A DNA stretch of 64,000 nt from Maritimibacter alkaliphilus (GTDB lineage Bacteria > Pseudomonadota > Alphaproteobacteria > Rhodobacterales > Rhodobacteraceae). This document shows positions 1 to 64,000 of this stretch, one piece after another. Where the stretch lies: contig NZ_JAHVIT010000006.1 in NCBI RefSeq assembly GCF_019801605.1, forward strand, positions 1 through 64,000. The letters are read 5' to 3'. Below the pieces are notes generated by a model, which searched no databases, was not told where the DNA came from, and was given only the letters and a program-made list of their open reading frames with translations. How positions within the stretch are numbered: the stretch's first letter is position 1; each line of letters opens with the position of its first letter. A program made the position numbers and the translations under genes.

Positions 1-140
1 TCTGAAAACACGAAAGGAGATCAAAGCCAAAACCATCGAGAAGCGCCGCTTGCTGCATCGCCAGACCGCGGCATAGACTGAAACCACAACGAGCCAGGCC
101 CTCCGTTCTCGATCAGGCCCTCGTGTCCCAAATCATCTGA

Positions 141-335
141 CGACGGACAATCCTGAACTTCACGGGCAGCGGTCGAATGATCGAGATCCGGCAGATCAAA
201 TATTTGAACAGCATCCTCGAGCAGGACCACCGCTTCATCAAACGGGTCACCCGCCCGATGACGGGCTTAAAGGCGTTCCATTCGGCAGCCGCCACAATCG
301 CCGGCAGCGAGACCGATCACATGATCCGCAAAGGT
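141..335 (+). pseudogene. IS6-family transposase remnant (C-terminal part)
   Basis: An in-frame stretch reads IEIRQIKYLN-SILEQDHRFIKR, then RPMTGLKAF and ending HMIRKG. This is the signature of the C-terminal catalytic part of IS6/IS26-family DDE transposases. The Glu of LEQDHR corresponds to the third acidic residue of the DDE triad. A stop codon lies directly upstream in frame (138-140). After HMIRKG the reading no longer resembles the family. The N-terminal half with the first two Asp residues is absent and no terminal inverted repeats were found. It is a decayed fragment with no function of its own, marking past IS activity at this end of the window. Confidence 0.7.
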
Positions 336-447
336 CGCATCGCGGCCGGTTCATTGCATCACCCGTCGGCCTGCGCGCGCCATATCCGCTTTCCAAGGCG
401 AACGGGACAGGGTACGCACCCCGATCCTTGGAAGGGTTGGGACGATC

Positions 448-993
448 ATGGCGCAGAATGCCACCATCTACAAAATCGAACTCACCGTGTCGGACATGGA
501 CCGCCACTACTACGAGACGCACAAGCTGACCGTGGCGAAACATCCCTCCGAGACCGACGAACGGCTGATGGTCCGCCTCGTCGCTTTCGCCCTGAATGCC
601 CACGAGCATCTGGAACTGGCCAAGGGGCTCTCTACCGATGACGAGCCCGACATCTGGCAGAAGAGCCTGAGCGGCGAGATCGATCTCTGGGTGACCCTCG
701 GACTGCCGAGCGAGAAGGTGATCCGGCAATCCTGCAGCAAGGCGGGCAAGGTGATCGTCTATCCCTATGGCGGACGCACCGCCGATGTGTGGTGGGACAA
801 GGTCGGCGGCAGCACCAGCCGGTTCGACAACCTGCAGGTGGTCAACCTCTCCGAGACCGACACGGCCGCGCTGGCGAGGCTGGCCGGTCGGACGATGAAG
901 CTGCAGGTCAACATCCAGGATGGCGACGTGATGGTCGGCGTCGATGACAGCGCCGTCTACCTGACGCCGGAGACGTGGAAAGGCGCGGCCTGA
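448..993 (+). CDS. yaeQ: YaeQ family protein
   Basis: The 181-residue product has the full length and fold signature of the YaeQ family (PD-(D/E)XK nuclease-like fold, physiological role poorly defined). It begins MAQNATIYKIELTVSDMDRH and continues with HKLTVAKHPSET and ERLMVRLVAFAL, then the GEIDLWVTLGLP and VWWDKV blocks typical of the family. It stands alone: an IS remnant lies upstream and a long gap follows before the next gene. Recognition of the family is confident. Function is not inferable from context. Confidence 0.9.
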   Translation: MAQNATIYKIELTVSDMDRHYYETHKLTVAKHPSETDERLMVRLVAFALNAHEHLELAKGLSTDDEPDIWQKSLSGEIDLWVTLGLPSEKVIRQSCSKAGKVIVYPYGGRTADVWWDKVGGSTSRFDNLQVVNLSETDTAALARLAGRTMKLQVNIQDGDVMVGVDDSAVYLTPETWKGAA

Positions 994-1020
994 CCGGCCG
1001 CGGGCCCGGTTCCCTTCGCC

Positions 1021-1069
1021 GCAGGGCGCAGGGCGCAGGGCGCAGGGCGCAGGGCGCAGGGCGCAGGGC
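1021..1069. repeat. seven-copy 7-bp tandem repeat (GCAGGGC)n
   Basis: Seven perfect head-to-tail copies of GCAGGGC follow the yaeQ stop codon. Perfect conservation of all copies suggests recent slippage. The array is non-coding and could vary in copy number between isolates. Confidence 0.9.
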
Positions 1070-1277
1070 CAACCGGCCACCCTACGCCCCGCGAGACCAC
1101 ATGATTCCGGTCTCCCGGCCCGGGATCGCAGGTGGCGACAAGGGCTCAGACCCGGACTCGCGCCTCTTCTCCACATTTTCCTGTGCCGTTCAAAACCGCG
1201 GGGCGGTTCTGGTAAGCCGTTGCCCCGTCTTCGCTTTCGAATGGCCCGTCGCCGAAGCGTCCACCTCCGGGGCCTCA

Positions 1278-1303
1278 GCACTTCTGCACTTCTATACAGA
1301 AGT
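1278..1303. promoter_or_regulatory. candidate operator for the downstream GntR regulator
   Basis: A perfect 6-4-6 inverted repeat, ACTTCT-ATAC-AGAAGT (1288-1303), overlaps the second of two adjacent direct copies of GCACTTCT (1278-1293). It lies 50-70 bp before the GntR start codon, next to a TTGACT -35-like hexamer. GntR/HutC proteins commonly bind short palindromes in their own promoters, so autoregulation is the likely use. This is an inference from position and symmetry. Confidence 0.45.
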
Positions 1304-1355
1304 AGTTGACTCGCAGTTTCAGCCAAATTACCCGTTGCGCCGGGAAGGAGGCGCC

Positions 1356-2087
1356 ATGATGTCACCCGACAGACTTGAACAGGACAACCGCTTGCCGGCG
1401 TATCTGCGCCTGCGCGACCGGATCGCCGCACGTGTCGCCGCCGGAGAGTGGACCGCGGAGGTCGCGCTGCCGTCCGAGAATGTCTTTGCCCGCGAGGAAG
1501 GCCTTTCGGTCGGCACCGTGCGCAAGGCGCTCCAGCAACTGGTCTCCGAAGGGCTGCTGGAACGGCGCCAGGGCGCCGGGACCTTCCTGCGCAAGCCCGC
1601 CTTCGAGCCGACGCTGTTCCGGTTCTTCGCATTGCAGGACGCGGACCGCGCCAAGACCATTCCGGTCAGCCGTCTTGTGGCCCGCAGCCTTCAGACCGCC
1701 CCCGCCGAGGTCGCCGAGGTTCTCGGCACCGCGGACTGCATCCGCATCGACCGCCTGCGCCTGCTCAAGGACCAGCCGATCCTGTCCGAGGAAATCTGGC
1801 TGCCGCGCGCCCGGTTCGACGGGATCGAGACCGTGGCCGAGGGCGAGATCGGACCGCTGCTCTATCCCTTCTACCTCGAACGCTTCGGCACATTTGTCGC
1901 CCATGCGGAAGACGAGGTGAGCTTTGCCACCCCGCCCGCGGAGATCGCGCGGCGCCTCGGGCTGGCCGCCGACGCATTCGTCGCGGTGATCGAACGCACG
2001 GCCTTTGCCCTCGACGGCAGCGCCATCGAATGGCGCCGCGCGATGGGACCCGCGCGCAGCTTCCGTTACCGCAGCCGCATCGGCTGA
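1356..2087 (+). CDS. GntR family transcriptional regulator, HutC subfamily
   Basis: The 243-residue protein has a winged-helix GntR domain at about residues 15-78 (LPSENVFAREEGLSVGTVRKAL, wing ERRQGAGTF). A UTRA effector-binding domain follows to the C-terminus, placing it in the HutC group that senses small organic ligands. I chose the ATG preceded by GGAAGGAG over the much longer upstream open frame, whose extra residues are encoded by the heptamer repeat. The next genes on the same strand are an amidohydrolase and a MatC-like carrier, which it probably controls together with itself. Confidence 0.9.
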   Translation: MMSPDRLEQDNRLPAYLRLRDRIAARVAAGEWTAEVALPSENVFAREEGLSVGTVRKALQQLVSEGLLERRQGAGTFLRKPAFEPTLFRFFALQDADRAKTIPVSRLVARSLQTAPAEVAEVLGTADCIRIDRLRLLKDQPILSEEIWLPRARFDGIETVAEGEIGPLLYPFYLERFGTFVAHAEDEVSFATPPAEIARRLGLAADAFVAVIERTAFALDGSAIEWRRAMGPARSFRYRSRIG

Positions 2088-2186
2088 TCCGTTTCCCGGC
2101 CCGATGCCCCCGCATCCGGCCGTCCATAGGGCTCGAGCGCGTCCTCCCCGCGCTCGCCCGACTTCCCGGCCCCTCCTCGGAGCCCT

Positions 2187-2206
2187 CCTCTCCCCTCCGG
2201 GAGAGG
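2187..2206. terminator. GC-rich hairpin between GntR gene and amidohydrolase gene
   Basis: A perfect 8-bp stem (CCTCTCCC / GGGAGAGG) with a CTCC loop sits in the 157-bp gap. No T-tract follows, so it may be a weak terminator or an mRNA-processing hairpin separating the regulator from the catabolic genes. Confidence 0.4.
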
Positions 2207-2244
2207 GGTCGGGACAGTATTGCCCACGCGCAGAAGGACCCGAC

Positions 2245-3066
2245 ATGACAGACAGTCTCCCGATGACCGGCATCGACACACACGCGCATATCTTCGACCC
2301 CGATGCGCCGATGGCGCCCGGACGCCGCTATGCGCCGACCTATGTCGCCTCGGTCACCTCGTGGCTGTCCCACATGGAAGAGGCCGGGATCAGCCACGGG
2401 GTGCTGGTCCAGCCCAGCTTCTACGGCACCGACAACGCCCTGATCGCCGAGGCGCTTGCCGAACATCCCGGGCGGCTGCGTGGCATTGCCGTCGTCGATC
2501 CCGACGTGTCGGAGGCGACGCTCGCCCGGCTTGACGCGCAGGGCTTCGTCGGGGCGCGGCTGAACCTCGTCGGGCGGGAGCTGGAGGACTATTCCGGCGC
2601 GGCGTGGCAGGCCTTCTTCCGGCGCCTCGCCGGGATCGGCTGGCAGGTCGAGATCCAGCGCGCCTTCGAGGATTTCGCCTTGCTCCTGCCTGCCCTCGCC
2701 CCCTCGGGCTGTGCGGTGATGATCGACCATTTCGGCCTGCCGCAGGGCGGGATCGACGCCGCGAACCCGGCCCATGCAGCCGTCCTCGACGCGCTGCGCG
2801 CCGCGCCCAATGCCTGGGTGAAGCTCTCGGCCCCCTACCGCAGCGATCAGTCTGCCGCGCAGGCCACCACGTCCCTGCGCCACCTGCGCGAGGCGCTCGG
2901 CGGCATGGAACGTTTCGTCTGGGGCAGCGACTGGCCCCACACCCAGCATGAAACCGTCACCGACTATTCCGAACAGGTGGAGCGGATGCGAACGCTGCTG
3001 CCCGATCCCGCCGATCGGCGCCGCGTCCTCGTCGAGACCCCGGCCGCGCTGTTCCGTTTCACCTGA
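2245..3066 (+). CDS. amidohydrolase-2 family metal-dependent hydrolase
   Basis: The 273-residue protein is a TIM-barrel amidohydrolase of the 2-pyrone-4,6-dicarboxylate lactonase / amidohydrolase-2 type. It has the N-terminal metal motif IDTHAHIFD (about residues 9-17), a central MIDHFGLP strand end and a C-terminal FVWGSDWPH (about 224-232) carrying the conserved Asp. These enzymes hydrolyse lactones or amides, or decarboxylate aromatic acids, in the cytoplasm. The exact substrate is not readable from sequence. It lies 27 bp ahead of a MatC-like carrier, so it probably acts on a dicarboxylate-type substrate imported by that carrier. Confidence 0.85.
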   Translation: MTDSLPMTGIDTHAHIFDPDAPMAPGRRYAPTYVASVTSWLSHMEEAGISHGVLVQPSFYGTDNALIAEALAEHPGRLRGIAVVDPDVSEATLARLDAQGFVGARLNLVGRELEDYSGAAWQAFFRRLAGIGWQVEIQRAFEDFALLLPALAPSGCAVMIDHFGLPQGGIDAANPAHAAVLDALRAAPNAWVKLSAPYRSDQSAAQATTSLRHLREALGGMERFVWGSDWPHTQHETVTDYSEQVERMRTLLPDPADRRRVLVETPAALFRFT

Positions 3067-3093
3067 CACTGTCCGCGAGACAAGGGAGGACCC

Positions 3094-4389
3094 ATGAGTC
3101 TCATCACCGTGCTGGCCATCGCCGCCGCCATCATCCTGGGATACAGGACGCGCATCAACATCGGCCTCTTCGCCATTGCCTTCGCCTATCTCATCGGCGC
3201 CTTCCTGATGGGCCTGAAGCCGTCCGAGATCATCGCCATGTGGCCGCTGAAGATCTTCTTCGTGATCTTCTCGGTCTGCCTGTTCTACAGCTTTGCCATG
3301 ATCAACGGCACGCTCGAAAAGCTGGCCGGCCACCTGCTCTACCTCTGCCGCGGCGCGCCCTGGCTGCTGCCCTACGCGGTCTTCATGACCGCCACGGTGA
3401 TCGCGGGCATGGGGGCAGGCTACTACACGGTGCTGGCCTTCATGGCCCCGATCACCCTGCTGCTCTGCCGCCGGACCGGCCTTGACCTGATCCTGGGCGG
3501 CATGGCGGTGAACTACGGCGCGCTTGGCGGGGCCAACTTCATGTCGAGCCAGTCGGGCATCATCTTCCGCGGGCTGATGACAAACGCGGGGATCGACCCC
3601 AACACGGCCTTCGTCAACACCGTGTCGATCTTTCTTGCGACCTTCCTGCTGCCGCTGGTGGTGATCACGCTCATGCTCTTCGTGACCGGCAAGCATCGCG
3701 ACCTGAGCGGCGCGATGGAGATCGACCGGCCCGAACCGCTGGACCGCAAGCAGCGCCAGACCCTCTGGCTGACGCTGATCATGATGGCGATCGTGCTTGC
3801 CGCGCCGCTGGCGCACCTGGCCCTGCCCGGAAACGAGACGGTGGCCTTCATCAACTCCAAGATCGACATCGGACTGATCGCCAGCATCTTCTCGGTCATC
3901 GCGCTGATGCTGAAGCTGGGCGACGAACGCAAGGCCATCGCCTCGCTGCCCTGGCCGACGCTGATCATGATCTGCGGCATGGGCATGCTCATCTCCGTGG
4001 CGATCAAGGCCGGTACGATCGACCAGCTTTCGGCCTGGATCAGCGGCACCATTCCCCCGGTCCTGATCCCGCTGAGCTTCGGCATCGTCGCGGCGATCAT
4101 GTCGCTCTTCGCCTCCACGCTGGGTGTGGTCACCCCCGCGCTGTTCCCGATGGTGCCGCCGCTGGCCGCGCAGCTCGACCTCAGCCCGATGCTGATGTTC
4201 ACGGCCATCGTGGTGGGTGCGCAGGCGACGTCGATCTCGCCCTTCTCCTCGGGGGGCAGCCTGATCCTCGGCTCCGCGCCGGATGCCGAGTTGCGCCACA
4301 GCCTCTTCACCCGGCTGCTGCTGCGTGCGGCGCCCCTGGGGTTCATCGCGGCCATGCTGCTGAACCTGGCACTGACCTTCCTGCTCTGA
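3094..4389 (+). CDS. MatC-like dicarboxylate carrier, SLC13/IT superfamily permease
   Basis: A 431-residue integral membrane protein with roughly 11-12 hydrophobic segments spread over its whole length. The first 140 residues (GLFAIAFAYLIGAFLMGLKPSEI and following) match the N-terminal domain of the dicarboxylate carrier MatC. The C-terminal half contains the SISPFSSGG segment typical of SLC13-like carriers. MatC-type proteins import malonate or related dicarboxylates. It follows the amidohydrolase with a 27-bp gap and is closed by a strong hairpin. The three genes GntR-hydrolase-carrier therefore look like one small catabolic unit. Confidence 0.85.
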   Translation: MSLITVLAIAAAIILGYRTRINIGLFAIAFAYLIGAFLMGLKPSEIIAMWPLKIFFVIFSVCLFYSFAMINGTLEKLAGHLLYLCRGAPWLLPYAVFMTATVIAGMGAGYYTVLAFMAPITLLLCRRTGLDLILGGMAVNYGALGGANFMSSQSGIIFRGLMTNAGIDPNTAFVNTVSIFLATFLLPLVVITLMLFVTGKHRDLSGAMEIDRPEPLDRKQRQTLWLTLIMMAIVLAAPLAHLALPGNETVAFINSKIDIGLIASIFSVIALMLKLGDERKAIASLPWPTLIMICGMGMLISVAIKAGTIDQLSAWISGTIPPVLIPLSFGIVAAIMSLFASTLGVVTPALFPMVPPLAAQLDLSPMLMFTAIVVGAQATSISPFSSGGSLILGSAPDAELRHSLFTRLLLRAAPLGFIAAMLLNLALTFLL

Positions 4390-4399
4390 TCTCAGGCGA

Positions 4400-4427
4400 C
4401 CCCGGGCGCTGTTTCCGGCGCCCGGGG
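4400..4427 (+). terminator. terminator after the MatC-like gene
   Basis: A perfect 10-bp GC stem (CCCCGGGCGC / GCGCCCGGGG) with an 8-nt loop starts 11 bp after the stop codon. The U-tract is missing, as is common in high-GC alphaproteobacteria. Confidence 0.7.
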
Positions 4428-4525
4428 CCTCCCCCACGCGACTTGTCCGCCCCCCCTCTCGCCACCCCTGCCGCCTCCCTGTCCCGGTGGCCCTCGAGTT
4501 GGGGCGGGCTCATGTCTCTGAACAC

Positions 4526-5155
4526 ATGTCTGCGCTCGTGACGGCCACCGGCCTCGCGTCCGCCGCGCAGGCCGACACCGAAAAGCGGATCACCTTCAAG
4601 CCGCGGGGCGCGGGGGACGCACAGGCGCTGACCACGCGATGGCTGGTCGACCAGTCCGCCGAGCGCACCGTCGGCACGCACAAGATCGAGGCCTTCTGGG
4701 CCGGCTCCATCGCCAAGACCCGTGAAATCCCCGAGGTGCTTGCCGCCGGCGTGGGCGATTTCGGGGACATCATCACCCCCTACGTCCGGGACCCCATGCC
4801 GCTCAACAACGCGGTGGGGGTCTTCATCCCGCAGCCGATGAATACCCTCGCGGTGGGGCAGTTCATGGAAGAGATGCACGCCACCTACCCGCAGTTCGAG
4901 GAGGAGTTGGCGAGCCAGAACCTCCATGCCTTCGGCTTCCGTCCGCTCGAGGATTACGGCCTGCTCTGCGCCAAGCCGGTGAAGAGCGTCACCGACATGA
5001 AGGGCCTGCGCATCCGGTCCCACGGCTTTGCCTATCCCAAGCTGATCGAGGCGCTCGGCGCCTCGCCGGTGTCGATCGCCCCCACCGAGGCCGCGCTCAA
5101 ACGGCTGCTCGTGGACAACCCCGCCAGACTTTGCGACTTCGGAGAGCTCTCATGA
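4526..5155 (+). pseudogene. truncated TRAP transporter solute-binding protein (DctP)
   Basis: The reading frame encodes about 209 residues of a DctP-family periplasmic receptor: QALTTRWLVDQSAERTVGTHKIEAF compresses the usual start. FWAGSIAKTREIPEVLAAGVGDFG and the later MKGLRIRSHG segment are clearly DctP. A normal family member has about 320-340 residues. Here the protein stops after KRLLVDNPARLCDFGELS, where the ligand-binding Arg/Trp region and the C-terminal lobe should follow. The signal peptide is short and poor. No membrane partners (DctQ/DctM) are present. Its stop codon overlaps the ATG of the next, also broken, gene. It is best read as a deletion remnant. Confidence 0.75.
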
Positions 5156-5951
5156 CCGGACGGCTTGACGGCAAGGTCCCCCTCATCACAGGCGCCAGTT
5201 GCATCGGCCCCGGCTGGGGCAACGGCCGCGCCGTCTGCGTGCGCTTTGCCGAGGAGGGGGCGAAGAGCTTCGCCGTCGACCTGCGCGCCGACACGATGGA
5301 CGAGACCCTGACCCGCACCCGCGACGCCGGTGGCGAGGTCGAGCCCCACCTCTGCGACGTGACCGACCCGGAACGAGTCGAGGCCATGGTGGCGGCCTGC
5401 CTCGCGCGCTTCAGCGAAGTCTACATCCTGATCAACAACCGCGGAGGCTCCTTCAAGGGCGCGCGGTGCAACTGTCCGAAGAGGACTGGGACCGGCAGAT
5501 GGATTTCAACCTGAAGTCGGTCTTCCTGACCTGCAAATCGGTGCTGCCGCACATGGAGGCGCAGGGCTCCGGCGCGATCGTCAACACCTCCTCGACCTCG
5601 GGCACCCGCTGGACCGGCGCGGCACAGGTGGCCAATGCCGCCTCGAAGGCGGCGGTGATCCAGTTCGGCAAGGTCACGGCAGTGGAATACGCGGCCAAGG
5701 GCGTGCGCGTGAACACGGTCGTTCCCGGGCAACTGCACACCCCGATGGTGGAGGCGCGCCTCGCGGGCCAGCGGGCGGGCGGTGACGTCGATGCGCTGCT
5801 GGCGCAGAGGCTGGCGCGCATCCCGATGGGCTGGATGGGCGACGGGCGCGACACCGCCAATGCCGCCCTTTTCCACGCCTCGGACGAGGCGCGATTCATC
5901 ACCGGGACCGAGATCGTCGTCGATGGCGGCATGTCGGTGCGCTGCGACTGA
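5152..5951 (+). pseudogene. short-chain dehydrogenase/reductase, frameshifted
   Basis: Two overlapping frames together encode one SDR of about 266 residues. The first frame gives the Rossmann start (LITGASCIGPGWGNGRA) up to LINNRGGSFKG. The second resumes with AVQLSEEDWDRQMDFNLKSV and runs to the usual end, IVVDGGMSVRCD. One missing nucleotide near 5461 would restore the family sequence KGGAVQLSEEDW. The catalytic YxxxK motif reads NAASK, so the active-site Tyr codon is now AAT (Asn). Frameshift plus loss of Tyr argue for a genuine pseudogene rather than a base-calling error. Confidence 0.8.
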
Positions 5952-5952
5952 G

Positions 5953-5978
5953 ACGCGGCGCGCGCAGGCGCGCCGCGT
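5953..5978. terminator. hairpin between convergent genes
   Basis: A 10-bp perfect stem, ACGCGGCGCG / CGCGCCGCGT, with a 6-nt loop starts just after the SDR stop codon. It lies 65 bp before the stop of the converging hydrolase gene, so it may serve both directions. Confidence 0.6.
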
Positions 5979-6042
5979 GATCGACACCGGTGACCCGCCT
6001 GCGGGTCGTGGCAGAGGACCGGCGCAGGAGGCGCCGCGCCGG

Positions 6043-6648
6043 TCACCGGGTCAGCAGCGTCGCCAGTGCGGCGATTTCGCCCTGCCGGATCTCGTGTCCG
6101 CCGTTATGCACCTCGGCCTGAACCTCTGCGCCCTGATCCCCGAACCAGCGCAGCAGGCGCTCGCTCTCGGGCCAGGGGCAGATCGGATCGCGCCGACCGG
6201 CGGTGATCAGCACCTCGCGCCCGGTCAGGTCGACCGGGGCAGGGTCCCACGGGATCAGCGGGTGCAGCAGGCCGATGCGGTCGAAGAGGTCCGGATGCGC
6301 CATGACCACCGAGGCAAGGATATTCGCCCCGTTGGAATAGCCGAAGCCATAGACCGGCACGCCCGGATGGGCCGCCTTCTGCGCGGCGACGAAGGCGGCC
6401 ATCTGCGCCGTCCGCCGGGCGAGGTCCGCCATGTCATAGACGCCCTCGCCGGTGCGGCGGAAGAAACGCGCCGCCCCGCCTTCCGAGACATCGCCTCGGG
6501 GCGAGACGATGCCCGCCCCGGGATGGATCTGGCGCAGGAGGTCGAAGAACTGGCTCTCGTCCCCGCCGGTGCCGTGAAAGGCAAAGATCAGCGGGGCCCC
6601 CGGATCGGGGGCACGGGTGCGGCTGATATAGCTGTTGGTCGATGTCAT
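6043..6648 (-). CDS. alpha/beta hydrolase, phospholipase/carboxylesterase type (MhqD-like)
   Basis: A 201-residue soluble alpha/beta hydrolase. The oxyanion region is FAFHGTGGDESQF, the nucleophile elbow is GFGYSNGAN (Ser about residue 107), and Asp of AGRRDPICP with His of HNGGHEI completes the triad. Length and motifs match the carboxylesterase group that includes Bacillus MhqD. The start 5 bp after the upstream ring-cleaving dioxygenase gene makes translation coupling likely. The pair resembles the mhqO/mhqD partnership involved in resistance to quinones and other electrophiles. That role is an inference from gene pairing. Confidence 0.85.
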   Translation of the reverse strand: MTSTNSYISRTRAPDPGAPLIFAFHGTGGDESQFFDLLRQIHPGAGIVSPRGDVSEGGAARFFRRTGEGVYDMADLARRTAQMAAFVAAQKAAHPGVPVYGFGYSNGANILASVVMAHPDLFDRIGLLHPLIPWDPAPVDLTGREVLITAGRRDPICPWPESERLLRWFGDQGAEVQAEVHNGGHEIRQGEIAALATLLTR

Positions 6649-6653
6649 GGCGA

Positions 6654-7586
6654 TCACGCTCCGAGTGCGGGCAGAAGCTCTTCGATCCGGTCGCGGTACG
6701 GCTCGTAGCGCGTCGGCAGTTTCAGCGCCTGCCCGAGATGTGCGGTGTCCTCGTCCCGGTCGAAGCCGGGTTCGTTGGTGGCAATCTCGAACAGCACCCC
6801 GCCGGGGGTGCGGAAGTAAATCGCCCAGAAGTAATCGCGGTCGATCACCGGGGTGACCTGGTAGCCCGTGTCGACCAGCGCCTCGCGCACCCGCAGCTGT
6901 GCTGCGCGGTCTTCGACCGCGAAGGCGATGTGGTGGACGGAGCCGGCCCCCTGCGCCGCCGCCTTGCCGCCCGGCACCGCCTCGAGGTCGATCGTGTCGG
7001 CGGCATTGCCACCCTCGATCCGGTAGCGGGTGACGGCGCCGTCGGTCTCGTCCTTCTGGTAGCCCATGAAGGTCAGCAGCTCGGCGGTGGCGGCGCTGTC
7101 GCGCAGCCGCATCCGGGCGCCGTGGAAGCCGAGGATGCCGGCCTCTTCCGGCACGCCCGCGCCGGTCCATGCGGTGCGGCCACGATCCGCAGCTTCAACC
7201 AGTGCAAAGCCGTCCCCGTCGGGGCCCGCGAAGTCCAGCCGGGCCTCGCCGAGGAAGCTGCCCTCGCTCAGCCCGGTGGCACCTGCGGAGGCCAGCCGAT
7301 CCTTCCAGTAGCCAAGCGCGCCTTGGGGCACGGCGAATTCGGTCACGCCGACCTCGCCGGTGCCGCGGCGCCCCTTCGGCATCTGGCCGAACGGGAAATA
7401 GGTCATCACCGAGCCCGGCGTGCCGATCTCGTCGCCGTAATAGAGGTGATAGACCTCGGGCGCGTCGAAGTTGACGGTCTTCTTGACCCGGCGCAGGCCA
7501 AGGGTGTCGGTGAAGAAGCGGTTGTTCTGGGCCGCGTCCGCCGCCATCGAGGTGACGTGGTGCAGGCCTTTGATGTCGGTGATCAT
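6654..7586 (-). CDS. VOC-family ring-cleaving dioxygenase (MhqO-like)
   Basis: A 310-residue protein made of two glyoxalase/VOC modules. Metal ligands are visible as His in the N-terminal GLHHVTS, His in SVHHIAFAV of the second module and Glu in GVLFEIATNEPG. The family includes hydroquinone-type extradiol dioxygenases such as MhqO and LinE-like enzymes. I prefer the ATG preceded by GGAGACAG. An ATG five codons upstream (to 7601) is possible but lacks a ribosome site. It is divergent from a LysR regulator with a palindromic site between them, so expression is probably LysR-dependent. Confidence 0.88.
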   Translation of the reverse strand: MITDIKGLHHVTSMAADAAQNNRFFTDTLGLRRVKKTVNFDAPEVYHLYYGDEIGTPGSVMTYFPFGQMPKGRRGTGEVGVTEFAVPQGALGYWKDRLASAGATGLSEGSFLGEARLDFAGPDGDGFALVEAADRGRTAWTGAGVPEEAGILGFHGARMRLRDSAATAELLTFMGYQKDETDGAVTRYRIEGGNAADTIDLEAVPGGKAAAQGAGSVHHIAFAVEDRAAQLRVREALVDTGYQVTPVIDRDYFWAIYFRTPGGVLFEIATNEPGFDRDEDTAHLGQALKLPTRYEPYRDRIEELLPALGA

Positions 7587-7651
7587 CTCTGTCTCCGTCA
7601 TGGGATGTTGCGTTGTCCCCAAGGTAGGGCGCGCCACAGCCTTTAAGAATA

Positions 7652-7676
7652 GAAATAGTTGGGCATTTACTATTTC
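7652..7676. promoter_or_regulatory. LysR-type operator in divergent promoter region
   Basis: A perfect inverted repeat GAAATAG-N11-CTATTTC lies between the divergent dioxygenase and LysR genes. It sits in the only AT-rich stretch of the gap and contains the T-N11-A type spacing expected of LysR recognition sites. It is 24 bp upstream of the LysR start codon. Confidence 0.7.
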
Positions 7677-7700
7677 GATGGATCGCAACAAACTGCCGCG

Positions 7701-8606
7701 ATGCAGAGCCTCAAACCGATCCGCGTTTTCCTGTCCGTCGTCGAGCAAGGCAGCTTTGCCGGGGCCGCCCGCAGCCTGCGGATGACGCCTGCGTCGATCA
7801 CGCGGATCATCGCGCAGCTTGAGCAGGACCTTGGCCAGCAACTGCTTCTGCGCACGACGCGGCAGGTGTCCCTCACCGGGGCGGGGGCCTTGGTGGCCGC
7901 CCGCTACCGTCCCGTGCTGGAGGAGTTCGACCGGGTCACCGAGGAGGTCACCCGGACCACGCGCCCCGACAAGGGCCGGCTGTCGATCAATGCGCCCATG
8001 TCCTTCGGCATGCGGCTGATGCCGGGCCTCGTGGCGAGCTTCCGGCTGGCCTATCCGCATATCTCGCTCGACGTGCATCTGACAGACGTTCTGGTCGATA
8101 TCCTCGACGACGGCTGCGACCTCGCGATCCGGATTTCCGATCCGCCGGCGGACAAGTCGACGATCTGGCGCAAGATCTGCCAGGTGCCCCGTCAGGTGGT
8201 CGCCGCCCCCGCGCTCTTCGAAAGGATGCCGCGCCCGGAGGTGCCCGAGGACCTGCCCCCCGAGCGCTGCCTGTCCTACGGCCACAAGGGCGCGGCCGAA
8301 ACCTGGGTCCTGACCCGCGGCGGCCTGCGCCGCAGTGCGCGCGCGGGCACCGACCTCGTCTCGAACAACGGCGAGTTCCTCTACGAGATGGCGATCAGCG
8401 GCAACGGCATCGTCAACCTGCCCGACTTTCTCGTGCGGGACGGGCTGGCCTCGGGCGCGCTGGAGGTGGTCCTGCCGGACTGGCAGGTGCCGCCGCTCCA
8501 CCTCATGCTGTACTACCCGCCCTACGAGCGGCTCCCCCCTCTGGTCGAGACCTTCACCGATTTCTTCGAGGCCTACATTCAGGACATCGAAAGCTTCGAC
8601 TTCTGA
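7701..8606 (+). CDS. LysR family transcriptional regulator
   Basis: The 301-residue protein starts MQSLKPIRVFLSVVEQGSF and has the LysR helix-turn-helix at about residues 18-60 (AARSLRMTPASITRIIAQLEQDLGQQLL). A periplasmic-binding-protein-like effector domain follows to the end. The ATG chosen is the one adjacent to the HTH. An upstream extension of 14 codons runs through the palindromic operator and is unlikely. It is divergent from the dioxygenase-hydrolase pair and presumably regulates it in response to a quinone or phenolic ligand. Confidence 0.92.
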   Translation: MQSLKPIRVFLSVVEQGSFAGAARSLRMTPASITRIIAQLEQDLGQQLLLRTTRQVSLTGAGALVAARYRPVLEEFDRVTEEVTRTTRPDKGRLSINAPMSFGMRLMPGLVASFRLAYPHISLDVHLTDVLVDILDDGCDLAIRISDPPADKSTIWRKICQVPRQVVAAPALFERMPRPEVPEDLPPERCLSYGHKGAAETWVLTRGGLRRSARAGTDLVSNNGEFLYEMAISGNGIVNLPDFLVRDGLASGALEVVLPDWQVPPLHLMLYYPPYERLPPLVETFTDFFEAYIQDIESFDF

Positions 8607-8726
8607 ACCGGGACCGGGCGCTGTTCGGGCACGGCGCGGCTGGCACCAAATGTCACCCCCCCTGCCTCAAAGCGAAGGCTGCGAAACGGCGCCTGATCTG
8701 CTAGACAGGACACGAGGGAGGATGCC

Positions 8727-9347
8727 ATGCCACATACCAACAGGATGAGCCGCGACGGGCCCCCGGCGTCGGACAGCCGCGAGACCGCGCTCTTGAGCGA
8801 GATCACCACGCTGAAGAGCGACCTGCGCGCGCTGGTGGCCGTCGCTCTGCAGCACGGCCTTCGGGACTATTGCGAGGACCGCCTCCCCGAGGTCGTGCGC
8901 GATCTGGAGGAGAGCACCGCCCGCTCCGAACAGCGTGTCGAGGTCAAGTATGCGAAGATACTGGCCGCGATCCGCAAGGTTCCCGGCCTGCAGGCCACCC
9001 TCGGCGAGACCGGAGAGCGGACGTATTACCGCAACGCCATCGATCAGGTCGCCTACCTGGAGCACGCGCTGACCGAGCGGCGCTTCGTGCTCAGCGGGAT
9101 CTGGGTGGTGCCGGCCTACCGCGGCAAGGGCATCGCCCACCGGCTGCTGCGGCGGCTGGTCGAGGCCGCGGACGAGGTCGAGTGCGGCATCACGCTGCAG
9201 CATGACCCCTTCGGCGAAGAGGGTCTGGACCGGGCCGAACTGGAGGCCTTCTACAACCGGCACGGGTTCCAGCAGCACGAAACCGCGGGAGACGGGCTCT
9301 ACCGGTTCCCCTGCACACCGCTCGACCTCTACGCGCGACGGCGGTGA
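8727..9347 (+). CDS. GNAT-like N-acetyltransferase family protein
   Basis: A 206-residue cytoplasmic protein whose C-terminal half carries GNAT features. An LSGIWVVPAYRGKGIAHRLL stretch (about residues 128-147) contains the acetyl-CoA-binding R-G-x-G motif, and FYNRHGF matches motif B. The N-terminal 80 residues are charged and probably helical and do not match a known domain by eye. A good GAGGGAGG ribosome site precedes the ATG. The acetyl acceptor is not identifiable. The neighbours are a LysR gene upstream and convergent ygiB downstream, so it is transcribed alone. Confidence 0.75.
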   Translation: MPHTNRMSRDGPPASDSRETALLSEITTLKSDLRALVAVALQHGLRDYCEDRLPEVVRDLEESTARSEQRVEVKYAKILAAIRKVPGLQATLGETGERTYYRNAIDQVAYLEHALTERRFVLSGIWVVPAYRGKGIAHRLLRRLVEAADEVECGITLQHDPFGEEGLDRAELEAFYNRHGFQQHETAGDGLYRFPCTPLDLYARRR

Positions 9348-9550
9348 GAGGACGCCGACGACGGGCTGTCCGCCCCGGTCGGGGCTAGGCTGGCGCGGCA
9401 CACGGGTCCAGGCAGGTGGGCCAACAGGTTGCACGACCGCAAGGCCCCCCTGCCCTTTTCAAAGACCCCGCACAGGCGGGGGATGGACCTCTCGCACCGG
9501 GACGCGGACAGGACGCCCGTCCCCGACAGCGACAGGCCCGTCCGCTCGGA

Positions 9551-10132
9551 TCACCCGCCGAAGCTGCTGCGTCCGCCCCCGGTCGAGCCGAAGCCGCCCC
9601 GCGACGAGGCGGTGGCGCGCGACATCGGGGCCTTGCCCACGGTCGAGGTGGGCCGGACGAACTGCGAGGTGTTCATCTTGGCCGAGCCGGAATTGCTCGA
9701 GAAGGTGCTGGAGCGCGACGCATTGGTGAAGCGCCCGTCCGGCGTCTTGTAGAGCGGCTGTGCCGCCGCCATGCCCGAGCGACCGCCCAGCATGTTGCCC
9801 ATCAGGTAACCCGCGAGCAGCGGCATGAAGATGCTGCCCGACCCGCCGGAGGTCGCTTGCGCCTCGCTGCCGCAGGCGCCCTCGCCGTGCTGTTCCTCGC
9901 AGACGGCGAGGCTGTCGTAGCGCGGTGCGGCCTCAACGTGCAGGGCCTCGGCCTCGCTGAACGCGGTCTCGCAATCCTGCTGCGAGAACATCCCGCCCGA
10001 GCGCGACTGGTCCACGCAGCTTTGCAGGTCCGGGAAGGCGGAGGCATCCACCTGTTCCTCGCGGCAGCCCGCGAGGGTGAAGGCTGCGGCACCGACGATC
10101 GCGATGGCGACATGTTTCGAACGTTTGGTCAT
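9551..10132 (-). CDS. ygiB: DUF1190 / YgiB-like lipoprotein
   Basis: A 193-residue protein with a lipoprotein signal, AAAFTLAGC (lipobox LAGC, Cys at about residue 23). The exported domain has paired cysteines (LQSCVD, QQDCETAF, CEEQHG-EGACG), an AAPRY motif, a PLLAGYLMGNML helix and a low-complexity Ser/Gly tail. This matches YgiB/DUF1190. A strong AGGAGGAG precedes the ATG. It follows the ygiC-like gene by 40 bp on the same strand. YgiB and YgiC are regularly paired in Proteobacteria. Location is probably the outer membrane or periplasm; function is unproven. Confidence 0.85.
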   Translation of the reverse strand: MTKRSKHVAIAIVGAAAFTLAGCREEQVDASAFPDLQSCVDQSRSGGMFSQQDCETAFSEAEALHVEAAPRYDSLAVCEEQHGEGACGSEAQATSGGSGSIFMPLLAGYLMGNMLGGRSGMAAAQPLYKTPDGRFTNASRSSTFSSNSGSAKMNTSQFVRPTSTVGKAPMSRATASSRGGFGSTGGGRSSFGG

Positions 10133-10172
10133 GTGTCTCCTCCTTCTGCCGACACTGCGGCGGGGGCGCGGA

Positions 10173-11387
10173 TCAGGCCGTGATGAAATGGGGTTTGAAG
10201 CGCGACAGGTCCTGCGTGATCCGCGACCGGTCCTCGCGCAGGCCGATGCCCGCGCAGCTTTGCCCGACGATCCAGGCCCCCACCACGGGGCGGAAGCCGT
10301 CGAACTCGGGCAGCGGCGCATAGGCCTGAAGCACGCGGGGATGCTCCGCGTAATCGGTGTTCTGGGAGGCCTCGATCACCTCGCCGCCCCGGTGGATCGA
10401 CACCGAGGCGCCTTCGCGCGACAGGATCGGTTTCAGCACATGGCCGGCCTCCAGCTGGGCGGCTGCACGGGCGAAGGCCTCGGCCTGCGGGCCGCGACCG
10501 GCCTCTGCCTCGGCGACATCGGCCTCGAAGAAGGCGGGCAGCAGGTTTGGATGGCCCTCGAACATCTGCCAGAGCACCGGCAGAAGCCCCTTGTTCGACA
10601 GCAGCGCCTTCCACGCGGGTTCGAGGAACAGGCAGCCCGAGCCCATGATATGCGCGGCATAATCGTCGCGCAGCAGGTCTTCCCACGGGTAGAGCTTGAA
10701 CAGCACCCCGATCCGGCGATCCTCGTCATCGACGAAGTGACCCTCGGCGCTGATCCCGATCTTGTCAAGGTCGCAGTAATGCGCCCCCAGGCCAGCCTCG
10801 CGCGCGGCCCAGCCCATGGCCTCCACCGTGCCGTAATCCTCGGGATTGCCCGCCACCGCGGTGAAATGCAGGTCGCTGCCGGGCGCGAAGACCTCGCCGA
10901 AGCGGGCCACCAGCGCCTCGTGCAGCCCGTTGAACTGGTCCGTGCCCTCGGGCAGGACACCGGCGGAGAGCTGATCCTCCAGCCATTGCCACTGGAACGC
11001 CGCGCTCTCGTAGAGCGAGGTCGGCGTGTCGGCGTTGTACTCCAGCAGCTTGGCCGGGGACTGCCCGTCGTAGGCGAAATCGAAGCGGCCATAGATCTCG
11101 GGATCGCCGTTGCGCCAGCTGGCCGCGATCAGGTCGCGGTGCTTCTCGGGAATGGCCAGCCGGTCCATCAGCTCTTCGCTGGCGACGATCTCGGCCACGG
11201 CCTCGCGGCACAGGCCGTGCAGCTCTGTGGCCGGGTCTTCCAGATCCTGCTCGATCTGGTCGAGCGAGAATTCATAGGCGGATGTCTCGTCCCAATAGGG
11301 TTCCCCGTGCATGTCGGCAAAGGTGAACCCGACCTCCCGGGCGTGGTCCCGCCAGTGGGGTCGTTCGGGCAGGATGATCTTTTGCAT
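10173..11387 (-). CDS. ygiC: glutathionylspermidine synthase family protein (YgiC-like)
   Basis: A 404-residue ATP-grasp-fold protein of the glutathionylspermidine synthetase/amidase C-terminal family. Visible blocks are YWDETSAYEFS near the N-terminus, GRFDFAYDGQSPAKLLEYNADTPT (about 105-128), the KPILSREGASV nucleotide-binding strand and VGAWIVGQSCAGIGLRED near the end. The isolated synthase domain is presumed to form an amide bond between glutathione-like and amine substrates. For YgiC itself the reaction is not settled. I chose the start MQKIILPERPHW over an upstream extension because it has a GGGGAG site. It is co-transcribed with ygiB. Confidence 0.9.
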   Translation of the reverse strand: MQKIILPERPHWRDHAREVGFTFADMHGEPYWDETSAYEFSLDQIEQDLEDPATELHGLCREAVAEIVASEELMDRLAIPEKHRDLIAASWRNGDPEIYGRFDFAYDGQSPAKLLEYNADTPTSLYESAAFQWQWLEDQLSAGVLPEGTDQFNGLHEALVARFGEVFAPGSDLHFTAVAGNPEDYGTVEAMGWAAREAGLGAHYCDLDKIGISAEGHFVDDEDRRIGVLFKLYPWEDLLRDDYAAHIMGSGCLFLEPAWKALLSNKGLLPVLWQMFEGHPNLLPAFFEADVAEAEAGRGPQAEAFARAAAQLEAGHVLKPILSREGASVSIHRGGEVIEASQNTDYAEHPRVLQAYAPLPEFDGFRPVVGAWIVGQSCAGIGLREDRSRITQDLSRFKPHFITA

Positions 11388-11500
11388 TGGTGGCTCCCCG
11401 GTCCTCGGGGGCGATATAGGCGGTCCGGGCGCCGACAACCAGACACGATGGCGAATTCCTCCCCGGGGCGTGGCTTGCCGGTCCTCCCGGGCGCCGCCCC

Positions 11501-13288
11501 CTACTCCCCGATCGCGATCCCTTCGCGCCGGGGATCGGCGCCCCCGGTCAGACCGCCCTCCCCCACTGCGATGACATGCAGCCCGCTGGTCAGCGCTCGG
11601 ATCGAGGTCTTGTAGCCCGCCGCCTGCAGGGGCGCCTCCAGCGCGGCGGCGGCGGTGCCCTCCTCCAGCTCGAAGGTGCCGAAGCGGTTCAGCAGGTGCG
11701 GTGCGGCCACCGCCTGCTGCGGGTCCATGCCGAAGTCGAGCATGTTGATGATCGCCTGCGCGACGTAGCCGATGATCTGGCTCCCCCCGGGCGAGCCCAC
11801 CACGAGGCGCGGCGCGCCGTCCTGCATCACGATGGTCGGCGCCATGGAGGAGCGCGGACGCTTGCCCGGCTCCAGCCGGTTGGCGATGGGGCGGCCCGCG
11901 TCATGGGTGCGGAAGGAGAAATCCGTCAGCTCGTTGTTCAGCAGGACGCCCCGCACGAAGAGCCGCGAGCCAAAGGCATTCTCGATCGTCGTCGTCATGG
12001 AGAGCGCATTGCCCGCGCTGTCCACGATGGAGATATGCGAGGTCGAGGGCAGCTCAAGCGCCGCGTCGTCGCCCCAGAGCATGGCGTGATCCCACCCCGG
12101 CTCTCCGGGCAGGGCCTCCTCCAGCGCCCGGTCGGGCGAGAGCTGCCCTGCCCGCTCCGCGAGGTAGGGCGCCGCGACCAGCCCCTTCAACGGCAGGGGC
12201 ACGAAATCGCTGTCGGCGATGTAGCGGCCGCGATCCGCGAAGGCGAGGCGCGAAGCATCCCCGATCAGCGTCCACGCGGCGGGGCTCTCGGGCCCCAGTG
12301 CGGCGAGGTCCGTGCCCTCCAGCATCCCGAGGATCTGCCCCACGGTCAGCGCCCCCGAGGAGGGCGGCCCCATGCCGCAGACCTCCGCCGCGCGATAGGG
12401 CACGCAGACCGGCGGCCGTTCGATCACCCGGTAGGTGGCGAAATCCTGCGCCGCCAGCAGGCCGCCCTCCGCCTGCACCCGCGCGACGATCGCCTGCGCG
12501 ATGGGGCCGTCGTAGAAGGCGGCACTGCCCCGCTGCGCAAGGGCGCGGAGCACCTGCGCGTAGTCCGGATTGCGCAGCAGCTCGCCCGCCGCGATCGGCT
12601 CGCCCCCGGGATAGAAGTAGTCGGCGGTCTCGGGGAAGCGGCGCAGCCTGTCCTCCGGCTCTTCCGCCACAAGCGTGGCGAGGCGCGGCGTAACGGTGAA
12701 CCCCTCCTCCGCCAGCCGGATCGCGGGATCGAAGAGCCCGGCCCAGTCCTGTGTGCCCCAGCGGTCATGCGCCGCCTGTAGCAGCGCGGGCGTGCCCGGC
12801 GTGCCGACGGAGCGCCCGCCCACGACCGCGTCGTAGAAGGCGAGTGGCGCGCCGGTGTCGTCGAGGAAATGCGTGGGCCGCGCCGCCAGCGGTGCCGTCT
12901 CGCGCCCGTCGAGGGTGGTCACCTCCCCGCTCTCCGCGTCGTACCAGACGAGGAAGGCCCCGCCGCCGAGGCCCGAGGATTGCGGCTCCACCAGTCCGAG
13001 AACCGCCTGCACGGCGATCATCGCATCGGCCGCGCTGCCGCCGCGGCGCAGCACATCCGCGCCCGCCTCGACCGCCAGCGGATGCGCGGCGGCGACCATC
13101 CAGTCGTCCGCGCGGGCGGGCAGCCCCTGCGCCTTGGTGTCCAGCGCCTCCTGCGCGGCGGGGCTCAGCCCCAGTGCGAGGACGCCTTCGGTCGCCGCCT
13201 CGGGCGCCACCGCGTCAGCCGATTGCTGCGCCACCGCGGGCGCGGCCAGCAGCCCCGCGATCACCAGTGCCATGAACCGTGTCGTCAT
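11501..13288 (-). CDS. ggt: gamma-glutamyltranspeptidase precursor
   Basis: A 595-residue Ntn-hydrolase precursor. A Sec signal peptide (about residues 1-20, ending APAVAQ) is followed by the large-subunit motif AADAMIAVQAVLGLVEPQSSGLGGG with the gamma-glutamyl-binding Arg of LDGRETAP. The autoprocessing/catalytic Thr is T416 in the sequence LPSTSHISIVD, where most enzymes have TTH. The small subunit carries the conserved PGKRPRSSMAPTI and GSPGGSQII blocks. It acts in the periplasm on glutathione and other gamma-glutamyl compounds. The gene lies 113 bp upstream of the ygiC-ygiB pair on the same strand, so both steps concern glutathione-type metabolites. Confidence 0.95.
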   Translation of the reverse strand: MTTRFMALVIAGLLAAPAVAQQSADAVAPEAATEGVLALGLSPAAQEALDTKAQGLPARADDWMVAAAHPLAVEAGADVLRRGGSAADAMIAVQAVLGLVEPQSSGLGGGAFLVWYDAESGEVTTLDGRETAPLAARPTHFLDDTGAPLAFYDAVVGGRSVGTPGTPALLQAAHDRWGTQDWAGLFDPAIRLAEEGFTVTPRLATLVAEEPEDRLRRFPETADYFYPGGEPIAAGELLRNPDYAQVLRALAQRGSAAFYDGPIAQAIVARVQAEGGLLAAQDFATYRVIERPPVCVPYRAAEVCGMGPPSSGALTVGQILGMLEGTDLAALGPESPAAWTLIGDASRLAFADRGRYIADSDFVPLPLKGLVAAPYLAERAGQLSPDRALEEALPGEPGWDHAMLWGDDAALELPSTSHISIVDSAGNALSMTTTIENAFGSRLFVRGVLLNNELTDFSFRTHDAGRPIANRLEPGKRPRSSMAPTIVMQDGAPRLVVGSPGGSQIIGYVAQAIINMLDFGMDPQQAVAAPHLLNRFGTFELEEGTAAAALEAPLQAAGYKTSIRALTSGLHVIAVGEGGLTGGADPRREGIAIGE

Positions 13289-13492
13289 CGTGAAGCCCTC
13301 GCCGTTGCGCTCTGGCGCCAGACTGCGGTGTCCCGGCGGATCGGGCAACCGTTGATGGCCTTTACCGGCGGGAGCATGCCGCTGCCCGCGTGTCGGACGG
13401 CCGCGGCCAGCTGCCCGGACCACTGCGGGGGAGCCATCTGCCCCCGCGCCCGCAGGTCGTCGCTTTGCGCGGCGCCCGGAGGCACCAACGTG

Positions 13493-13810
13493 TCAGTCGC
13501 GCGCCATGTCATCCATGTCCAGTTGCAGCAGCACCGAGGCAAGGCACTTGCCATGGGCGTCGAGCGCGAGCGAGCGCGTGACACCCCCGGCAAGCGCGCC
13601 AAGGATCACGAAGTTCAGCGCGTGGAGCTGGGGCAGCGCAAAGCGCTCGACACCGCCGTCCTGCCCCAGGCCCAGCTGCGCGGCCACCACCTCGGGCGTC
13701 AGCGCCCGCTCCAGCAGCGGCCAGTCGTCGGGCCGATAGGCGATGACCGAGATGTTCGAGGTGTCGCCCTTGTCGCCGGTCCGGGCGTGGGCAAGGTCAT
13801 GCAGTCTCAT
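13493..13810 (-). CDS. AtuA-like ferredoxin-fold domain protein
   Basis: A 105-residue protein beginning MRLHDLAHARTGDKGDTSNIS, the hallmark of the small AtuA-associated domain. In other organisms this is often fused to or encoded next to AtuA. Its ATG lies inside the end of the atuA reading frame (14-bp overlap), so the two are translationally coupled and probably form one complex. It is the last gene of the long leftward operon. The biochemical activity of AtuA and this partner is not established. Confidence 0.85.
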   Translation of the reverse strand: MRLHDLAHARTGDKGDTSNISVIAYRPDDWPLLERALTPEVVAAQLGLGQDGGVERFALPQLHALNFVILGALAGGVTRSLALDAHGKCLASVLLQLDMDDMARD

Positions 13811-15176
13811 CCTGTCCCTCCATGATCTCGACCTGCTGGGCGACTTGCGCCGCAGGCAGGAAGGCGGTGGCGATGCCAAGAATCTCGCGATGCTGCCGGG
13901 TGACGCCGCCCCCGCCCGCCGGGCCGGTGAGGTAGAGCCCCTCGACCTCCTCTCCCACCTGCCGCGCGGTGGCCGCATCCCGGCAGCGCGCGGCATAGCG
14001 CAGGCGGACCTCGGCGGGCTCCGCCGCCGCCGCGACACGGGCCCCCGGCGCAATGGCATCGAGCCCGATCAGCTCGGCCCGGTCCTCGAGGATCGCCGCG
14101 CCGAGCGGGGCCAGCCGCGCGCGCAGCAGGTCGATCCCCAGCGAGCCCCGGGCCACGCAGTTGGCCCCGGCGTAGGAAATCTGCCCCTCGCCCAGCCAGC
14201 CATCGCGGTAACCGACCGAGACCTTCAGCTGCCCGGAGGCGGGATGCCCGGTCGCGCCGCACACCGCGACGCGATCAGGCCCGATCTCCTCCAGCTCCAC
14301 ACCGGAGAAATCGGCCACCACGTCCGGCTGCAGATAGCGGGCGGGGTCGTGGATCTCGTAGAGCAGCTGTTCGGTGCAGGTGGCGCGGGTGACCAGCCCG
14401 CCGGTGCCCGGCAGCTTGGTGATGACCGCGTTGCCGGCGCGGTCCACCTCTGCCAGCGGGAAGCCGATCCGGGCGAGGTCCGGCACGTCCTTGACGCCGG
14501 GATCGGCGAAGTAGCCGCCGGTGATCTGGGCCGAACATTCCAGCAGATGCCCCACCAGCGTTCCCCGTCCCAGCCGCACCCAGTCGTCCATCGCCCAGCC
14601 GAACCCGTGGATCAGTGGCCCGAGGAACAGCGCCGGGTCCGAGGCGCGTCCGCAGATCACCACGTCGGCGCCCTGCTCCAGCGCCGCGACGATCCCCGCC
14701 GCCCCGACGTAGGCATTGGCCGAGACGAGCCCCGCGCCAAGCGCGGCCGCCGGGGCGCCGGTCTCCTCCAGAACGCAGGGCCCGATCCGGTCGAGGACGT
14801 CGTCCCCGGTCACCGCGGCCACCTTCAGACCGGAGAGGCCCAGCTCCCGCGCCACGGCCCGGGTCGCGCGGGCGGCCGCCTGCGGATTGGCCGCACCCAT
14901 GTTGGTCACGATCCGCGTGCCGTTGCGGGCACAGGCGGGCAGGACGGCCCGCATCCGGCGCTCCAGCAGTGGGTCGTAGCCCGCCTCCGGGTCCGCCAGC
15001 CGCGCCTGCTGGGCCAGCGCGATGGTCCGCTCGGCAAGGCATTCGAAGACGAGGTAGTCGAGCGCCCCGCGCTCCGCGAGGTCCACCGCCGGGTCGATGC
15101 GATCGCCCTGGAACCCGGCGCCGGTGCCGATCCGCAGGATGTCCCCGCTGCGGCCGGTCCTGTCCTTGATGGTCAT
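13797..15176 (-). CDS. AtuA family protein (DUF1446)
   Basis: A 459-residue soluble protein of the acyclic terpene utilisation AtuA family (DUF1446). Key segments are ILRIGTGAGFQGDR at the N-terminus, NMGAANPQAAA (about 93-103), VICGRASDPALFLGP (about 175-190) and the Gly-rich LTGPAGGGGV near the end. AtuA proteins occur in citronellol/geraniol clusters and in many CoA-ester catabolic operons, but no reaction is assigned. Its ATG overlaps the stop of the fused TRAP permease by the ATGA arrangement. It therefore belongs to the transporter/CoA-transferase operon. Confidence 0.88.
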   Translation of the reverse strand: MTIKDRTGRSGDILRIGTGAGFQGDRIDPAVDLAERGALDYLVFECLAERTIALAQQARLADPEAGYDPLLERRMRAVLPACARNGTRIVTNMGAANPQAAARATRAVARELGLSGLKVAAVTGDDVLDRIGPCVLEETGAPAAALGAGLVSANAYVGAAGIVAALEQGADVVICGRASDPALFLGPLIHGFGWAMDDWVRLGRGTLVGHLLECSAQITGGYFADPGVKDVPDLARIGFPLAEVDRAGNAVITKLPGTGGLVTRATCTEQLLYEIHDPARYLQPDVVADFSGVELEEIGPDRVAVCGATGHPASGQLKVSVGYRDGWLGEGQISYAGANCVARGSLGIDLLRARLAPLGAAILEDRAELIGLDAIAPGARVAAAAEPAEVRLRYAARCRDAATARQVGEEVEGLYLTGPAGGGGVTRQHREILGIATAFLPAAQVAQQVEIMEGQDETA

Positions 15177-17032
15177 GCCAGTGCCTTCCTCTGGGCCCGG
15201 CCCAGCTGATGCCCGCCCACGAGAAGCGCAAGCGCCACGAAGGGCGTGACGGGATGCGGGTAGATCGCAAGCCCGATCGCCCCCGCGTAGAGTGCAAGGT
15301 CGATGCCGCGCCGCCCGGTGATCCGGATGCCCGCCAGCAGCGCGGGCACCGCCAGCACGAGGACCAGCCCCGCCGCCACCGCCTCGGTGATCGCGAGCGG
15401 CCCGCCCTGCAGCATCATGCCGGGGTAGACCAACAGCAGGAACGGCACCAGATAGGTCACTGCCCCCAGCCGCACCGCCTCGCCCGCGGCGGGCAGCCAG
15501 TTGGTGTTCGCGATGCCCGAGCCCACGAAGACCGCCACGCAGACCGGCGGCGTGATGACCGAGATCGTCGCGAAGTAGAAGACGAAGAGATGCGCCGCCA
15601 GCGGGTCGATCCCCACCGCCGTCATGGCCGGGGCCAGCACTGCCGCGACAAGGACATAGGCCGCCGTCGTGGGCAGGCCCATGCCCATGATCATGCAGAC
15701 GAAGGCCACGATGAGCGCCACCATCACGGTGCTGTCCCCCGCGACCGACACGATCAGCGAGGAGAGCGAGACGCCCACGCCGGTCAGGTTGATCATCGAG
15801 ACCAGCACCTGCGCCCCGGCCAGCAGCACCCCGATGATGACAAGGCCCCGGCCCGCGTCCTCGAGCCCGGCGATGACCTTGCGCGCCATCTGCCACGGGC
15901 TCAGCCGTCCGGCTTCGGTCACCACGAAGGCGGCCAGCAGGCCGAGGATGCCGTAGAAGGCCGCCGTGGCGATCGAGCGGCCCAGCCAGATCCCGATCCC
16001 CAGCCCGCCCAGTGCCGCCAGCGTCGGCAGCACCCGGCGCGGGGCCACGATCTGCTTCCACTCCGGCAGTTCCGCCTCGGGCACCAGCGCAAGGCCCCTG
16101 CGCAGGGCGACGAAATGCACCGTCATGAAGACGGAGAGGTAGAACAGCATCGCCGGCAGGATCGCAGCGACGATGATCGTGACATAGGAGGTGCCGAGGA
16201 TTTCGGCCATGACGAAGGCCGCGGCCCCCATGATCGGCGGCGCGATCTGACCACCGGTGGAGGCCACCGCCTCGACCGCGGCGGCGAAGGGCCGGGGGTA
16301 GCCGAGGCGGATCATCATCGGGATGGTGAAATTGCCCGTGGTCGCCACGTTGGCCACCGCCGAGCCCGAGATCATCCCGAAGAGCCCGCTGGCGATGGTG
16401 GCGATCTTGGCCGCGCCGCCGGGCTGGCGCCCGCCGAGCCGCATCGCCACGTCCATGAAGGCCTGCCCGCCGCCGGTGTGCAGCAGCAGCGCCCCGAAGA
16501 GCACGAAGGCCGCGATCACCGTCGCGGCGACGCCGGTCAGCATCCCCCAGATGCCGAGGTCCCCGAGGAAGATCGTCTCGGTCACGAAGGCGCTGTCGAA
16601 GCCGCGATGCCGCAGCGGCCCGGTCAGGTGGTTGCCGTAGAGCGCATAGGCCAGCCCGATCAGCACCAGCACCGGGAAGATCACGCCCACGGTGCGCCGC
16701 CCCAGTTCCAGCACCGCCAGCACGAGGCCCGCGGTCAGCGCCATGTCCAGCGTCGTGGCCCAGGGCAGTTCGGTCATGATGCGGTCGTAGTTCACCACCA
16801 CGTAGGTGCAGGCCGCCAGCGTGGCAGCGACCAGCGCAAGGTCGATCGCCAGCCCCAGAGGCCGCCAGCGGCGCCCCGCCCCCAGCGGGTAGACGGCAAA
16901 GCCGAGGCTGCAGACCAGGGCCAGGAACAGCGCGCGCTGGATCAGCCCCTCGAAGGGGCCGGTGGCGGCGGTATAGAGAACGAAGGCGCCGACGAGTATG
17001 GCAAGCCCCCGCTGAATGCGGTCGAGGATCAT
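15173..17032 (-). CDS. TAXI-type TRAP transporter, fused 4TM/12TM permease
   Basis: A 619-residue membrane protein in which an N-terminal DctQ-like segment (about the first 150 residues) is fused to a DctM large permease. The permease part shows the family's SGSAVANVATTGNFTIPMM and GGQIAPPIMGAAAFVMAE motifs (about 220-270) and GMGLPTTAAYVL near 460. Such fused permeases work with TAXI solute-binding proteins, and one is encoded directly upstream. It imports an organic-acid-type substrate using the sodium or proton gradient. It is translationally coupled to the AtuA gene downstream. Confidence 0.93.
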   Translation of the reverse strand: MILDRIQRGLAILVGAFVLYTAATGPFEGLIQRALFLALVCSLGFAVYPLGAGRRWRPLGLAIDLALVAATLAACTYVVVNYDRIMTELPWATTLDMALTAGLVLAVLELGRRTVGVIFPVLVLIGLAYALYGNHLTGPLRHRGFDSAFVTETIFLGDLGIWGMLTGVAATVIAAFVLFGALLLHTGGGQAFMDVAMRLGGRQPGGAAKIATIASGLFGMISGSAVANVATTGNFTIPMMIRLGYPRPFAAAVEAVASTGGQIAPPIMGAAAFVMAEILGTSYVTIIVAAILPAMLFYLSVFMTVHFVALRRGLALVPEAELPEWKQIVAPRRVLPTLAALGGLGIGIWLGRSIATAAFYGILGLLAAFVVTEAGRLSPWQMARKVIAGLEDAGRGLVIIGVLLAGAQVLVSMINLTGVGVSLSSLIVSVAGDSTVMVALIVAFVCMIMGMGLPTTAAYVLVAAVLAPAMTAVGIDPLAAHLFVFYFATISVITPPVCVAVFVGSGIANTNWLPAAGEAVRLGAVTYLVPFLLLVYPGMMLQGGPLAITEAVAAGLVLVLAVPALLAGIRITGRRGIDLALYAGAIGLAIYPHPVTPFVALALLVGGHQLGRAQRKALA

Positions 17033-17154
17033 CTCTGCCTTCCCTTCGCCCCCTGTCGCCGGCCCGCGATGGCGGACGGCGTACGGGGGCTGGCGGCACG
17101 GACCGTCGCAGCGACTATCGGGGCGGCATGCCGCGTGGCACCCCGCCCCCCGCG

Positions 17155-17176
17155 GCCGCGCGATGGCCCGCGCGGC
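17155..17176 (-). terminator. hairpin between TAXI binding-protein and permease genes
   Basis: An 8-bp perfect stem, GCCGCGCG / CGCGCGGC, with a 6-nt loop lies 7 bp after the TAXI gene stop, inside the 150-bp gap before the permease. Such hairpins typically stabilise or partly terminate the mRNA so that the binding protein is made in excess. Confidence 0.5.
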
Positions 17177-17182
17177 GCGGCG

Positions 17183-18142
17183 TCACATCGCCGGTTTCAG
17201 ACGTTCGGGCACCTCGATGCCCTGCTCCGCGAACCAGCGCAGCGCGCCGGGATGCAGCGGGACGGTGGCATAGTCGAGGGTCATCTGGGCGAGGTCTGCG
17301 CCCTTCACCACCGAGAAGGCGTTGGCCTGCACCTCCTTGTCCTCCATCACCGCCTTCACGATCTGGTAGGCGGTGTCGTCGGACATGGCCGAGGTCGCGG
17401 CGATCCCCACGCCGAAGCTCCAGGTCTTGTAGGCGGGGATATCCTCGCCCACGCCGGCGGCGATATCGACGATGGAGATATCCGGCATCGCCTCGGCCAC
17501 GGTCCGGGCCTGCGCCTCGTCGAGGCCCAGCACCTTGATCCTGGTCGAGACGGCGATGTCCATGGTGGAACTGTCGAGCTGCTTGGGCGTGCCGGATTTC
17601 ACGTAGCCCGGCAGGCGGTTGTCCTTGATCGCACCGACGATGTCGGTGGTCGAGCCGCGCACCCAGTCCGGCGCAATTCCGAGCACGTCGAAGACCGCCT
17701 CGGTCGTGGTCTCGGTGGCCGAGCCCTTGATGCCCGGGTTCAGCCGCGTGCCGCCGAGCGCCGCAAGGCTGTCGATCCCCGCGTCCGCCCGCACGATGAC
17801 GTTCTGCGGCGAGGGCGCATAGACCCAGAGGAGTTGCAGGTCCTGCGGGCGGCCGTCGAACTCCTTGGTCCCCGCGACCGCGTGCTGCACCACGTTGGTG
17901 GTGATGATGCCGAGGTCGATCTGCCCGCGCTCCATCCGACGGATGTTGTCCATCGCCGCGCCGGTCTCGACGACCGTGGCGCTGAGCCCGCTGTCGCTGT
18001 CGTTGATCAGCTTGCCCACGGCAACGATGTAGCCGTAGTGGCTGGACGAGGCCGATGTGGAGCCGAACAGGATATCCTGCGCCCGAACAGCGGGCGCACA
18101 CAGAACCGCCGCGCCAAGCGCGGCCAAAATCGTACGTTTCAT
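17183..18142 (-). CDS. TAXI family TRAP transporter solute-binding protein
   Basis: A 319-residue periplasmic protein. A Sec signal peptide (MKRTILAALGAAVLCAPAVRA) is followed by the TAXI-family start ILFGSTSASSSHYGYIVAVGKLIN, then ETGAAMDNIRRMERGQIDLGI and the C-terminal LHPGALRWFAEQGI. TAXI receptors deliver substrate to fused TRAP permeases such as the next gene. A GAGGAGAG site precedes the ATG. The gene lies 116 bp after the CitE-like lyase gene. The ligand is presumably the acid processed by the CoA-transferase/dehydratase/lyase genes of the same operon. Confidence 0.92.
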   Translation of the reverse strand: MKRTILAALGAAVLCAPAVRAQDILFGSTSASSSHYGYIVAVGKLINDSDSGLSATVVETGAAMDNIRRMERGQIDLGIITTNVVQHAVAGTKEFDGRPQDLQLLWVYAPSPQNVIVRADAGIDSLAALGGTRLNPGIKGSATETTTEAVFDVLGIAPDWVRGSTTDIVGAIKDNRLPGYVKSGTPKQLDSSTMDIAVSTRIKVLGLDEAQARTVAEAMPDISIVDIAAGVGEDIPAYKTWSFGVGIAATSAMSDDTAYQIVKAVMEDKEVQANAFSVVKGADLAQMTLDYATVPLHPGALRWFAEQGIEVPERLKPAM

Positions 18143-18258
18143 TGGTCTCTCCTCCCCGAGACTGTGGTGTCATGCCCGCCCCCGCACCTCCTCGGGCGGT
18201 CACGGGCTTGCGGTGGCCCCCTCCTCGGGCCCGCCGCACACCGCGTATGATCTCACCG

Positions 18259-19059
18259 TCAGGGCGCCGCGGTGTCAACGCCCAGAAGGATCTCCTCGGC
18301 CCGGTCGCGCAGCGGCCGGTCCACCATCTTGCCGTCGACCTGCACCGCCGCCCCGCCCGCGCCCTCCAGCGCGGCAAGGATGCGGTGGGCCCAGTCGACC
18401 TCGTCCAGCGTGGGGGCAAAACCCGCGTTCACCGGCGCGACCTGCGCCGGGTGGATGCAGAGCTTGGCCCCGAAGCCCATGGTGCGGGCCCGCGCCACGT
18501 CCGCCGCGATGACCTCCGGGTCCTTCAGCGCGGTGGTCACCCCGTCCACGGGCGGCGGCAGGTTCCCCAGCCGGGCCGCCATCACCAGTTCAAACCGCGC
18601 CGGGTCCAGCACGGCCCCGCCGCCGGGAATGCGCGCATCGGCGCCGAAGTCGAGGTTCCCGAAGGCCAGCCGCGCGACGCCCGGCACATGCACCGTCTGG
18701 CGCAGCCCGGCGAGGCCCTCGACCGTTTCGACCAGCGCCGTCAGCGCCCGGCCCGGCAGGCTGCGGGCGACCTCGGCCATGGCATGGGGCGTGGCCTTGG
18801 GCACCATCACCTCGGCCCCCAGACCGGAGAGCGCGGAGAGATCGGCGGCGTGCCACGGCGTGCCGGCCGCGTTGATCCGCACCAGCGCCTGCCCGCCCGC
18901 CGCCAGCCAGTCGCGCACGTGGCCACGGGCCGCGTCCTTGTCCTGCGGGCCGACGGCATCCTCCAGGTCGAGGATCACCGCCCCGGCCCCGGCGGCCGCG
19001 GCCTTGTCGAAGCGGTCGGGCCGGTGACCGGGCACGAAGAGATAGCTGCGCGGGATCAT
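18259..19059 (-). CDS. HpcH/HpaI aldolase/citrate lyase beta (CitE-like) acyl-CoA lyase
   Basis: A 266-residue TIM-barrel lyase of the CitE-like group: SYLFVPGHRPDRFDKA (N-terminus), VILDLEDAVGPQDK (about 28-41), MVPKAT, ALVETVEGLAGL with the metal-binding Glu, FGNLDFGAD and KLCIHPAQVAPVNAGF. The family includes citramalyl-CoA, malyl-CoA and beta-methylmalyl-CoA lyases, which split a 3-hydroxyacyl-CoA into acetyl- or propionyl-CoA and an oxoacid. Its ATG overlaps the stop of the acyl dehydratase gene. With the tandem CoA-transferases upstream, a citramalyl-CoA-type cleavage is the most economical proposal. Confidence 0.88.
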   Translation of the reverse strand: MIPRSYLFVPGHRPDRFDKAAAAGAGAVILDLEDAVGPQDKDAARGHVRDWLAAGGQALVRINAAGTPWHAADLSALSGLGAEVMVPKATPHAMAEVARSLPGRALTALVETVEGLAGLRQTVHVPGVARLAFGNLDFGADARIPGGGAVLDPARFELVMAARLGNLPPPVDGVTTALKDPEVIAADVARARTMGFGAKLCIHPAQVAPVNAGFAPTLDEVDWAHRILAALEGAGGAAVQVDGKMVDRPLRDRAEEILLGVDTAAP

Positions 19060-19919
19060 GCGAAGGTCGCCTCCGCCTTCATCGCCAGTTCCCCCGCCGG
19101 GCCCCGGGCCCAGACCGAAAGAGCGCCGGGCGCCTCGCCCGCCCCCGCCTCCAGCCGGAAGTGCGCATCGACGAAAAGCGGCGCCATCCCCCGGAAGCTG
19201 AAGCCGGTCATCTGCGCCCCGGGGCGCATCTGCGCGGCAAAGCCCTGCAACAGGGTGGCGATCAGCGGCCCGTGGACCACGAGGCCGGGATAGCCCTCCT
19301 CGCCGGTGGCATAGGGCTGGTCGTAGTGGATGCGGTGCCCGTTCGAGGTGAGCGCCGAATAGCGGAAGAGCAGGACCGGATCGGGCCGCACCTCCGCGCT
19401 GCGCTCGGCCCCCTCGGGGGCGGCGGCGGGCACCGGCCTGGGCGCATCGGCAGCCGGCGGCTCGCGGTAGACGATGTCCTGCTCCTCCTCGATGCACAGC
19501 CTGCCACCGGTGGAGATACGGTGCCGCACGGTGACGAAGACGAGCCGCCCGGCCCGGCCGGACTTCGCGGCGACATCGATGATCTCGCTCTGCTTCTCGG
19601 CCTGCGCGCCCACGGGAAGCGGGGCGAGATAGCGCAGCCGCCCGCCCGCCCACATCCGCTGGGGCAGCCCGGTGTCGGGCAGGAAGCCGCCCAGCTTCGG
19701 ATGGCCATCCGCGCCGATCTCGCCGCGCGCGACGAAGGGATTGAAGAAGAGCCAGTGCCAGCCCGCGGGCAGCGCGTCGCCCGCCCGCGGCAAGGTGTCG
19801 AGGCCCAGCGTCGCCGCGAGGGCGGCAACCCGGTCGGGCAGGATCGGTTCGGCCCGGGTCTCGATCCGGCCGATGGCCTCGGTGGGGTCGCTCAGGCGCG
19901 GGGCGGTGTCGGTGGTCAC
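19056..19919 (-). CDS. MaoC-like acyl-CoA hydratase (mesaconyl-C4-CoA/itaconyl-CoA hydratase type)
   Basis: A 287-residue double-hotdog protein. The N-terminal FAS1-like dehydratase half includes HWLFFNPFVARGEIGADGHP and PQRMWAGGRLRY. The C-terminal MaoC half carries LLFRYSALTSNGHRIHYDQPYA (about 190-211), containing the catalytic Asp/His-type hydratase motif, then YPGLVVHGPLIATLL. This arrangement is that of mesaconyl-C4-CoA hydratase and itaconyl-CoA hydratase, which produce citramalyl-CoA. Gene order CoA-transferases - hydratase - CitE-like lyase matches that chemistry. The precise CoA ester is inferred, not shown. Confidence 0.85.
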   Translation of the reverse strand: MTTDTAPRLSDPTEAIGRIETRAEPILPDRVAALAATLGLDTLPRAGDALPAGWHWLFFNPFVARGEIGADGHPKLGGFLPDTGLPQRMWAGGRLRYLAPLPVGAQAEKQSEIIDVAAKSGRAGRLVFVTVRHRISTGGRLCIEEEQDIVYREPPAADAPRPVPAAAPEGAERSAEVRPDPVLLFRYSALTSNGHRIHYDQPYATGEEGYPGLVVHGPLIATLLQGFAAQMRPGAQMTGFSFRGMAPLFVDAHFRLEAGAGEAPGALSVWARGPAGELAMKAEATFA

Positions 19920-19934
19920 GTCTTTCTCCTCCGG

Positions 19935-21128
19935 TCAGTAGATCACTTGCGCATCGGCGAGGCGGTCCCGCGCGCGCCTGTCGAGGCCGAGGAGTTCGCC
20001 GTAGACATACTCCTCGTGCTCCCCCAGCCCGGGCGTGCCCCGGTCCATCCCCGGCGCGTCGCTGCGCGAGAACCCGGCCGGGAAGCCCACGGCCTTGCGG
20101 CGGCGGCCATCGCTCTCGGTCACCTCCACCACGGCGCGCCGGGCGCCCATGTGCGGATCGCCCGCGATGTCAGACGCCCGCCACGAGACATGGGCCGGGA
20201 TGCCGACCCGTTGCAGGCCGTCGGCGGCCACCTCGGCCTCCTGCACGGCGGCCCAGTCCCGCACGATGGCGTCCACGGCCTCGCGCCGGGCGACACGGGC
20301 AGCGGCGGTGGCATAGGCCGGATGTGCCGCCAGTTCCGCCCGCCCCATGAGCCGCGCGAGCGCCACCCACTCGGCGTCAGTGGTGACGCAGATCGAGATC
20401 CAGCGATCCGTCTCACGCGAGGCATAGAGCCCCTGCGGCGCCCGCTGCGGATCGGCGTTGCCCATGCGGCGCGGTTCGATCCCGGCGGAGGCCGCGGTGA
20501 TCGCCTCGCCCGCCATGGCCGAGGCCACCTCGCGCGCGGCCACGTCGACGTGGCTGCCCTGCCCCATACGCCGCCGCCGGTGCAGCGCGGCCATGGTGGC
20601 CAGCGCCGCGTTCATGCCGACGGAATGATCCATTACGTGGCGCATCTCCACCGGCGGCCCGTCCTCGTAGCCGGTCAGATGCCCCAGCCCGCCCCATGCG
20701 CCGAAGAGCGGCGCATAGCCCGCGAAATGGCTGTCCGGGCCGCTCTGCCCCGAGGAGGAGACCGAGGTCATGACGATATCGGGTTTCACCGCGCGCAGGT
20801 CCTCGTAGCCCAGCCCGAGACGCGCCATCACACCGGCCCGGAAGCTCTCTGCCGCCACGTCGGACACGGCGACCAGCTGCCGCGCGAGCGCCACGCCCTC
20901 GGGGTGTTTCAGGTTCAGCCGCACCGACAGCTTGTTAGAGGCCACTTGGTCGAAGGTCGCAGGCCCGGCCCGGCCATAGACGGCATGTGGCTTGCGGAAG
21001 ATGTCGGGGCGCTGCGCGCTTTCGATCTTGATGCACTCTGCCCCCAGTTGGGACAGCATGTGGGTGCAGAAGGGCCCCGCCGCGTGGACGGTGAAATCGG
21101 CGATGCGGATGCCGGAGAGCGGTTTCAT
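19935..21128 (-). CDS. CaiB/BaiF class III CoA-transferase (catalytic Asp present)
   Basis: A 397-residue class III CoA-transferase: the N-terminal block LSGIRIADFT, QLGAECIKIES, LSVRLNLKHPEG and the active-site region with Asp167 in RHVMDHSVGMNAAL. It transfers CoA from a donor such as succinyl-CoA to a carboxylic acid through an aspartyl thioester. It directly follows, by an ATGA overlap, a second CoA-transferase gene that lacks this Asp. The two may form a heteromeric enzyme as in the Chloroflexus succinyl-CoA:malate CoA-transferase. The start ATG (MKPLSG) is fixed by family alignment and by the overlap. Confidence 0.9.
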   Translation of the reverse strand: MKPLSGIRIADFTVHAAGPFCTHMLSQLGAECIKIESAQRPDIFRKPHAVYGRAGPATFDQVASNKLSVRLNLKHPEGVALARQLVAVSDVAAESFRAGVMARLGLGYEDLRAVKPDIVMTSVSSSGQSGPDSHFAGYAPLFGAWGGLGHLTGYEDGPPVEMRHVMDHSVGMNAALATMAALHRRRRMGQGSHVDVAAREVASAMAGEAITAASAGIEPRRMGNADPQRAPQGLYASRETDRWISICVTTDAEWVALARLMGRAELAAHPAYATAAARVARREAVDAIVRDWAAVQEAEVAADGLQRVGIPAHVSWRASDIAGDPHMGARRAVVEVTESDGRRRKAVGFPAGFSRSDAPGMDRGTPGLGEHEEYVYGELLGLDRRARDRLADAQVIY

Positions 21129-22285
21129 GCGGTGACTTTCCGTTCGGTTCCATGGCGTGCGATCAGGTGCTGGTCGGCCCCCGCCACCGGCGCGGGCCCG
21201 GCACAGCGCGGCGGCGCCTCGCCGATCCGGAAGGGCGCGGCCTGCACCGAGACCTCGCCGACCCCCGGGAGGCACTGGCGCTGGAAGATGCCCCGGGCCT
21301 GCTCATGCGCGCCCGCCAGAACCTGCGCCGGCGTATTGTACCGCGCCATGGGCACGCCCTTTTCCTGCGCCCGCGCGACGAGGTCATCGACATTCTGCCC
21401 GCGGGCCCATGCACGGATCGCACGGTTGATCTCGTCGCCGCGCGCAGAGCGTTCGACCACATCGTCGAGCGCCGGATCGCGCGACCATTCGGGCCGCCCC
21501 ATGAGGTCGAGGAGCCCCTGCCACTGGCGTTCCTCCAGCGTCAGCAGTTCGACGTGACCATCGGCGCATTCGATCACCCCGCCAAAGCGGAAGGACCGCG
21601 TCAGCCTGTGTTCGACCGAGCCGTCGCCGAACCGTTGCAGGGCGAAACAGCCGACCGCGACATTCGCCTCCTGGGTGGAGGCATCGACGAATTGCCCGGT
21701 GCCGGACCAGAGCGCGGCCAGCCCGGCGAGCGCGGCAGCGGTACCGCCCTGCATCTCGGCGAAATGGCCCGCGATCTTGAGCGGGGGGCGTTCGGGGAAG
21801 AGATCGGCCGAAAGCCCGTTGGGCAGGAGGTAGCCTTCGCCCCCCGCGTGGATCAGGTTAACCTCCTCGCCCTTCCAGCCCGCCTTGGGACCCACCGCCC
21901 CGAAAGGCAGGACGGAGAGGTAGACGAGCCCCGGATGACTGGCGGCAAGGGCCTCGGGCTTCAGCCCCAGCGCCCGCCGTTCGGCCACCGGCGTGTCGTC
22001 GATGAAGATGTCGGCGCTCTCCAGCAGGGCCAGCAGCTGCCCCTGCCCCTCGCGCCCCGAGAGATCGCAGATCACGGAGCGCTTGCCCGCCGCCACGTAG
22101 GCGAAAAGCGCGCTGGACCCGTTGTCGAAGAGCGGCGCGCGGCGGCGCAGCTCCAGCCCGCCGGGCGGTTCGATCAGGATCACCTCCGCCCCGAGGGCGG
22201 CGAGAAGGCGCCCGGCCCAGGCCCCGGCCACGCCGGAGCAATGTTCGACCACGCGGAGGCCGCTGAGTATTCCGTCCTGTCGCAT
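21125..22285 (-). CDS. CaiB/BaiF class III CoA-transferase (Asp replaced by Glu)
   Basis: A 386-residue protein with the class III fold signature (LSGLRVVEHCSGVAGAWAGRLL, LGAEVILIEPPGG, KRSVICDL). At the position of the nucleophilic Asp it reads HFAEMQGGTAAAL, giving Glu177. Some CaiB-family members share this variation and it may mark a non-catalytic or altered subunit. It is coupled to the catalytic paralogue downstream by ATGA and lies 29 bp after the large acyl dehydratase gene. An upstream extension of the frame reads into that gene and is not used. Confidence 0.88.
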   Translation of the reverse strand: MRQDGILSGLRVVEHCSGVAGAWAGRLLAALGAEVILIEPPGGLELRRRAPLFDNGSSALFAYVAAGKRSVICDLSGREGQGQLLALLESADIFIDDTPVAERRALGLKPEALAASHPGLVYLSVLPFGAVGPKAGWKGEEVNLIHAGGEGYLLPNGLSADLFPERPPLKIAGHFAEMQGGTAAALAGLAALWSGTGQFVDASTQEANVAVGCFALQRFGDGSVEHRLTRSFRFGGVIECADGHVELLTLEERQWQGLLDLMGRPEWSRDPALDDVVERSARGDEINRAIRAWARGQNVDDLVARAQEKGVPMARYNTPAQVLAGAHEQARGIFQRQCLPGVGEVSVQAAPFRIGEAPPRCAGPAPVAGADQHLIARHGTERKVTA

Positions 22286-22314
22286 CGCGGGCGCCTTCTC
22301 TGTTGTCGTGTGGG

Positions 22315-23544
22315 TTACCGGACCACCGGCAGCTCGAGGTCGAGCGCGCTGCCGTCGAAGAACACCTTGGTGTCCGGATCCCGGCTGGGCAGGATCACGG
22401 TCGCCAGACCCGGCGTGGTGATCTCGCCGCGCTGGTTCTCGCCCCAGATCTCCAGATCGACGAGCGCGTGGCCGTCCTTGTGGTACTTGCGCGCCACCTT
22501 GCCCTTGCACCAGGTGCTGTCGCCCATGGTGTTGAAGCGGCGCATCTCGGTGCGGACCCGTTTCAGGAAGGCCGCGTCGCCCATCCAGTTGGTGACCAGC
22601 GAGGCCATCCAGGACGACCGCTGCGGGCCATAGTCATAGACGCCGGGCACGCCGACCTCCTTGGCGGTGCTTTCGCGGTGGTGGCCGATGCCGGTGTACT
22701 CGATCCCGCCGCCCGCTTCCGGGTTGCGGAAGAAGTGACCGGGGTGCTTCATCGCCGCCTGGAAGACGACGCCGTGGGTATGGCCGCGACCGCAGCCGAC
22801 AAGGAAGCCCATGGTGTCCATCAGCGACAGCGGGCCGCGCACGATGGGCTCCAGGCTCTCGCCCTCCTTCACGTCTTCCCAGTAGCGCACATTGCTGCCG
22901 CGGATGCGCTCGGGCTCGCGCAGGATCGCCTCGTCAAGCGCCTCGTATTCATCGGCGGTATATTCGTGGGTGGTGATGTCCTTGTACTTGCCCGCATCCC
23001 GCGCGGCCTTGCGCTCGTGCCGGGTGCAGGTGCCGAGGGCGCGCGCCACGACTTCGCCGCGCTGGTTGGAATAGGTCGCCTCGACATATTGCAGGACGAG
23101 ACGGCCGGAGAACTTGGACTGTTTCTCCTCGACGCCCACCACGCGTTCGATCGCACTGATGCGGTCGCCGGGGCGGATGTGGCGGAAGAGTTCCCAGTCG
23201 TTACCGGCGTAGAAGCCGTGCACGCCCGGCAGGCCCCAGCGGGTGCGCCCGACCCAGCCGAAGGCCATTGGGAACATCGGATGGGCCACCTGCCCGCCAT
23301 AGCGCGAGTTCCGCCCGTAATCCTGTTCCCGGTAGAGCGGGTTCAGATCGCCGATGCCATTGCACCAGTTGCGCAGCGTGTCTGTGGTCGCGTCCTGAAG
23401 ATAGGGGCCCTCGGGGCGCAATTGCAGGCCGATCATGCCACGGGCGGCGGCGACCGCCTCGTCTGTGATCAGCCCTTCGGCCGGGGCGCCGCCCACGTTC
23501 TTGTTGATCGGGTCCTTGGTGTCAGCCGTGGTCACGGTGTGCAT
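22315..23544 (-). CDS. FAS1-like/MaoC acyl dehydratase, long form
   Basis: A 409-residue protein with two hotdog domains. The N-terminal FAS1-like dehydratase region includes WCNGIGDLNPLYREQDYG, VAHPMFPMAFGWVG and FYAGNDWELFRHIRPGD. The second domain has YTGIGHHRESTAKEVGVPG and KGKVARKYHKDG, with GVYDYGPQRSSW between them. Long proteins of this type hydrate or dehydrate enoyl-CoA esters in catabolic clusters. It is the first gene of the leftward operon. Three AATGCATT palindromes lie in the 226-bp leader before its ATG, which has a good AGAGAGGAG site. Exact substrate unknown. Confidence 0.85.
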   Translation of the reverse strand: MHTVTTADTKDPINKNVGGAPAEGLITDEAVAAARGMIGLQLRPEGPYLQDATTDTLRNWCNGIGDLNPLYREQDYGRNSRYGGQVAHPMFPMAFGWVGRTRWGLPGVHGFYAGNDWELFRHIRPGDRISAIERVVGVEEKQSKFSGRLVLQYVEATYSNQRGEVVARALGTCTRHERKAARDAGKYKDITTHEYTADEYEALDEAILREPERIRGSNVRYWEDVKEGESLEPIVRGPLSLMDTMGFLVGCGRGHTHGVVFQAAMKHPGHFFRNPEAGGGIEYTGIGHHRESTAKEVGVPGVYDYGPQRSSWMASLVTNWMGDAAFLKRVRTEMRRFNTMGDSTWCKGKVARKYHKDGHALVDLEIWGENQRGEITTPGLATVILPSRDPDTKVFFDGSALDLELPVVR

Positions 23545-23628
23545 CTCCTCTCTGGGGTTTCCTGGCCCGGCGCGGGGTCCTCCCCGCGTCCCGGCGGCGC
23601 CGTATCCTCCCGCGCCGTTGAGATCAGT

Positions 23629-23640
23629 TAATGCATTATA
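23629..23640. promoter_or_regulatory. AATGCATT operator site 1 (acyl dehydratase promoter)
   Basis: The sequence TAATGCATTA is a perfect 10-bp palindrome, and continuing on the minus strand it reads TATAATGCATTA. A TTGACG hexamer (minus strand, 23649-23654) lies just upstream, so the palindrome falls over the -10 region of the probable promoter of the leftward operon. Proposed binding site of the GntR regulator encoded at 24410-25045. Confidence 0.6.
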
Positions 23641-23669
23641 TTTTCTCTCGTCAACCGAAGACTTGCCGG

Positions 23670-23681
23670 ATAATGCATTTT
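23670..23681. promoter_or_regulatory. AATGCATT operator site 2
   Basis: ATAATGCATTTT shares the exact AATGCATT core of site 1. Its core starts 42 bp from that of site 1, about four helical turns, so two bound dimers would lie on the same DNA face. Confidence 0.6.
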
Positions 23682-23754
23682 TCTGAGGGCAATTCCGTCA
23701 TTAGCGTGGAGAAACGCGCTTCAGGAGGGGAATTTACCCCCTCCCTACAGCGGA

Positions 23755-23767
23755 ATAATGCATTTAT
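23755..23767. promoter_or_regulatory. AATGCATT operator site 3
   Basis: ATAATGCATTTAT is the third copy in this leader, 85 bp from site 2 (close to eight helical turns) and 4 bp beyond the stop codon of the cysteine-hydrolase-like gene. The spacing supports a looping or cooperative arrangement. Confidence 0.55.
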
Positions 23768-23770
23768 GGA

Positions 23771-24349
23771 TCAGAGCGCGACTTCGGCCGCCGTGGTGAT
23801 CTGCGCATAGCGGCGCAGACCGGCGAGGGCGAAGTCATGCTCCTCGCTGGTGGCGCCGGCACAGCAGTCCTCCAGCACGACGCAGGCATAATCCCGGTCA
23901 TGCCCTTCCCGCACCGCCGCCGAGACGACGCCATTGGTGGAGACCCCGCAGAGGATCAGCCGCTTCACGCCCTGCGCGCGCAGCAGCGGTTCCAGCTTGG
24001 TGCCGTAGAACGGGCTGACCCGGTGCTTGACGATGTCGGGGTCGCCCTCCTGCGGGGCGAAACCGTCGAAGACCTGCGTACCCCAGCTGCCCAGGGTGAA
24101 GACGCCGTTCTCCTTCGCCTTGGAAAACACCGGCGATCCGGGCGGGCACTCGGCGTAATCCGGCGAGAAGCCGACCCGCACGTAGCCCACCATGATCCCC
24201 GCCTCGCGGGCCCGGCGGATCGCCAGCTTGGTGTTGTCATAGACGCCGCGCGCCTCGCAGAGCGGCACGTAGGACGTGCCCCCCATCCCGTCGGGGTGCA
24301 CGAGGTCGTTCATCATGTCCATGACAAGCAGGATGCTCTCACTGGCCAT
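23771..24349 (-). CDS. cysteine-hydrolase (isochorismatase-like) family protein
   Basis: A 192-residue protein of the isochorismatase-like hydrolase fold. It opens with ILLVMDMMNDLVHPDG, whose first Asp is the family catalytic Asp, and the Lys of DIVKHRVSPFYGT matches the catalytic Lys. The usual nucleophile segment (TNVCV) reads GVSTNGVVSAAV, so Cys is replaced by Val. It may be a Cys-less subclass, like isochorismatase itself, or have lost amidase activity. It is 60 bp downstream of gntR on the same strand and 4 bp from operator site 3. A good AAAGGAGAG site precedes the ATG. Confidence 0.85.
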   Translation of the reverse strand: MASESILLVMDMMNDLVHPDGMGGTSYVPLCEARGVYDNTKLAIRRAREAGIMVGYVRVGFSPDYAECPPGSPVFSKAKENGVFTLGSWGTQVFDGFAPQEGDPDIVKHRVSPFYGTKLEPLLRAQGVKRLILCGVSTNGVVSAAVREGHDRDYACVVLEDCCAGATSEEHDFALAGLRRYAQITTAAEVAL

Positions 24350-24409
24350 CAGGCTCTCCTTTTCTGCAGTGATCCGGTGGCGGCAGGCCAGCGGACCGGG
24401 CAGAGGCGC

Positions 24410-25045
24410 CTAGCCGGTGTAGCCTGCCTTGAATTCGTCCCAGCCCGCGCGGATGTGGCTGCGCAGGGCGCTCAGCATGGCGCCCTCGTCGCGCGAGAGG
24501 ATCGCGCTCAGCATCTCGTGGTGCTCTTTCGAGGCCCGGTCGATGCGGTTGTCGAGCTTGTTGATCAGGTCGAAGGGATAGCGCGCCCACAGCGCCCGCA
24601 CGAAGCGCAGGGTCTGCGGCAGCTCCGCGGCGAGGTAGAGCACCTCGTGGAACCGGTAGTTGATGATCCGCACCGCGTCCTTGTCCCCGGAGGCGGCAGC
24701 GGCCTCGATCTGGTCCTGAAGCGCGCGCAACTCGGCCACGTTCTCGCTGCTGAGTTTGGTCATCGCCCGCAGCGCCAGCTTGCTTTCCAGCGTCACCCGC
24801 AGGTCCACGATCTCTTCGGTCGCATCGATGTCGAAGGGCGCCACCACGGCCCCGCGATGCGAGGTCCCCAGGATGAAGCCCTCGGCCTCCAGCAGCTTGA
24901 TCGCCTCGCGCACCGGGGTGATCGAGGTGCCGATCATCTCCGCGATCTCGGCCTGTTTCAGCTTCGACCCGCGCGGGAACTTGCCCGAGATAATGCCTTC
25001 CCGGAGGTAATCCGCGACGCGCTCTTCCTTGGTCTGATGCTTCAA
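24410..25045 (-). CDS. GntR family regulator, FadR subfamily (FCD domain)
   Basis: A 211-residue regulator. The winged helix (about residues 8-72) reads LREGIISGKFPRGSKLKQAEIAEMIGTSITPVREAI. An all-helical FCD effector domain follows, with the metal-ligand pattern Asp/His...His (LRVTLE, NYRFHEVL, KEHHEML, LRSHIRAG). FCD regulators bind organic acids and usually repress catabolic operons until the ligand appears. A variant AATGCAAT site covers the -35 region of its own promoter (TATAGT at 25077-25082, minus strand), indicating autoregulation. The same motif precedes both large operons, so this is the presumed master regulator of the island. Confidence 0.92.
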   Translation of the reverse strand: MKHQTKEERVADYLREGIISGKFPRGSKLKQAEIAEMIGTSITPVREAIKLLEAEGFILGTSHRGAVVAPFDIDATEEIVDLRVTLESKLALRAMTKLSSENVAELRALQDQIEAAAASGDKDAVRIINYRFHEVLYLAAELPQTLRFVRALWARYPFDLINKLDNRIDRASKEHHEMLSAILSRDEGAMLSALRSHIRAGWDEFKAGYTG

Positions 25046-25098
25046 GTGCCTGACCTTCCGTAAAACTCAGGGGCCCACTATACCACTGCTCCGCCGGG

Positions 25099-25110
25099 AT
25101 AATGCAATAT
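25099..25110. promoter_or_regulatory. AATGCAAT variant operator in front of gntR
   Basis: ATAATGCAATAT differs from the consensus by one base. On the minus strand it supplies TTGCAT, 19 bp before TATAGT, so it overlaps the gntR promoter -35. It lies 54 bp upstream of the gntR ATG. Confidence 0.5.
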
Positions 25111-25111
25111 C

Positions 25112-25905
25112 TCATCCCCACCCCCGCGCATCGGGGGCCACGTCGAGGCGCAGGATATTCTCGGCCACCGCCGGGAACAGGTCGACCATCTGCGGATCAT
25201 GGGCAGGCAGCACGTGGCTGTCGCTGTCGGCAAGGGCGCGGATCACGTCATGGGCCGCAATCATCTCGGCCGAGCTGTAGACCACGGCGAAGGGCACGCC
25301 GCGGGCGTATTCCTCGTAGTAATGCAGCGCGTCCGAGGCCAGCACGACCCAGCCCCGCGCGGTGCGGACGCGCACGATCTCCTGTCCCGCACAATGGCCG
25401 CCGACCCAGTGCACCGTCACGCCCTCGGCGATCCGGGCCTCGCGCCCGTGCAGGTCAAGGCGGCCGCCGTGGAGCAGTTGCACCAGTCGGGTGATCTCGT
25501 CCACCTCGTAGGCGCGGCGGAACCACGGCTTCATCATCCACGGACCGGTGACATAGTCCATCTCCGCCGCCTGCATGTGGAAACGCGCCGCCGGGAAGGC
25601 GTCGAGGAAGCCGAGGTGATCGTAATGGGCATGGGTCAGGATGACGGTCTCAACCTCCGCCGCCTCCACCCCCAGCGTTCGCAGGGCGTCCACCGGGCTT
25701 AGCAGGTGGTTGTGCCCATGTTTCGCGGCCTTCGCCGGGTCCATGCCCGTGTCGACGACGATCACCTCGTCGCCGCAGCGCAGGAGCCACGAATAGAAGT
25801 CGAGCGGCAGGGGCGCCTCCGGCTCGGATTCGAGGATGAAATTCTGCCCACGAACGCGGCCCCGGTTCTCCGCGTGGCGGATGCCGTAAATCTCCCAGAC
25901 CTTTG

Positions 25906-25909
<4 letters not shown>
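25112..25909 (-). CDS. metallo-beta-lactamase fold hydrolase (N-acyl homoserine lactonase-like)
   Basis: A 265-residue MBL-fold protein with the dizinc motif THAHYDHLG (about residues 93-101), the third His in VGGHCAGQE, the bridging Asp in LASDALHYYEE and a late HVLPAHDP. This pattern is typical of the AiiA-like lactonase group. Members hydrolyse lactones or related esters in the cytoplasm. Quorum-signal hydrolysis should not be assumed, because the gene is coupled by ATGA to the LivF gene of a nutrient ABC transporter. A catabolic lactone or ester substrate is more likely. Confidence 0.87.
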
Positions 25910-26629
<720 letters not shown>

Positions 26630-26637
<8 letters not shown>

Positions 26638-27409
26638 CGTCGCTCCCCAGGTAGATGCGGACCACCTCCTCGTCGGCGCGCACCTCGGCGGGGCTGCCGA
26701 CAGCCACGAAGGCGCCGAAGTTCAGCACGTAGATCCGGTCGCAGATCGACATGACGAGGTCCATGTCATGCTCCACCACAACCATCACGAGGTCGGGCGA
26801 GGCCAGCCGTCGCAGGCTCCGCATCAGGTCGCGGGTCTCGGCGTTGTTGAGGCCCGCCGCCGGTTCGTCCAGCAGCAGCACGTCGGGCTTGCCGACGATG
26901 GCGCGGGCGATCTCCACCAGCCGCAGCATGCCGGGCGGCAGCTGCGCGGGCAGTTTCTCCGCCGCCTGCGCCAATCCCAGTTCGCTCAGCGCGGCCATGG
27001 CGGCGGCACGCATCCCGGCCATTTCGCGGCGTCCGCGCCCGGTGGGCAGGAAGGCATGGAGCCAGCCGGCATGGTGATTGCGCGCCACGCCGATCATCAC
27101 GTTCTCCAGCACCGTCAGGTCGGGGCTGAGCGCCACATGCTGGAAGCTGCGCACGATCCCCCGGCTGGCCCGCGCAGCGGGTGGCAGCCCGTCGAGCGGC
27201 TGGCCGTCATAGCGGATCGAGCCCTTCTGGGGCGTATAGGCCCCGGTGAGACAGTTGAAGAGGCTCGTCTTGCCCGCCCCGTTGGGGCCGATCAGCCCGG
27301 TGATCTCTCCGGCGCGGAATTGCACGTCGAGCCCCTTGAGCACTTCGATCCCGCCGAAGGAGAGGGCGATCCCCTGCCCCGTCAGCGCCTTGGTCGTCCT
27401 GTCCATCAT
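26630..27409 (-). CDS. livG: ABC transporter ATP-binding protein, LivG type
   Basis: A 259-residue ATPase with Walker A GLIGPNGAGKTSLFNCL (about residues 40-56), Q-loop SFQHVALSPDLTV and Walker B VLLLDEPAAGLNNAE. The signature motif is unusual: where LivG proteins normally have LSYGQQR, it reads LPPGMLRLVEIARAI. Length and C-terminus are normal, so the transporter is probably still functional. The ATG (MMDRTTK) overlaps the livM stop (ATGA). Confidence 0.92.
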
Positions 27410-28383
27410 GCACCGCCTTTCCGGCGCGCCAGCGCCCTCAGGCGTGGCAGGTAGTGGCCGAAGAGGATCACCCCCAGCAGCGCCAGCCCGTAGAGCACCG
27501 GGATCCACGCCCCCGAGGCCGAGAGCATCTGCGGCACCAGCGTCAGGAAGGCGCCCCCGATCAGCGCGCGCGGCAGGGTGAGCCCGTAGAAGCTGACCAC
27601 CGAGCCCACGAGCAGGAAGATCGCGGACCAGAGCGTGAAGCCGCTGGGGCTGACGGTGGAGCCGGCAAAGCCCAGCATCGCCCCGCAGAGCGCGGCAATC
27701 CCGCCGCTGATCCCCATGACCGCGATCCGCGCCCAGACCCGCCGGGTGCCGAAGGCATCGGCGGCGGCCGGATGGGCCTTGGCCAGCAGCAGGACCAGCC
27801 CCTGCCGCGACCGGCGCAGGCGCGACAGCCCGTAGACCACCAGCGCCAGCACGATCAGCGCGCCGTAGTAGCGCTGCAGCCCCATCTTCACGCCCGGGAT
27901 CACGGGCTGCGAGACATAGAGCCCCTCGTAGCCGCCGGTGAGCCCGTCCATGTTGTTGATCATCTCGGGCACCGCGAGGGCGAGCGCCATGGTTGAGACC
28001 GCGAGGTAGATGCCGGAAAGCCGCCGGGACGGCCAGGCAAAGGCCACGCCGGCCACCACGCCAAGCGCAAGCGCGAGGGGCAGGCTGGCGATCAGCGACA
28101 GCCCGTAGCGGGTGTCGAGCACGGCCACGGAATAGGCCCCCACCGCGGCAAAGAAACTGTGCCCGATGGAGACCTCGCCGCCGTAGCGCACGAGGACCGA
28201 GACCGAGAGCACGCCGATCGCATTGGCGAAACAGACCCCCAGCGTGAAGATCCACGACCCGCCCAGCAGGAAGGGCAGCACGAGCAGCAGCAGCAGCACC
28301 GCCCAGGTCAGCGCCTCGGGCCGCAGGGCCAGACGCCCCTGCCCCACCGCGGTTCCGTTGAGACTTGCGGATTGATCAGACAC
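27406..28383 (-). CDS. livM: ABC transporter permease, LivM type
   Basis: A 325-residue permease with about nine to ten membrane segments and the family motif YGGEVSIGHSFFAAVGAYSVAVL (about residues 67-89), GIYLAVSTMALALAVPEM and a loop containing RVWARIAVMGISGGIAALCGAM. It pairs with LivH to form the translocation channel. Overlaps exist on both sides (8 bp with livH, ATGA with livG), showing tight operon structure. Confidence 0.92.
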   Translation of the reverse strand: MSDQSASLNGTAVGQGRLALRPEALTWAVLLLLLVLPFLLGGSWIFTLGVCFANAIGVLSVSVLVRYGGEVSIGHSFFAAVGAYSVAVLDTRYGLSLIASLPLALALGVVAGVAFAWPSRRLSGIYLAVSTMALALAVPEMINNMDGLTGGYEGLYVSQPVIPGVKMGLQRYYGALIVLALVVYGLSRLRRSRQGLVLLLAKAHPAAADAFGTRRVWARIAVMGISGGIAALCGAMLGFAGSTVSPSGFTLWSAIFLLVGSVVSFYGLTLPRALIGGAFLTLVPQMLSASGAWIPVLYGLALLGVILFGHYLPRLRALARRKGGA

Positions 28384-29266
28384 GGGTCCCTCCCACGCGT
28401 TCGAGGATGCCGTTCGGGAAGATGTTCAGCGCCAGCAGGATCACCCCAAGCAGGAAGGTCGAGGAGAACTCGGGCGAGACGTAGAAGGTGAAGAGGTTCA
28501 TCAGCACACCGATCAGGATGCCGCCCAGCAGGGCGCCGGGCAGGCTGGCAAAACCACCGATCACCGCCGCCGCGAAGGCCTGCAGCATGAAGGCCGCCAC
28601 CGTCGTCACGGACAGGAAGGTGGTCGGCACGATCAGCAGCGCGCCCACGACCCCCAGCACCGCCGCCACCATCCACGAGAAGAGGTGGACGGAGCGCAGG
28701 TTCAGCCCGCAGACCTCGGCCGCGAAGGGGTTCTCCGAGATCGCGCGGAAGGCCACGCCCAGCTTGGTATGGTCGATGACGAAGAAGAGCGCCGCGATGG
28801 TCACGATGGCCACCGCCAGGACGGTCAGGTCATAGCCGGTGACGAAGAGCCCCAGCACCGACATCCCGAAGCGCGGGATCGGCAGGTCGAGGCTGACAAT
28901 ATCGGCGCCGAAGATCAGCAGCGTCGCGCCCTGCGCGATCAGCCCGATCCCCAGCGTGGCGATGGTGGCGGTCAGGTCGCTCTCGAAGACGAGGGGCGAG
29001 ATCAGCGCGTAGGTCATGAAGGCGATCGCGATCACCGCGATCACCGCCAGCAGCACCGCCGCGCCCCAGCTCAGCTCCATCAGCATCCCGCTGGAAAAGC
29101 CGTAGATCAGGAAGGCGGCAAAGCCCGCCACGTTGCCGTGACTGAAGTTCACCACGCGGGAGGACTTGAAGATCATCACCAGCCCGAGCGCGCCAAGCGC
29201 ATAGAGGCACCCGGTGATCATCCCCGACCAGACCAGCGGAAAGAGGTCGCGGAAGAGATCGCTCAT
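28376..29266 (-). CDS. livH: ABC transporter permease, LivH type
   Basis: A 296-residue membrane protein with about eight hydrophobic segments. The conserved block GCLYALGALGLVMIFKSSRVVNFSHG lies near residues 19-44, followed by GVAFRAISENPFAAEVCGLN and AFAAAVIGGFASLPGALLGG, all characteristic of LivH. It begins with an ATGA overlap with the dehydrogenase gene upstream. Confidence 0.93.
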   Translation of the reverse strand: MSDLFRDLFPLVWSGMITGCLYALGALGLVMIFKSSRVVNFSHGNVAGFAAFLIYGFSSGMLMELSWGAAVLLAVIAVIAIAFMTYALISPLVFESDLTATIATLGIGLIAQGATLLIFGADIVSLDLPIPRFGMSVLGLFVTGYDLTVLAVAIVTIAALFFVIDHTKLGVAFRAISENPFAAEVCGLNLRSVHLFSWMVAAVLGVVGALLIVPTTFLSVTTVAAFMLQAFAAAVIGGFASLPGALLGGILIGVLMNLFTFYVSPEFSSTFLLGVILLALNIFPNGILERVGGTRV

Positions 29267-30192
29267 GCCGCCTCTCCCGCCGTCTTGCGGGGCGCGGCCC
29301 CCTCCCCTGTCGCCATGTCCCCGCGTTCGACCAGCTCGATCACGCCCGGGAAGTAGCGCCCGGACAGGTCGGTGCCGGTGGCGGTCTCGTAGTAGCTGCG
29401 CGCGGTGCCCGCGGCGGGCAGCGCCACGCCGAGGTCGCCCGCCAGTTCGAACACGTAGGAGATGTCCTTGAGCACGTATTCCGGCGAGAAGGCCTTGTCC
29501 GGGAAGACCCGGGGCAGCATCGCCTTCATGCCGTGGTTGCGCAGCACGAAGCTGTCGCCCGAGCCCTTGGAGACCGCCTCCAGCAGGACCTCCGGTGCGA
29601 CGCCTGCCTTCTCGCCCAGCACCATCATCTCGGCCAGGGCCACGGTATTGGCGAAGACCAGCATGTTGTTGACCAGCTTCAGCACCTGCCCTGCCCCCAC
29701 GTCCCCGCCGTGGGTCACGTCGGTGGCGATGTAGTCGAGCATGGGACCGATCCGGGCAAAGACCGCGTCCGGGGCCCCCACCATGATCGCCAGCGCCCCC
29801 TTCTGCGCCGCCTCGCGGGTGCGCGCCACGGGGGCGTCGGCAAAGCCGATGCCATTGGGGGCCAGATCGGCTGCCACGCTGCGCGCGGTGGCGACCGGCG
29901 TGGTGGAGAGATCCACCACCAGGTCACAGCGCCCGCCCGCCGCGGCGATGGCGGCGCTGACCTTCTCCACCTGCGGGCCGCCGGGCAGCGAGAGGAAGAT
30001 CACCTCCGCCTCCGCCGCCAGCGCCTCGACCGAGGGCACGCGGGTGGCGCCCGCCTCCTCGACCGCCCTCAGCGCGTCTTCCGACAGGTCGAAGGCCAGC
30101 ACGCGGCCCGGATGTTTCCGTGCCATGTTGCGGCACATGGGGCCGCCCATGACGCCGAGGCCGATGAATCCGATGGTGTTGGTGTTGCTCAT
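29263..30192 (-). CDS. 3-hydroxyisobutyrate dehydrogenase family NAD(P)-dependent oxidoreductase
   Basis: A 309-residue beta-hydroxyacid dehydrogenase. It has the Rossmann motif IGFIGLGVMGGPMCRN (about residues 7-22), the substrate-binding DAPVARTREAAQKGALAIMVG, and the catalytic Lys in GAGQVLKLVNNML (about 172-184). It would oxidise a 3-hydroxyacid (or reduce a semialdehyde) in the cytoplasm. It lies 4 bp after an SDR gene and is coupled to livH, so the oxidation is part of the pathway fed by the ABC transporter. Confidence 0.9.
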   Translation of the reverse strand: MSNTNTIGFIGLGVMGGPMCRNMARKHPGRVLAFDLSEDALRAVEEAGATRVPSVEALAAEAEVIFLSLPGGPQVEKVSAAIAAAGGRCDLVVDLSTTPVATARSVAADLAPNGIGFADAPVARTREAAQKGALAIMVGAPDAVFARIGPMLDYIATDVTHGGDVGAGQVLKLVNNMLVFANTVALAEMMVLGEKAGVAPEVLLEAVSKGSGDSFVLRNHGMKAMLPRVFPDKAFSPEYVLKDISYVFELAGDLGVALPAAGTARSYYETATGTDLSGRYFPGVIELVERGDMATGEGAAPRKTAGEAA

Positions 30193-30196
30193 GATC

Positions 30197-30946
30197 TCAA
30201 TCCATCAACATGCCGCCGTTCACGTCGAGAACGGTGCCGGTGATCCAGTTGGAAGCAGGCGAACAGAGGAAGAGGATCGCCTGCGCGATATCTTCGGGCT
30301 GGCCGAAGCGGCCGAGGGGCACATTGCCGTTGGCCGAGGGCGCCGCCCGTTGGGTGACGGTTTCCCACATCGGGGTCTCCACCGGGCCGGGCGCGATGAT
30401 CGAGGCATAGACCCCCTTGGGCGCCCCCGCCTTGGCGACCCATTTCATAAGCCCGTGCACCGCGCTTTTCGCCGCGACGTAAGACGGCCCCGAGGCGACA
30501 CCGCCGATCTTGGCCGCGATGGAGCCGAGGGCGACCATCTTGCCGAAGCCCTGCCCCTCCATCACCGGGAAGATCGCCCGGACCGGGTTCACAACCCCCA
30601 TGAGGTTCACGTCGAGGATCGACCGCCATTCGTCGTCCGTGCTCTCGGCCAGCGGCCGGTGCGAGATCGTGCCGGCGCAGAGCACCAGCGCGTCGATGCG
30701 GCCATGGGCCTCCAGCACGGCGGCGACCAGCGCATCGGTCTCCTCGCGCGAGGTGACGTCGTAGCGGCGGTACTGCACCCGGTCGGTGCCGAAGTCCGCC
30801 GTCTCGGCGATGTCGGTCGCGATCACCGTCGCCCCCGCCTCGGCCAGGGCCAGCACCGTGGCCCGTCCGATCCCGCCTGCCGCGCCCGTCACGAGCGCGA
30901 TCCGTCCCTCCATGCGCGCCGGCGCACTGACTGGTATCAGGGTCAT
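30197..30946 (-). CDS. short-chain dehydrogenase/reductase
   Basis: A 249-residue classical SDR: VTGAAGGIGRA nucleotide motif (about residues 15-25), LVLCAGTISHRP (NNAG-like), catalytic Ser in ALGSIAAK and YVAAK as the YxxxK motif, then PGPVETPMWE and ITGTVLDVNGGMLMD. I use the ATG preceded by GGGAGACAGG. An ATG eight codons upstream (to 30970) has no ribosome site. It is the second gene of the leftward ABC-transporter operon and presumably acts on an alcohol or keto group of the imported compound. Confidence 0.9.
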   Translation of the reverse strand: MTLIPVSAPARMEGRIALVTGAAGGIGRATVLALAEAGATVIATDIAETADFGTDRVQYRRYDVTSREETDALVAAVLEAHGRIDALVLCAGTISHRPLAESTDDEWRSILDVNLMGVVNPVRAIFPVMEGQGFGKMVALGSIAAKIGGVASGPSYVAAKSAVHGLMKWVAKAGAPKGVYASIIAPGPVETPMWETVTQRAAPSANGNVPLGRFGQPEDIAQAILFLCSPASNWITGTVLDVNGGMLMD

Positions 30947-31015
30947 CCCTGTCTCCCGAAATTTCGTCATGTAAGTTCACTGGCGTGCGCCCCGCCCGAG
31001 GCGCACGCCCTGCGG

Positions 31016-32224
31016 TCACTCGGTCTTCGCGTCGAAGACGACCGCGGGATAGGGCCGGAATTCCTGCACCAGCTCGAAGCCGCCATCCTTGGACTGGATG
31101 ATGCCTTCCTGCCGGGTCCCCCGGTGATCGCCCGCCTCGAAGGTCACGCCGCGGGCGCCACCCACGTCCGCGTCCTTCAGGGTTTCCAGCGCCGCCACGA
31201 GGTTCGCGCGGGTCAGTTCCTTGCCCGAGGCCAGCAGCGCCTCGAACCCCTTGTGGAAGATCGCCGCGTTGGACCAGCCGTTCAGGCCGAAGACGCCCAC
31301 CGGGTCCTCCGGGTAGTAGGTCTTGATCGACTCGCGGTAGGCGCTGATCCCCGCATCGTCGCTGCTCACCGGCATCAGCCAGGAGGAGAAGTGCACGCCG
31401 TCCAGCAGGTCGCCCGCCAGCTTCAGGGTCGAGGGATCGGCGGTGAAGAAGGGCGCGAACCATTCCACGTCCAGCCCCTGCAGGTCCGCGGCCTTCAGTG
31501 CCGCGGCAAGGTTGGCGTTGGAGCCGAAGAGGATCACCGCCTCGGCGCCGGAATTCGCGACGCGGCGGATATGGGCGCTGAAGCTGGTGGTCTTCACGTC
31601 GAAGGGCACCGACTCGGCGGGCTCCATCTCCATCTCGGCCATGTAGGCGTCAAAGCCGCGCTTGGCGGATTTTCCCAACTCGTCGTTCTCCCACAGCAGG
31701 GCCACCTTCTTCAGCCCCAGCGTGTTCACCGCGTAGTCGAGGTTGGACGCCGCCGACCAGCCGTAGTCCGGCAGCAGCGGAAAGACCGTCGGCTCCACGA
31801 AGAAGGCCGAGGCCCCGCCGATCGGGCCCACCACGGGCAGGCCGACCTCGCGGGCATAGGGCAGGACGGCGACATTGGTGGCCGTGCCGATGGGCGCGGC
31901 GAGGGCGAAGATGCCGTCATCCTCGACCATCTGCCGCGTCACCGCGACCGAGCGCGCCGGGTCGTAGCCGTCATCCTTGGTGACATAGTTGATCGTCCAG
32001 CCGTCGATGCCGCCATTCTCGTTGAGATTGCGGTAATAGGCCTCCGCCGCGTGGGTCAGGATGGCATAGAACGGCACCGGCCCCGTCACGGGCGTGAAGG
32101 CGCCGATCGTCACCACCTTGTTCTCCTCGTCGATCCCCGCATCTGCCGCCGCCAGCGGCCCCGCAAGGCATAGCCCCGCTGCGAGCGCGGTCGTGGCGAC
32201 CGCTCCCCTGAGTACCGAAAACAT
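31016..32224 (-). CDS. ABC transporter substrate-binding protein, branched-chain amino acid (HAAT) type
   Basis: A 402-residue periplasmic type I binding protein. The signal peptide runs to about residue 28 (TALAAGLCLAGPLAAAD), followed by VTIGAFTPVTGPVPFYAILTHAAEAYYRNLNENGGIDG, the usual LivJ-like opening. The remainder carries YDPARSVAVTRQMVEDDGIFAL and the hinge region IRRVANSGAEAVILF. A GGGAGGAG site precedes the chosen ATG. It heads the transporter operon and is served by a good promoter next to an AATGCAT operator. It supplies substrate to LivHMGF. Confidence 0.93.
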   Translation of the reverse strand: MFSVLRGAVATTALAAGLCLAGPLAAADAGIDEENKVVTIGAFTPVTGPVPFYAILTHAAEAYYRNLNENGGIDGWTINYVTKDDGYDPARSVAVTRQMVEDDGIFALAAPIGTATNVAVLPYAREVGLPVVGPIGGASAFFVEPTVFPLLPDYGWSAASNLDYAVNTLGLKKVALLWENDELGKSAKRGFDAYMAEMEMEPAESVPFDVKTTSFSAHIRRVANSGAEAVILFGSNANLAAALKAADLQGLDVEWFAPFFTADPSTLKLAGDLLDGVHFSSWLMPVSSDDAGISAYRESIKTYYPEDPVGVFGLNGWSNAAIFHKGFEALLASGKELTRANLVAALETLKDADVGGARGVTFEAGDHRGTRQEGIIQSKDGGFELVQEFRPYPAVVFDAKTE

Positions 32225-32262
32225 GTGATCTCCTCCCATACATGCTTCGTTATTTTCAGTCG

Positions 32263-32291
32263 AAGCTACGCAGAGGGTCCTAGGCTGTCAA
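32263..32291 (-). promoter_or_regulatory. sigma70-like promoter of the ABC-transporter operon
   Basis: On the minus strand TTGACA (32291-32286) is followed by 17 bp and TAGCTT (32268-32263), about 40 bp before the binding-protein ATG. The AATGCAT motif lies 5 bp upstream of the -35. Confidence 0.6.
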
Positions 32292-32294
32292 TAT

Positions 32295-32303
32295 ATAATG
32301 CAT
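32295..32303. promoter_or_regulatory. AATGCAT operator half-matching site, divergent region
   Basis: ATAATGCAT matches 7 of 8 core bases of the GntR motif and directly abuts the TTGACA -35 of the leftward operon. A weaker partial copy (TATAATGC, 32349-32356) lies 55 bp further right. Confidence 0.5.
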
Positions 32304-32424
32304 CCACTAAAAGCACCTGGAATAGGCGTGGCGGCGTCAAAACTCTCATATAATGCTGTTTCAACAGGAGAAACGCGGTGTAGCAGGCGGTCTCGCCATG
32401 ATAGAAACCTCGGTGGCGGCCATG

Positions 32425-32436
32425 ATAATGCATTTT
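32425..32436. promoter_or_regulatory. AATGCATT operator site near the divergent CoA-transferase
   Basis: ATAATGCATTTT is identical over 12 bases to operator site 2 in front of the acyl dehydratase operon, and a similar TCTGA follows both. It lies 84 bp upstream of the CoA-transferase ATG, in the 295-bp divergent region. Confidence 0.6.
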
Positions 32437-32519
32437 CTGACTTGCCACACTTCAGGCCTTCTGACACTTCTGAACCCGCCCTGCCCCGGCGTGGCAGGCA
32501 TCCGATACGGGAGGACAAG

Positions 32520-33749
32520 ATGACCAATGGCGTTCTGGCAGGCCGCAAGGTGGTGGAACTGGGCAGCATGATCGCAGCCCCCTTCGCCACGCATATCCTG
32601 CAACAACTGGGGGCGGAGGTGGTCAAGATCGAACCGCCCGCCGGCGAGACCACCCGCAAGCTGGTCCGCGGGGGCCCCAGCGGCAGCTACCTCGCCTTCA
32701 ACCGCGGCAAGCGCAGCCTCTGCCTCGACCTCACTTCCGACGCCGGACGCGAGGCCTTCCGCAAGCTGGTCGCGCAGGCCGACATCGTCGTGCACAACCT
32801 CTCGCCCTCCGCGGCACGCAAGCTGGGGGCGACCTACGAGGACCTCTCTGTGCTCAACCCCGACCTGGTGTTCTGCCACATCAAGGGCTACGGCGCCGGC
32901 CCGCTGGAGGAGCAGGTCGCCTCGAACCCGATCGCGGAGGCCGCCACGGGGGTCATGTTCTCCAACCGGGTGGACGGGCGTCCGTCCCGGCTCGGCCCGT
33001 CCTACCATGACCAGTTCGCGGGCTGCTACGCGGTGATCGCCGTGCTCACCGCGCTGCTGTCGGACGACCCGGCAAAGCGCAACATCGAACTCGGCCTCTA
33101 CGAGACGGGGCTGCACATCGCCGCGCGCGATCTGCTGGGGGTCCAGCTGAAGTCCCAGATCCTCGGCCGGCCCGAGACCGAGCCCTCGGCGGAATTCTCG
33201 ATCCCCGGCTACGGCGCCTACGAAACCCGGGACGGGCGCTGGATCTACCTCGTGATGCTGACCGACGAACACTGGCGCCGGTTCTGCCGCGCCACGGGCA
33301 TCCCCGCCGATCCGGCTCTGGCCGGGCTGCGGGACCGCCGCCGTGCGCGTCCCCAGGTCGAGGCCATGGTGCGTGAGGCGGTCGGCGCGCAGGACTGGGA
33401 CGCGCTGGTGGCCGCGCTCTCGGCAGAGGGTGTGGGCTTCACCGAGATCCTGTCGACGGACCGTGTGTTGGAAACGCCGCAGGCGCAGGCCCCCGGCAAG
33501 GCCACGGACTTCGGCTTCAGCGCCTATGACTTCACCGCGCCCGATTTCCCGCTGCCCGCCCTGCTCCACGCCGCCGGGTTGGCCGCGGCCCCGCCCCTGC
33601 TGGGCGAGGACAGCGCCGCGATCCTCGCCGAACTCGGCTATGACGACGCGCAGCTTCAGCAGATGTTCGCCAGCGGCACGGCGGTATCCGCGGACCCGGA
33701 GGCCGCCCTCTGGGCCCTGCCCCGGACCTCCGCATCGGCTGCGGAATAG
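32520..33749 (+). CDS. CaiB/BaiF class III CoA-transferase
   Basis: A 409-residue class III CoA-transferase: LAGRKVVELGSMIAAPFATHILQQLGAEVVKIEPPAGE at the N-terminus, NRGKRSLCLDLTSDAGRE, and the catalytic Asp164 in SYHDQFAGCYAV. It is the third such enzyme of the island and the only rightward gene in it, divergent from the ABC binding-protein gene. GGGAGGACAAG precedes the ATG; the open frame extends further upstream but runs through the operator sites. It likely activates the imported acid or an intermediate to its CoA ester. Followed by a strong hairpin. Confidence 0.92.
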   Translation: MTNGVLAGRKVVELGSMIAAPFATHILQQLGAEVVKIEPPAGETTRKLVRGGPSGSYLAFNRGKRSLCLDLTSDAGREAFRKLVAQADIVVHNLSPSAARKLGATYEDLSVLNPDLVFCHIKGYGAGPLEEQVASNPIAEAATGVMFSNRVDGRPSRLGPSYHDQFAGCYAVIAVLTALLSDDPAKRNIELGLYETGLHIAARDLLGVQLKSQILGRPETEPSAEFSIPGYGAYETRDGRWIYLVMLTDEHWRRFCRATGIPADPALAGLRDRRRARPQVEAMVREAVGAQDWDALVAALSAEGVGFTEILSTDRVLETPQAQAPGKATDFGFSAYDFTAPDFPLPALLHAAGLAAAPPLLGEDSAAILAELGYDDAQLQQMFASGTAVSADPEAALWALPRTSASAAE

Positions 33750-33774
33750 GGCAAACCCCATATCATCGACGACC

Positions 33775-33808
33775 TGCGGCGGCGTAATGAGGAGATTACG
33801 CCGCCGCA
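33775..33808. terminator. 14-bp perfect inverted repeat between CoA-transferase and fic
   Basis: TGCGGCGGCGTAAT and its exact complement are separated by GAGGAG, 25 bp after the CoA-transferase stop and just before fic. It is most likely a terminator. With its TAAT-ATTA inner arms it could also be a regulator-binding palindrome for fic. Confidence 0.6.
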
Positions 33809-33860
33809 TTCACGTCAGGAATGCTTGATTCATGAGGCGAAAAAGCAGATCAATCGCCTC

Positions 33861-34931
33861 ATGGAGATCTGGAACACCCCCGCCTGGCCCCGCTTCCGCC
33901 ATGACCCCGCTGCGACCGAGGCCCCTCTGGCCCGTGTCATGGCGCGCCTTGGGGCGATCGACGGGCTGCACGCGGGCCTTGCCCCCGAAGAGCGCGCGGA
34001 GATCTTCCTGCGGGCCGTCACCGGCGAGGCGCTCGCCAGTTTCGCCATCGAGGGTGCCCCCCTGTCATCGGGCGAGATCGAGGCCTCGGTCGTGGCCTCC
34101 CTTGCCCACAGGCAGGCCCTGCCCCAGCGGCGCAGCGATGCGATTGCCGAACTGATGCTGGAGGCCCGCGCCGGTGAGCCGCCACTGACGGCGGCCATCC
34201 TCCATCACTGGCATGATCTTCTCTTCCACGGGATCGAGGTCGAGGACCGCGGCCAATGGCGGAGCTTAGCCATGGAGATCGTGCGCGGCCCCAGCGGGCG
34301 GCGCGAGGATGTGCTCTACAGTGCGCCCCCGGCGGACCGTGTAGCAGAGGAGATGGACCGGTTCCTCGACTGGCTCGAAGCGGACCGGCATCCCCTGCCC
34401 CTGCGCGCCGCCCTCGCGCATCTGTGGTTTGAATCGATCCACCCGTTCTCCGATGGCAATGGCCGGATCGGGCGCGCGATCATGGAGCATGTCTTTGCCC
34501 GCGAGGGGGCACTGCCCTTCTCCCTGTCCCGTCAGATCGACAGCGACAAGCGCGGCTACTACGCGGCGCTGCAGTCCGGGCGTCAGGTTTCGGGCGATGT
34601 GATCGATGCCACGCCCTTCGTCGTCTGGCTGCTGGAGCGGCTCGACGCGGGCGTGACGGAGGCAGAGCGCGAGGCGCGGTTCCTCGTGCGCCGGAATGCG
34701 TTTCTCACCGCCCACGGCGACCTGCCCGAGAGGGCGCTTGCGGTGCTGCGGCGGCTCTTCCTTGAAGGTGAGGAACGGGTTGGCCTCGGCCTCTCCGCAG
34801 GGCCCTATGGTAAGATGGCCCGCATCTCTCCAGCAACGGCCACCCGGGACCTTGCGGATCTGGAACGCCGCGGTGTGGTGACACGTGCACCCGAAGGCGG
34901 CCGGTCGACGCGCTATCTTCTGAACTGGTAG
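33861..34931 (+). CDS. Fic family protein with N-terminal DUF4172 domain
   Basis: A 356-residue Fic protein. The start MEIWNTPAWPRFRHD matches the DUF4172 opening, so I prefer this ATG over a TTG 12 codons upstream. The core motif HPFSDGNGR (His194) is complete and predicts AMP-transfer activity. An N-terminal inhibitory motif SFAIEG (about residues 60-65, Glu64) places it in class II, self-inhibited Fic enzymes. A C-terminal winged-helix-like segment (SPATATRDLADLERRGVV) probably contacts DNA or protein. It stands alone next to the replication module and might act in stress control or plasmid maintenance. Confidence 0.9.
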   Translation: MEIWNTPAWPRFRHDPAATEAPLARVMARLGAIDGLHAGLAPEERAEIFLRAVTGEALASFAIEGAPLSSGEIEASVVASLAHRQALPQRRSDAIAELMLEARAGEPPLTAAILHHWHDLLFHGIEVEDRGQWRSLAMEIVRGPSGRREDVLYSAPPADRVAEEMDRFLDWLEADRHPLPLRAALAHLWFESIHPFSDGNGRIGRAIMEHVFAREGALPFSLSRQIDSDKRGYYAALQSGRQVSGDVIDATPFVVWLLERLDAGVTEAEREARFLVRRNAFLTAHGDLPERALAVLRRLFLEGEERVGLGLSAGPYGKMARISPATATRDLADLERRGVVTRAPEGGRSTRYLLNW

Positions 34932-34974
34932 ATTTCGCCGAGGCCCTGGCGGTCGACAAGCGGACAAAGTCTGC

Positions 34975-34994
34975 AAGTTGGCCATGGCCAACTT
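34975..34994. promoter_or_regulatory. parS-like centromere palindrome 1
   Basis: AAGTTGGCCATGGCCAACTT is a perfect 20-bp palindrome. It shares its 16-bp core GTTGGCCATGGCCAAC with the site inside the repC 3' end and, with one change, with a site in the repB-repC gap. repABC replicons carry RepB-binding palindromes of this size. Confidence 0.8.
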
Positions 34995-35050
34995 CTGCGC
35001 GTACTCCACCAAGCGATCCTCGACGGCCATCGCCCTGCACGTGTCGATGG

Positions 35051-36187
35051 TCAGCAAAGTTGGCCATGGCCAACCCGCTTGCCCGAGGTGCCTTGGAGCA
35101 TTGCCCGCAGATATCCATCGGGTCGGTCGATCTCATGCGCCTTCGCTGCCAGTTGGTCGAGGCTTCGGAGCGTCGGAATGATCCCGTGAGACTGTAGCGC
35201 GTCGGCGAGGGTCTCGGTTCCTATTCTCAGCATGGCTGCGAAGTCATGGAGAAGGGTCCTGAGAGCATGAGCTGTCCGTGGCGCCTCTGGGTAGAACATC
35301 GAAAGCGTCCCAAGGTCCGTCCAGACCTCGGCCACAGTCGGTGCGGTGATTTTTTTAGGATCTGAATTTTCTGGTTCTTTGTGCCGGTCATTTTGTCCGT
35401 CAGTGCCGGTCTGTTCCGCTGTTTCGGTCGTGCGCTGCGACTGATCCGGAACGCATGCCGACTGGCGCGAGGCGGGCGCCTCGTGCCGGCTGAGGAGGGC
35501 GGTGAGATCGTCCAGCATTTGGGTTGCCTCGAGACGGGTCAGGCCCACGCGGCGCAGGCTGTTGCGCAGCCCCTCGACGAAGGTCACTGCAGCCTCATCC
35601 AGGTCGAGGGCAAGGCAGCGGGCCCGCAGCTTGTGGATACAGGCCTTGAGGCCCTTCAGCTCGTCCCTCTCCCGGCGCTTGGATTCGGCGCGGGTCAGAA
35701 GCTCTTCGGAGCGGGCGAGGAGCGGAGAGAGGTCCAGCCCGAAGGCGCCGATCGTCTTGCCGCCGCGCTGCACCGGGAAGCGCTTGCCATTGGCGCTGTC
35801 GCGCCGGGCCAGCAGGCCGATCTCCTCGAACCGCTCCAGGTGCCGGCGCAGCTGACGCTCGGTGATCCCCTTGGCGCGGAAGCACAGCGTCTCGTTGGCC
35901 GCGTAGACCGTGAGCAGGGTGAGCGGTGTGATCGGCAGCTCGGCCCCTGTCTTGGGCTCCTTGCAGGGCAGGCAGCTGAGCAGCGCATCGAGCACCATGA
36001 CGCCCGAGGCGCGCAGGCCAAGATCCCGCGCCAGGGTATTGACCGCGGCCATCAGGTCGCGTCGACGCACGGCCTTGAAGTAGGGTTGCTGCGCAATCGT
36101 CCCCAGTCCCGCGAAGGCTGTGCCCTGCGGGTTGGCACAGATGGACTGTGCCTCGGCCGAAACGGCCGAACCTCTGATCTCTTCCAT
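35051..36187 (-). CDS. repC: plasmid replication initiator RepC
   Basis: A 378-residue RepC protein. It shows the family N-terminus (FKAVRRRDLMAAVNTLARDLGL), then LDALLSCLPCKEP, ITPLTLLTVYAANETLCFRAKGITERQLRRHLE with the DNA-binding winged helix, and QRGGKTIGAFGLDLSPLLARSEEL. A low-complexity linker (about 245-280) separates the C-terminal domain, as usual. RepC initiates replication at an origin inside its own gene. The last codons (VGHGQL) are encoded by a parS palindrome, so the centromere overlaps the coding end. It is third in repA-repB-repC order, on the minus strand. Confidence 0.95.
   Translation of the reverse strand: MEEIRGSAVSAEAQSICANPQGTAFAGLGTIAQQPYFKAVRRRDLMAAVNTLARDLGLRASGVMVLDALLSCLPCKEPKTGAELPITPLTLLTVYAANETLCFRAKGITERQLRRHLERFEEIGLLARRDSANGKRFPVQRGGKTIGAFGLDLSPLLARSEELLTRAESKRRERDELKGLKACIHKLRARCLALDLDEAAVTFVEGLRNSLRRVGLTRLEATQMLDDLTALLSRHEAPASRQSACVPDQSQRTTETAEQTGTDGQNDRHKEPENSDPKKITAPTVAEVWTDLGTLSMFYPEAPRTAHALRTLLHDFAAMLRIGTETLADALQSHGIIPTLRSLDQLAAKAHEIDRPDGYLRAMLQGTSGKRVGHGQLC
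35059..35074. promoter_or_regulatory. parS-like centromere palindrome 2 (inside repC 3' end)
   Basis: GTTGGCCATGGCCAAC, a perfect 16-bp palindrome identical to the core of palindrome 1, lies 82 bp away centre to centre. It also encodes Val-Gly-His-Gly-Gln-Leu at the RepC C-terminus. Confidence 0.8.
35347..35396. other. AT-rich stretch in repC, candidate replication origin
   Basis: This is the only clearly AT-rich tract inside repC, with runs of T (GATTTTTTTAGGATC, TGAATTTTCTGG, CATTTTGTCC). It encodes the low-complexity linker of RepC. In studied repABC replicons the origin lies in an AT-rich part of repC, so this is the probable unwinding element. Confidence 0.5.
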
Positions 36188-36249
36188 GTGATTTCAGCAG
36201 GCAAAGCGAAGCTGTTCACCGAATTGGTGTTGCAGGATCCAAGCTTTGG

Positions 36250-36319
36250 GGGTACCAAGATAGTGCTAGTAAATCGGGACCCTCTGGAGTGCTTAACCGC
36301 CTTCGGGGGGTTTCTTTTT
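36250..36319 (+). ncRNA. putative counter-transcribed RNA (incA/ctRNA) of repABC
   Basis: The repB-repC gap of repABC operons encodes a small antisense RNA that limits RepC synthesis. Here the plus strand, antisense to the rep mRNA, has a terminator-like hairpin at 36295-36319: AACCGCC, TTCG loop, GGGGGTT (one G-G mismatch) and then TCTTTTT. The RNA body should lie just before it. The 5' end is a guess; I could not assign a convincing promoter. Confidence 0.55.
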
Positions 36320-36364
36320 GCCTGTATCTGCCTCCTGGTTGCTCTTGTTTGCCTCAATTTTCAC

Positions 36365-36386
36365 AGGGTTGACCATGGCCAACCCT
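36365..36386. promoter_or_regulatory. parS-like centromere palindrome 3 (repB-repC gap)
   Basis: GTTGACCATGGCCAAC (36368-36383) with flanking AGG/CCT forms an 11-bp-arm palindrome with a single mismatch to the consensus core. It lies 24 bp after the repB stop codon. Confidence 0.7.
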
Positions 36387-36409
36387 GCATTATCAATGTG
36401 TTACGCGAT

Positions 36410-37345
36410 CTAACTCTGCGACGACTTCCATTCGTCGTAGAGGGCCTGAAGCCGCGCTTCCACAAATCCTATGAAGGCCCGCTCGGACTCCGCCGCGACC
36501 TCGATGGTCACGCGGCGTCCGCGGGCCTTGCTGCTGACCGGACCCGATGCGTCCGGGCTCTGCGGGGCAGGGGAGGGGGCCGGGCGCCGTTCGCGCACCT
36601 GCAGGGCCGCGATCAGCTTTGCCAGCTTCTCTGCCGGGTCTCCGCTCTCCGGTACGAGGGCCTCCAGCGCGACGCCCTCGGGGGCGCCCTCGCTCTTCAC
36701 CAGACGCCGCAGCTCCAGCCACGGGCGGCGGCCCGCGTCATGGGCCGCACCGATCCGGTAGATCACCCCGTCCGGCACGTCGCGGGCCACGCCCACCAGC
36801 TTGCTCAGCGTGCCCTTGTCCACGGCCAGAACCTCGCCGATCTCGGCACGGGTAAAGCCCTGGTCTTCCAGCCGGGTGGCAAAGATCGCCTGTTCGATGA
36901 AGCTCCGCTCCAGCCGGGCGGAGTTCTCCAGCGCCTGCGAGACGAGCGCCTCGCGCTGGTCCATCTCCTTGACGTAGGCCTTCACCTTGAGGCCGAGCGC
37001 CCGGCAGGCCGCGATCCGGCGGCGGCCATAGACCACCTCGTACCGCGGTCCCGATCCGCGCCTGTAGCGCAGGAGGGCCGGAAGCTGCTGCCCGGAGGTC
37101 CGGATCGACTCGATCAGGTCATCGAGACCCACGGTCACGTCGAACCGGTCCGCGATCTCGCTGTCCGCAATCTCGGCCGGGTCGATCTCCTGTGCCGCCT
37201 GTGCGGCGACCTGCGAGAGGACGTCCGACATGCTCTTCAACGAGCGCGGCGCCGTTTCCGGCGCCTTGGAGGGGGCAGGGGGGCTGTTCTCGGTCTTGCG
37301 GGTGCCCATTTGCGACAGGCTCTTGGCCAGCAGATCACGTTTCAT
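36410..37345 (-). CDS. repB: plasmid partitioning protein RepB (ParB family)
   Basis: A 311-residue ParB-type protein. The N-terminal nucleotide-binding domain includes SIRTSGQQLPALLRYR and YEVVYGRRRIAACRALG, followed by EALVSQALENSARLERSFIE. A helix-turn-helix (EDQGFTRAEIGEVLAVDKGTLSKL) lies at about residues 170-195. It binds the GTTGGCCATGGCCAAC sites and works with RepA to segregate the replicon. Its start overlaps the repA end by 11 bp. Confidence 0.95.
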   Translation of the reverse strand: MKRDLLAKSLSQMGTRKTENSPPAPSKAPETAPRSLKSMSDVLSQVAAQAAQEIDPAEIADSEIADRFDVTVGLDDLIESIRTSGQQLPALLRYRRGSGPRYEVVYGRRRIAACRALGLKVKAYVKEMDQREALVSQALENSARLERSFIEQAIFATRLEDQGFTRAEIGEVLAVDKGTLSKLVGVARDVPDGVIYRIGAAHDAGRRPWLELRRLVKSEGAPEGVALEALVPESGDPAEKLAKLIAALQVRERRPAPSPAPQSPDASGPVSSKARGRRVTIEVAAESERAFIGFVEARLQALYDEWKSSQS

Positions 37346-38537
37346 GGCTGCCTCCCCGGTTCCACGCGGCCTGTATCATCTTCTCGATGTCGTTGGAAAA
37401 CCCGATCACGGACTCGAGCGCCCGGTCATAGGTCTTGCGGTTCTTCGACCCGCTCAACTCCACCTCGAAGATCGTCTTCTGGGCCAGACCGGCCTCGCTG
37501 ACCGCCGAGGACTTCACGAAGGGCGTCGGGATCACGCTGTCGCCCAGCAGTTCACGTATCCACTCGGACAGGTCCTGCTGGGTGCTGATCGCGGTGTCGA
37601 ACCGGGTCAGCAGGTAGGCGAAATTGTCGTATGTCCCCACGCCGCCATTGGAATGCAGCACCTCGAGGATGCCCGACGCCATGGTCAGGAACTGGCTGGC
37701 CGAGGCGAGGTCCACCCGCTCGGGGATGATCGTCATCAGAAGCGAGGTGGAGGCACAGACCGCGGACATGGTCAGGTAGCCAAGCTGCGGCGGACAGTCG
37801 ATCAGGACGATGTCGTAATCGTCCTCGACCTGCCGCAGGGGCTCCCGGATGCGGTTGAAGAACACCGGCTGCTCGCCCCGGCTGAGGGCGGTGGGGGTCT
37901 CGGTCTCGAATTCGGACAGCATGATGCCGCCCGGCACGAGGTCGAGATTGGGGAAATAGGTCGACTTCAGCACATCCGTCAGGGGCACGCGGGTCGTGTC
38001 GCCCTCGTTGTAGCGGATCGCGTCGTAGAGCGTGCCGCCCTCGCGGAAATCGATCTCGGGCTGGTAGCCGAAGAAGGTGGTGAGCGAGGCCTGCGGGTCG
38101 GCGTCGATCAGCAGAACCCGGTAGCCCCGCAGCGCGAGCCGCATGCCCAGTGTCACCGTCGTGGTGGTCTTGCTCGACCCGCCCTTGAAGTTCACCGTCG
38201 ACCAGATCTGCAGCTTGTCGCCCGGCTTGCGCCCTGGGAGGAACTGGTAGGGGTCTTTGGCCGTCTGGGACAGGATATGGCGGATGTTCAGGATGTCGTC
38301 GCCGGTATAGAGCCGCTTGTTCCCGGGGCCCTGGAAAACCTCGGGCAGCTTGCCGTCGAAATGCGCCTTGCGCAGGTAGCCGTCGGACACGCGCAGAAGC
38401 TCCGCCACCTCGGAGGTGCTGAAGCTGCGCAGGGCCTTCTCCTCCTTGGGGGCAAGGAAGAGTTTCGACATGTGTTCGAGCGCCTCGGAGAGACGCTCTG
38501 CATCGGCTTTCAGCTTGTCGTGCAGCACCGGGTGCAT
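37335..38537 (-). CDS. repA: plasmid partitioning ATPase RepA (ParA family)
   Basis: A 400-residue ParA/MinD-type ATPase. A 110-residue N-terminal regulatory segment with a MerR-like helix-turn-helix (STSEVAELLRVSDGYLRKA) precedes the deviant Walker A, NFKGGSSKTTTT (about residues 115-126). Walker A' is VLLIDADPQASLT and Walker B is IVLIDCPPQLG. It drives segregation and represses the rep operon from its own promoter. It is the first gene of repABC. Confidence 0.95.
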   Translation of the reverse strand: MHPVLHDKLKADAERLSEALEHMSKLFLAPKEEKALRSFSTSEVAELLRVSDGYLRKAHFDGKLPEVFQGPGNKRLYTGDDILNIRHILSQTAKDPYQFLPGRKPGDKLQIWSTVNFKGGSSKTTTTVTLGMRLALRGYRVLLIDADPQASLTTFFGYQPEIDFREGGTLYDAIRYNEGDTTRVPLTDVLKSTYFPNLDLVPGGIMLSEFETETPTALSRGEQPVFFNRIREPLRQVEDDYDIVLIDCPPQLGYLTMSAVCASTSLLMTIIPERVDLASASQFLTMASGILEVLHSNGGVGTYDNFAYLLTRFDTAISTQQDLSEWIRELLGDSVIPTPFVKSSAVSEAGLAQKTIFEVELSGSKNRKTYDRALESVIGFSNDIEKMIQAAWNRGGSHET

Positions 38538-38981
38538 GGAATTCCGCCTGTCACTTGCCGCTTCTTTCTGCGTTACTTTGACGAGGTGGCTGCTCAGACC
38601 CCTCAGGAAACGCGTTGGTCGGCGTTGGTATGGTTTTCGCGTTACTAGGTATGACGGGCACGTGATAAGATCTCAAGTATATTCGTGACTAACCCTGAAA
38701 TACCGGTGCCGAAACAGGCTCTAACAAGGGAAATCCGTCTTCATCCGGTGCCGCAGGCGTTCGACGGAAGTCCTTGAAACAACGTGGTTTCGACTGGATT
38801 AGAGACGAATCTGCCGATCTGCGTTTCCGCAATAGGCCCCCTCTAATGCAGATGACCTGAGGGTCAAGGTAACGCTCTTTTCGTGGATTGTCAGCGACTC
38901 TGTCCCGGTCTCAGCCATTGCGCGATTCTGGTCCCGGGACAGAACCGGTGATTGCGCAGAGCTGCGGCGTTACCGGACATG
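38538..38981. other. repA leader / intergenic region
   Basis: About 440 bp separate repA from the terminator of the next, leftward-facing TRAP operon. The half close to repA is AT-richer (AAGATCTCAAGTATATTCGTG, 38657-38677) and should carry the rep operon promoter and RepA operator. No protein-coding frame with normal codon bias was seen. The distal part contains a long-spaced inverted repeat. Confidence 0.5.
38899..38943. repeat. 10-bp inverted repeat with 25-bp spacer upstream of repA
   Basis: TCTGTCCCGG and CCGGGACAGA face each other across 25 bp. The arrangement could be a remnant of insertion-sequence ends or a regulatory cruciform. No transposase accompanies it. Confidence 0.4.
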
Positions 38982-39018
38982 CAACGGCCCGCCCCCTGTG
39001 GCAAGGGGCGGGCCGTTG
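38982..39018 (-). terminator. terminator of the TRAP dctM operon
   Basis: A 14-bp perfect stem, CAACGGCCCGCCCC / GGGGCGGGCCGTTG, with a 9-nt loop lies 24 bp downstream of the dctM stop codon on the minus strand. It ends the leftward hydrolase-dctPQM operon. Confidence 0.75.
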
Positions 39019-39042
39019 GACGTCCCAGCGTGGCGCCGGCGC

Positions 39043-40353
39043 TCAGTTGTAGAGCCTGTCCGGCAGCCAGACGGCGAGGGCAGGGAAGAGCATCAGGAGC
39101 CCCACCAGCGCCAGCATGCAGCCCACGAAGGGCAGCACGCCCACCACCACGTCGCGCACGTCCGCGCCCGGGCGGCGGATGCCCTGCACCACGTAGAGGT
39201 TCATCCCCACGGGCGGTGTCACCAGCGACAGTTCGCACATGATCACCACGAAGACGCCGAACCAGACCGGGTCGATGCCCTGTGCCGCCACGATGGGGGC
39301 CACGATCGGCAGCGTCGTGATCAGCATCGAGAGCGTCTCCATGAAACACCCCAGGATCAGGTAGAGCGCCACCAGCAGCAGGAGCGTCATGACGGGCCCG
39401 CTGCTGATCTGCTCGACCCAGCCGGCGACCGCCTGCGGAATGCCGATCATGCCGAGGATGAAGTTCAGGAAGAAGGCCGCGATGATCAGCAGCGTGACCA
39501 TGCCGGTGATCTGGATCGTCGAGCGGAAGGCCTCGGCCAGCACCCGTCCCGTCAGCTTGCCCCGCAGGGCGGCCAGCAGGGTGGCCGCGACGGTGCCAAG
39601 CGCGGCCGCCTCGGTCGCGGTGGCAAAGCCGGAATAGAGGCTGCCCATGACCACGAAGAAGATGAAGGCGATCGGCAGCAGGTCCACAAGCAGGCGCAGC
39701 CGCTCCGCCATCGGAACCCGGGTGCCGGTGGTGCCGCTGGCGCTGCGGTCGATCCGGGTCCAGACCAGGATGATCGCGATGAAGAGCGCGGTCAGCAGAA
39801 GCCCGGGCACCACGCCGGCGGCAAAGAGCCGTCCGACGGAGGTGTTGGTGATCGCGCCGTAGATCATCAGGTTGATGCTGGGCGGGATCAGGATCCCCAG
39901 CGTGCCGCCGGCGGCGATGGAGCCGAGCGCAAGCCGCTCGTTGTAGCCGCGTTCGACCATGTTGGGCATCGCCACGCTGCCGATGGTGGCGGCGGTCGCG
40001 ACGGAGGAGCCGGAGGTGGCCGAGAAGATCGCGCTGGCGAAGATGTTGGAATGCAGCAGGCCGCCGGGCACCGCGCTGACCCAGGCGCTGAGGGCGGCAT
40101 AGAGCCGGTCCGTGATGCCCGAGCGCAGCAGCAGCTCGCCCATCAGGACGAACATCGGCAGCGCGACCAGCAGGTAGTCGTTCGAGGTGGACCATGCGAG
40201 GCCCGCGATGTTCATCACGATGGCCGGGCCGAAGGTCATCAGCGCGCCGAGCACGCCGAGCATCGCCATGACGGCGGCGACATGCAGGCCCAGCAGCGAC
40301 AGCAGGACCAGCAGGCCGATGTAGAGGGCGGCGAGGGTGGTGGTGTCCAGCAT
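39043..40353 (-). CDS. dctM: TRAP transporter large permease (DctM)
   Basis: A 436-residue membrane protein with about 12 hydrophobic segments and DctM motifs: VALPMFVLMGELLLRSG (about residues 52-68), SGSSVATAATIGSVAMPNM and GGTLGILIPPSINLMIYG, and near the end LVTPPVGMNLYVVQGI. It forms the main channel of a tripartite TRAP importer with the DctQ and DctP encoded just upstream. The start lies 1 bp after the dctQ stop. Confidence 0.94.
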   Translation of the reverse strand: MLDTTTLAALYIGLLVLLSLLGLHVAAVMAMLGVLGALMTFGPAIVMNIAGLAWSTSNDYLLVALPMFVLMGELLLRSGITDRLYAALSAWVSAVPGGLLHSNIFASAIFSATSGSSVATAATIGSVAMPNMVERGYNERLALGSIAAGGTLGILIPPSINLMIYGAITNTSVGRLFAAGVVPGLLLTALFIAIILVWTRIDRSASGTTGTRVPMAERLRLLVDLLPIAFIFFVVMGSLYSGFATATEAAALGTVAATLLAALRGKLTGRVLAEAFRSTIQITGMVTLLIIAAFFLNFILGMIGIPQAVAGWVEQISSGPVMTLLLLVALYLILGCFMETLSMLITTLPIVAPIVAAQGIDPVWFGVFVVIMCELSLVTPPVGMNLYVVQGIRRPGADVRDVVVGVLPFVGCMLALVGLLMLFPALAVWLPDRLYN

Positions 40354-40354
40354 C

Positions 40355-40930
40355 TTACGTGTGGTCCTGCGCGCGGCGCCGGTCGAGCGAGGCGAGCTCG
40401 GCGCGGGTTTCGTCGTCGGTGTCGCCGATGTCGAGGCTCTGCGCGGCGGCCGGGATGTCGCCGCCCCGGACCAGCAGGGCCAGCGTGCTGCCCAGCTTGA
40501 CGAGGATCACCAGCGTGAAGATGGCAAGGCAGATCAGCCACAGACCCTGCGGCAGGATCAGCGGTGTGCGCAGCGGCGTGGGCGCAAGCGCCTCCAGCTC
40601 GTAGGAGCGCAGCCATTGCGCGGCGGCCCGCCACGTCAGCAGCCCGGCATAGAGCAGCAGCAACCCATGGGAGATCAGGTTGAGGATCAGCCGGGGCAGG
40701 GGGCCGAAACGCGCGACGATCAGGTTGATCCGGATATGCGCATTGGCCGCGTAGGCGGCAATGAAGCCGACCGCGCCGCCGATGGCGTAGACATAGCCGC
40801 CGATCTCGTCGACGCCGGCCAGCGACTGGTTGAAGAACTTCCGCAGCAGCACTTCGAAAGCCGTAAGGAAGGCCAGCCCGAGTAAGGCGGCCCCGGCGGC
40901 GAGGGTGGCAAGATCGAGCAGTCGTTTCAT
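40355..40930 (-). CDS. dctQ: TRAP transporter small permease (DctQ)
   Basis: A 191-residue, four-helix membrane protein: LLDLATLAAGAALLGLAFLTAFEVLLRKFFNQSLAGVDEIGGY is the usual DctQ start, followed by AHIRINLIV. The C-terminal 35 residues are hydrophilic and acidic. It bridges receptor and DctM. An upstream frame extension without codon bias was not used. Confidence 0.9.
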   Translation of the reverse strand: MKRLLDLATLAAGAALLGLAFLTAFEVLLRKFFNQSLAGVDEIGGYVYAIGGAVGFIAAYAANAHIRINLIVARFGPLPRLILNLISHGLLLLYAGLLTWRAAAQWLRSYELEALAPTPLRTPLILPQGLWLICLAIFTLVILVKLGSTLALLVRGGDIPAAAQSLDIGDTDDETRAELASLDRRRAQDHT

Positions 40931-41028
40931 CGCTTCACTTTGTCTGGTGGCCGACCCGAAGGGAGGACCGGGCCGGCCGGGGTCTTCCGGGCAGGGGAGG
41001 GCGCCCGGAAGTGTCTTGTGCGGTCCGA

Positions 41029-42072
41029 TCAGTCGATCGAGTAGCCGGTGGCGGCGCCGACGGTCTCGTTCCAGATCGCGGTGCAAGCGTCATAGCCCGC
41101 GTTGCATTCCTCGCCCCAGCCGGGGAGGACGGCGGATTTCACCGCATCTTCCAGCAGCGCCTCGTCTTCGGCGGTGTATTCCACGAGGGTCATGTCCGCG
41201 GGCTCACCGAAGGGGCAGTCGCCACCGGTGTTGCAGGCCACGCCCTGATCAGTCGCGGTGGCGGCAACGGACCACATCTCGTCTTCCATATCCTTGAACG
41301 CGGTGGTCAGCGTGGCGCGCTGGTCCTCGGGCAGGCCGTCCCAGAAGCTGCCGTTGGCGACATGCAGTTGGGTCGCCCAGGTCAGGGGCAGGGAGAAGAG
41401 CGTGTCGGTCACCTCGTGCCACTTGGCCTCGTAGCCGGACAGCGAGGCGGCGATGGCGCAGTCGACCACGCCCCGTTGCAGGCTGGGGTAGACCTCGGAG
41501 AAGGGCAGGGTGACGCCGGTCGCCCCGAAGGTGGTGACGAGGTCGTTCAGCGCGGGCGAGAAGACGCGGACCTTCTTGCCCTTCAGGTCGGCGAGGCCGT
41601 TGAGCTCACCGCGGCAGAAGAGCATCGAGGCGGGGTAGGGCCAGATCGCCACGACTTCGCCGTCGAACTTCTCGCGCACGCGTTTCTGAAGCGGCGCGCG
41701 GTAGGCGTCGATCGCCTCCTTGGCCATGCCGATCTCGGGCATGATGCCCGGCAGGTCGAGACCGAGGACGAAGGGATCGTCGCCCGAGACGTAGCCCGGC
41801 GAGATCTCCATCACCTGGAACACGCCCGACTGCAGCTGGCGGAAGGCGTCGTAGCCCTTCAGGCCAAGCTCGTCGAGCGAGCGGAACCGCGCGGCGATCG
41901 CGCCGCCAGTGGTCTCCTCGAGACCTTCGAAGAAGGGCTTCTCGATCTCGGCGTTCTGGTACTGGTTCGAGAACCCACCCAGAACATTGATCGTGGTCTG
42001 CGCCATCAGGGGCGCGGGGGCGAGGGTTGCGGCGACCGCCAGACCCTTTGCGATGCGGGAGAGATGCGACAT
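41029..42072 (-). CDS. dctP: TRAP transporter solute-binding protein (DctP)
   Basis: A 347-residue periplasmic receptor. The signal peptide ends PLMAQ at about residue 25, and FSNQYQNAEIEKPFF opens the mature domain. LNGLADLKGKKVRVFSPALNDLVTTFGATGVTLPFSEVYPSLQRGVVDCAI carries the DctP ligand-binding Arg and the VYPSLQRG segment. Two Cys pairs near the C-terminus (CNTGGDC, CNAGYDAC) are unusual and may form disulfides. The ligand is unknown. It is encoded 29 bp after an alpha/beta hydrolase, which probably acts on the imported compound. Confidence 0.93.
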   Translation of the reverse strand: MSHLSRIAKGLAVAATLAPAPLMAQTTINVLGGFSNQYQNAEIEKPFFEGLEETTGGAIAARFRSLDELGLKGYDAFRQLQSGVFQVMEISPGYVSGDDPFVLGLDLPGIMPEIGMAKEAIDAYRAPLQKRVREKFDGEVVAIWPYPASMLFCRGELNGLADLKGKKVRVFSPALNDLVTTFGATGVTLPFSEVYPSLQRGVVDCAIAASLSGYEAKWHEVTDTLFSLPLTWATQLHVANGSFWDGLPEDQRATLTTAFKDMEDEMWSVAATATDQGVACNTGGDCPFGEPADMTLVEYTAEDEALLEDAVKSAVLPGWGEECNAGYDACTAIWNETVGAATGYSID

Positions 42073-42101
42073 GGAAGCGTGTCCTTTCGAGAGAGCAGGT
42101 A

Positions 42102-42908
42102 TCAGGCGGTGGGCAACGGCGCGAGAGTCTCGCGCAGGAAGGCGTGGAAAACCGTGTCGAATTCGTCCTTGGCTTCGAGCATCGGCGAATGGCCGCAGTC
42201 CTCGAAGATGTGCAGCCGCGCATCGGGGATGCCGGCCATCAGCAGCTCGGCATGTTCCAGCGGGCGGCCCGAATCCTCGGTCGGGTGCAGGACCAGCGTG
42301 GGCGCGACCAGCTTGGGCAGTTCATCCACGAGGTCGGTTTCCAGCAGGCTGGCCTGCACCTCGATGACGGCATCCATCGGCGCGGTCATGGCGCGGGCGA
42401 CATAGGCGTCGAAGAAGCCCTCGGGCGGTTCCTTGTAGAACCACTTGGCGCTGATGCTGCGCATCAGTTCTTCGCTGATCCCGTTGGCGGCGCGCATCTG
42501 CTCCAGCAGGGCCTGCCCGGTGATGTGGTTGCGCATCGTGGGGCCGGTGCCGATCAGGACGGCACCGCCGATGATCTCGGGGTAGCGGATCGCAGCAGTC
42601 TGGCAGACCACGCCGCCCATGGAGTGACCGACGATCACCGGCTTCTCCAGCCCGAGGGCCTGCGCGAAATGCGCGACCCGGGTGGCGAGCGCCTCGATCG
42701 TGTAGCCCTCGGGCGGGGCATCGGAGCGCAGGAAGTTGTTGATCGCGTATCCGCAGATCCCCTCGGGCAGGCTGTCCATCGTCAGGTGCCACAGCTCCGA
42801 GGAGGAGCCGAAGCCACCATGGACGAAAATCACCGGCCGGCCGTCGTGATCGTTGCGGTCATAGACGACGCGGGCGCCGTCCACCACGACAGAGAGATTG
42901 TGCTGCAT
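42102..42908 (-). CDS. alpha/beta fold hydrolase
   Basis: A 268-residue alpha/beta hydrolase resembling enol-lactonases and C-C hydrolases: FVHGGFGSSSELWH oxyanion loop (about residues 28-41), nucleophile elbow VGHSMGGVV (Ser about 95), acid in LHPTEDSGRP and catalytic His in EDCGHSPMLEAKDEF. It is the first gene of the leftward TRAP operon and divergent from an XRE-type regulator. It likely hydrolyses an ester or lactone taken up by the transporter. Confidence 0.9.
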   Translation of the reverse strand: MQHNLSVVVDGARVVYDRNDHDGRPVIFVHGGFGSSSELWHLTMDSLPEGICGYAINNFLRSDAPPEGYTIEALATRVAHFAQALGLEKPVIVGHSMGGVVCQTAAIRYPEIIGGAVLIGTGPTMRNHITGQALLEQMRAANGISEELMRSISAKWFYKEPPEGFFDAYVARAMTAPMDAVIEVQASLLETDLVDELPKLVAPTLVLHPTEDSGRPLEHAELLMAGIPDARLHIFEDCGHSPMLEAKDEFDTVFHAFLRETLAPLPTA

Positions 42909-42986
42909 CGGGGTCCTTTCGATTTTGATGCAGTCTTGCCTCAGCCGCCTGTGTCACAGAAGTTTCAAGAATGGCGAAAAGTGAAA

Positions 42987-43016
42987 AATTCCTGTACGAA
43001 TTCTCATGGTGTGAGA
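42987..43016. promoter_or_regulatory. inverted repeats between hydrolase and XRE regulator genes
   Basis: Two short perfect repeats occur in tandem in an AT-rich tract: AATTC-N6-GAATT (42987-43002) and TCTCA-N5-TGAGA (43002-43016). Position in a divergent promoter region suggests an operator for the XRE regulator. Confidence 0.4.
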
Positions 43017-43036
43017 CTCGGAGGGGGCCGGAACAG

Positions 43037-43930
43037 GTGGCGGACCGCAAGACGAACAGCTTTCCCGACATCGGCGAGCGCCTGCGCGCCTACCGGATCG
43101 CCTCGAACCGCAGTGTCGATGACCTTGCCAAGCGCCTCGGGGTGAGCCGCGCCGCGGTCTATCGCTACGAGAAGGGCGAGATCGTGAAGATCGAGACCGT
43201 GCAGCGCCTGGCCCGACTGCTGCATGTGCCGATGACGGCGCTGATGGGGATCGACACGGAGTTCGTCGCGGATGGCACCGTCTTCTTCGAGCGCATCCGC
43301 CAGATCGAGAGCCGTGCCCAGTCCACGGTGATCGTCTTCGGACCCATCGCCTATGTGCTGACCTCGGACGAGTACGACGTGATCCTGCGCCGCGCCCTCG
43401 GCGAGACCTACCCGGAAGTCACCCCGGGCGTGCAGGCCAAGCTGGATGTGCTCTTCGACAGCCTCGCCAAGCGCAAGGCGGCCTATCGCGAGAAGCGGCT
43501 GGGGATCGTCAGCATCTCCTCCCTGCCGGAAATCGAACGCTTCCTCGCCCATGGTCTGGTGGCGCGCACCAACGTGTCCGAGCGGACGAGCGCGGAGCGG
43601 CGGGCCCATGCGGTCCGCGAGGTCCGGCATATCGCGGCCATGCTGCGTCGTCCCCCCATGGGGGTGCAGATCGGCCTGCTGACCGAGGGGCTGCCGGTCA
43701 GCGGCTACCAGATCATCCGCGAGCCGGACCGCACACGTGTGGTGAACAGCCCGTTCCGGATCGTGGACATTCCCAACCTGCGCTTCGGCGTGGCCTCGAT
43801 CATCGACATGGACCACGTTGTCCAGATGCATGAGGAAATGGCCAACGAACTCTGGTCCTCCGCCGTGACCGGCGTCGAGGCTGCCCGGATCATCGAGACC
43901 CTTGCCGACGAGGCCGAGCGGCGCCTCTGA
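43037..43930 (+). CDS. XRE family transcriptional regulator with C-terminal sensory region
   Basis: About 297 residues. A lambda-repressor-like helix-turn-helix near the N-terminus (IGERLRAYRIASNRSVDDLAKRLGVSRAAVYRYEKGEIVK) is followed by a 220-residue region that I do not recognise as a named domain. I use a GTG after GGAGGGGG. An ATG at 42971 extends the frame by 22 codons, but those codons are AT-rich, cross the inverted repeats and lack the replicon's codon bias. It is divergent from the hydrolase-TRAP operon and probably controls it. Confidence 0.85.
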   Translation: MADRKTNSFPDIGERLRAYRIASNRSVDDLAKRLGVSRAAVYRYEKGEIVKIETVQRLARLLHVPMTALMGIDTEFVADGTVFFERIRQIESRAQSTVIVFGPIAYVLTSDEYDVILRRALGETYPEVTPGVQAKLDVLFDSLAKRKAAYREKRLGIVSISSLPEIERFLAHGLVARTNVSERTSAERRAHAVREVRHIAAMLRRPPMGVQIGLLTEGLPVSGYQIIREPDRTRVVNSPFRIVDIPNLRFGVASIIDMDHVVQMHEEMANELWSSAVTGVEAARIIETLADEAERRL

Positions 43931-44053
43931 CGGGGCGCCGGCACCGCGCTCCATACCGCTACGTATGCTGATCGACGCCGGCCGGGCGCGCGCGCTGCCG
44001 CGTGCCGGTGTCTTCCTGAACGCCTGTCGCCCCGGTCCGTCGGGATCGCTGCC

Positions 44054-44082
44054 TTGACGGACCCATTTCGCTCGGGTACTAG
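44054..44082 (+). promoter_or_regulatory. promoter of the iclR-type gene
   Basis: TTGACG is followed by 17 bp and TACTAG, a good sigma70-like match, ending 53 bp before the start codon and immediately upstream of a repeated operator motif. Confidence 0.6.
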
Positions 44083-44087
44083 ATTCT

Positions 44088-44118
44088 AAATAATGAACGC
44101 GTTCAAAATAATGAACGC
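44088..44118. promoter_or_regulatory. IclR-type operator: repeated TGAACGC with perfect palindrome
   Basis: AAATAATGAACGC occurs twice as a direct repeat (44088-44100 and 44106-44118). The first copy also forms the perfect 12-bp palindrome TGAACGCGTTCA (44094-44105). The site lies just downstream of the -10, where a bound repressor would block transcription. Autoregulation by the IclR protein is inferred. Confidence 0.65.
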
Positions 44119-44135
44119 ACCATGAGGAGGAATGG

Positions 44136-44888
44136 ATGAGTTCAGGACGGGGATCGGAACGTGTGCTTCTCCTGCTGGAGTGGCTGGCCGGGCAGACCCG
44201 CGCCGTCACGCTGGCAGAGGCGAGTGCCGCGCTTGATGCGCCGAAGTCCAGCGTGCTGAACCTGCTCCGGATGCTGGTCGAGATGGGCTATGCCGAGCGG
44301 GAAGGGGAGAGCGCCTATCGGCTTGTCCGCCTGCCCGGCGAGGTGGCCGCCGGCCACGTGCTTCAGGGCACGCTGCTGCGCCGCTGCGAACCCGCGGTCC
44401 GGACGGCGGTGGCGGCCTCGAAGGAGAGCGGCTTCATCGCGGTCGTCGATGGCGCCTATGTCCGCTACCTCTGCAAGATCCTGCCCGACCGGGAAATCCG
44501 CTACGACCGCAACATCGAGATCCCGCGCCGCACGGTGCAGGTGAGCAGCGGTGTCGCGATCCTGACCGGGCTGAGCGATGCGGCCCTCGCAGACGAGGCC
44601 ACCCGGGCCGAGGCCGAAGGGCTGGGCGAGGCCGCCGCACTGGTGGCCCGCGTGCAGGAGGCCCGCGCCGCGGGCTATGCCGTGACCAAACGCGGTGTCG
44701 TGGAGGGGGCCGCCGGCGTGGCCGCCCCGATCCTCGATGCCAAGGGCAAGGTCGTGGGGGCCCTGAACATCGCCGGCCCCGCCGCGCGGCTGGCGGACAA
44801 CCTCGAAGAGATCATCGACATCGTGCGGGCCGGTGCAGCGGAAGCCTCCGCAGCCCTCGGCTGGCGCGGTGCGGCACACGGCGCCTGA
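44136..44888 (+). CDS. IclR family transcriptional regulator
   Basis: A 250-residue regulator. The N-terminal winged helix (SERVLLLLEWLAG, LAEASAALDAPKSSVLNLLRMLVEMGYAE) is followed by an IclR effector domain containing GFIAVVDGAYVRYLCKI, RRTVQVSSGVAIL and GYAVTKRGVVEGAAGVAAPILD. GAGGAGG precedes the ATG. It lies 42 bp before the tripartite tricarboxylate transporter gene tctC on the same strand and most likely controls tctCBA and the downstream CoA-transferase and lyase genes. Confidence 0.92.
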   Translation: MSSGRGSERVLLLLEWLAGQTRAVTLAEASAALDAPKSSVLNLLRMLVEMGYAEREGESAYRLVRLPGEVAAGHVLQGTLLRRCEPAVRTAVAASKESGFIAVVDGAYVRYLCKILPDREIRYDRNIEIPRRTVQVSSGVAILTGLSDAALADEATRAEAEGLGEAAALVARVQEARAAGYAVTKRGVVEGAAGVAAPILDAKGKVVGALNIAGPAARLADNLEEIIDIVRAGAAEASAALGWRGAAHGA

Positions 44889-44930
44889 CCGGCGCCCCGA
44901 AACACACTCAACTTGGAGGAGATTGTGACT

Positions 44931-45890
44931 ATGACGTTTCTGAGCAAGGCCGCGGGCATCGCGGCGGTCAGCCTGTCCCTGCTGGGCGCACCGGTGCTGG
45001 CAGAGGGCTTCCCCGACCGCCCGATGGAATTCGTGGCAGGCTACGGTCCCGGCGGCGGCCACGACACCATGCTGCGCACCATGGCGCGGCTGATGGAGCA
45101 GGAAGGCATCGTCGACGTGCCGATCAACGTCGTGAACAAGGAAGGCGGCAGCTCCGCCGTGGCGATGGGCTATCTCAACGCGCGCAAGGGCAGCCCCTAC
45201 TACCTGATGTCGATCACCTCGTCGCATATCGCGACGCCGCTGACCTCGAACATCGGCCTGAACTACGCCGACTTCACCCCGATCGCCCGCCTGGGCATCG
45301 ATCCGGAGCTTCTGGTGGTGAACACCTCCAAGGGCTACGAAAGCCTCGAGGACCTGAAGGCCGAGGGCCGGATGCTCAACGTCGGCGGCACCGCCACCGG
45401 CAGCATCGAGCATATCGTGACCATGCAACTGGCCGAGAAGGCCGGGATGGAACTGAACTTCATTCCGTTCCAGGGGGACGGCGAGGTGGTGACCGCGCTG
45501 CTGTCGAACCAGATCGACTTTGCCATCACCAACCCCGGCCCGGTGGGGGACTACCTGTCGAACGACACGTTCAAGGCGCTCGCCATCAGCACCGACGAGC
45601 GGATCGAGACCCTCCCCGACGTGCCGACCTTCACCGAGCAGGGCGTGGACATCACCATCTCGCTGTTCCGGGGCCTGACCGCCGCGCCGGACATCACCGA
45701 CGAGGAGCGTGACGCGCTGATCGACATGGTGACCAAGCTCTTCGCGACCGAAGCCTGGCAGAAAGAATACATCGAACCGAACGCCGTGGTGCCGCTGGTG
45801 GTGACCGGTCAGGAGTTCACCGACTACCTGGCCAACACCGAAGAAGTCTACCACGAGACGCTCGACGATCTCGGAATGCTGGGCAACTGA
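44931..45890 (+). CDS. tctC: tripartite tricarboxylate transporter substrate-binding protein (TctC/Bug)
   Basis: A 319-residue periplasmic receptor: signal peptide to about residue 24 (LSLLGAPVLAEG), then the Bug-family start FPDRPMEFVAGYGPGGGHDTMLR (about 25-47), NVVNKEGGSSAVAMGYL and ALAISTDERIETLPDVPTFTEQGVD. I choose the ATG 10 bp after GGAGGA over the GTG and TTG codons just upstream. It captures a tricarboxylate or related acid for TctAB encoded next. A hairpin follows the gene, consistent with higher expression of the receptor. Confidence 0.93.
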   Translation: MTFLSKAAGIAAVSLSLLGAPVLAEGFPDRPMEFVAGYGPGGGHDTMLRTMARLMEQEGIVDVPINVVNKEGGSSAVAMGYLNARKGSPYYLMSITSSHIATPLTSNIGLNYADFTPIARLGIDPELLVVNTSKGYESLEDLKAEGRMLNVGGTATGSIEHIVTMQLAEKAGMELNFIPFQGDGEVVTALLSNQIDFAITNPGPVGDYLSNDTFKALAISTDERIETLPDVPTFTEQGVDITISLFRGLTAAPDITDEERDALIDMVTKLFATEAWQKEYIEPNAVVPLVVTGQEFTDYLANTEEVYHETLDDLGMLGN

Positions 45891-45911
45891 TCGCCCGGCT
45901 GCGCGCCGCCC

Positions 45912-45933
45912 CCACCCCATCCTTGCGGGGTGG
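45912..45933 (+). terminator. hairpin between tctC and tctB
   Basis: A 7-bp stem CCACCCC / GGGGTGG with an 8-nt loop sits 21 bp after tctC. GCGCGCC/GGCGCGC sequences around it could extend it with a bulge. It probably acts as an mRNA-stabilising or partial-terminator element. Confidence 0.5.
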
Positions 45934-45985
45934 CGCGCCCCCTCTTTCCACGTCCCTCAATTCACCCTTTCAGCCGGAGAACGCC

Positions 45986-46429
45986 ATGCGGGCTTCCGAA
46001 CTGCTGCTTATTGCCGGAACGGCGGTCTTCGCCCTCGTCCTGTGCGTGCAGAGCACCGACTTCCAGTATTTCTCGAGGCAGGGCTTCGGTCCCGGCTTCG
46101 TCCCGATGAACTTTGCCATCCTGACGCTGCTGCTGGCGGGCTACCTGCTGATCAAGGCGCGGCTGAAGGCCGACGGCCCGTTCCTGCCCGAAAAACTGGG
46201 CGAGCGTCTCAAGGCCGCGGCCCCCGCGCTGCTCGCCGCACTCCTGCTCTTCGCCGGCACTGCGCTCATGGCCTTCGGCTCGGTCCTCGCGCCGCTCTAT
46301 GCCGTGATGGTGGTGATCTCGCTCGCCTTCCTCGGCCACGGCCTCGTGCGGGCGCTGGTCCTCAATGCCGTCACCCTCGCGGCGATCTACGCGATCTTCA
46401 GCCTCTGGCTGAACATCCCCGTCGTCTGA
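45986..46429 (+). CDS. tctB: tripartite tricarboxylate transporter small membrane protein (TctB)
   Basis: A 147-residue protein with four predicted membrane helices, SRQGFGPGFVPMNFAILTLLLAGYLL (about residues 30-55) matching the TctB G-P-x-x-x-P motif. CGGAGAACGCC precedes the chosen ATG; a longer upstream frame runs back into the hairpin. It is the small subunit partnering TctA, encoded 15 bp downstream. Confidence 0.88.
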   Translation: MRASELLLIAGTAVFALVLCVQSTDFQYFSRQGFGPGFVPMNFAILTLLLAGYLLIKARLKADGPFLPEKLGERLKAAAPALLAALLLFAGTALMAFGSVLAPLYAVMVVISLAFLGHGLVRALVLNAVTLAAIYAIFSLWLNIPVV

Positions 46430-46444
46430 TCGGAGACCCCTGAC

Positions 46445-47959
46445 ATGGACGCACTCAGCAACCTCATGATGGGCTTCGGCGACATCCTGACGCCCTACAA
46501 CATCGCCATCATCTTTGCCGCCGGCCTGATCGGCACCGTCGTGGGCGCGCTGCCGGGCCTCGGCCCGTCGGCGGGCATCGCCCTGATGCTGCCGCTGACC
46601 TTCGGCATGCCCGAGGCCTCCGGCCTCTGCCTCCTGACCGGTGTCTACATGGGCACCATGTACGGCGGGCGCATCACCTCGATCCTGATCAACGCGCCGG
46701 GCGACGCCCCCGCGATCATCACGGCGCTGGAAGGCTACCCGATGATGCAGCAGGGCAGGGGGGCCATGGCGCTTGGAATCTCGGCCTTCTCGTCGTTCAT
46801 CGGCGGTCTCTTCGGCCTGCTGGTCCTGATCTTCGCCGCGCCGGTCATCGCCTCCTACGCGATCTTCCTCGGTCCGCCGGAATACTTCCTGCTGATGGCC
46901 ACCGGGCTGGCGACCGTGATGCTGCTGGCCGGCGACCAGATCGCCAAGGCCTTCCTCGTGACCTGCCTCGGCGTGCTGGTCAGCACCTTCGGCAGCGACT
47001 ACGTCTCGGGGCAGATCCGCTTTGCCTTCATGCCGGAACTGATCGAGGGCATCGACTTCGTCGCGATCATCATCGGCCTCTACGGCCTGGGCGAGGTCTT
47101 CTACAACCTCGAGAAGCGGGTGAAGCTGAACCTCGGCAAGCCGGGCTTCCGGATGAAGGAATTCATTCCCGGCAAGGCAGAGCTGGGCGAGGCCGCGGCG
47201 CCCACGCTGCGCGGCTCGGTGCTCGGCACGCTGATCGGGATCGTTCCGGGGGCGGGCGCCACGGTGGCGACCTTCCTCGACTACGCGCTGGAAAAGCGCC
47301 TGTCGAAGAAGCCCGAAACCTTCGGCACCGGCAATATCGCGGGCCTTGCGGGCCCCGAGGCCACCAACAACGCCGCCGTGCCCGGCTCGCTCATCCCGCT
47401 GATCACTCTCGGCATTCCCGGCTCTGGCGGGACGGCGATCATGCTGGGGGCGCTGATCATGTTCGGCCTGCGGCCCGGTCCGCTGCTGATGACCACCTCG
47501 GGCGATATCGTCTGGGCGATGATCGCGGGCCTCGTGCTGGCGAACCTCTTCCTGCTGGCGTCGAACGTGCTGCTGATCCCGGTCTTCGTGAACCTGCTGC
47601 GCGCGGTGCAGGGCAACCTCGCCAACGTGGTGATCGCGCTCTGCGTCGTGGGGGCCTTCTCGCTCGCCTACAGCCCGTTCAACATCTGGATCATGCTGAT
47701 CTTCGGCGTGCTGGGCTACCTGATGAAGAAGAACGACTACCCCACCGGGCCGTTCATCCTGGCCGTCGTCCTCGCACCCCTGGCCGAGAACTACTTCCGC
47801 CAGTCGATCATGCTGGGGCAGGGCAGCGCGGGGATCTTCCTCGACCGGCCGATCTCGCTGACGATCCTGATCGTCATGGTGCTGATCGTGGTGCTGTCGA
47901 TCCTCAGCCAGATCCGCAAGAAGCGCCGCATGCGCCGCGCCGCCGTGGACGGCGAATGA
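46445..47959 (+). CDS. tctA: tripartite tricarboxylate transporter large permease (TctA)
   Basis: A 504-residue permease of standard TctA length with about 12 membrane segments. Family blocks are VGALPGLGPSAGIALMLPLTFGM (about residues 32-54), TGVYMGTMYGGRITSILINAPGDAPAIITALEGYPM and the inverted-repeat partner IGIVPGAGATVATFLDYALEKR with TLGIPGSGGTAIMLGAL. It imports a carboxylic acid using the ion gradient. It is followed by a short hairpin and the CoA-transferase gene, 79 bp away. Confidence 0.95.
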   Translation: MDALSNLMMGFGDILTPYNIAIIFAAGLIGTVVGALPGLGPSAGIALMLPLTFGMPEASGLCLLTGVYMGTMYGGRITSILINAPGDAPAIITALEGYPMMQQGRGAMALGISAFSSFIGGLFGLLVLIFAAPVIASYAIFLGPPEYFLLMATGLATVMLLAGDQIAKAFLVTCLGVLVSTFGSDYVSGQIRFAFMPELIEGIDFVAIIIGLYGLGEVFYNLEKRVKLNLGKPGFRMKEFIPGKAELGEAAAPTLRGSVLGTLIGIVPGAGATVATFLDYALEKRLSKKPETFGTGNIAGLAGPEATNNAAVPGSLIPLITLGIPGSGGTAIMLGALIMFGLRPGPLLMTTSGDIVWAMIAGLVLANLFLLASNVLLIPVFVNLLRAVQGNLANVVIALCVVGAFSLAYSPFNIWIMLIFGVLGYLMKKNDYPTGPFILAVVLAPLAENYFRQSIMLGQGSAGIFLDRPISLTILIVMVLIVVLSILSQIRKKRRMRRAAVDGE

Positions 47960-47988
47960 TGCGGCACGCCGCCAGACCTGACTGTCCT

Positions 47989-48004
47989 TCCCCGGCACGC
48001 CGGG
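47989..48004 (+). terminator. small hairpin between tctA and CoA-transferase gene
   Basis: CCCCGG-CACG-CCGGGG forms a 6-bp GC stem with a tetraloop, 29 bp after tctA. Without a T-tract it is more likely an attenuating or processing site than a full stop. Confidence 0.4.
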
Positions 48005-48038
48005 GGAGGGCCCATCCGACATCCCAGAAACGGAGAGC

Positions 48039-49292
48039 ATGACAATGACCGAACAGCACTGGCACACCCGGGATTTCGACGCAGAGGCGACGGGCCCTAT
48101 GACCGGGGTGCGCGTTCTGGACCTGTCGCGTCTCGTGGCGGGGAACATGTGCTCGCTCCAGCTGGCCGATTTCGGGGCCGACGTGGTCAAGGTCGAACCC
48201 CAGCCCATGGGCGATCCGCTGCGCGCGTGGAAGCAGAAGGGTCAGAGCTCCTTCTGGAAGACCTATGGCCGCAACAAGCGCTCCATCGCGCTCGACTTCC
48301 GGGCCGAGGGCGGGCTCGAGGTGCTGGAACGTCTGATGGCGCAGGCCGACATCATGATCGAGAGCTTCCGCCCCGGCACGATGGAGAAGATGGGCCTCGG
48401 CCCCGACGTGCTGGCGCAGCGCTTCCCGCGCCTGATCCTGCTGCGGGTCTCGGGCTTTGGCCAGACCGGCCCCTATTCGCCGCGTCCCGGCTTCGGCACG
48501 CTGGTCGAGGGCATGTCCGGCTTTGCCCACCGCAACGGCGAGGCGGGGGGCGATCCGCTGCTGCCGCCGCTGGCGCTGGCCGACATGATTGCCGGGCTCT
48601 ACGGCTCCAACGCGCTGATGATGGCGCTGCGCTCGCGTGAGCAGACGGGCCGCGGGCAGGTCGTCGACCTCTCGCTGCTGGAGGCCATGGTCTCGGTCCT
48701 CGGGCCCGAGCCGCTGGACTACCGCCTGACCGGCACGCCCAAGCCGCGCGTCGGCAACGGCTCCAACACCTCCAGCCCGCGCAACGTCTACCGCAGCAAG
48801 GACGGCCATTTCATTGCCGTCTCCGCCTCGGTCCAGAACGCGGCGACACGGATGTTCAACACCATCGGCCGCCCCGACATGAACACCGATCCGCGCTTTG
48901 CCACCAACGAGGAGCGCATCAAGCGCCGCGAGGAAGTCGACGCCATCGTCGGCGGCTGGATGGCGGAGCATACCCGCGAGGAACTGCTGGAGATCTTCGA
49001 ACGCGACGGGATCACCGCCGCGCCGCTCTACTCCGTTGCCGACATCGTAGAGGACCCGCATTTCATCGAGCGTGAGGTCTTCGTGGAGGTGCCGGACGCG
49101 GATCTCGACCATGTTCCGATGCACAGCCCGCTGCCGCGCCTCTCGGCCACGCCGGGCACCCTGCGCCGTCCCGCGCCTGCCTTTGGCGAGCACGGACGCG
49201 CGATCCTGTCCGAGGCGGGCTACGCCGAGGCCGAGATCGACGCCATGGTCGCAGGCGGCCTGATCGCCCTGCCGGAAGAGGTGGTGGCATGA
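48039..49292 (+). CDS. CaiB/BaiF class III CoA-transferase
   Basis: A 417-residue CoA-transferase: MTGVRVLDLSRLVAGNMCSLQLADFGADVVKVEP, NKRSIALDFRAEGG, SGFGQTGPYSPRPGFGTLVEGMSGF and catalytic Asp182 in LALADMIAGLYGS. This subgroup resembles succinyl-CoA:dicarboxylate (for example citramalate, malate) CoA-transferases. Its stop codon overlaps the start of the lyase gene (ATGA), so the two act in sequence: activation of the imported acid, then carbon-carbon cleavage. Confidence 0.92.
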   Translation: MTMTEQHWHTRDFDAEATGPMTGVRVLDLSRLVAGNMCSLQLADFGADVVKVEPQPMGDPLRAWKQKGQSSFWKTYGRNKRSIALDFRAEGGLEVLERLMAQADIMIESFRPGTMEKMGLGPDVLAQRFPRLILLRVSGFGQTGPYSPRPGFGTLVEGMSGFAHRNGEAGGDPLLPPLALADMIAGLYGSNALMMALRSREQTGRGQVVDLSLLEAMVSVLGPEPLDYRLTGTPKPRVGNGSNTSSPRNVYRSKDGHFIAVSASVQNAATRMFNTIGRPDMNTDPRFATNEERIKRREEVDAIVGGWMAEHTREELLEIFERDGITAAPLYSVADIVEDPHFIEREVFVEVPDADLDHVPMHSPLPRLSATPGTLRRPAPAFGEHGRAILSEAGYAEAEIDAMVAGGLIALPEEVVA

Positions 49293-50125
49293 GGCTGCGC
49301 TCGCTGCTCTACGTTCCCGCCAATGCCGAGCGCTTCGTGGCCAAGGCCCATGAACGCGACGCCGATGCGGTGATCCTCGATCTGGAGGACGCGGTGGAGG
49401 AAGGCTCCAAGGACGCCGCCCGCGCGGCCCTCGCGACTGCGGTGCCGCAGGTGGCCCGGAACGGCGCCAAGGCCTATGTCCGGGTGAACACCGGCCCGCG
49501 CATGGGCGAGGACGCCCGCGCGGCGCTTGCCGCGGGGGCCGACGGGATCATGCTGCCCAAGGCCGAGACCGCCGCCTCGGTCGATGCGCTTCTAGCCGAA
49601 CTGGGCGAAGCGGATGACGGCAGTACCGAGATCCTCGCCATCATCGAGGATGCGGGCGGCCTGATGGACGCCCGTCAGGTGGCGGCGCATCCGCGCGTTG
49701 TGGCGCTTGCGCTCGGGGCCGAGGATTTCGCCACCTCCACCGGCGGACAGCCCATCCCCGAGGTGCTGCGCCTGCCCAAGCTGATGGTGCATTACGCCGC
49801 CAAGGCGGAGGGCAAGCTCTCGCTCGGGATGCTGCGCTCGGTTGCGGATTTCAACGATGCCGAGGGGCTCGTCGCCGCCGCCGAGGAGGCCGCGCGCTTC
49901 GGCTTCGACGGGGCCAGCTGCATCCATCCCAAGGTTGTCGCGGTGCTCAACACCGCCTTCGCCCCTTCCGAGGCCGCGCTGACCCGCGCCCGCCGGATCG
50001 TCGCGGCGGCGGCAGAGGCCGCCGCGCAGGGCACCGGTGCCTTCATGCTGGATGGCGAATTCGTCGACCTGCCGGTCCTGACCCGTGCGAAGGCCGTGCT
50101 GGCCAAGGCAGGCGAGAGCGCCTGA
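49289..50125 (+). CDS. HpcH/HpaI aldolase/citrate lyase beta (CitE-like) acyl-CoA lyase
   Basis: A 278-residue CitE-like lyase: LRSLLYVPANAERFVAKA, AVILDLEDAVEEGSKDAAR (about residues 29-47), RVNTG, GIMLPKAE, AIIEDAGGL with the metal-binding Glu, ALGAEDFATSTGG and ASCIHPKVVAVLN. It is a second, clearly diverged copy of the lyase type found in the central island. Coupled to a CoA-transferase and to TctCBA, it is best viewed as cleaving a citramalyl-CoA-, malyl-CoA- or citryl-CoA-like ester. The exact substrate is open. Confidence 0.9.
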   Translation: MRLRSLLYVPANAERFVAKAHERDADAVILDLEDAVEEGSKDAARAALATAVPQVARNGAKAYVRVNTGPRMGEDARAALAAGADGIMLPKAETAASVDALLAELGEADDGSTEILAIIEDAGGLMDARQVAAHPRVVALALGAEDFATSTGGQPIPEVLRLPKLMVHYAAKAEGKLSLGMLRSVADFNDAEGLVAAAEEAARFGFDGASCIHPKVVAVLNTAFAPSEAALTRARRIVAAAAEAAAQGTGAFMLDGEFVDLPVLTRAKAVLAKAGESA

Positions 50126-50218
50126 CCCACTGTTCCGCGAAGCTTGCCGGGCGCCCGCGCTCAGTCGCGGCCCGGGGTGATCTGCCCGCAGGGCTGCGGC
50201 ACCCTCCCACCGGTCGGC

Positions 50219-51133
50219 TCAGACACCCATCAGCCCCGCCAGATCCTCGCCGAGGATCTGGTCGGCGTAGCCGTCGTCGTGGGCGGTGAGGAAGCGGTAC
50301 ACCCGCTGCGCCAGCCCGTCCTGTGCCGCGCTGCCGGGGACAAGGGCCTGCAATTCACCCTCCAACGCCTCGGGCGAGGCGGGGAGGTAGCAGGGACGGT
50401 CGTCGGCGCCGCTGTCCTCATCGCAGCGCAGCAGCACGATCCGCGTCGAGGCCGGGCGAATGAAGGCCCCGGCAAGGATCGCGCCCTGCATCCGTCCGCA
50501 CATCAGGCTAACGGGCCGTCCCGGCATCAGCACGGTCAGCGCCAGATGTTCCCGCGCGCGGCTTCCGGTGGATTTCAGGTAGCATTGCAGCAGCGAGCCA
50601 TCGCAGAGCACGTCGCCGCGGAACAGCACCACGCCGTCGGGCAGTTCTTCCCAATAGGTCGCCTCCAGCGCGCGCCGTCCCTTTGGCGCGATCTCGATCC
50701 ATGAGCGGATCAGCTCCCCCCGGTGCTGCGGCGACCAGGCCCAGGAATAGCACAGGAAGGTCCCGCAGACCGGATCGGCGGGCTGCTCCGGCTTGTCGTC
50801 CAGCAGGGCCCGGTCACCGGAAAAGGCGCTCGCCCGCTGCAGCAGTTCCTCGCGATCGACCGAGAAGAGCGTGCAGAGGTCCTCGACGAAGGCCTCGACC
50901 GAACAGGCCGCCAGCCATGTGCCCGGCCGGTCGCTTCCGAGCACGCTGGCCCAGTCGTCGTAGATGACCTGCGAGCGCGGCAGGGCGCGGCCCTGAAGCC
51001 ATTTGTAGCTGCGCTCCAGCTCGAATTCGGTGGCGGGATTGACCGTCCGGAACCGGGCGCAAAGCTCTTTCCGCGTCGCGCAATTGAGGGCGGCAGCCGT
51101 GAAAATCAACTTCTGTGCGAAAGCCCGCTTCAT
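50219..51133 (-). CDS. conserved hypothetical protein with N-terminal HTH-like segment
   Basis: A 304-residue soluble protein that I cannot assign to a named family. The first 75 residues (KLIFTAAALNCATRKELCARF, then FELERSYKWLQGRALPRSQVIYDDWASVLG) look like a helical, XRE-like DNA-binding or adaptor segment. The rest (CGTFLCYSWAWSP, WIEIAPKGRRALEATYWEELPDGVVLFRGDV, LMCGRMQGAILAG) suggests a mixed alpha/beta ligand domain. Codon usage is normal for the replicon. It is monocistronic, converges on the lyase gene and has a long non-coding region upstream. Confidence 0.7.
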   Translation of the reverse strand: MKRAFAQKLIFTAAALNCATRKELCARFRTVNPATEFELERSYKWLQGRALPRSQVIYDDWASVLGSDRPGTWLAACSVEAFVEDLCTLFSVDREELLQRASAFSGDRALLDDKPEQPADPVCGTFLCYSWAWSPQHRGELIRSWIEIAPKGRRALEATYWEELPDGVVLFRGDVLCDGSLLQCYLKSTGSRAREHLALTVLMPGRPVSLMCGRMQGAILAGAFIRPASTRIVLLRCDEDSGADDRPCYLPASPEALEGELQALVPGSAAQDGLAQRVYRFLTAHDDGYADQILGEDLAGLMGV

Positions 51134-51813
51134 GCGTTCCGCCCCTCCAAACTCACACTCACTGGCCCCCGGATCCGCAATGTATTGAATTAGTTTGGAT
51201 ATAAAAGCGAATTCCTGGAAATTCCAACCTTTGACGTGGTTCCAGCCCTGTGCGGCGCTGTAGGTTTAAGCGGCCAGCGGCGTATCGCTGGAGTTGTATC
51301 CAACCGCCCCCACGCGAACCGGATGCTCAAACGAAAGGAGCCACGCACCAGGTACAATTACCCCCTTTTAAGAGTGCTCAGGCAGCGCGGACCGAACCCA
51401 CACGCTTTGCGGCCCGCGTTGTCTTTACCAACACCCAGGTGGTCTCTCTGCCGTCATCGGCAGGGGGCCCTACCGGGTCCATTCGATTACCACGCCGCCC
51501 CGTATTCCACGTCCTGCCGGTCCCGCATTTCATTGACCGGCCTGATCCTGGCGAATGCCCATTCCCCGACCCGCGGGGGCGCCAGACCCCGATTGGCAAT
51601 CCGACATCGCAGGGGAGCGCGCCGCGATGTCAGCTTTCACGCGATCTGCCGCGCCCGGGAGGGACCGCCGCGCGGTGGCCGATGACGTCCAGACCGCGGG
51701 CCATCCGGCCTGCCTCCCCCGCGAGAGGGGACCGTTTCGCACTGCCTAATGGGGTTGTCCGCCCCGTCCCACGCCCCATGTCCAGCCCCCGGACCCGATG
51801 ACAGGAGACGACA
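51134..51813. other. long intergenic region without a supported gene
   Basis: This 680-bp gap lies between two divergent genes. The first 100 bp are AT-rich (TGTATTGAATTAGTTTGGAT, 51180-51199, and TTCCTGGAAATTCC nearby) and should hold the promoter of the hypothetical gene. The remainder has overlapping short frames in several phases but no codon bias, ribosome site or recognisable protein. It could be decayed coding sequence. Confidence 0.5.
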
Positions 51814-52623
51814 ATGCCCGAGACCCAGACCCAGATCGCGGACGCCGGGCCGGTCCTCGGTGCCCGGGGCCTTGCTCAGGCCGCCTGTCGCCCGCTCGTG
51901 ACGCCGCTTGTCAGGCGGATCGTGACCGGGGCCGAGGCGCTGAACGCGCAACATGCGCTGAACGGCAATCCCCCGGTCCACGGCACCGCGGCCTTCCCCT
52001 GGGTCCGGGGGCTGGAGGCGGCAACCCCCGCGATCCGGGCGGAACTGGCGCAGGTGCTGATGGGGCCCGCGCGCCGCCCCCAGTTCCGGCAGGTCGCGCC
52101 GCATGTGAGGCGCATCCCGAGGGTCACGGATCGCCGGACCTTCTGTCTCTATGCCTACGGGCTGCGATCGGCGCGCAATATCGCCGAATGCCCGGACACC
52201 TGGCAGGCGGTGAAGGCGATCCCCGGCCTGCAGACCGCCGCCTTCTCGATCCTCGAGCCGCGCCAGCCGATGCCGGTCCGGCGCGCGCCCTACAACGGGG
52301 TGCTTCGGCTGCACCTCGGCCTGATCGTGCCCGAGGCGCCGGTCGCGACGCTGGGCCTGCGGGTCGACGAGCAGCTATGCCGGTGGGAGGCCGGCAAGGC
52401 GCTGATCTTTGACGGTTGCTACGACCACGCGGCCTGGAACCGGACCGACAGCGCACGGGTGGTGCTCTGCCTCGACTTCATGAAGCCGACCCGCCAGCCG
52501 GCGCAGCTGCTCAACCGGGCGCTGCTGAACCTGGCCCTGTTCCAGCCCTATGTCCGGGGGCGTGCGCAAGGCGCGGAGCGGCAGGAACCGCTGCCCGCGC
52601 GGCCCCCGTCCTCTACGGTATAG
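51814..52623 (+). CDS. aspartyl/asparaginyl beta-hydroxylase domain protein
   Basis: A 269-residue protein whose C-terminal part (about residues 140-235) has the aspartyl/asparaginyl beta-hydroxylase fold. The iron ligands are His in LRLHLGLIVPE and His in IFDGCYDHAAWNRT, the 2-oxoglutarate-binding Arg is in ARVVLCLDFMKP, and WEAGKALIFD lies between. Such Fe(II)/2-oxoglutarate enzymes hydroxylate protein side chains or lipids. The N-terminal 100 residues are helical and not recognised. GGAGACGAC precedes the ATG. It is monocistronic, converging on the TetR gene. Confidence 0.85.
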   Translation: MPETQTQIADAGPVLGARGLAQAACRPLVTPLVRRIVTGAEALNAQHALNGNPPVHGTAAFPWVRGLEAATPAIRAELAQVLMGPARRPQFRQVAPHVRRIPRVTDRRTFCLYAYGLRSARNIAECPDTWQAVKAIPGLQTAAFSILEPRQPMPVRRAPYNGVLRLHLGLIVPEAPVATLGLRVDEQLCRWEAGKALIFDGCYDHAAWNRTDSARVVLCLDFMKPTRQPAQLLNRALLNLALFQPYVRGRAQGAERQEPLPARPPSSTV

Positions 52624-52654
52624 ACGTTCCCCGGGGGGAAGGCGGGGTGGCGTG

Positions 52655-53353
52655 TCAGCGCCCGTGCGGGATCGGATCGGCCTGCGGCAGGCAGATCCGG
52701 CGCACGATGTCCTGCACGGTCGCGATATACGCCTCCATCGAGACGTCGCGGCGCTTGTACTTGGCGCGCTTCACGTACCACTCCTGCAGCAGCGGCTTGA
52801 TCAGCGCGGGCAGCAGGGCGGGCACGTCGGGCCGGAAGACGCCGCGCGCGATGCCGTCCTCGATGGCCGCGACGAAGTAGCTCTCGGTCAGGGCCTCGCT
52901 TTCGACGGCGATGCGGCGTTCGGCCTGGGGGAAGTTCTTGGCTTCCATGAAGGCGAAGGTGAACCACGGCTGCATCAGCTCGGTCATGCGGATATGCGCC
53001 TCGATCAGCCAGTCGAGCCGGGCCGCCGGATCCTGCCGGACCTCCTCGGGCGGATCGGAGAGCACCCGCTTCACCGCCTCCGTCACCTCCATCAGGATCA
53101 TGTTGAGCAGCGTCGTCTTGCTATCGAAATAGGCATAGAGCCCGCCCATCGAAAGCCCCGTCTCCCGCGAGAGGTCCCGCAGCGACATGGCCTGGAAGCC
53201 CTTGCTGTTCGACAGTTCGAGGGCCGCCGCGATGATCACGTTCAGCTTGCGCAGGGCGACGTCCTGCTTCTGCACGATGATCGTGCCGCGCTGCCGCTCC
53301 AGCATGTAGCGGCACAGGGTTTCGGTCGTCAGGTCGGTCGTGTCCAGCGCCAA
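52655..53353 (-). CDS. TetR family transcriptional regulator
   Basis: A 232-residue TetR protein. The helix-turn-helix (AAALELSNSKGFQAMSLRDLSRETGLSMGGLYAYFDSKTTLLNMI) lies at about residues 40-85, preceded by an unusually long 35-residue N-terminal arm, and a helical ligand domain follows. The start is a TTG after AGGAGAG. An ATG 16 codons in would give a more usual length. It is divergent from the SDR - acyl-CoA dehydrogenase operon across a perfect palindrome and presumably represses it until an acyl-CoA or acid ligand binds. Confidence 0.9.
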   Translation of the reverse strand: MALDTTDLTTETLCRYMLERQRGTIIVQKQDVALRKLNVIIAAALELSNSKGFQAMSLRDLSRETGLSMGGLYAYFDSKTTLLNMILMEVTEAVKRVLSDPPEEVRQDPAARLDWLIEAHIRMTELMQPWFTFAFMEAKNFPQAERRIAVESEALTESYFVAAIEDGIARGVFRPDVPALLPALIKPLLQEWYVKRAKYKRRDVSMEAYIATVQDIVRRICLPQADPIPHGR

Positions 53354-53438
53354 TGGGCTCTCCTTGTCGGTGCGGCGTCCGGCGCCACGGCTGGCGTCGA
53401 AGATAAACTTGCCATTCTCGATTCGTCATCCTAACGTA

Positions 53439-53458
53439 TCGAGCGAACGCTCGCTCGA
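53439..53458. promoter_or_regulatory. TetR operator palindrome
   Basis: TCGAGCGAACGCTCGCTCGA is a perfect 8-4-8 inverted repeat in the middle of the 126-bp divergent region, 21 bp before the SDR start codon. GC-rich palindromes of this size are typical of TetR regulators of acyl-CoA metabolism. Confidence 0.75.
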
Positions 53459-53479
53459 AAAAAGGAGGGGAGGCCTTTG

Positions 53480-54259
53480 ATGTCGGAGCAGGACAGCGCC
53501 ATGCCCGTGATGCAATGGCCCGGTGTGGCCGGAAAGACCGCACTCGTGACCGGAACGTCCTCCGGGCTCGGGGCGCATTTCGCCGAACTTCTGGCAGGGC
53601 AGGGGGCGCATGTGATCGCTGCCGCCCGCCGCGTGGACCGGGTCGAGGCGCTCTGTGCACGGATCGCGGCACAGGGCGGTTCGGCCGAGGCGATGGCGCT
53701 GGACGTGGCCGACGCGTCGGCCGTGGCTGCCGCGCTGAAGGGCAAGCCCATCGACATCGTGGTGAACAACGCCGGTGTCTCGACCTCGGCCCCGGCGCTG
53801 GAGCATGACGCGGCCACCATCGACCGGATTATCGACACGAACCTCAAGGGTGTCTTCCACGTCGCCCGCGAGGCTGCCGCCGGCATGATCGAACGCGGCA
53901 GCGGGGGGAGCATCGTCAACGTGGCCTCGATCCTCGCGACCCGGGTGGCGGGCCATGTCTCGGCCTACGCGGCCTCCAAGGGGGGCGTGCTGCAACTGAC
54001 CCGGGCGCTGGCGCTGGAATGGGCGCGGCACGACATCCGCGTCAACGCTCTGTGCCCCGGCTACATCGAGACCGAGATCAACAGTGGCTTCTTCGCCTCG
54101 GAGGCGGGGCAGGCGCTGATCCGGCGGGTGCCGCAACGCCGGCTGGGACAGGCCGCGGACCTCGACGGGCCCCTGATGCTGCTTGTCTCCGACATGGGCC
54201 GGTTCATGACCGGCGCCGACATCGCCGCCGACGGCGGCCACCTCGTTTCTTCGCTCTGA
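53480..54259 (+). CDS. short-chain dehydrogenase/reductase
   Basis: A 259-residue classical SDR: LVTGTSSGLGAHFAELL cofactor motif (about residues 21-37), VVNNAGVSTSAP, catalytic Ser in NVASILATR, YAASK as YxxxK, then CPGYIETEINSGFF. GGAGGGGAGG precedes the ATG. It is the first gene of the TetR-controlled operon, 8 bp before the acyl-CoA dehydrogenase gene. In the levulinate pathway the SDR LvaD reduces the 4-oxo group of the acyl-CoA. An equivalent role here is an inference from gene context. Confidence 0.92.
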   Translation: MSEQDSAMPVMQWPGVAGKTALVTGTSSGLGAHFAELLAGQGAHVIAAARRVDRVEALCARIAAQGGSAEAMALDVADASAVAAALKGKPIDIVVNNAGVSTSAPALEHDAATIDRIIDTNLKGVFHVAREAAAGMIERGSGGSIVNVASILATRVAGHVSAYAASKGGVLQLTRALALEWARHDIRVNALCPGYIETEINSGFFASEAGQALIRRVPQRRLGQAADLDGPLMLLVSDMGRFMTGADIAADGGHLVSSL

Positions 54260-54267
54260 GGACTGAC

Positions 54268-55479
54268 ATGGATTTCAAGATTTCCCCCCGCGTCGAGGAC
54301 TACCGCGCCCGGATCGCCGCCTTCGTCGAGCGGGAGCTTCTGCCCGCCGAGGCGGACCGCGCGAACTACGATGCCCATGAGAACGTGCGCACCGATGTCC
54401 TCGACACGCTGCGGGCCCGGGCCAAGGCCGAGGGGCTGTGGTGCCTGCAGCTGAAGCCGGAAACCGGGGGGCAGGGGCTCGACAAGGTGGGCATGGCGGT
54501 CTGCTACGAAGAGATGAACCGCTCGATCTTCGGGCCGGTGGTCTTCAACTCTGCCGCCCCCGACGATGGCAACATGATGGTGCTGGAGCAGGCCGGGACC
54601 CCGGCACAGAAGGAACGCTGGCTGCAACCGATCGTGCAGGGCAAGGTCCGCTCTGCCTTCGCGATGACGGAACCGCACCCGGGGTCGGGCTCCGACCCGG
54701 CGGGCATGATGATCACCACCGCCAAGCGGGACGGCGACAAGTATATTGTCCGGGGCCGCAAGTGGTTCATCACCGGGGCCGAGGACGCGCAGCATTTCAT
54801 CCTCGTGGCCCGCACCTCGGACGATCCGCGCAAGGGGCTTTCGGCCCTGCTCTTCGACCGCGACACGCCGGGCTGGCGGATCGAGCGGCGCATCCCGATC
54901 ATGGGACCGGAGGAGCACGGCGGGCACTGCGAATTGCTGTTCGAGGACATGGAGATCCCGGCGGAGAACCTGCTGCTGAACGAGGGCGATGGCCTGAAGG
55001 TCACGCAGATGCGTCTCGGCCCGGCGCGGCTGACCCATTGCATGCGGTGGCTGGGCCTGTCCAAGCGCTGCGTCGAGATCGCCACGACCTATGCCCACGA
55101 ACGCTTTGCCTTCGGCGAGCGCCTGTCGGATCGCGAAAGCATCAAGCTGATGCTGGGCGATCTGGCGATGCAGATCGAGGTCGGACGGATGCTGGTGATG
55201 AAGGCGGCCTGGGAACTGGACCAGGGGTCTTTCGCCCGCAAGGAAGTCTCGATGGCCAAGATCCACGTCGCCAACGTGCTGCACAAGGCAGCCGATACGG
55301 CGATCCAGATCAACGGGGCGCGGGGCTATTCCAAGGATACGCCGCTGGAGTGGATCTATCGCTACGCCCGTCAGGCGCGGCTCGTGGACGGGGCCGACGA
55401 GGTCCACAAGATGGTCCTCGACCGGACGCTGGGGGTGGAGGGCCGCGACTTCTGGAAATGGGACGTCGCCGGGGAGTGA
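54268..55479 (+). CDS. acyl-CoA dehydrogenase family protein (ACAD10/11-like)
   Basis: A 403-residue flavoprotein of full acyl-CoA dehydrogenase length: FAMTEPHPGSGSDPAGMMITTA (about residues 130-151, FAD/substrate loop), WFITGAEDAQHFILVART, HERFAFGERLSDRESIKLML, and ANVLHKAADTAIQINGARGYSKDTPLEWIYRYARQARLVDGADEVHKMVL with the C-terminal FAD-binding signature. The GARGY end and the adjacent APH-type kinase gene are typical of the ACAD10/ACAD11/LvaC group, which removes a 4-phosphate rather than simply desaturating. That assignment is inferred from context. Confidence 0.9.
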   Translation: MDFKISPRVEDYRARIAAFVERELLPAEADRANYDAHENVRTDVLDTLRARAKAEGLWCLQLKPETGGQGLDKVGMAVCYEEMNRSIFGPVVFNSAAPDDGNMMVLEQAGTPAQKERWLQPIVQGKVRSAFAMTEPHPGSGSDPAGMMITTAKRDGDKYIVRGRKWFITGAEDAQHFILVARTSDDPRKGLSALLFDRDTPGWRIERRIPIMGPEEHGGHCELLFEDMEIPAENLLLNEGDGLKVTQMRLGPARLTHCMRWLGLSKRCVEIATTYAHERFAFGERLSDRESIKLMLGDLAMQIEVGRMLVMKAAWELDQGSFARKEVSMAKIHVANVLHKAADTAIQINGARGYSKDTPLEWIYRYARQARLVDGADEVHKMVLDRTLGVEGRDFWKWDVAGE

Positions 55480-55543
55480 CCGCCGGGGCGAGACCGGGCC
55501 CCACCTGACCGAAACCTGAACCGCGACTTAGGGAGGAGACGCC

Positions 55544-57121
55544 GTGTTCGACGCTTCGCATCTGGCCGCAAGGCCTGCAAACACATGCCCGCTGACCCCG
55601 CTGGAGTTGCTGGCCAGGACGGTGGAACGCTACCCCGACCGGCCCGCCGTCGCCTGGCGCGACGCGACGTGGAGCTACCGCGCGTTCGCCGGGCTGGTGG
55701 CGCGGATGGCGGAGTGGCTCGACCGGCAGGGCGTCGGACCGGGCGACGTGGTCTCTCTCATGCTGGGCAACCGGCCTGAGTTGCTGGCGGCGCATTTCGC
55801 CGTGCCCGCCCGGGGCGCGGTGCTGAACACGATCAACACCCGGCTCGAGGCCGAGGACATCCGCTACGTGCTGGAACATTCCGGGGCGCGGCTGCTGATC
55901 GTCGATGCCGGCACCGGGGCTGGACTGCCGGAGGGCCTGCCGCTGCCGGTGCACCGGCTCTGTGACGGGCCGGAGGATCAGGCCGGGCTGAGCTTCTTCC
56001 ACGGGCCGGTGCCCGCGCTCGACCTGACGGCGCAGGTGCGGGACGAACACCAGCCAATCGCGCTCAACTATACCTCGGGCACCACGGCGCGGCCCAAGGG
56101 CGTGGTCTATACCCACCGCGGGGCCTACCTGAATGCACTTGGCAATGTGCTTTCCCTCGGCTTCACCCGGGACACGCGGTACCTCTGGACCTTGCCGATG
56201 TTCCACTGCAACGGCTGGTGCCACACCTGGGCCGTGACGGCGGCGGGCGGGCTGCATGTCTGTCTCGACCGGGTGGACCCGGCGCTGATCCTCGACACGA
56301 TCCGCGCCCGGGGGGTGACCCACATGTGCTGCGCACCCGTGGTGCTCTACATGCTGCTGCACGAGGCGGAGGACCCGGTGGCGGGCCGGGTGCTGGTGTG
56401 CACCGGGGGCGCCGCGCCCACGCCCGCGCTGCTCTCGGGGCTTGAGCGTCTGGGGTTCGACCTGCTGCACCTCTACGGGCTGACCGAAAGCTATGGCCCG
56501 GCCACGCTGAACGATCCCGAACCGGAGCCTGACGCCAGCGTCGAGGCGCGCGCCGAGGGGCTGGCCCGGCAGGGGCTACGCCACATGACCGCCGGGCGCG
56601 CCCGGGTGCTGGACGAAGCCGGGCAGGACGTGCCCGCTGACGGCCGCACCATGGGCGAGATCGTCATGGCGGGGAACACCCTCATGGCCGGCTATTTCCG
56701 CAACGAAGAGGCGACCGAAGCGGCGTTCCGTGACGGGCTCTTCCGCACCGGCGACATGGCGGTGATGCACCCCGACGGCCAGATCGAGATCCGGGACCGC
56801 GCCAAGGACGTGATCATCTCGGGCGGCGAGAACATCTCGAGCCTCGAAGTGGAAACCGCGCTGCACCGGCACGGCGACGTGTTGCTGGCCGCCGTGGTGG
56901 CTGCCCCGCACGAGAAGTGGGGCGAGGTGCCATGGGCCTTCGTGGAGCTGAAGCCCGGCGCCACCGCGGATGCGGCCACGCTCGACGCCTTCTGCCGCCA
57001 GCACCTCGCCGGGTTCAAACGGCCCAAGGGCTATGTCTTCGGACCCCTGCCCAAGACGGCCACCGGCAAGATCCAGAAATTCCGACTGCGCGAGATCGCG
57101 CGCGAAGGAGACGCTGCATGA
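55544..57121 (+). CDS. AMP-dependent acyl-CoA synthetase
   Basis: A 525-residue adenylate-forming ligase: P-loop NYTSGTTARPKGVVYTHRGAYLNAL (about residues 175-199), LPMFHCNGWCHTW, LYGLTESYGPATL, FRTGDMAVMHPDG, IRDRAKDVIISGGENISSLEVE and the catalytic Lys in KTATGKIQKFRL near the end. Start is GTG after GGGAGGAG. It activates a carboxylic acid to its CoA thioester with ATP. Coupled by ATGA to the APH-like kinase gene, it would provide the first intermediate of the pathway, as LvaE does for levulinate. Confidence 0.94.
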   Translation: MFDASHLAARPANTCPLTPLELLARTVERYPDRPAVAWRDATWSYRAFAGLVARMAEWLDRQGVGPGDVVSLMLGNRPELLAAHFAVPARGAVLNTINTRLEAEDIRYVLEHSGARLLIVDAGTGAGLPEGLPLPVHRLCDGPEDQAGLSFFHGPVPALDLTAQVRDEHQPIALNYTSGTTARPKGVVYTHRGAYLNALGNVLSLGFTRDTRYLWTLPMFHCNGWCHTWAVTAAGGLHVCLDRVDPALILDTIRARGVTHMCCAPVVLYMLLHEAEDPVAGRVLVCTGGAAPTPALLSGLERLGFDLLHLYGLTESYGPATLNDPEPEPDASVEARAEGLARQGLRHMTAGRARVLDEAGQDVPADGRTMGEIVMAGNTLMAGYFRNEEATEAAFRDGLFRTGDMAVMHPDGQIEIRDRAKDVIISGGENISSLEVETALHRHGDVLLAAVVAAPHEKWGEVPWAFVELKPGATADAATLDAFCRQHLAGFKRPKGYVFGPLPKTATGKIQKFRLREIAREGDAA

Positions 57122-58149
57122 GCGACCTGAACGAAGCTGCCCTGACCGGCTGGCTGGAGCAGAGATTTCCCGGCGAGAGCGGCCTCTCGCTGGAGCGGAT
57201 CAGCGGCGGCCAGTCGAACCCGACGTGGTTCCTGACATGGGGCAACCGCCGGATGGTGCTGCGCAAGAAACCGGGCGGCGAGCTGCTGCCCGGCGCCCAT
57301 GCCATCGAACGCGAGTTCCGGGTGCTCCACGCCCTCGGGCCGACGCCGGTGCCGGTGCCGCAGGCGCTGCATCTGGAAGAGGACGCGACGATCCTCGGCA
57401 CGCCCTTCTACGTGATGGAGCGGCTGGAGGGGCGGGTCTTTTCCGATTGCACGCTGCCCGGCATCCCGCCCGCGGACCGGCGCGAGATGTACCTCGACAT
57501 GGCGCGGACGCTGGCGCGGCTGCACGCGGTGCGCCCCGCGGAGGTCGGCCTTGGCGACTTCGGCAAGCCGGGGGATTACTTCGCCCGCCAGATCGCCCGC
57601 TGGACCCGGCAGTACCAGCAGTCCGACGGCCCCCGCATCGCCGCGCTCGACCGGCTGATCGACTGGCTGCCGGCCAACATGCCCGCCGATGACGGCGCCG
57701 TCAGCATTGCGCATGGGGATTTCCGCCTCGGCAACCTGATGTTCCACCCGACCGAACCACGGGTCGTCGCCGTGCTGGACTGGGAGTTGTCCACGCTGGG
57801 GCACCCTCTGGCCGATCTCGGCTTCTGCGTGATGCCGTGGAACTCCGCGCCGGAGGAATACGGCGGCATCCGCGGCACCGACTGGGCCGAGGGGGGCATC
57901 CCGACGCAGGCGGAGTTCGTGGCGGAATACCACGCCCATGCGCTGCCGACGGCCCCTCTGACGGCCTTCCATGTCGCCTTCGCCATGTTCCGCTTCGCGG
58001 TGATCTTCGTCGGGATCGCCGACCGGGCGCGCGCGGGCAATGCCGCCTCGGAGGAAGCCGCCCGCCTCGGCCCGCTGGCCGAACGTTTTGCCATCCGCGC
58101 CTGCGAGGTGATCGATGGGGCGCGCGTGACGACGGGAGACCCGGCATGA
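57118..58149 (+). CDS. APH-family phosphotransferase (LvaA/ACAD10-kinase-like)
   Basis: A 343-residue aminoglycoside-phosphotransferase-fold kinase: ISGGQSNPTWFLTWGNRRMVLRKKPGGELLPGAHAIEREF at the N-terminus (ATP-binding Lys and Glu), catalytic IAHGDFRLGNLMF (Asp about residue 200) and Mg-binding VLDWELSTLGHPLADLG. This subgroup phosphorylates the 4-hydroxyl of acyl-CoA esters rather than antibiotics. LvaA and the kinase part of ACAD10/11 belong to it. It overlaps both the ligase gene before it and the dctQ gene after it (ATGA each). No separate LvaB-type small gene was seen. Confidence 0.9.
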   Translation: MSDLNEAALTGWLEQRFPGESGLSLERISGGQSNPTWFLTWGNRRMVLRKKPGGELLPGAHAIEREFRVLHALGPTPVPVPQALHLEEDATILGTPFYVMERLEGRVFSDCTLPGIPPADRREMYLDMARTLARLHAVRPAEVGLGDFGKPGDYFARQIARWTRQYQQSDGPRIAALDRLIDWLPANMPADDGAVSIAHGDFRLGNLMFHPTEPRVVAVLDWELSTLGHPLADLGFCVMPWNSAPEEYGGIRGTDWAEGGIPTQAEFVAEYHAHALPTAPLTAFHVAFAMFRFAVIFVGIADRARAGNAASEEAARLGPLAERFAIRACEVIDGARVTTGDPA

Positions 58150-58676
58150 GTGTTCTGAGCCTGATCGACCGCTTCAACGAAGGCGTGGGCAAGCTGGTAA
58201 GCTACCTGATCTGGGCGGGCATCGTCGTGCTCTGCTACGAGGTGGTGGCGCGCTATGGCTTCGGACGGCCGACGCTGTGGGCCCATGGCTACACGCAACG
58301 CATCTTCGGTGCCTATTTCGTGCTGATCGGCGCCTACACGCTGATCCGGCGCGATCACGTGCGCGTCGACATCCTGCTGAACACCCGCTCACCGCGCTGG
58401 AACGCGGCGCTCGATGTCCTGAACTACGGGTTCCTCGTGCTCTGGGGCGCGGTGCTGACCCGCGAGGGCTGGCTCTTCTTCCTAGACGCATGGCAGTTCA
58501 ACGAGCTCGATGACAGCGCGCTTGGCCATCCGATGTGGCCGATCAAGCTGGCGCTGTTCGTGGGCGCCGGGCTGATCACCCTGCAGGGCGCGGCCGAGCT
58601 GCTGCGCGCAGTGATCCATTTCGTCCGTCCCCCTGCCGATCCCGTATCCGAACCCGCCACCGGAGGTCCCGCATGA
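58146..58676 (+). CDS. dctQ: TRAP transporter small permease (DctQ)
   Basis: A 176-residue four-helix membrane protein: LVSYLIWAGIVVLCYEVVARYGFGRPTLWAHGYTQRIFGAYFVLIGAYTLIRRDHVRVDILLN is the standard DctQ pattern with the R-x-D-H-V-R-V-D motif. Its coupling to the kinase gene and to dctM makes the transporter an integral part of the acyl-CoA operon. It links receptor and channel in the inner membrane. Confidence 0.92.
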   Translation: MSVLSLIDRFNEGVGKLVSYLIWAGIVVLCYEVVARYGFGRPTLWAHGYTQRIFGAYFVLIGAYTLIRRDHVRVDILLNTRSPRWNAALDVLNYGFLVLWGAVLTREGWLFFLDAWQFNELDDSALGHPMWPIKLALFVGAGLITLQGAAELLRAVIHFVRPPADPVSEPATGGPA

Positions 58677-59980
58677 TATCGCCCGAGTTCCTGACGATCG
58701 GCATGTTCGGCATGCTGCTGGTCTCCATCCTGCTGGGGGTCTCGCTGACCTTTGCCATGGGCGGGACCGCGGTCGTCTTCGGCCTGCTGATGTTCGGCCC
58801 CAATGGCATGTATTCCATCGTGACCACGATGTTCGGCAACATGTGGTCGATCCTGCTCTCGGCGGTCCCGCTCTTCGTCTTCATCGGCGTGGCCCTTGCG
58901 AAGAGCCGGATCGCCAATGACCTCTACCAGGCCTTCTATCTCTGGTCCGGGCGCACGCCGGGGGGGCTGTTGCTGGGCACCTCGGGCTTTGCCGCGACGC
59001 TGTCCGCGATGACGGGCAGCTGTGCTGCCTCCACGGTGACGACCGGGCTGGTGGGGATGCCGGCGATGGACCAGCGCGGCTATGACCGGAACTTCGTGCT
59101 GGGCACCATCGGGGCCTCGGGCACGCTGGGGATCATGATCCCGCCCTCGATCACCCTGATCCTGATCGGGATGCAGACCGGCCTGTCCGTCGGCGCGCTG
59201 TTCATGGGCGGGCTGATCGCGGGCCTTCTGCTGCTGGCGATGTTCATGGGCTACATCTACATCCGTGCCCATCTGAACCCGACGCTGGCACCCTCTGCCG
59301 GGGCGCGTGCGCCCCTGCACGAGCGGCTCCATGCGCTGCGCGCCGTGGTGCTGCCGCTGCTGATCATCCTGTCGGTTCTGGTCTCGATCTTTGCCGGCAT
59401 CGCCACCCCGACCGAGGCCGCCGCCGTGGGCGCGGCCGCCGTGGTCTTTTCCGTCGCGATCCGGGGCGAGCTGTCGCTGCGCTATGTCCGCGAGGTCAGC
59501 CATGCCACGGCCACGATGACCGGCATGGTGATCTGGATCGTCTTCGGCGCCTCGGCCTTCATCGCGATCTACGGCGGGGCAGGGGGGACGCGGTTCCTGC
59601 AGGGGCTGCTGTTCCAGATGGAGGTGCATCCACTGGTGATGATCCTGCTGATGCAGGCGATCACGCTGGTGCTGGGCATGTTCCTTGATCCCATCGGGAT
59701 CATCCTGCTGGTGCTGCCGATCTTCTACCCGATCGTGACGTCGCTGGGCTTTGACCCGATCTGGTTCTGCATCCTGTTCCAGCTGAACCTGTGTATCGGC
59801 TACATCTCACCGCCCTTCGGCTACAACCTCTTCTACCTGAAGAGCCTCAGCCCGGAGACGCCGATCGTCGCCATCTACCGCGCGATCCTGCCCTTCTTTG
59901 CCCTGATGATGGCGACCGGCGCCCTGATCTTCCTGTTTCCCAGCCTGATTACGCCCGGCTTCCTGTTCGGCAGCCCCTGA
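58673..59980 (+). CDS. dctM: TRAP transporter large permease (DctM)
   Basis: A 435-residue permease with about 12 hydrophobic segments, including AVPLFVFIGVALAKSRIANDLY, SAMTGSCAASTVTTGLVGMPAM, GASGTLGIMIPPSITLILIG (about residues 142-161) and GYISPPFGYNLFYLKSL near the end. These are the DctM signatures. It starts with an ATGA overlap with dctQ. It is the ion-coupled channel for the acid handled by the upstream enzymes. Confidence 0.94.
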   Translation: MISPEFLTIGMFGMLLVSILLGVSLTFAMGGTAVVFGLLMFGPNGMYSIVTTMFGNMWSILLSAVPLFVFIGVALAKSRIANDLYQAFYLWSGRTPGGLLLGTSGFAATLSAMTGSCAASTVTTGLVGMPAMDQRGYDRNFVLGTIGASGTLGIMIPPSITLILIGMQTGLSVGALFMGGLIAGLLLLAMFMGYIYIRAHLNPTLAPSAGARAPLHERLHALRAVVLPLLIILSVLVSIFAGIATPTEAAAVGAAAVVFSVAIRGELSLRYVREVSHATATMTGMVIWIVFGASAFIAIYGGAGGTRFLQGLLFQMEVHPLVMILLMQAITLVLGMFLDPIGIILLVLPIFYPIVTSLGFDPIWFCILFQLNLCIGYISPPFGYNLFYLKSLSPETPIVAIYRAILPFFALMMATGALIFLFPSLITPGFLFGSP

Positions 59981-60039
59981 GAAGGGCCGCCGAACCGGTG
60001 CCAATGACCATGACGAGTTCAATGAGGAGGAGAACGACC

Positions 60040-61086
60040 ATGACACGAGACACGACGCCGCTGACGCGCCGCAAGCTGTTCACGGCCGGGGGGGGCGCCG
60101 CCGCCGCGACCCTGGCCGCCCCAGCCGCCATCGCACAGGGCAAGGTGACCTGGCGGATGCAGACCCATTGGCCCACCGGCAACTGGTACTACGAGGACGT
60201 CTTCGTGCGGTTCTGCGACCGGATCACCGAGGCAACCAATGGCGAACTGACCGTCGAGCCGGTCCAGAACGACGGCATCGTGCCGACCGGCGAGGTGCTG
60301 AACGCCGTGCGCCGGGGCCTGCTGGAAAGCGCCTTCATCTACCCGGCCTACTGGATCGGGCGGATCCCCGTCGCGGGTCATCTGAACGGCCACATCGGGA
60401 CCTGGCAACGACACGAGCAGATGCACGCCTTCTTCTACGAGGCCGGTGCGCTCGACGTGATCCGCGAGGCCTATGCCGAGCAGGGGGTCTACCAGTGCGG
60501 CCCGGTCTCCTACTCGGGCCTGGCGCTCTATTCCAACAAGCCGCTGCAGACGACCGAGGATTTCGCCGGCTGGCGCGTGCGCTCGACCGGGGCCGCGGCG
60601 CTGGTCTTCGAGAAGATGGGCGCCTCGCCGGTGTCGATCCCGGGGGCGGAGCTCTACCAGGCCCTGCAGACTGGCGTGGTCGAAGGCGCGCACTGGGGCT
60701 CCACCTCGACGGGCTGGGGGATGAACTTCCAGGAGGTGAACAAGTACATCATCGCGCCCGACCTGATCGGGCACCTCAACGGTGAGGTGATGGTGGGGCT
60801 CGACGCGTGGAACAAGATCGGCACCGATCTGCAGGCCACCGTCAACGAGATCGTGCGCGCCGCCTCCGCCGATGCCTCGGCGCATTTCCTCTATCAGGAT
60901 CTGCTGCGCAAGCAGGACTTCGAGGAGATGGGCGGCGAGGTCCTGACGCTGGACGAGGAGGCGCAGGCCAACCTGCGGCGCTACAGCCTCGAGGTGGTGG
61001 ACGAGTATTCCCAGAAGGACCCCAAGTACTGCGGGCGTGTCGGCGAGATGCTGCACGAGTTCCTCAAGGTCACCGACCGGGCCTGA
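60040..61086 (+). CDS. dctP: TRAP transporter solute-binding protein (DctP), Tat-type signal
   Basis: A 348-residue receptor. The N-terminus carries a twin-arginine motif, TRRKLFTAGGGAAAATLAAPAAIAQ, suggesting Tat export, which is common for mannitol/chloroaromatic-type TRAP receptors. The mature part shows TWRMQTHWPTGNWYYEDVF, FAGWRVRSTGAAALVFEKMGASPVSIPGAELYQALQTGVVEGAHWGS with the DctP ligand-binding Arg. GAGGAGGAG precedes the ATG. It completes the QMP transporter of the TetR-controlled operon and is followed by a terminator. Confidence 0.93.
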   Translation: MTRDTTPLTRRKLFTAGGGAAAATLAAPAAIAQGKVTWRMQTHWPTGNWYYEDVFVRFCDRITEATNGELTVEPVQNDGIVPTGEVLNAVRRGLLESAFIYPAYWIGRIPVAGHLNGHIGTWQRHEQMHAFFYEAGALDVIREAYAEQGVYQCGPVSYSGLALYSNKPLQTTEDFAGWRVRSTGAAALVFEKMGASPVSIPGAELYQALQTGVVEGAHWGSTSTGWGMNFQEVNKYIIAPDLIGHLNGEVMVGLDAWNKIGTDLQATVNEIVRAASADASAHFLYQDLLRKQDFEEMGGEVLTLDEEAQANLRRYSLEVVDEYSQKDPKYCGRVGEMLHEFLKVTDRA

Positions 61087-61127
61087 CCCGACGGCCGGCC
61101 CTGCCGCCGTCGTCCCGCACTGATCAG

Positions 61128-61153
61128 ACACCGCCGCGCGCCTGCGGCGGTGT
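61128..61153 (+). terminator. terminator after dctP
   Basis: A perfect 10-bp stem ACACCGCCGC / GCGGCGGTGT with a 6-nt loop lies 41 bp after the dctP stop and 21 bp before the next start codon. It separates the TRAP operon from the oxidoreductase gene. Confidence 0.65.
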
Positions 61154-61174
61154 TCCCACTCTAGGACCCCAGCC

Positions 61175-62173
61175 ATGACGCAGTTTCCCATTCCCGCGCG
61201 AATGACCGCCGTTGAAATCACGCAGTACGGAGCCCCCGAGGTGCTGCAGCCGACCGAGGTGCCGGTGCCCCGTCCCGGCCCCGGACAGATCCTGATCCGC
61301 ATCGCCTATGCAGGGGTGAACCGGCCCGACGCACTGCAGCGCGCAGGGCTCTACGCCCCCCCGCCCGAGGCCTCGCCCCTGCCGGGGCTCGAGGCGGCGG
61401 GCCATGTCGTTGCCGTGGGCGAGGGCGTGACCCGCTGGCGCCCGGGGGACGTGGTGACGGCCCTGCTGCCCGGCGGCGGCTATGCCGAATATGCCGTAAC
61501 GCAGGCCGATCACGCGCTCCCCGTGCCGGAGGGGCTGCCGCTCGACCAGGCGGCTGCGCTCTGCGAGACGTTCTTCACCGTCTGGACCAATGTCTTCCAG
61601 CGCGGCGGTCTTCAGGCCGGGGAAAAACTGCTGGTGCATGGCGGCTCCTCGGGGATCGGCACCATCGCGATCCAGCTGGCCCATCTGCGCGGCGCACGCG
61701 TCTTTGCCACCGCCGGCTCGGCACAGAAATGCGAGGCCTGCGTGGCCCTGGGCGCCGAGGCCGCCTTCAACTACCGCGAGGCCGATTTCGTCGCGGAGAT
61801 GCGCGAGAGGGGCGGGGCCGACCTGATCCTCGACATGGTGGGGGGCGACTACATCCCGCGCAATCTGGATGCCCTCGCCGATGACGGGCGCCTCGTGCAG
61901 ATCGCCTTCCTTCAGGGCGCTGAGGTGACGCTGAACATGACACAGGTCATGACCCGCCGCCTGACGGTCACCGGTTCGACGCTGCGCCCGCAGAGCCACG
62001 CTGCCAAGGCGCAGATCGCCCGCGCGCTGGAGACGGAGGTCTGGCCCCAGATCGCCGCGGGCCGCATCGGCCCGGTGATGGACAGCGAGTACCCGCTTTC
62101 CGAGGCCGCCGCGGCCCATGCCCGGTTGGAAGGCTCGACCCATATCGGCAAGATCGTCCTCAAGGTCAGCTGA
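61175..62173 (+). CDS. zinc-independent NAD(P)H-quinone oxidoreductase (MDR family)
   Basis: A 332-residue medium-chain dehydrogenase without zinc ligands: AYAGVNRPDALQRAGLYAPPPEASPLPGLEAAGHV (about residues 45-79), ETFFTVWTNVFQRGGLQAGEKLLVHGGSSGIGTIAIQLAHLRGARVFATAGSAQKCE with the Rossmann motif, and the C-terminal HIGKIVLKV. It resembles the PIG3/QorB group that reduces quinones or alpha,beta-unsaturated ketones with NADPH. It has its own terminator and lies between two TRAP-related units. Confidence 0.92.
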   Translation: MTQFPIPARMTAVEITQYGAPEVLQPTEVPVPRPGPGQILIRIAYAGVNRPDALQRAGLYAPPPEASPLPGLEAAGHVVAVGEGVTRWRPGDVVTALLPGGGYAEYAVTQADHALPVPEGLPLDQAAALCETFFTVWTNVFQRGGLQAGEKLLVHGGSSGIGTIAIQLAHLRGARVFATAGSAQKCEACVALGAEAAFNYREADFVAEMRERGGADLILDMVGGDYIPRNLDALADDGRLVQIAFLQGAEVTLNMTQVMTRRLTVTGSTLRPQSHAAKAQIARALETEVWPQIAAGRIGPVMDSEYPLSEAAAAHARLEGSTHIGKIVLKVS

Positions 62174-62189
62174 CCGCCAAAGGGGCCGC

Positions 62190-62215
62190 GAGGCGGTCGC
62201 TTGCGTGACCGCCTC
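62190..62215 (+). terminator. terminator after the quinone oxidoreductase gene
   Basis: GAGGCGGTC / GACCGCCTC form a perfect 9-bp stem with an 8-nt loop, 17 bp after the stop codon. Confidence 0.6.
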
Positions 62216-62348
62216 TCCAGAACAGCAGGTCTCCGGCGGATGCTCTGCTGCGAAAGTTTCGCACAGCGGTACTCAAGGCAGAATTGCATCCCCTGTCCCG
62301 AGCTAGCGGTTGATCGGCGGGGCGGTTTCCGGTCTCCTTCCTGCATGG

Positions 62349-62376
62349 GGCGGCGCTGCTGAGGAGAAGCGCCGCC
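62349..62376. repeat. 9-bp inverted repeat upstream of the cyclase gene
   Basis: GGCGGCGCT and AGCGCCGCC are separated by 10 bp. It could be an untranslated-leader hairpin or an operator. No regulator gene is adjacent. Confidence 0.35.
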
Positions 62377-62499
62377 TGCAGCCAGAGAAGACATGGCCGG
62401 CGTTTCATGGGCGCTGCCCCCGGTGGGCAGCCCGCGTGGACCGCTGCTGGAAATCGCCTGCGCCGCGCATTCCGCGTCGCGGGCCGGGAGGGACGTGCC

Positions 62500-63552
62500 G
62501 TGACGACGGATCGCTGGAAGAAGAGGCCCGAGGGCTCGAACTGGGGGGATTTCGGTCCCGACGACCAGAAGGGGCGGCTGAACCTGCTGACGCCGGAACG
62601 GGTCCGCGCCGCCGTGGCCGAGGTGCGCGAGGGGCAGAGCTTCTGCCTCAGCCTGCCGCTCGACTATCCCGGCGGCAACGCGATGAACGCCAACCGCCAT
62701 CCGCCGATCCTGCGCCCCAGCCTGCGCAACGGCGGGGTGAACATGAACTACGTCTACAGCGCGCAGAACGCCCATTCCCATGACGTCCTCTCGGACGATC
62801 TGGCGATCCTGCACCTGCAGTATTCGACCCAGTGGGACGGGCTCTGCCACGTCGGCGCGGTCTTTGACGTGATGGACGACGGCCAGCCTTTGCCGGTCTA
62901 TTACAACGGTTTCCGCGCCGGGGAGGATGTCGTCGGCCCGGACCGGATCGAGGATTGCGGCTTGCAGGGCGAGATCCCGCCGCGCAGCACCTCGCAGGCC
63001 AAGGCGCTCGGCATCGAGAACATGGCCGCGACCGGTGTGCAGGGGCGGGGCGTGATGATCGACCTGCGGCGCCACTTCGGCGACGCCCGCACCCGGGTGG
63101 GCCATGACCTGCTGATGCAGGTGATCGAGGCCGACGGGATCGAGATCGCGCCGGGCGACATGCTGTGCCTGCACACCGGGCTGGCGGACCTGATCCTCGG
63201 GATGCGCAAGGATCCGGACCCCGCGGTGATCCACGGCAGCTGTGCCGTGCTCGACGGGGGCGATCCGGCGCTGCAGGACTGGATCCGCGACAGCGGCATC
63301 TCGGTCATCGCCAGTGACAATTACGCCGTGGAGGATTTCCCGGCGGAGCTGCCGAACCCCTGCTGCTCGATGCTGCCGCTGCACAACCTGTGCCTGTTCC
63401 GGCTGGGCATCCATCTGGGCGAGCTCTGGCACATGACCCCGCTGGCCGAGTGGCTGGCCGCACGGGGACGCCATCATTTCCTGCTGACCGCGCCGCCGCT
63501 GAGGCTGCCCGGCGCGGTGGGATCACCGGTCACACCGGTGGCGACCGTCTGA
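62500..63552 (+). CDS. cyclase family protein (metal-dependent hydrolase, kynurenine formamidase superfamily)
   Basis: A 350-residue member of the putative cyclase superfamily. Visible blocks are NWGDFGPDDQKGRLNLLTPE, LQYSTQWDGLCHVGAVFD (about residues 105-122, the metal-binding region, with QWDxLxH instead of the HxGTHxD of formamidases), GVMIDLRRHFG and DMLCLHTGLADLIL, and ASDNYAVEDFPAE. Members hydrolyse amides, lactones or cyclic intermediates. Start GTG lies 9 bp after GGGAGG. It is followed 61 bp later by a DctP gene, implying a new transport/hydrolysis unit that continues beyond the window. Confidence 0.85.
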   Translation: MTTDRWKKRPEGSNWGDFGPDDQKGRLNLLTPERVRAAVAEVREGQSFCLSLPLDYPGGNAMNANRHPPILRPSLRNGGVNMNYVYSAQNAHSHDVLSDDLAILHLQYSTQWDGLCHVGAVFDVMDDGQPLPVYYNGFRAGEDVVGPDRIEDCGLQGEIPPRSTSQAKALGIENMAATGVQGRGVMIDLRRHFGDARTRVGHDLLMQVIEADGIEIAPGDMLCLHTGLADLILGMRKDPDPAVIHGSCAVLDGGDPALQDWIRDSGISVIASDNYAVEDFPAELPNPCCSMLPLHNLCLFRLGIHLGELWHMTPLAEWLAARGRHHFLLTAPPLRLPGAVGSPVTPVATV

Positions 63553-63613
63553 GGAGGGGTCGCAGAGCGCAACAAGACCACTGATCAACGCAAGGTCAAC
63601 ACTGGGAGGAGAC

Positions 63614-64000
63614 ATGATGACCAAGACGTTTCACGGAGCGGCCCTGGGCCGGAAAGCGGCTCTCGCAACGGGTCTGATCGCGGGCCTAGGGGCAACGGGC
63701 GCCATGGCCGAGGTCAAGCTGACCTTCGCCGACTGGCAGGTGCCCGCCGCCTCGACCACGCAGGAGGCCGCCAAGGTCTTCATGGACAAGGCGACGGAGC
63801 TGTCGGGCGGCGAGATCACCTTCGACTACTTCCCCGCAGAACAGCTGGGCAAGGGCGGCGAGATGCTGCGCCTGCTGCAGACCGGCGTCGCGGACGTGGC
63901 CCATGTCTCGCCCGCCTACATCACCGACAAGTTCCCGATGACCACCGTCTCGGAGCTGCCGGGGATGCCGCTCGACAGCTGTGCGCTTGCCAATGCGCTC
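63614..64000 (+). CDS. dctP: TRAP transporter solute-binding protein (DctP), partial at window end
   Basis: The first 129 residues of a DctP receptor are present; the reading frame is open at the last base. A Sec signal peptide (LATGLIAGLGATGAMAE, cleaved near residue 33) is followed by KLTFADWQVPAASTTQEAAKVFMDKATELSGGEITFDYFPAEQLGKGGEMLRLLQTGVADVAHV, the canonical DctP N-terminal lobe. TGGGAGGAGAC precedes the ATG. The rest of the gene and probably DctQ/DctM lie to the right. Confidence 0.9.
   Translation, partial: MMTKTFHGAALGRKAALATGLIAGLGATGAMAEVKLTFADWQVPAASTTQEAAKVFMDKATELSGGEITFDYFPAEQLGKGGEMLRLLQTGVADVAHVSPAYITDKFPMTTVSELPGMPLDSCALANAL

What the first reader, a model, noticed from the sequence alone, without database searches (positions are those of the whole stretch)
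13493..33749. 20-kb island for an unassigned acid catabolised through CoA esters, with both ABC and TAXI-TRAP uptake
Seen: three class III CoA-transferases, two hotdog acyl-CoA hydratases, a CitE-like lyase, AtuA plus AtuA-like, a HIBADH-like dehydrogenase, an SDR, an MBL-fold lactonase-like hydrolase, an isochorismatase-fold protein, a FadR-type GntR, and two independent importers, in two tightly overlapping operons. Known: CoA-transferase - MaoC hydratase - CitE-like lyase is the logic of itaconate/mesaconate breakdown via citramalyl-CoA (Ict-Ich-Ccl). Inference: the extra dehydrogenases, hydrolases and AtuA pair would convert a larger, perhaps lactone- or ester-containing branched substrate to that point. 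I know no described pathway with this complete gene set.
Basis: partly seen in the sequence, partly recalled or inferred. Interest (0 to 1): 0.78.

Follow-up and report, generated by a model that had tools for sequence, protein, structure and literature searches.

The report
Mobile island for branched dicarboxylic acids
A block of about twenty genes beside plasmid replication genes, whose core recurs in soil, plant-associated and marine bacteria, probably opens a lactone and breaks a small branched acid down to pyruvate and acetyl-CoA; its growth substrate is unknown and no description of it was found.

Summary
In detail: 20 genes at 13493-33749 in tight operons. It is a real functional unit. 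The 15-gene order (ABC importer, SDR, HIBADH-like, lactonase, GntR, isochorismatase fold, hydratase, two CoA-transferases, Ich, Ccl) recurs unbroken in 20 of 80 named loci, with patchy, horizontal distribution. All five near-matches to one palindrome (TAATGCATTA) in the 64-kb window lie in island intergenic regions, so one GntR regulon probably joins the operons. Best reading: a lactone-opening front end feeding itaconyl/mesaconyl-C4-CoA -> citramalyl-CoA -> pyruvate + acetyl-CoA. Supports: one hydratase matches solved itaconyl-CoA hydratase PaIch (E 4e-68); the lactonase is an MBL or an SMP-30 enzyme, never both (0 of 80). Two name-based readings change: the isochorismatase-fold protein lacks its nucleophilic cysteine in 79 of 79, so 'cysteine hydrolase' is doubtful; AtuA's only full-length PDB fold match at E<=0.001 is a citramalate lyase, so 'terpene utilisation' is doubtful. 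The TRAP-AtuA part is an optional add-on (3-4 of 80 loci). Growth substrate and all activities remain inferred. New variant of the known Ict-Ich-Ccl logic.

The parts
32520..33749 (+). CoAT-C, class III CoA-transferase, divergent
   Evidence: PF02515; start trimmed; catalytic-position Asp164 in 57 of 57 aligned, window included
32240..32519 (.). divergent promoter region with operator-like palindrome at 32426 (and a weaker one, 2 mismatches, at 32296)
   Evidence: 26 of 28 CoAT-C/SBP regions, window included, hold a site with at most 1 mismatch, 0.3 expected from base shuffles
31016..32239 (-). ABC importer periplasmic binding protein (Peripla_BP_6)
30197..30970 (-). SDR, NAD-type (Asp53 in 52 of 52)
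29263..30192 (-). beta-hydroxyacid (HIBADH-like) dehydrogenase, NAD-type; PVARTR motif; best solved relative 2-hydroxymethylglutarate dehydrogenase (3cky)
28376..29266 (-). ABC permease (livH type)
27406..28383 (-). ABC permease (livM type)
26630..27409 (-). ABC ATPase (livG type)
25906..26637 (-). ABC ATPase (livF type)
25112..25909 (-). MBL-fold lactonase-like hydrolase; HxHxDH and other metal positions in 37 of 37
25046..25111 (.). operator-like palindrome at 25100 ahead of gntR
24410..25045 (-). GntR/FCD (FadR-subfamily) regulator
23771..24349 (-). isochorismatase-fold protein without the nucleophilic Cys (Val141)
23545..23770 (.). promoter region of second operon with three operator-like palindromes (23629, 23671, 23756)
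22315..23544 (-). MaoC409, double-hotdog hydratase/dehydratase, the most conserved of the ten enzymes compared
21125..22285 (-). CoAT-A, class III CoA-transferase subunit without the catalytic Asp (like chain A of benzylsuccinate CoA-transferase)
19935..21128 (-). CoAT-B, class III CoA-transferase subunit with the catalytic Asp (like chain B)
19056..19919 (-). Ich: itaconyl/mesaconyl-C4-CoA hydratase-like; only copy found in the genome at E<=1e-10
18259..19059 (-). Ccl: CitE-like (citramalyl-CoA lyase-like)
17183..18142 (-). TAXI-family TRAP binding protein (optional add-on)
15173..17032 (-). fused TRAP permease (optional add-on)
13797..15176 (-). AtuA (PF07287); fold match to citramalate lyase 9evf
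13493..13810 (-). AtuA_ferredoxin partner (PF23544)

Best explanation
The island is a horizontally moving catabolic unit for a branched C5-C6 dicarboxylic acid that is met as, or passes through, a lactone. One GntR repressor (inferred) controls a divergent CoA-transferase gene and two operons. Working order, mostly inferred: import; NAD-dependent SDR and lactonase (MBL here, SMP-30 elsewhere) give an open hydroxy-acid; the HIBADH-like enzyme interconverts a hydroxymethyl and a formyl group on a dicarboxylate; a two-subunit CoA-transferase (CoAT-A/B, built like benzylsuccinate CoA-transferase) loads CoA on a substituted succinate; MaoC409 removes or adds water; CoAT-C moves or reloads CoA onto the far carboxyl; Ich makes citramalyl-CoA; Ccl splits it to acetyl-CoA and pyruvate. 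A concrete version: paraconate -> itamalate (2-hydroxymethylsuccinate) -> itamalyl-C1-CoA -> itaconyl-C1-CoA -> itaconyl-C4-CoA -> citramalyl-CoA. In this and a few other Rhodobacterales the TAXI-TRAP importer plus AtuA/AtuA-ferredoxin were added, probably as an ATP-dependent citramalate lyase reaching the same products.
For: Island order conserved across families and classes (a reshuffled version in Cupriavidus). MaoC409-CoAT-A-CoAT-B adjacent on one strand in 79 of 80 loci. Shared palindrome in the promoter region of the second operon, the divergent region and before gntR, and nowhere else in the window at up to one mismatch (5 of 5 sites). Ich: E 4.4e-68 to solved itaconyl-CoA hydratase with NGHRIHYD invariant in 81 of 81. 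Ccl: best solved match 8khl/8wco ('Probable acyl-CoA lyase beta chain'), Glu111 and Asp137 in 61 of 61. CoAT-A's best solved match is chain A of benzylsuccinate CoA-transferase (E 3e-26) and it lacks the Asp in 90 of 90; CoAT-B keeps it in 90 of 90 and matches chain B at E 5e-46, second best. HIBADH-like: best solved match 2-hydroxymethylglutarate dehydrogenase, E 6e-43 against 3e-35 for the next. Lactonase: MBL 29, SMP-30 33, both 0, of 80 loci. AtuA: sole full-length PDB fold match at E<=0.001 is a citramalate lyase with ADP and pyruvate, E 2.7e-24, TM 0.71.
Against: No activity, metabolite or expression datum exists here. No CoA-transferase reaches a curated NCBIfam cut-off, and Ccl scores 129.7 bits against 375 for RipC_Ccl. 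The HIBADH-like protein has PVARTR where 3cky has PVSGG. MaoC409 has Tyr where hydratase-2 enzymes (recalled) have the catalytic His (24 of 24 close sequences, window included), and its fold matches have TM only 0.47-0.59 over the query for the MaoC, mesaconyl-CoA and itaconyl-CoA hydratases listed first. The isochorismatase-fold protein has no place in the concrete scheme. CoAT-A's two best solved matches differ by only 0.6 bits, and CoAT-B's best match is another CaiB/BaiF protein. The AtuA match is by fold only: a sequence search of the PDB with AtuA found nothing at E 0.01. MBL/SMP-30 exclusivity follows clades, so it is not many independent events; 18 of 80 loci show neither in the stretch held. 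SDR (44 of 80) and Ccl (52 of 80) are not seen in every locus.
Confidence: 0.62

Rival explanations
1. A plain itaconate/mesaconate/methylsuccinate island: Ict-Ich-Ccl with detoxifying extras (a lactonase for 2-hydroxyparaconate, as proposed for PA0880), no new upstream pathway.
For: Ich and Ccl similarity; PMC12290011 (introduction and part 1 of 2 of the discussion read) reports the proposed 2-hydroxyparaconate lactonase in the P. aeruginosa cluster. On the 56-kb Salipiger abyssi plasmid an MmgE/PrpD gene and an acyl-CoA dehydrogenase gene lie within about 10 kb on either side of the island.
Against: The methylsuccinate genes of that cluster (acyl-CoA dehydrogenase, MmgE/PrpD) are not among the 20 island genes; it leaves MaoC409, CoAT-A/B, the HIBADH-like and the isochorismatase-fold genes, seen in 80, 79, 79, 63 and 69 of 80 loci against 52 for Ccl, without a role. 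The SDR (44) is less constant than Ccl.
Confidence: 0.17
2. Degradation of a larger natural product (lignan-, iridoid- or terpenoid-like lactone) in which Ich/Ccl only finish a C5 remnant and the Cys-less isochorismatase-fold enzyme opens an enol ether.
For: The benzylsuccinate-transferase-like pair suggests an aryl- or alkyl-succinate; Novosphingobium, Bradyrhizobium and Burkholderiales hosts; loss of Cys with Asp11 and Lys108 kept, as vinyl-ether-hydrolysing isochorismatases work without it (recalled); a Rieske oxygenase gene lies near the island in L108.
Against: The recurrent extra genes that were scanned are a lactonase, TTT, NMT1, ABC and MFS transport genes, an aldehyde dehydrogenase and a CoA ligase pair, no oxygenase (most other recurrent clusters, many of them apparently antisense frames, were not scanned); several exchanged importers are of carboxylate types (TTT, TRAP, SDF symporter).
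Confidence: 0.15
3. A vitamin B6 or other N-heterocycle lower pathway: 2-(hydroxymethyl)-4-oxobutanoate lactol -> paraconate (SDR) -> itamalate (lactonase).
For: SDR plus MBL lactonase mirrors pyridoxal dehydrogenase/4-pyridoxolactonase (recalled; 4-pyridoxolactonase model hit at 28 bits).
Against: Score far under that model's cut-off of 325; no ring-opening gene was noticed among the genes scanned near the islands, though I made no search for one.
Confidence: 0.06

Closest known systems
Ict-Ich-Ccl itaconate/methylsuccinate cluster of Pseudomonas and Cupriavidus (PMC12290011)
   Same: Hydratase and lyase homologous; a CoA-transferase, hydratase, lyase succession (that its Ict is class III is recalled); pyruvate plus acetyl-CoA as expected products; a lactonase has been proposed in the P. 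aeruginosa cluster
   Different: Island has three CoA-transferases, a second double-hotdog hydratase, SDR, HIBADH-like, isochorismatase fold and GntR, and lacks the methylsuccinate dehydrogenase and isomerase
Benzylsuccinate CoA-transferase BbsEF (PDB 9fn0)
   Same: Two adjacent class III subunits, Asp in one only
   Different: No BbsG/BbsH/BbsCD/BbsAB partners noted in the island; similarity moderate
Lower nicotinate fermentation pathway of Eubacterium barkeri (recalled)
   Same: HIBADH-like enzyme closest in the PDB to a 2-hydroxymethylglutarate dehydrogenase; methylene-dicarboxylate, hydration and carbon-carbon cleavage logic
   Different: That route uses free acids, a B12 mutase and Fe-S dehydratase (recalled); this one would use CoA esters
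Blc/AttM gamma-butyrolactone pathway of Agrobacterium (recalled)
   Same: MBL lactonase followed by hydroxyacid oxidation
   Different: The enzymes that follow in the island belong to other families (recalled for BlcA/BlcB)
Citramalate lyase 9evf (PDB title only seen)
   Same: Full-length fold of AtuA
   Different: 17% identity; no sequence-level hit

Membership tests
Ict-Ich-Ccl itaconate pathway | Itaconyl-CoA hydratase homolog with conserved motif | tested here: met
   E 4.4e-68 to 8khg; NGHRIHYD 81 of 81
Ict-Ich-Ccl itaconate pathway | (S)-citramalyl-CoA lyase | tested here: inconclusive
   Best solved match 8khl (E 5e-46); under the RipC_Ccl cut-off, 129.7 of 375 bits
Ict-Ich-Ccl itaconate pathway | Succinyl-CoA:itaconate CoA-transferase | tested here: inconclusive
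   Class III domain met for three genes; no curated model cut-off reached
Ict-Ich-Ccl itaconate pathway | Growth on itaconate | not testable with these tools
   needs culture
BbsEF-type heteromeric CoA-transferase | Two adjacent subunits, catalytic Asp in one only | tested here: met
   Adjacent in 79 of 80; Asp in 0 of 90 for A, 90 of 90 for B; in the printed alignments chain A of 9fn0 lacks it and chain B has it
BbsEF-type heteromeric CoA-transferase | Activity on a 2-substituted succinate | not testable with these tools
   needs assay
Cysteine hydrolase (RutB, biuret hydrolase, nicotinamidase) | Nucleophilic Cys | tested here: not met
   Val141 aligned to it; Val in 79 of 79
AHL lactonase (MBL) | HxHxDH and further metal ligands | tested here: met
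   37 of 37
AHL lactonase (MBL) | Curated AHL-lactonase family score | tested here: not met
   best 67.6 of 360 bits
AtuA acyclic terpene pathway | AtuA domain | tested here: met
   PF07287, E 7.9e-156
AtuA acyclic terpene pathway | Geranyl-CoA carboxylase and other atu partners beside it (partners recalled) | tested here: not met
   none among the 20 island genes or the neighbours scanned
Citramalate lyase of the 9evf kind | Full-length fold | tested here: met
   E 2.7e-24, TM 0.71 both ways, the only full-length hit of the two at E<=0.001
Citramalate lyase of the 9evf kind | Sequence homology | tested here: not met
   no PDB hit at E 0.01 with the single sequence; no profile search was made
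2-hydroxymethylglutarate dehydrogenase | Substrate-binding PVSGG motif | tested here: not met
   PVARTR; Arg124 and Arg126 in 71 of 71

The most novel reading that the evidence does not exclude
An undescribed, widespread pathway in which a lactone (paraconate or a homologue) is opened to a hydroxymethyl-dicarboxylate, dehydrated as a CoA ester and converted through itaconyl- and citramalyl-CoA: a CoA-dependent C5 counterpart of the lower nicotinate fermentation pathway, with a Cys-less isochorismatase-fold enzyme of new activity, and with AtuA/AtuA-ferredoxin as an ATP-dependent citramalate lyase, which would also give DUF1446 proteins a function.
Probability: 0.3. Interest if true: 0.78.

Novelty: new variant of a known kind. 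Interest (0 to 1): 0.6.

Why it matters
The unit sits on plasmids of plant-associated Agrobacterium, of marine and saline-soil Rhodobacterales and, reshuffled, of Cupriavidus, and 80 loci at 77-95% identity to its central hydratase were kept out of 337 relatives found in one genome collection, so its substrate is probably common in nature although the papers searched do not name it. It would link lactones to itaconate-type metabolism. It also makes two open questions directly testable: what the AtuA (DUF1446) family does, and where citramalate goes in the enterobacterial cluster that carries a DUF1446 gene (PMC4682846, passages read, calls the fate unclear).

Tried and rejected
Tried without result: literature searches for the gene set, for paraconate/itamalate metabolism (31 papers, 25 listed, mostly synthetic chemistry and lichen or fungal metabolites) and for formylsuccinate or pyridoxine links; in the listings none describes this cluster, and I opened none of the papers. 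A second structural aligner was not available. A wrong frame was scanned first for GntR and AtuA and corrected. Promoters and terminators were not scanned (one search failed).

Selection limits: the 80 named loci are the best 80 of 337 hits, chosen by similarity to MaoC409; 59 of 80 are at least 21,000 bases long. Gene presence was counted at 35% identity over at least half the query, so diverged copies and genes beyond 10 kb are missed. The aligned sets include the window and four duplicate loci (one search shows 87 distinct MaoC409 genes among 91 loci).
Full report
WHAT IS THERE. The region 13493-33749 holds 20 genes. Read from the right, a divergent class III CoA-transferase (CoAT-C, + strand) faces, on the - strand, an ABC binding protein, SDR, HIBADH-like dehydrogenase, four liv-type ABC genes, an MBL-fold hydrolase, a GntR/FCD regulator, an isochorismatase-fold protein, a 409-aa MaoC protein (MaoC409), CoAT-A, CoAT-B, a 287-aa hydratase (Ich), a CitE-like lyase (Ccl), a TAXI binding protein, a fused TRAP permease, AtuA and AtuA-ferredoxin. 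Most gaps are overlaps or under 70 bases; 226 bases separate the isochorismatase-fold gene from MaoC409. Beyond CoAT-C come a Fic gene and repC, repB and parA-type genes, so the contig (172,077 bases) looks like a repABC plasmid.

IT IS A REAL UNIT. A tblastn search of plasmids with MaoC409 found 38 records, eight of them at 78-92% identity: two Agrobacterium larrymoorei, A. pusense, A. tumefaciens, Salipiger abyssi, Qingshengfaniella and two Cupriavidus. I opened seven of the eight. Five (one A. larrymoorei Ti plasmid, A. pusense, A. tumefaciens, S. abyssi, Qingshengfaniella) show the island's 15 genes and CoAT-C in the same order; the annotated Cupriavidus record has a variant with an extra MaoC gene before the SDR, SMP-30 for MBL, TTT receptors, DUF2889 and a pyruvate carboxylase, and the other Cupriavidus record is unannotated but shows much the same hits. 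A scan of genome contigs found 337 relatives, of which the best 80 were kept, all at 77-95% identity, mainly from alpha- and betaproteobacteria. In these 80 the 15-gene order from binding protein to Ccl is exact in 20; with 7 plasmid and 4 unnamed-genome loci it is 25 of 91, in either orientation, and 21 of the 25 keep the divergent CoAT-C. Four of the 91 duplicate others. MaoC409-CoAT-A-CoAT-B are adjacent in 79 of 80. The unit is patchy: among 99 other genomes of relatives only the same-genus G008 and G014 had a copy over 80%, and among 385 genomes of the class, the window's own included, only G146 (84%) and G112 (63%) beside it had one over 60%. That is the mark of horizontal transfer.

ONE REGULON. 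Palindromes were compared in the promoter regions of the window and its relatives. The word TAATGCATTA with at most one mismatch occurs five times in the 64-kb window: 23629, 23671, 23756 (ahead of MaoC409), 25100 (ahead of gntR) and 32426 (between CoAT-C and the ABC genes), all in island intergenic DNA; at two mismatches five more appear, two of them outside the island and two inside genes. Counting the window, 54 of 90 MaoC409 promoter regions and 26 of 28 CoAT-C/ABC regions hold such a site, against 0.5 and 0.3 expected from base-shuffled copies. Without the window it is 53 of 89 and 25 of 27, and these regions, 29.7 kb, hold 115 of the 218 sites in 1.79 Mb of loci. The loci share ancestry, so they are not independent, and 36 of 89 have no such site ahead of MaoC409. 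That the island's own GntR binds it is inferred.

CORE AND OPTIONS. Among the 80 named loci: CoAT-A 79, CoAT-B 79, GntR 70, Ich 69, isochorismatase fold 69, HIBADH 63, Ccl 52, CoAT-C 49, SDR 44, all four liv genes 34, TTT receptor 14, aldehyde dehydrogenase 9, TAXI 4, TRAP 4, AtuA 3; 21 of these loci are shorter than the full flanks. The lactonase is MBL in 29 and SMP-30/gluconolactonase in 33, never both, and 18 have neither in the stretch held. In the 59 full-flank loci it is 25, 25, 0 both, 9 neither. This follows clades, so Fisher's p there (2e-9) overstates independence; but two unrelated lactonases in the same setting argue for a lactone step. In the same way a succinyl-CoA-ligase-like pair is found in 8 of 59, and 7 of those 8 lack CoAT-C (41 of the other 51 have it), which suggests that CoAT-C activates a free acid. 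Importers are exchanged: ABC, TAXI-TRAP, TTT, MFS, NMT1-type. Among genes scanned in single loci are PrpF, a Rieske oxygenase and an aldo-keto reductase (L108), a dicarboxylate symporter (L112) and an acyl-CoA dehydrogenase (L106).

ENZYME BY ENZYME. Ich matches solved itaconyl-CoA hydratase PaIch (which I read as P. aeruginosa) over 269 residues (E 4.4e-68), keeps NGHRIHYD in 81 of 81 and is the only such gene found in the genome at E 1e-10. Ccl's best solved match is 8khl (E 5e-46); Glu111 and Asp137 are in 61 of 61; the RipC_Ccl cut-off is not reached. CoAT-A lacks the catalytic Asp in 90 of 90 aligned sequences, CoAT-B has it in 90 of 90 and CoAT-C in 57 of 57 (that this Asp is the catalytic one of class III enzymes is recalled). 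CoAT-A's best PDB sequence match is chain A of benzylsuccinate CoA-transferase, by 0.6 bits over 4ed9; CoAT-B's second best, after 4ed9, is chain B. In the printed alignments these two chains show the same division. I therefore read A and B as one heteromeric enzyme for a substituted succinate. BbsEF uses succinyl-CoA as donor (PMC10818641, passages read). MaoC409 was modelled (34 sequences, mean pLDDT 86.8); its nearest solved folds are double-hotdog dehydratases, among them a MaoC-like dehydratase (5i7n), a Chloroflexus MaoC protein (4e3e), PaIch and mesaconyl-CoA hydratase MeaC, with TM 0.47-0.59 over the query. It is the most conserved of the ten enzymes compared (mean pairwise identity 0.80, others 0.51-0.69); this is partly a selection effect, since loci were ranked by it. 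The HIBADH-like enzyme and the SDR carry the Asp of NAD-type enzymes in 71 of 71 and 52 of 52 (meaning of the Asp recalled). The isochorismatase-fold protein aligns Val141 with the RutB cysteine; it is Val in 79 of 79 while Lys108 is in 79 of 79 and Asp11 in 78 of 78 with one gap. Database names such as 'cysteine hydrolase' are thus doubtful. The family is described as cysteine hydrolases acting on vinyl ethers, amides and lactams (PMC4519933, passages read), and EntB and PhzD are isochorismatases for which vinyl ethers are named as substrates (PMC12210187, passages read); that these two dispense with the Cys is recalled.

AtuA. In 18 AtuA loci from 15 of 149 genomes of the order (two loci are the window's own genome), AtuA-ferredoxin was beside AtuA in 17 and TRAP upstream in 3, the island's own among them (1.5 kb either side was held). 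The model (21 sequences, pLDDT 88.7) has one full-length match in the PDB at E<=0.001, 9evf_A, 'Citramalate lyase - ADP - pyruvate complex' (E 2.7e-24, TM 0.71, 17% identity; next hit E 8e-4 and partial). I have seen only that title. A 2015 paper places a DUF1446 gene (which I recall as the former name of AtuA) in an enterobacterial mesaconase cluster and reports that the fate of citramalate is unclear (PMC4682846, passages read). Both point to C5 branched dicarboxylates, the same chemistry as Ich-Ccl.

MECHANISM. Shown: gene content, order, conservation, motif states, fold matches, shared palindrome. Inferred: everything catalytic. The scheme that gives most enzymes a job is: lactone opened by MBL/SMP-30; SDR and HIBADH-like enzyme adjust the alcohol/aldehyde level of a hydroxymethyl-dicarboxylate, as 2-hydroxymethylglutarate dehydrogenase, its best solved relative, does one carbon up (reaction recalled); CoAT-A/B and MaoC409 dehydrate it as a CoA ester; CoAT-C shifts or reloads CoA, as intramolecular mesaconyl-CoA transferases do (PMC9196870 and PMC9813914, search listing with the start of the abstract only); Ich and Ccl finish. 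Two hydratases, two activation systems and one lyase are what such a C1-to-C4 route needs. The isochorismatase-fold enzyme is not placed. I give about 0.62 to the general reading and 0.3 to the specific one.

NOVELTY. Searches of open PMC papers for the gene set returned itaconate papers or nothing. Ict-Ich-Ccl is known; this larger, apparently co-regulated, mobile set is not in what I could search. Subscription papers were not covered.

Noticed in passing
window 35051-38537: repC, repB and parA-type genes (repABC) directly beside the island, with a Fic-family gene (33825-34931) between.
   Followed up: partly
window 44136-50125: A second, separate set: IclR regulator, TctC, TctA, a class III CoA-transferase and a CitE-like lyase; likely another acid catabolised by CoA transfer and carbon-carbon cleavage.
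   Followed up: no
L151 (contig C6 of the window's genome, 67839-69488): Second AtuA plus AtuA-ferredoxin pair on the same replicon, 49% identical to the island's AtuA, without the TRAP gene within the 1.5 kb held on either side.
   Followed up: partly
L153 (Pseudosulfitobacter plasmid) 13052-17465: TAXI, fused TRAP, AtuA and a small protein in the same order as in the island, beside a distant MaoC409 relative and an AMP-binding ligase: the cassette travels on its own.
   Followed up: no
L055 19049-19630: DUF2889 gene next to the CitE-like lyase in the Cupriavidus version of the island.
   Followed up: no
window 22315-23544: In MaoC409 several basic residues (Arg253, His255, His257, His289, Arg290) are fixed or nearly so in 24 close sequences but mostly replaced in 12 relatives of 31-39% identity; candidate extra-carboxylate contacts.
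   Followed up: no
window 10173-13423: Glutathionylspermidine synthase-like and gamma-glutamyltranspeptidase genes follow the island.
   Followed up: no
L053 (Salipiger abyssi plasmid) 1-311 and 34894-36147: MmgE/PrpD and acyl-CoA dehydrogenase genes on the same small plasmid as the island, families that the known methylsuccinate cluster also uses.
   Followed up: no
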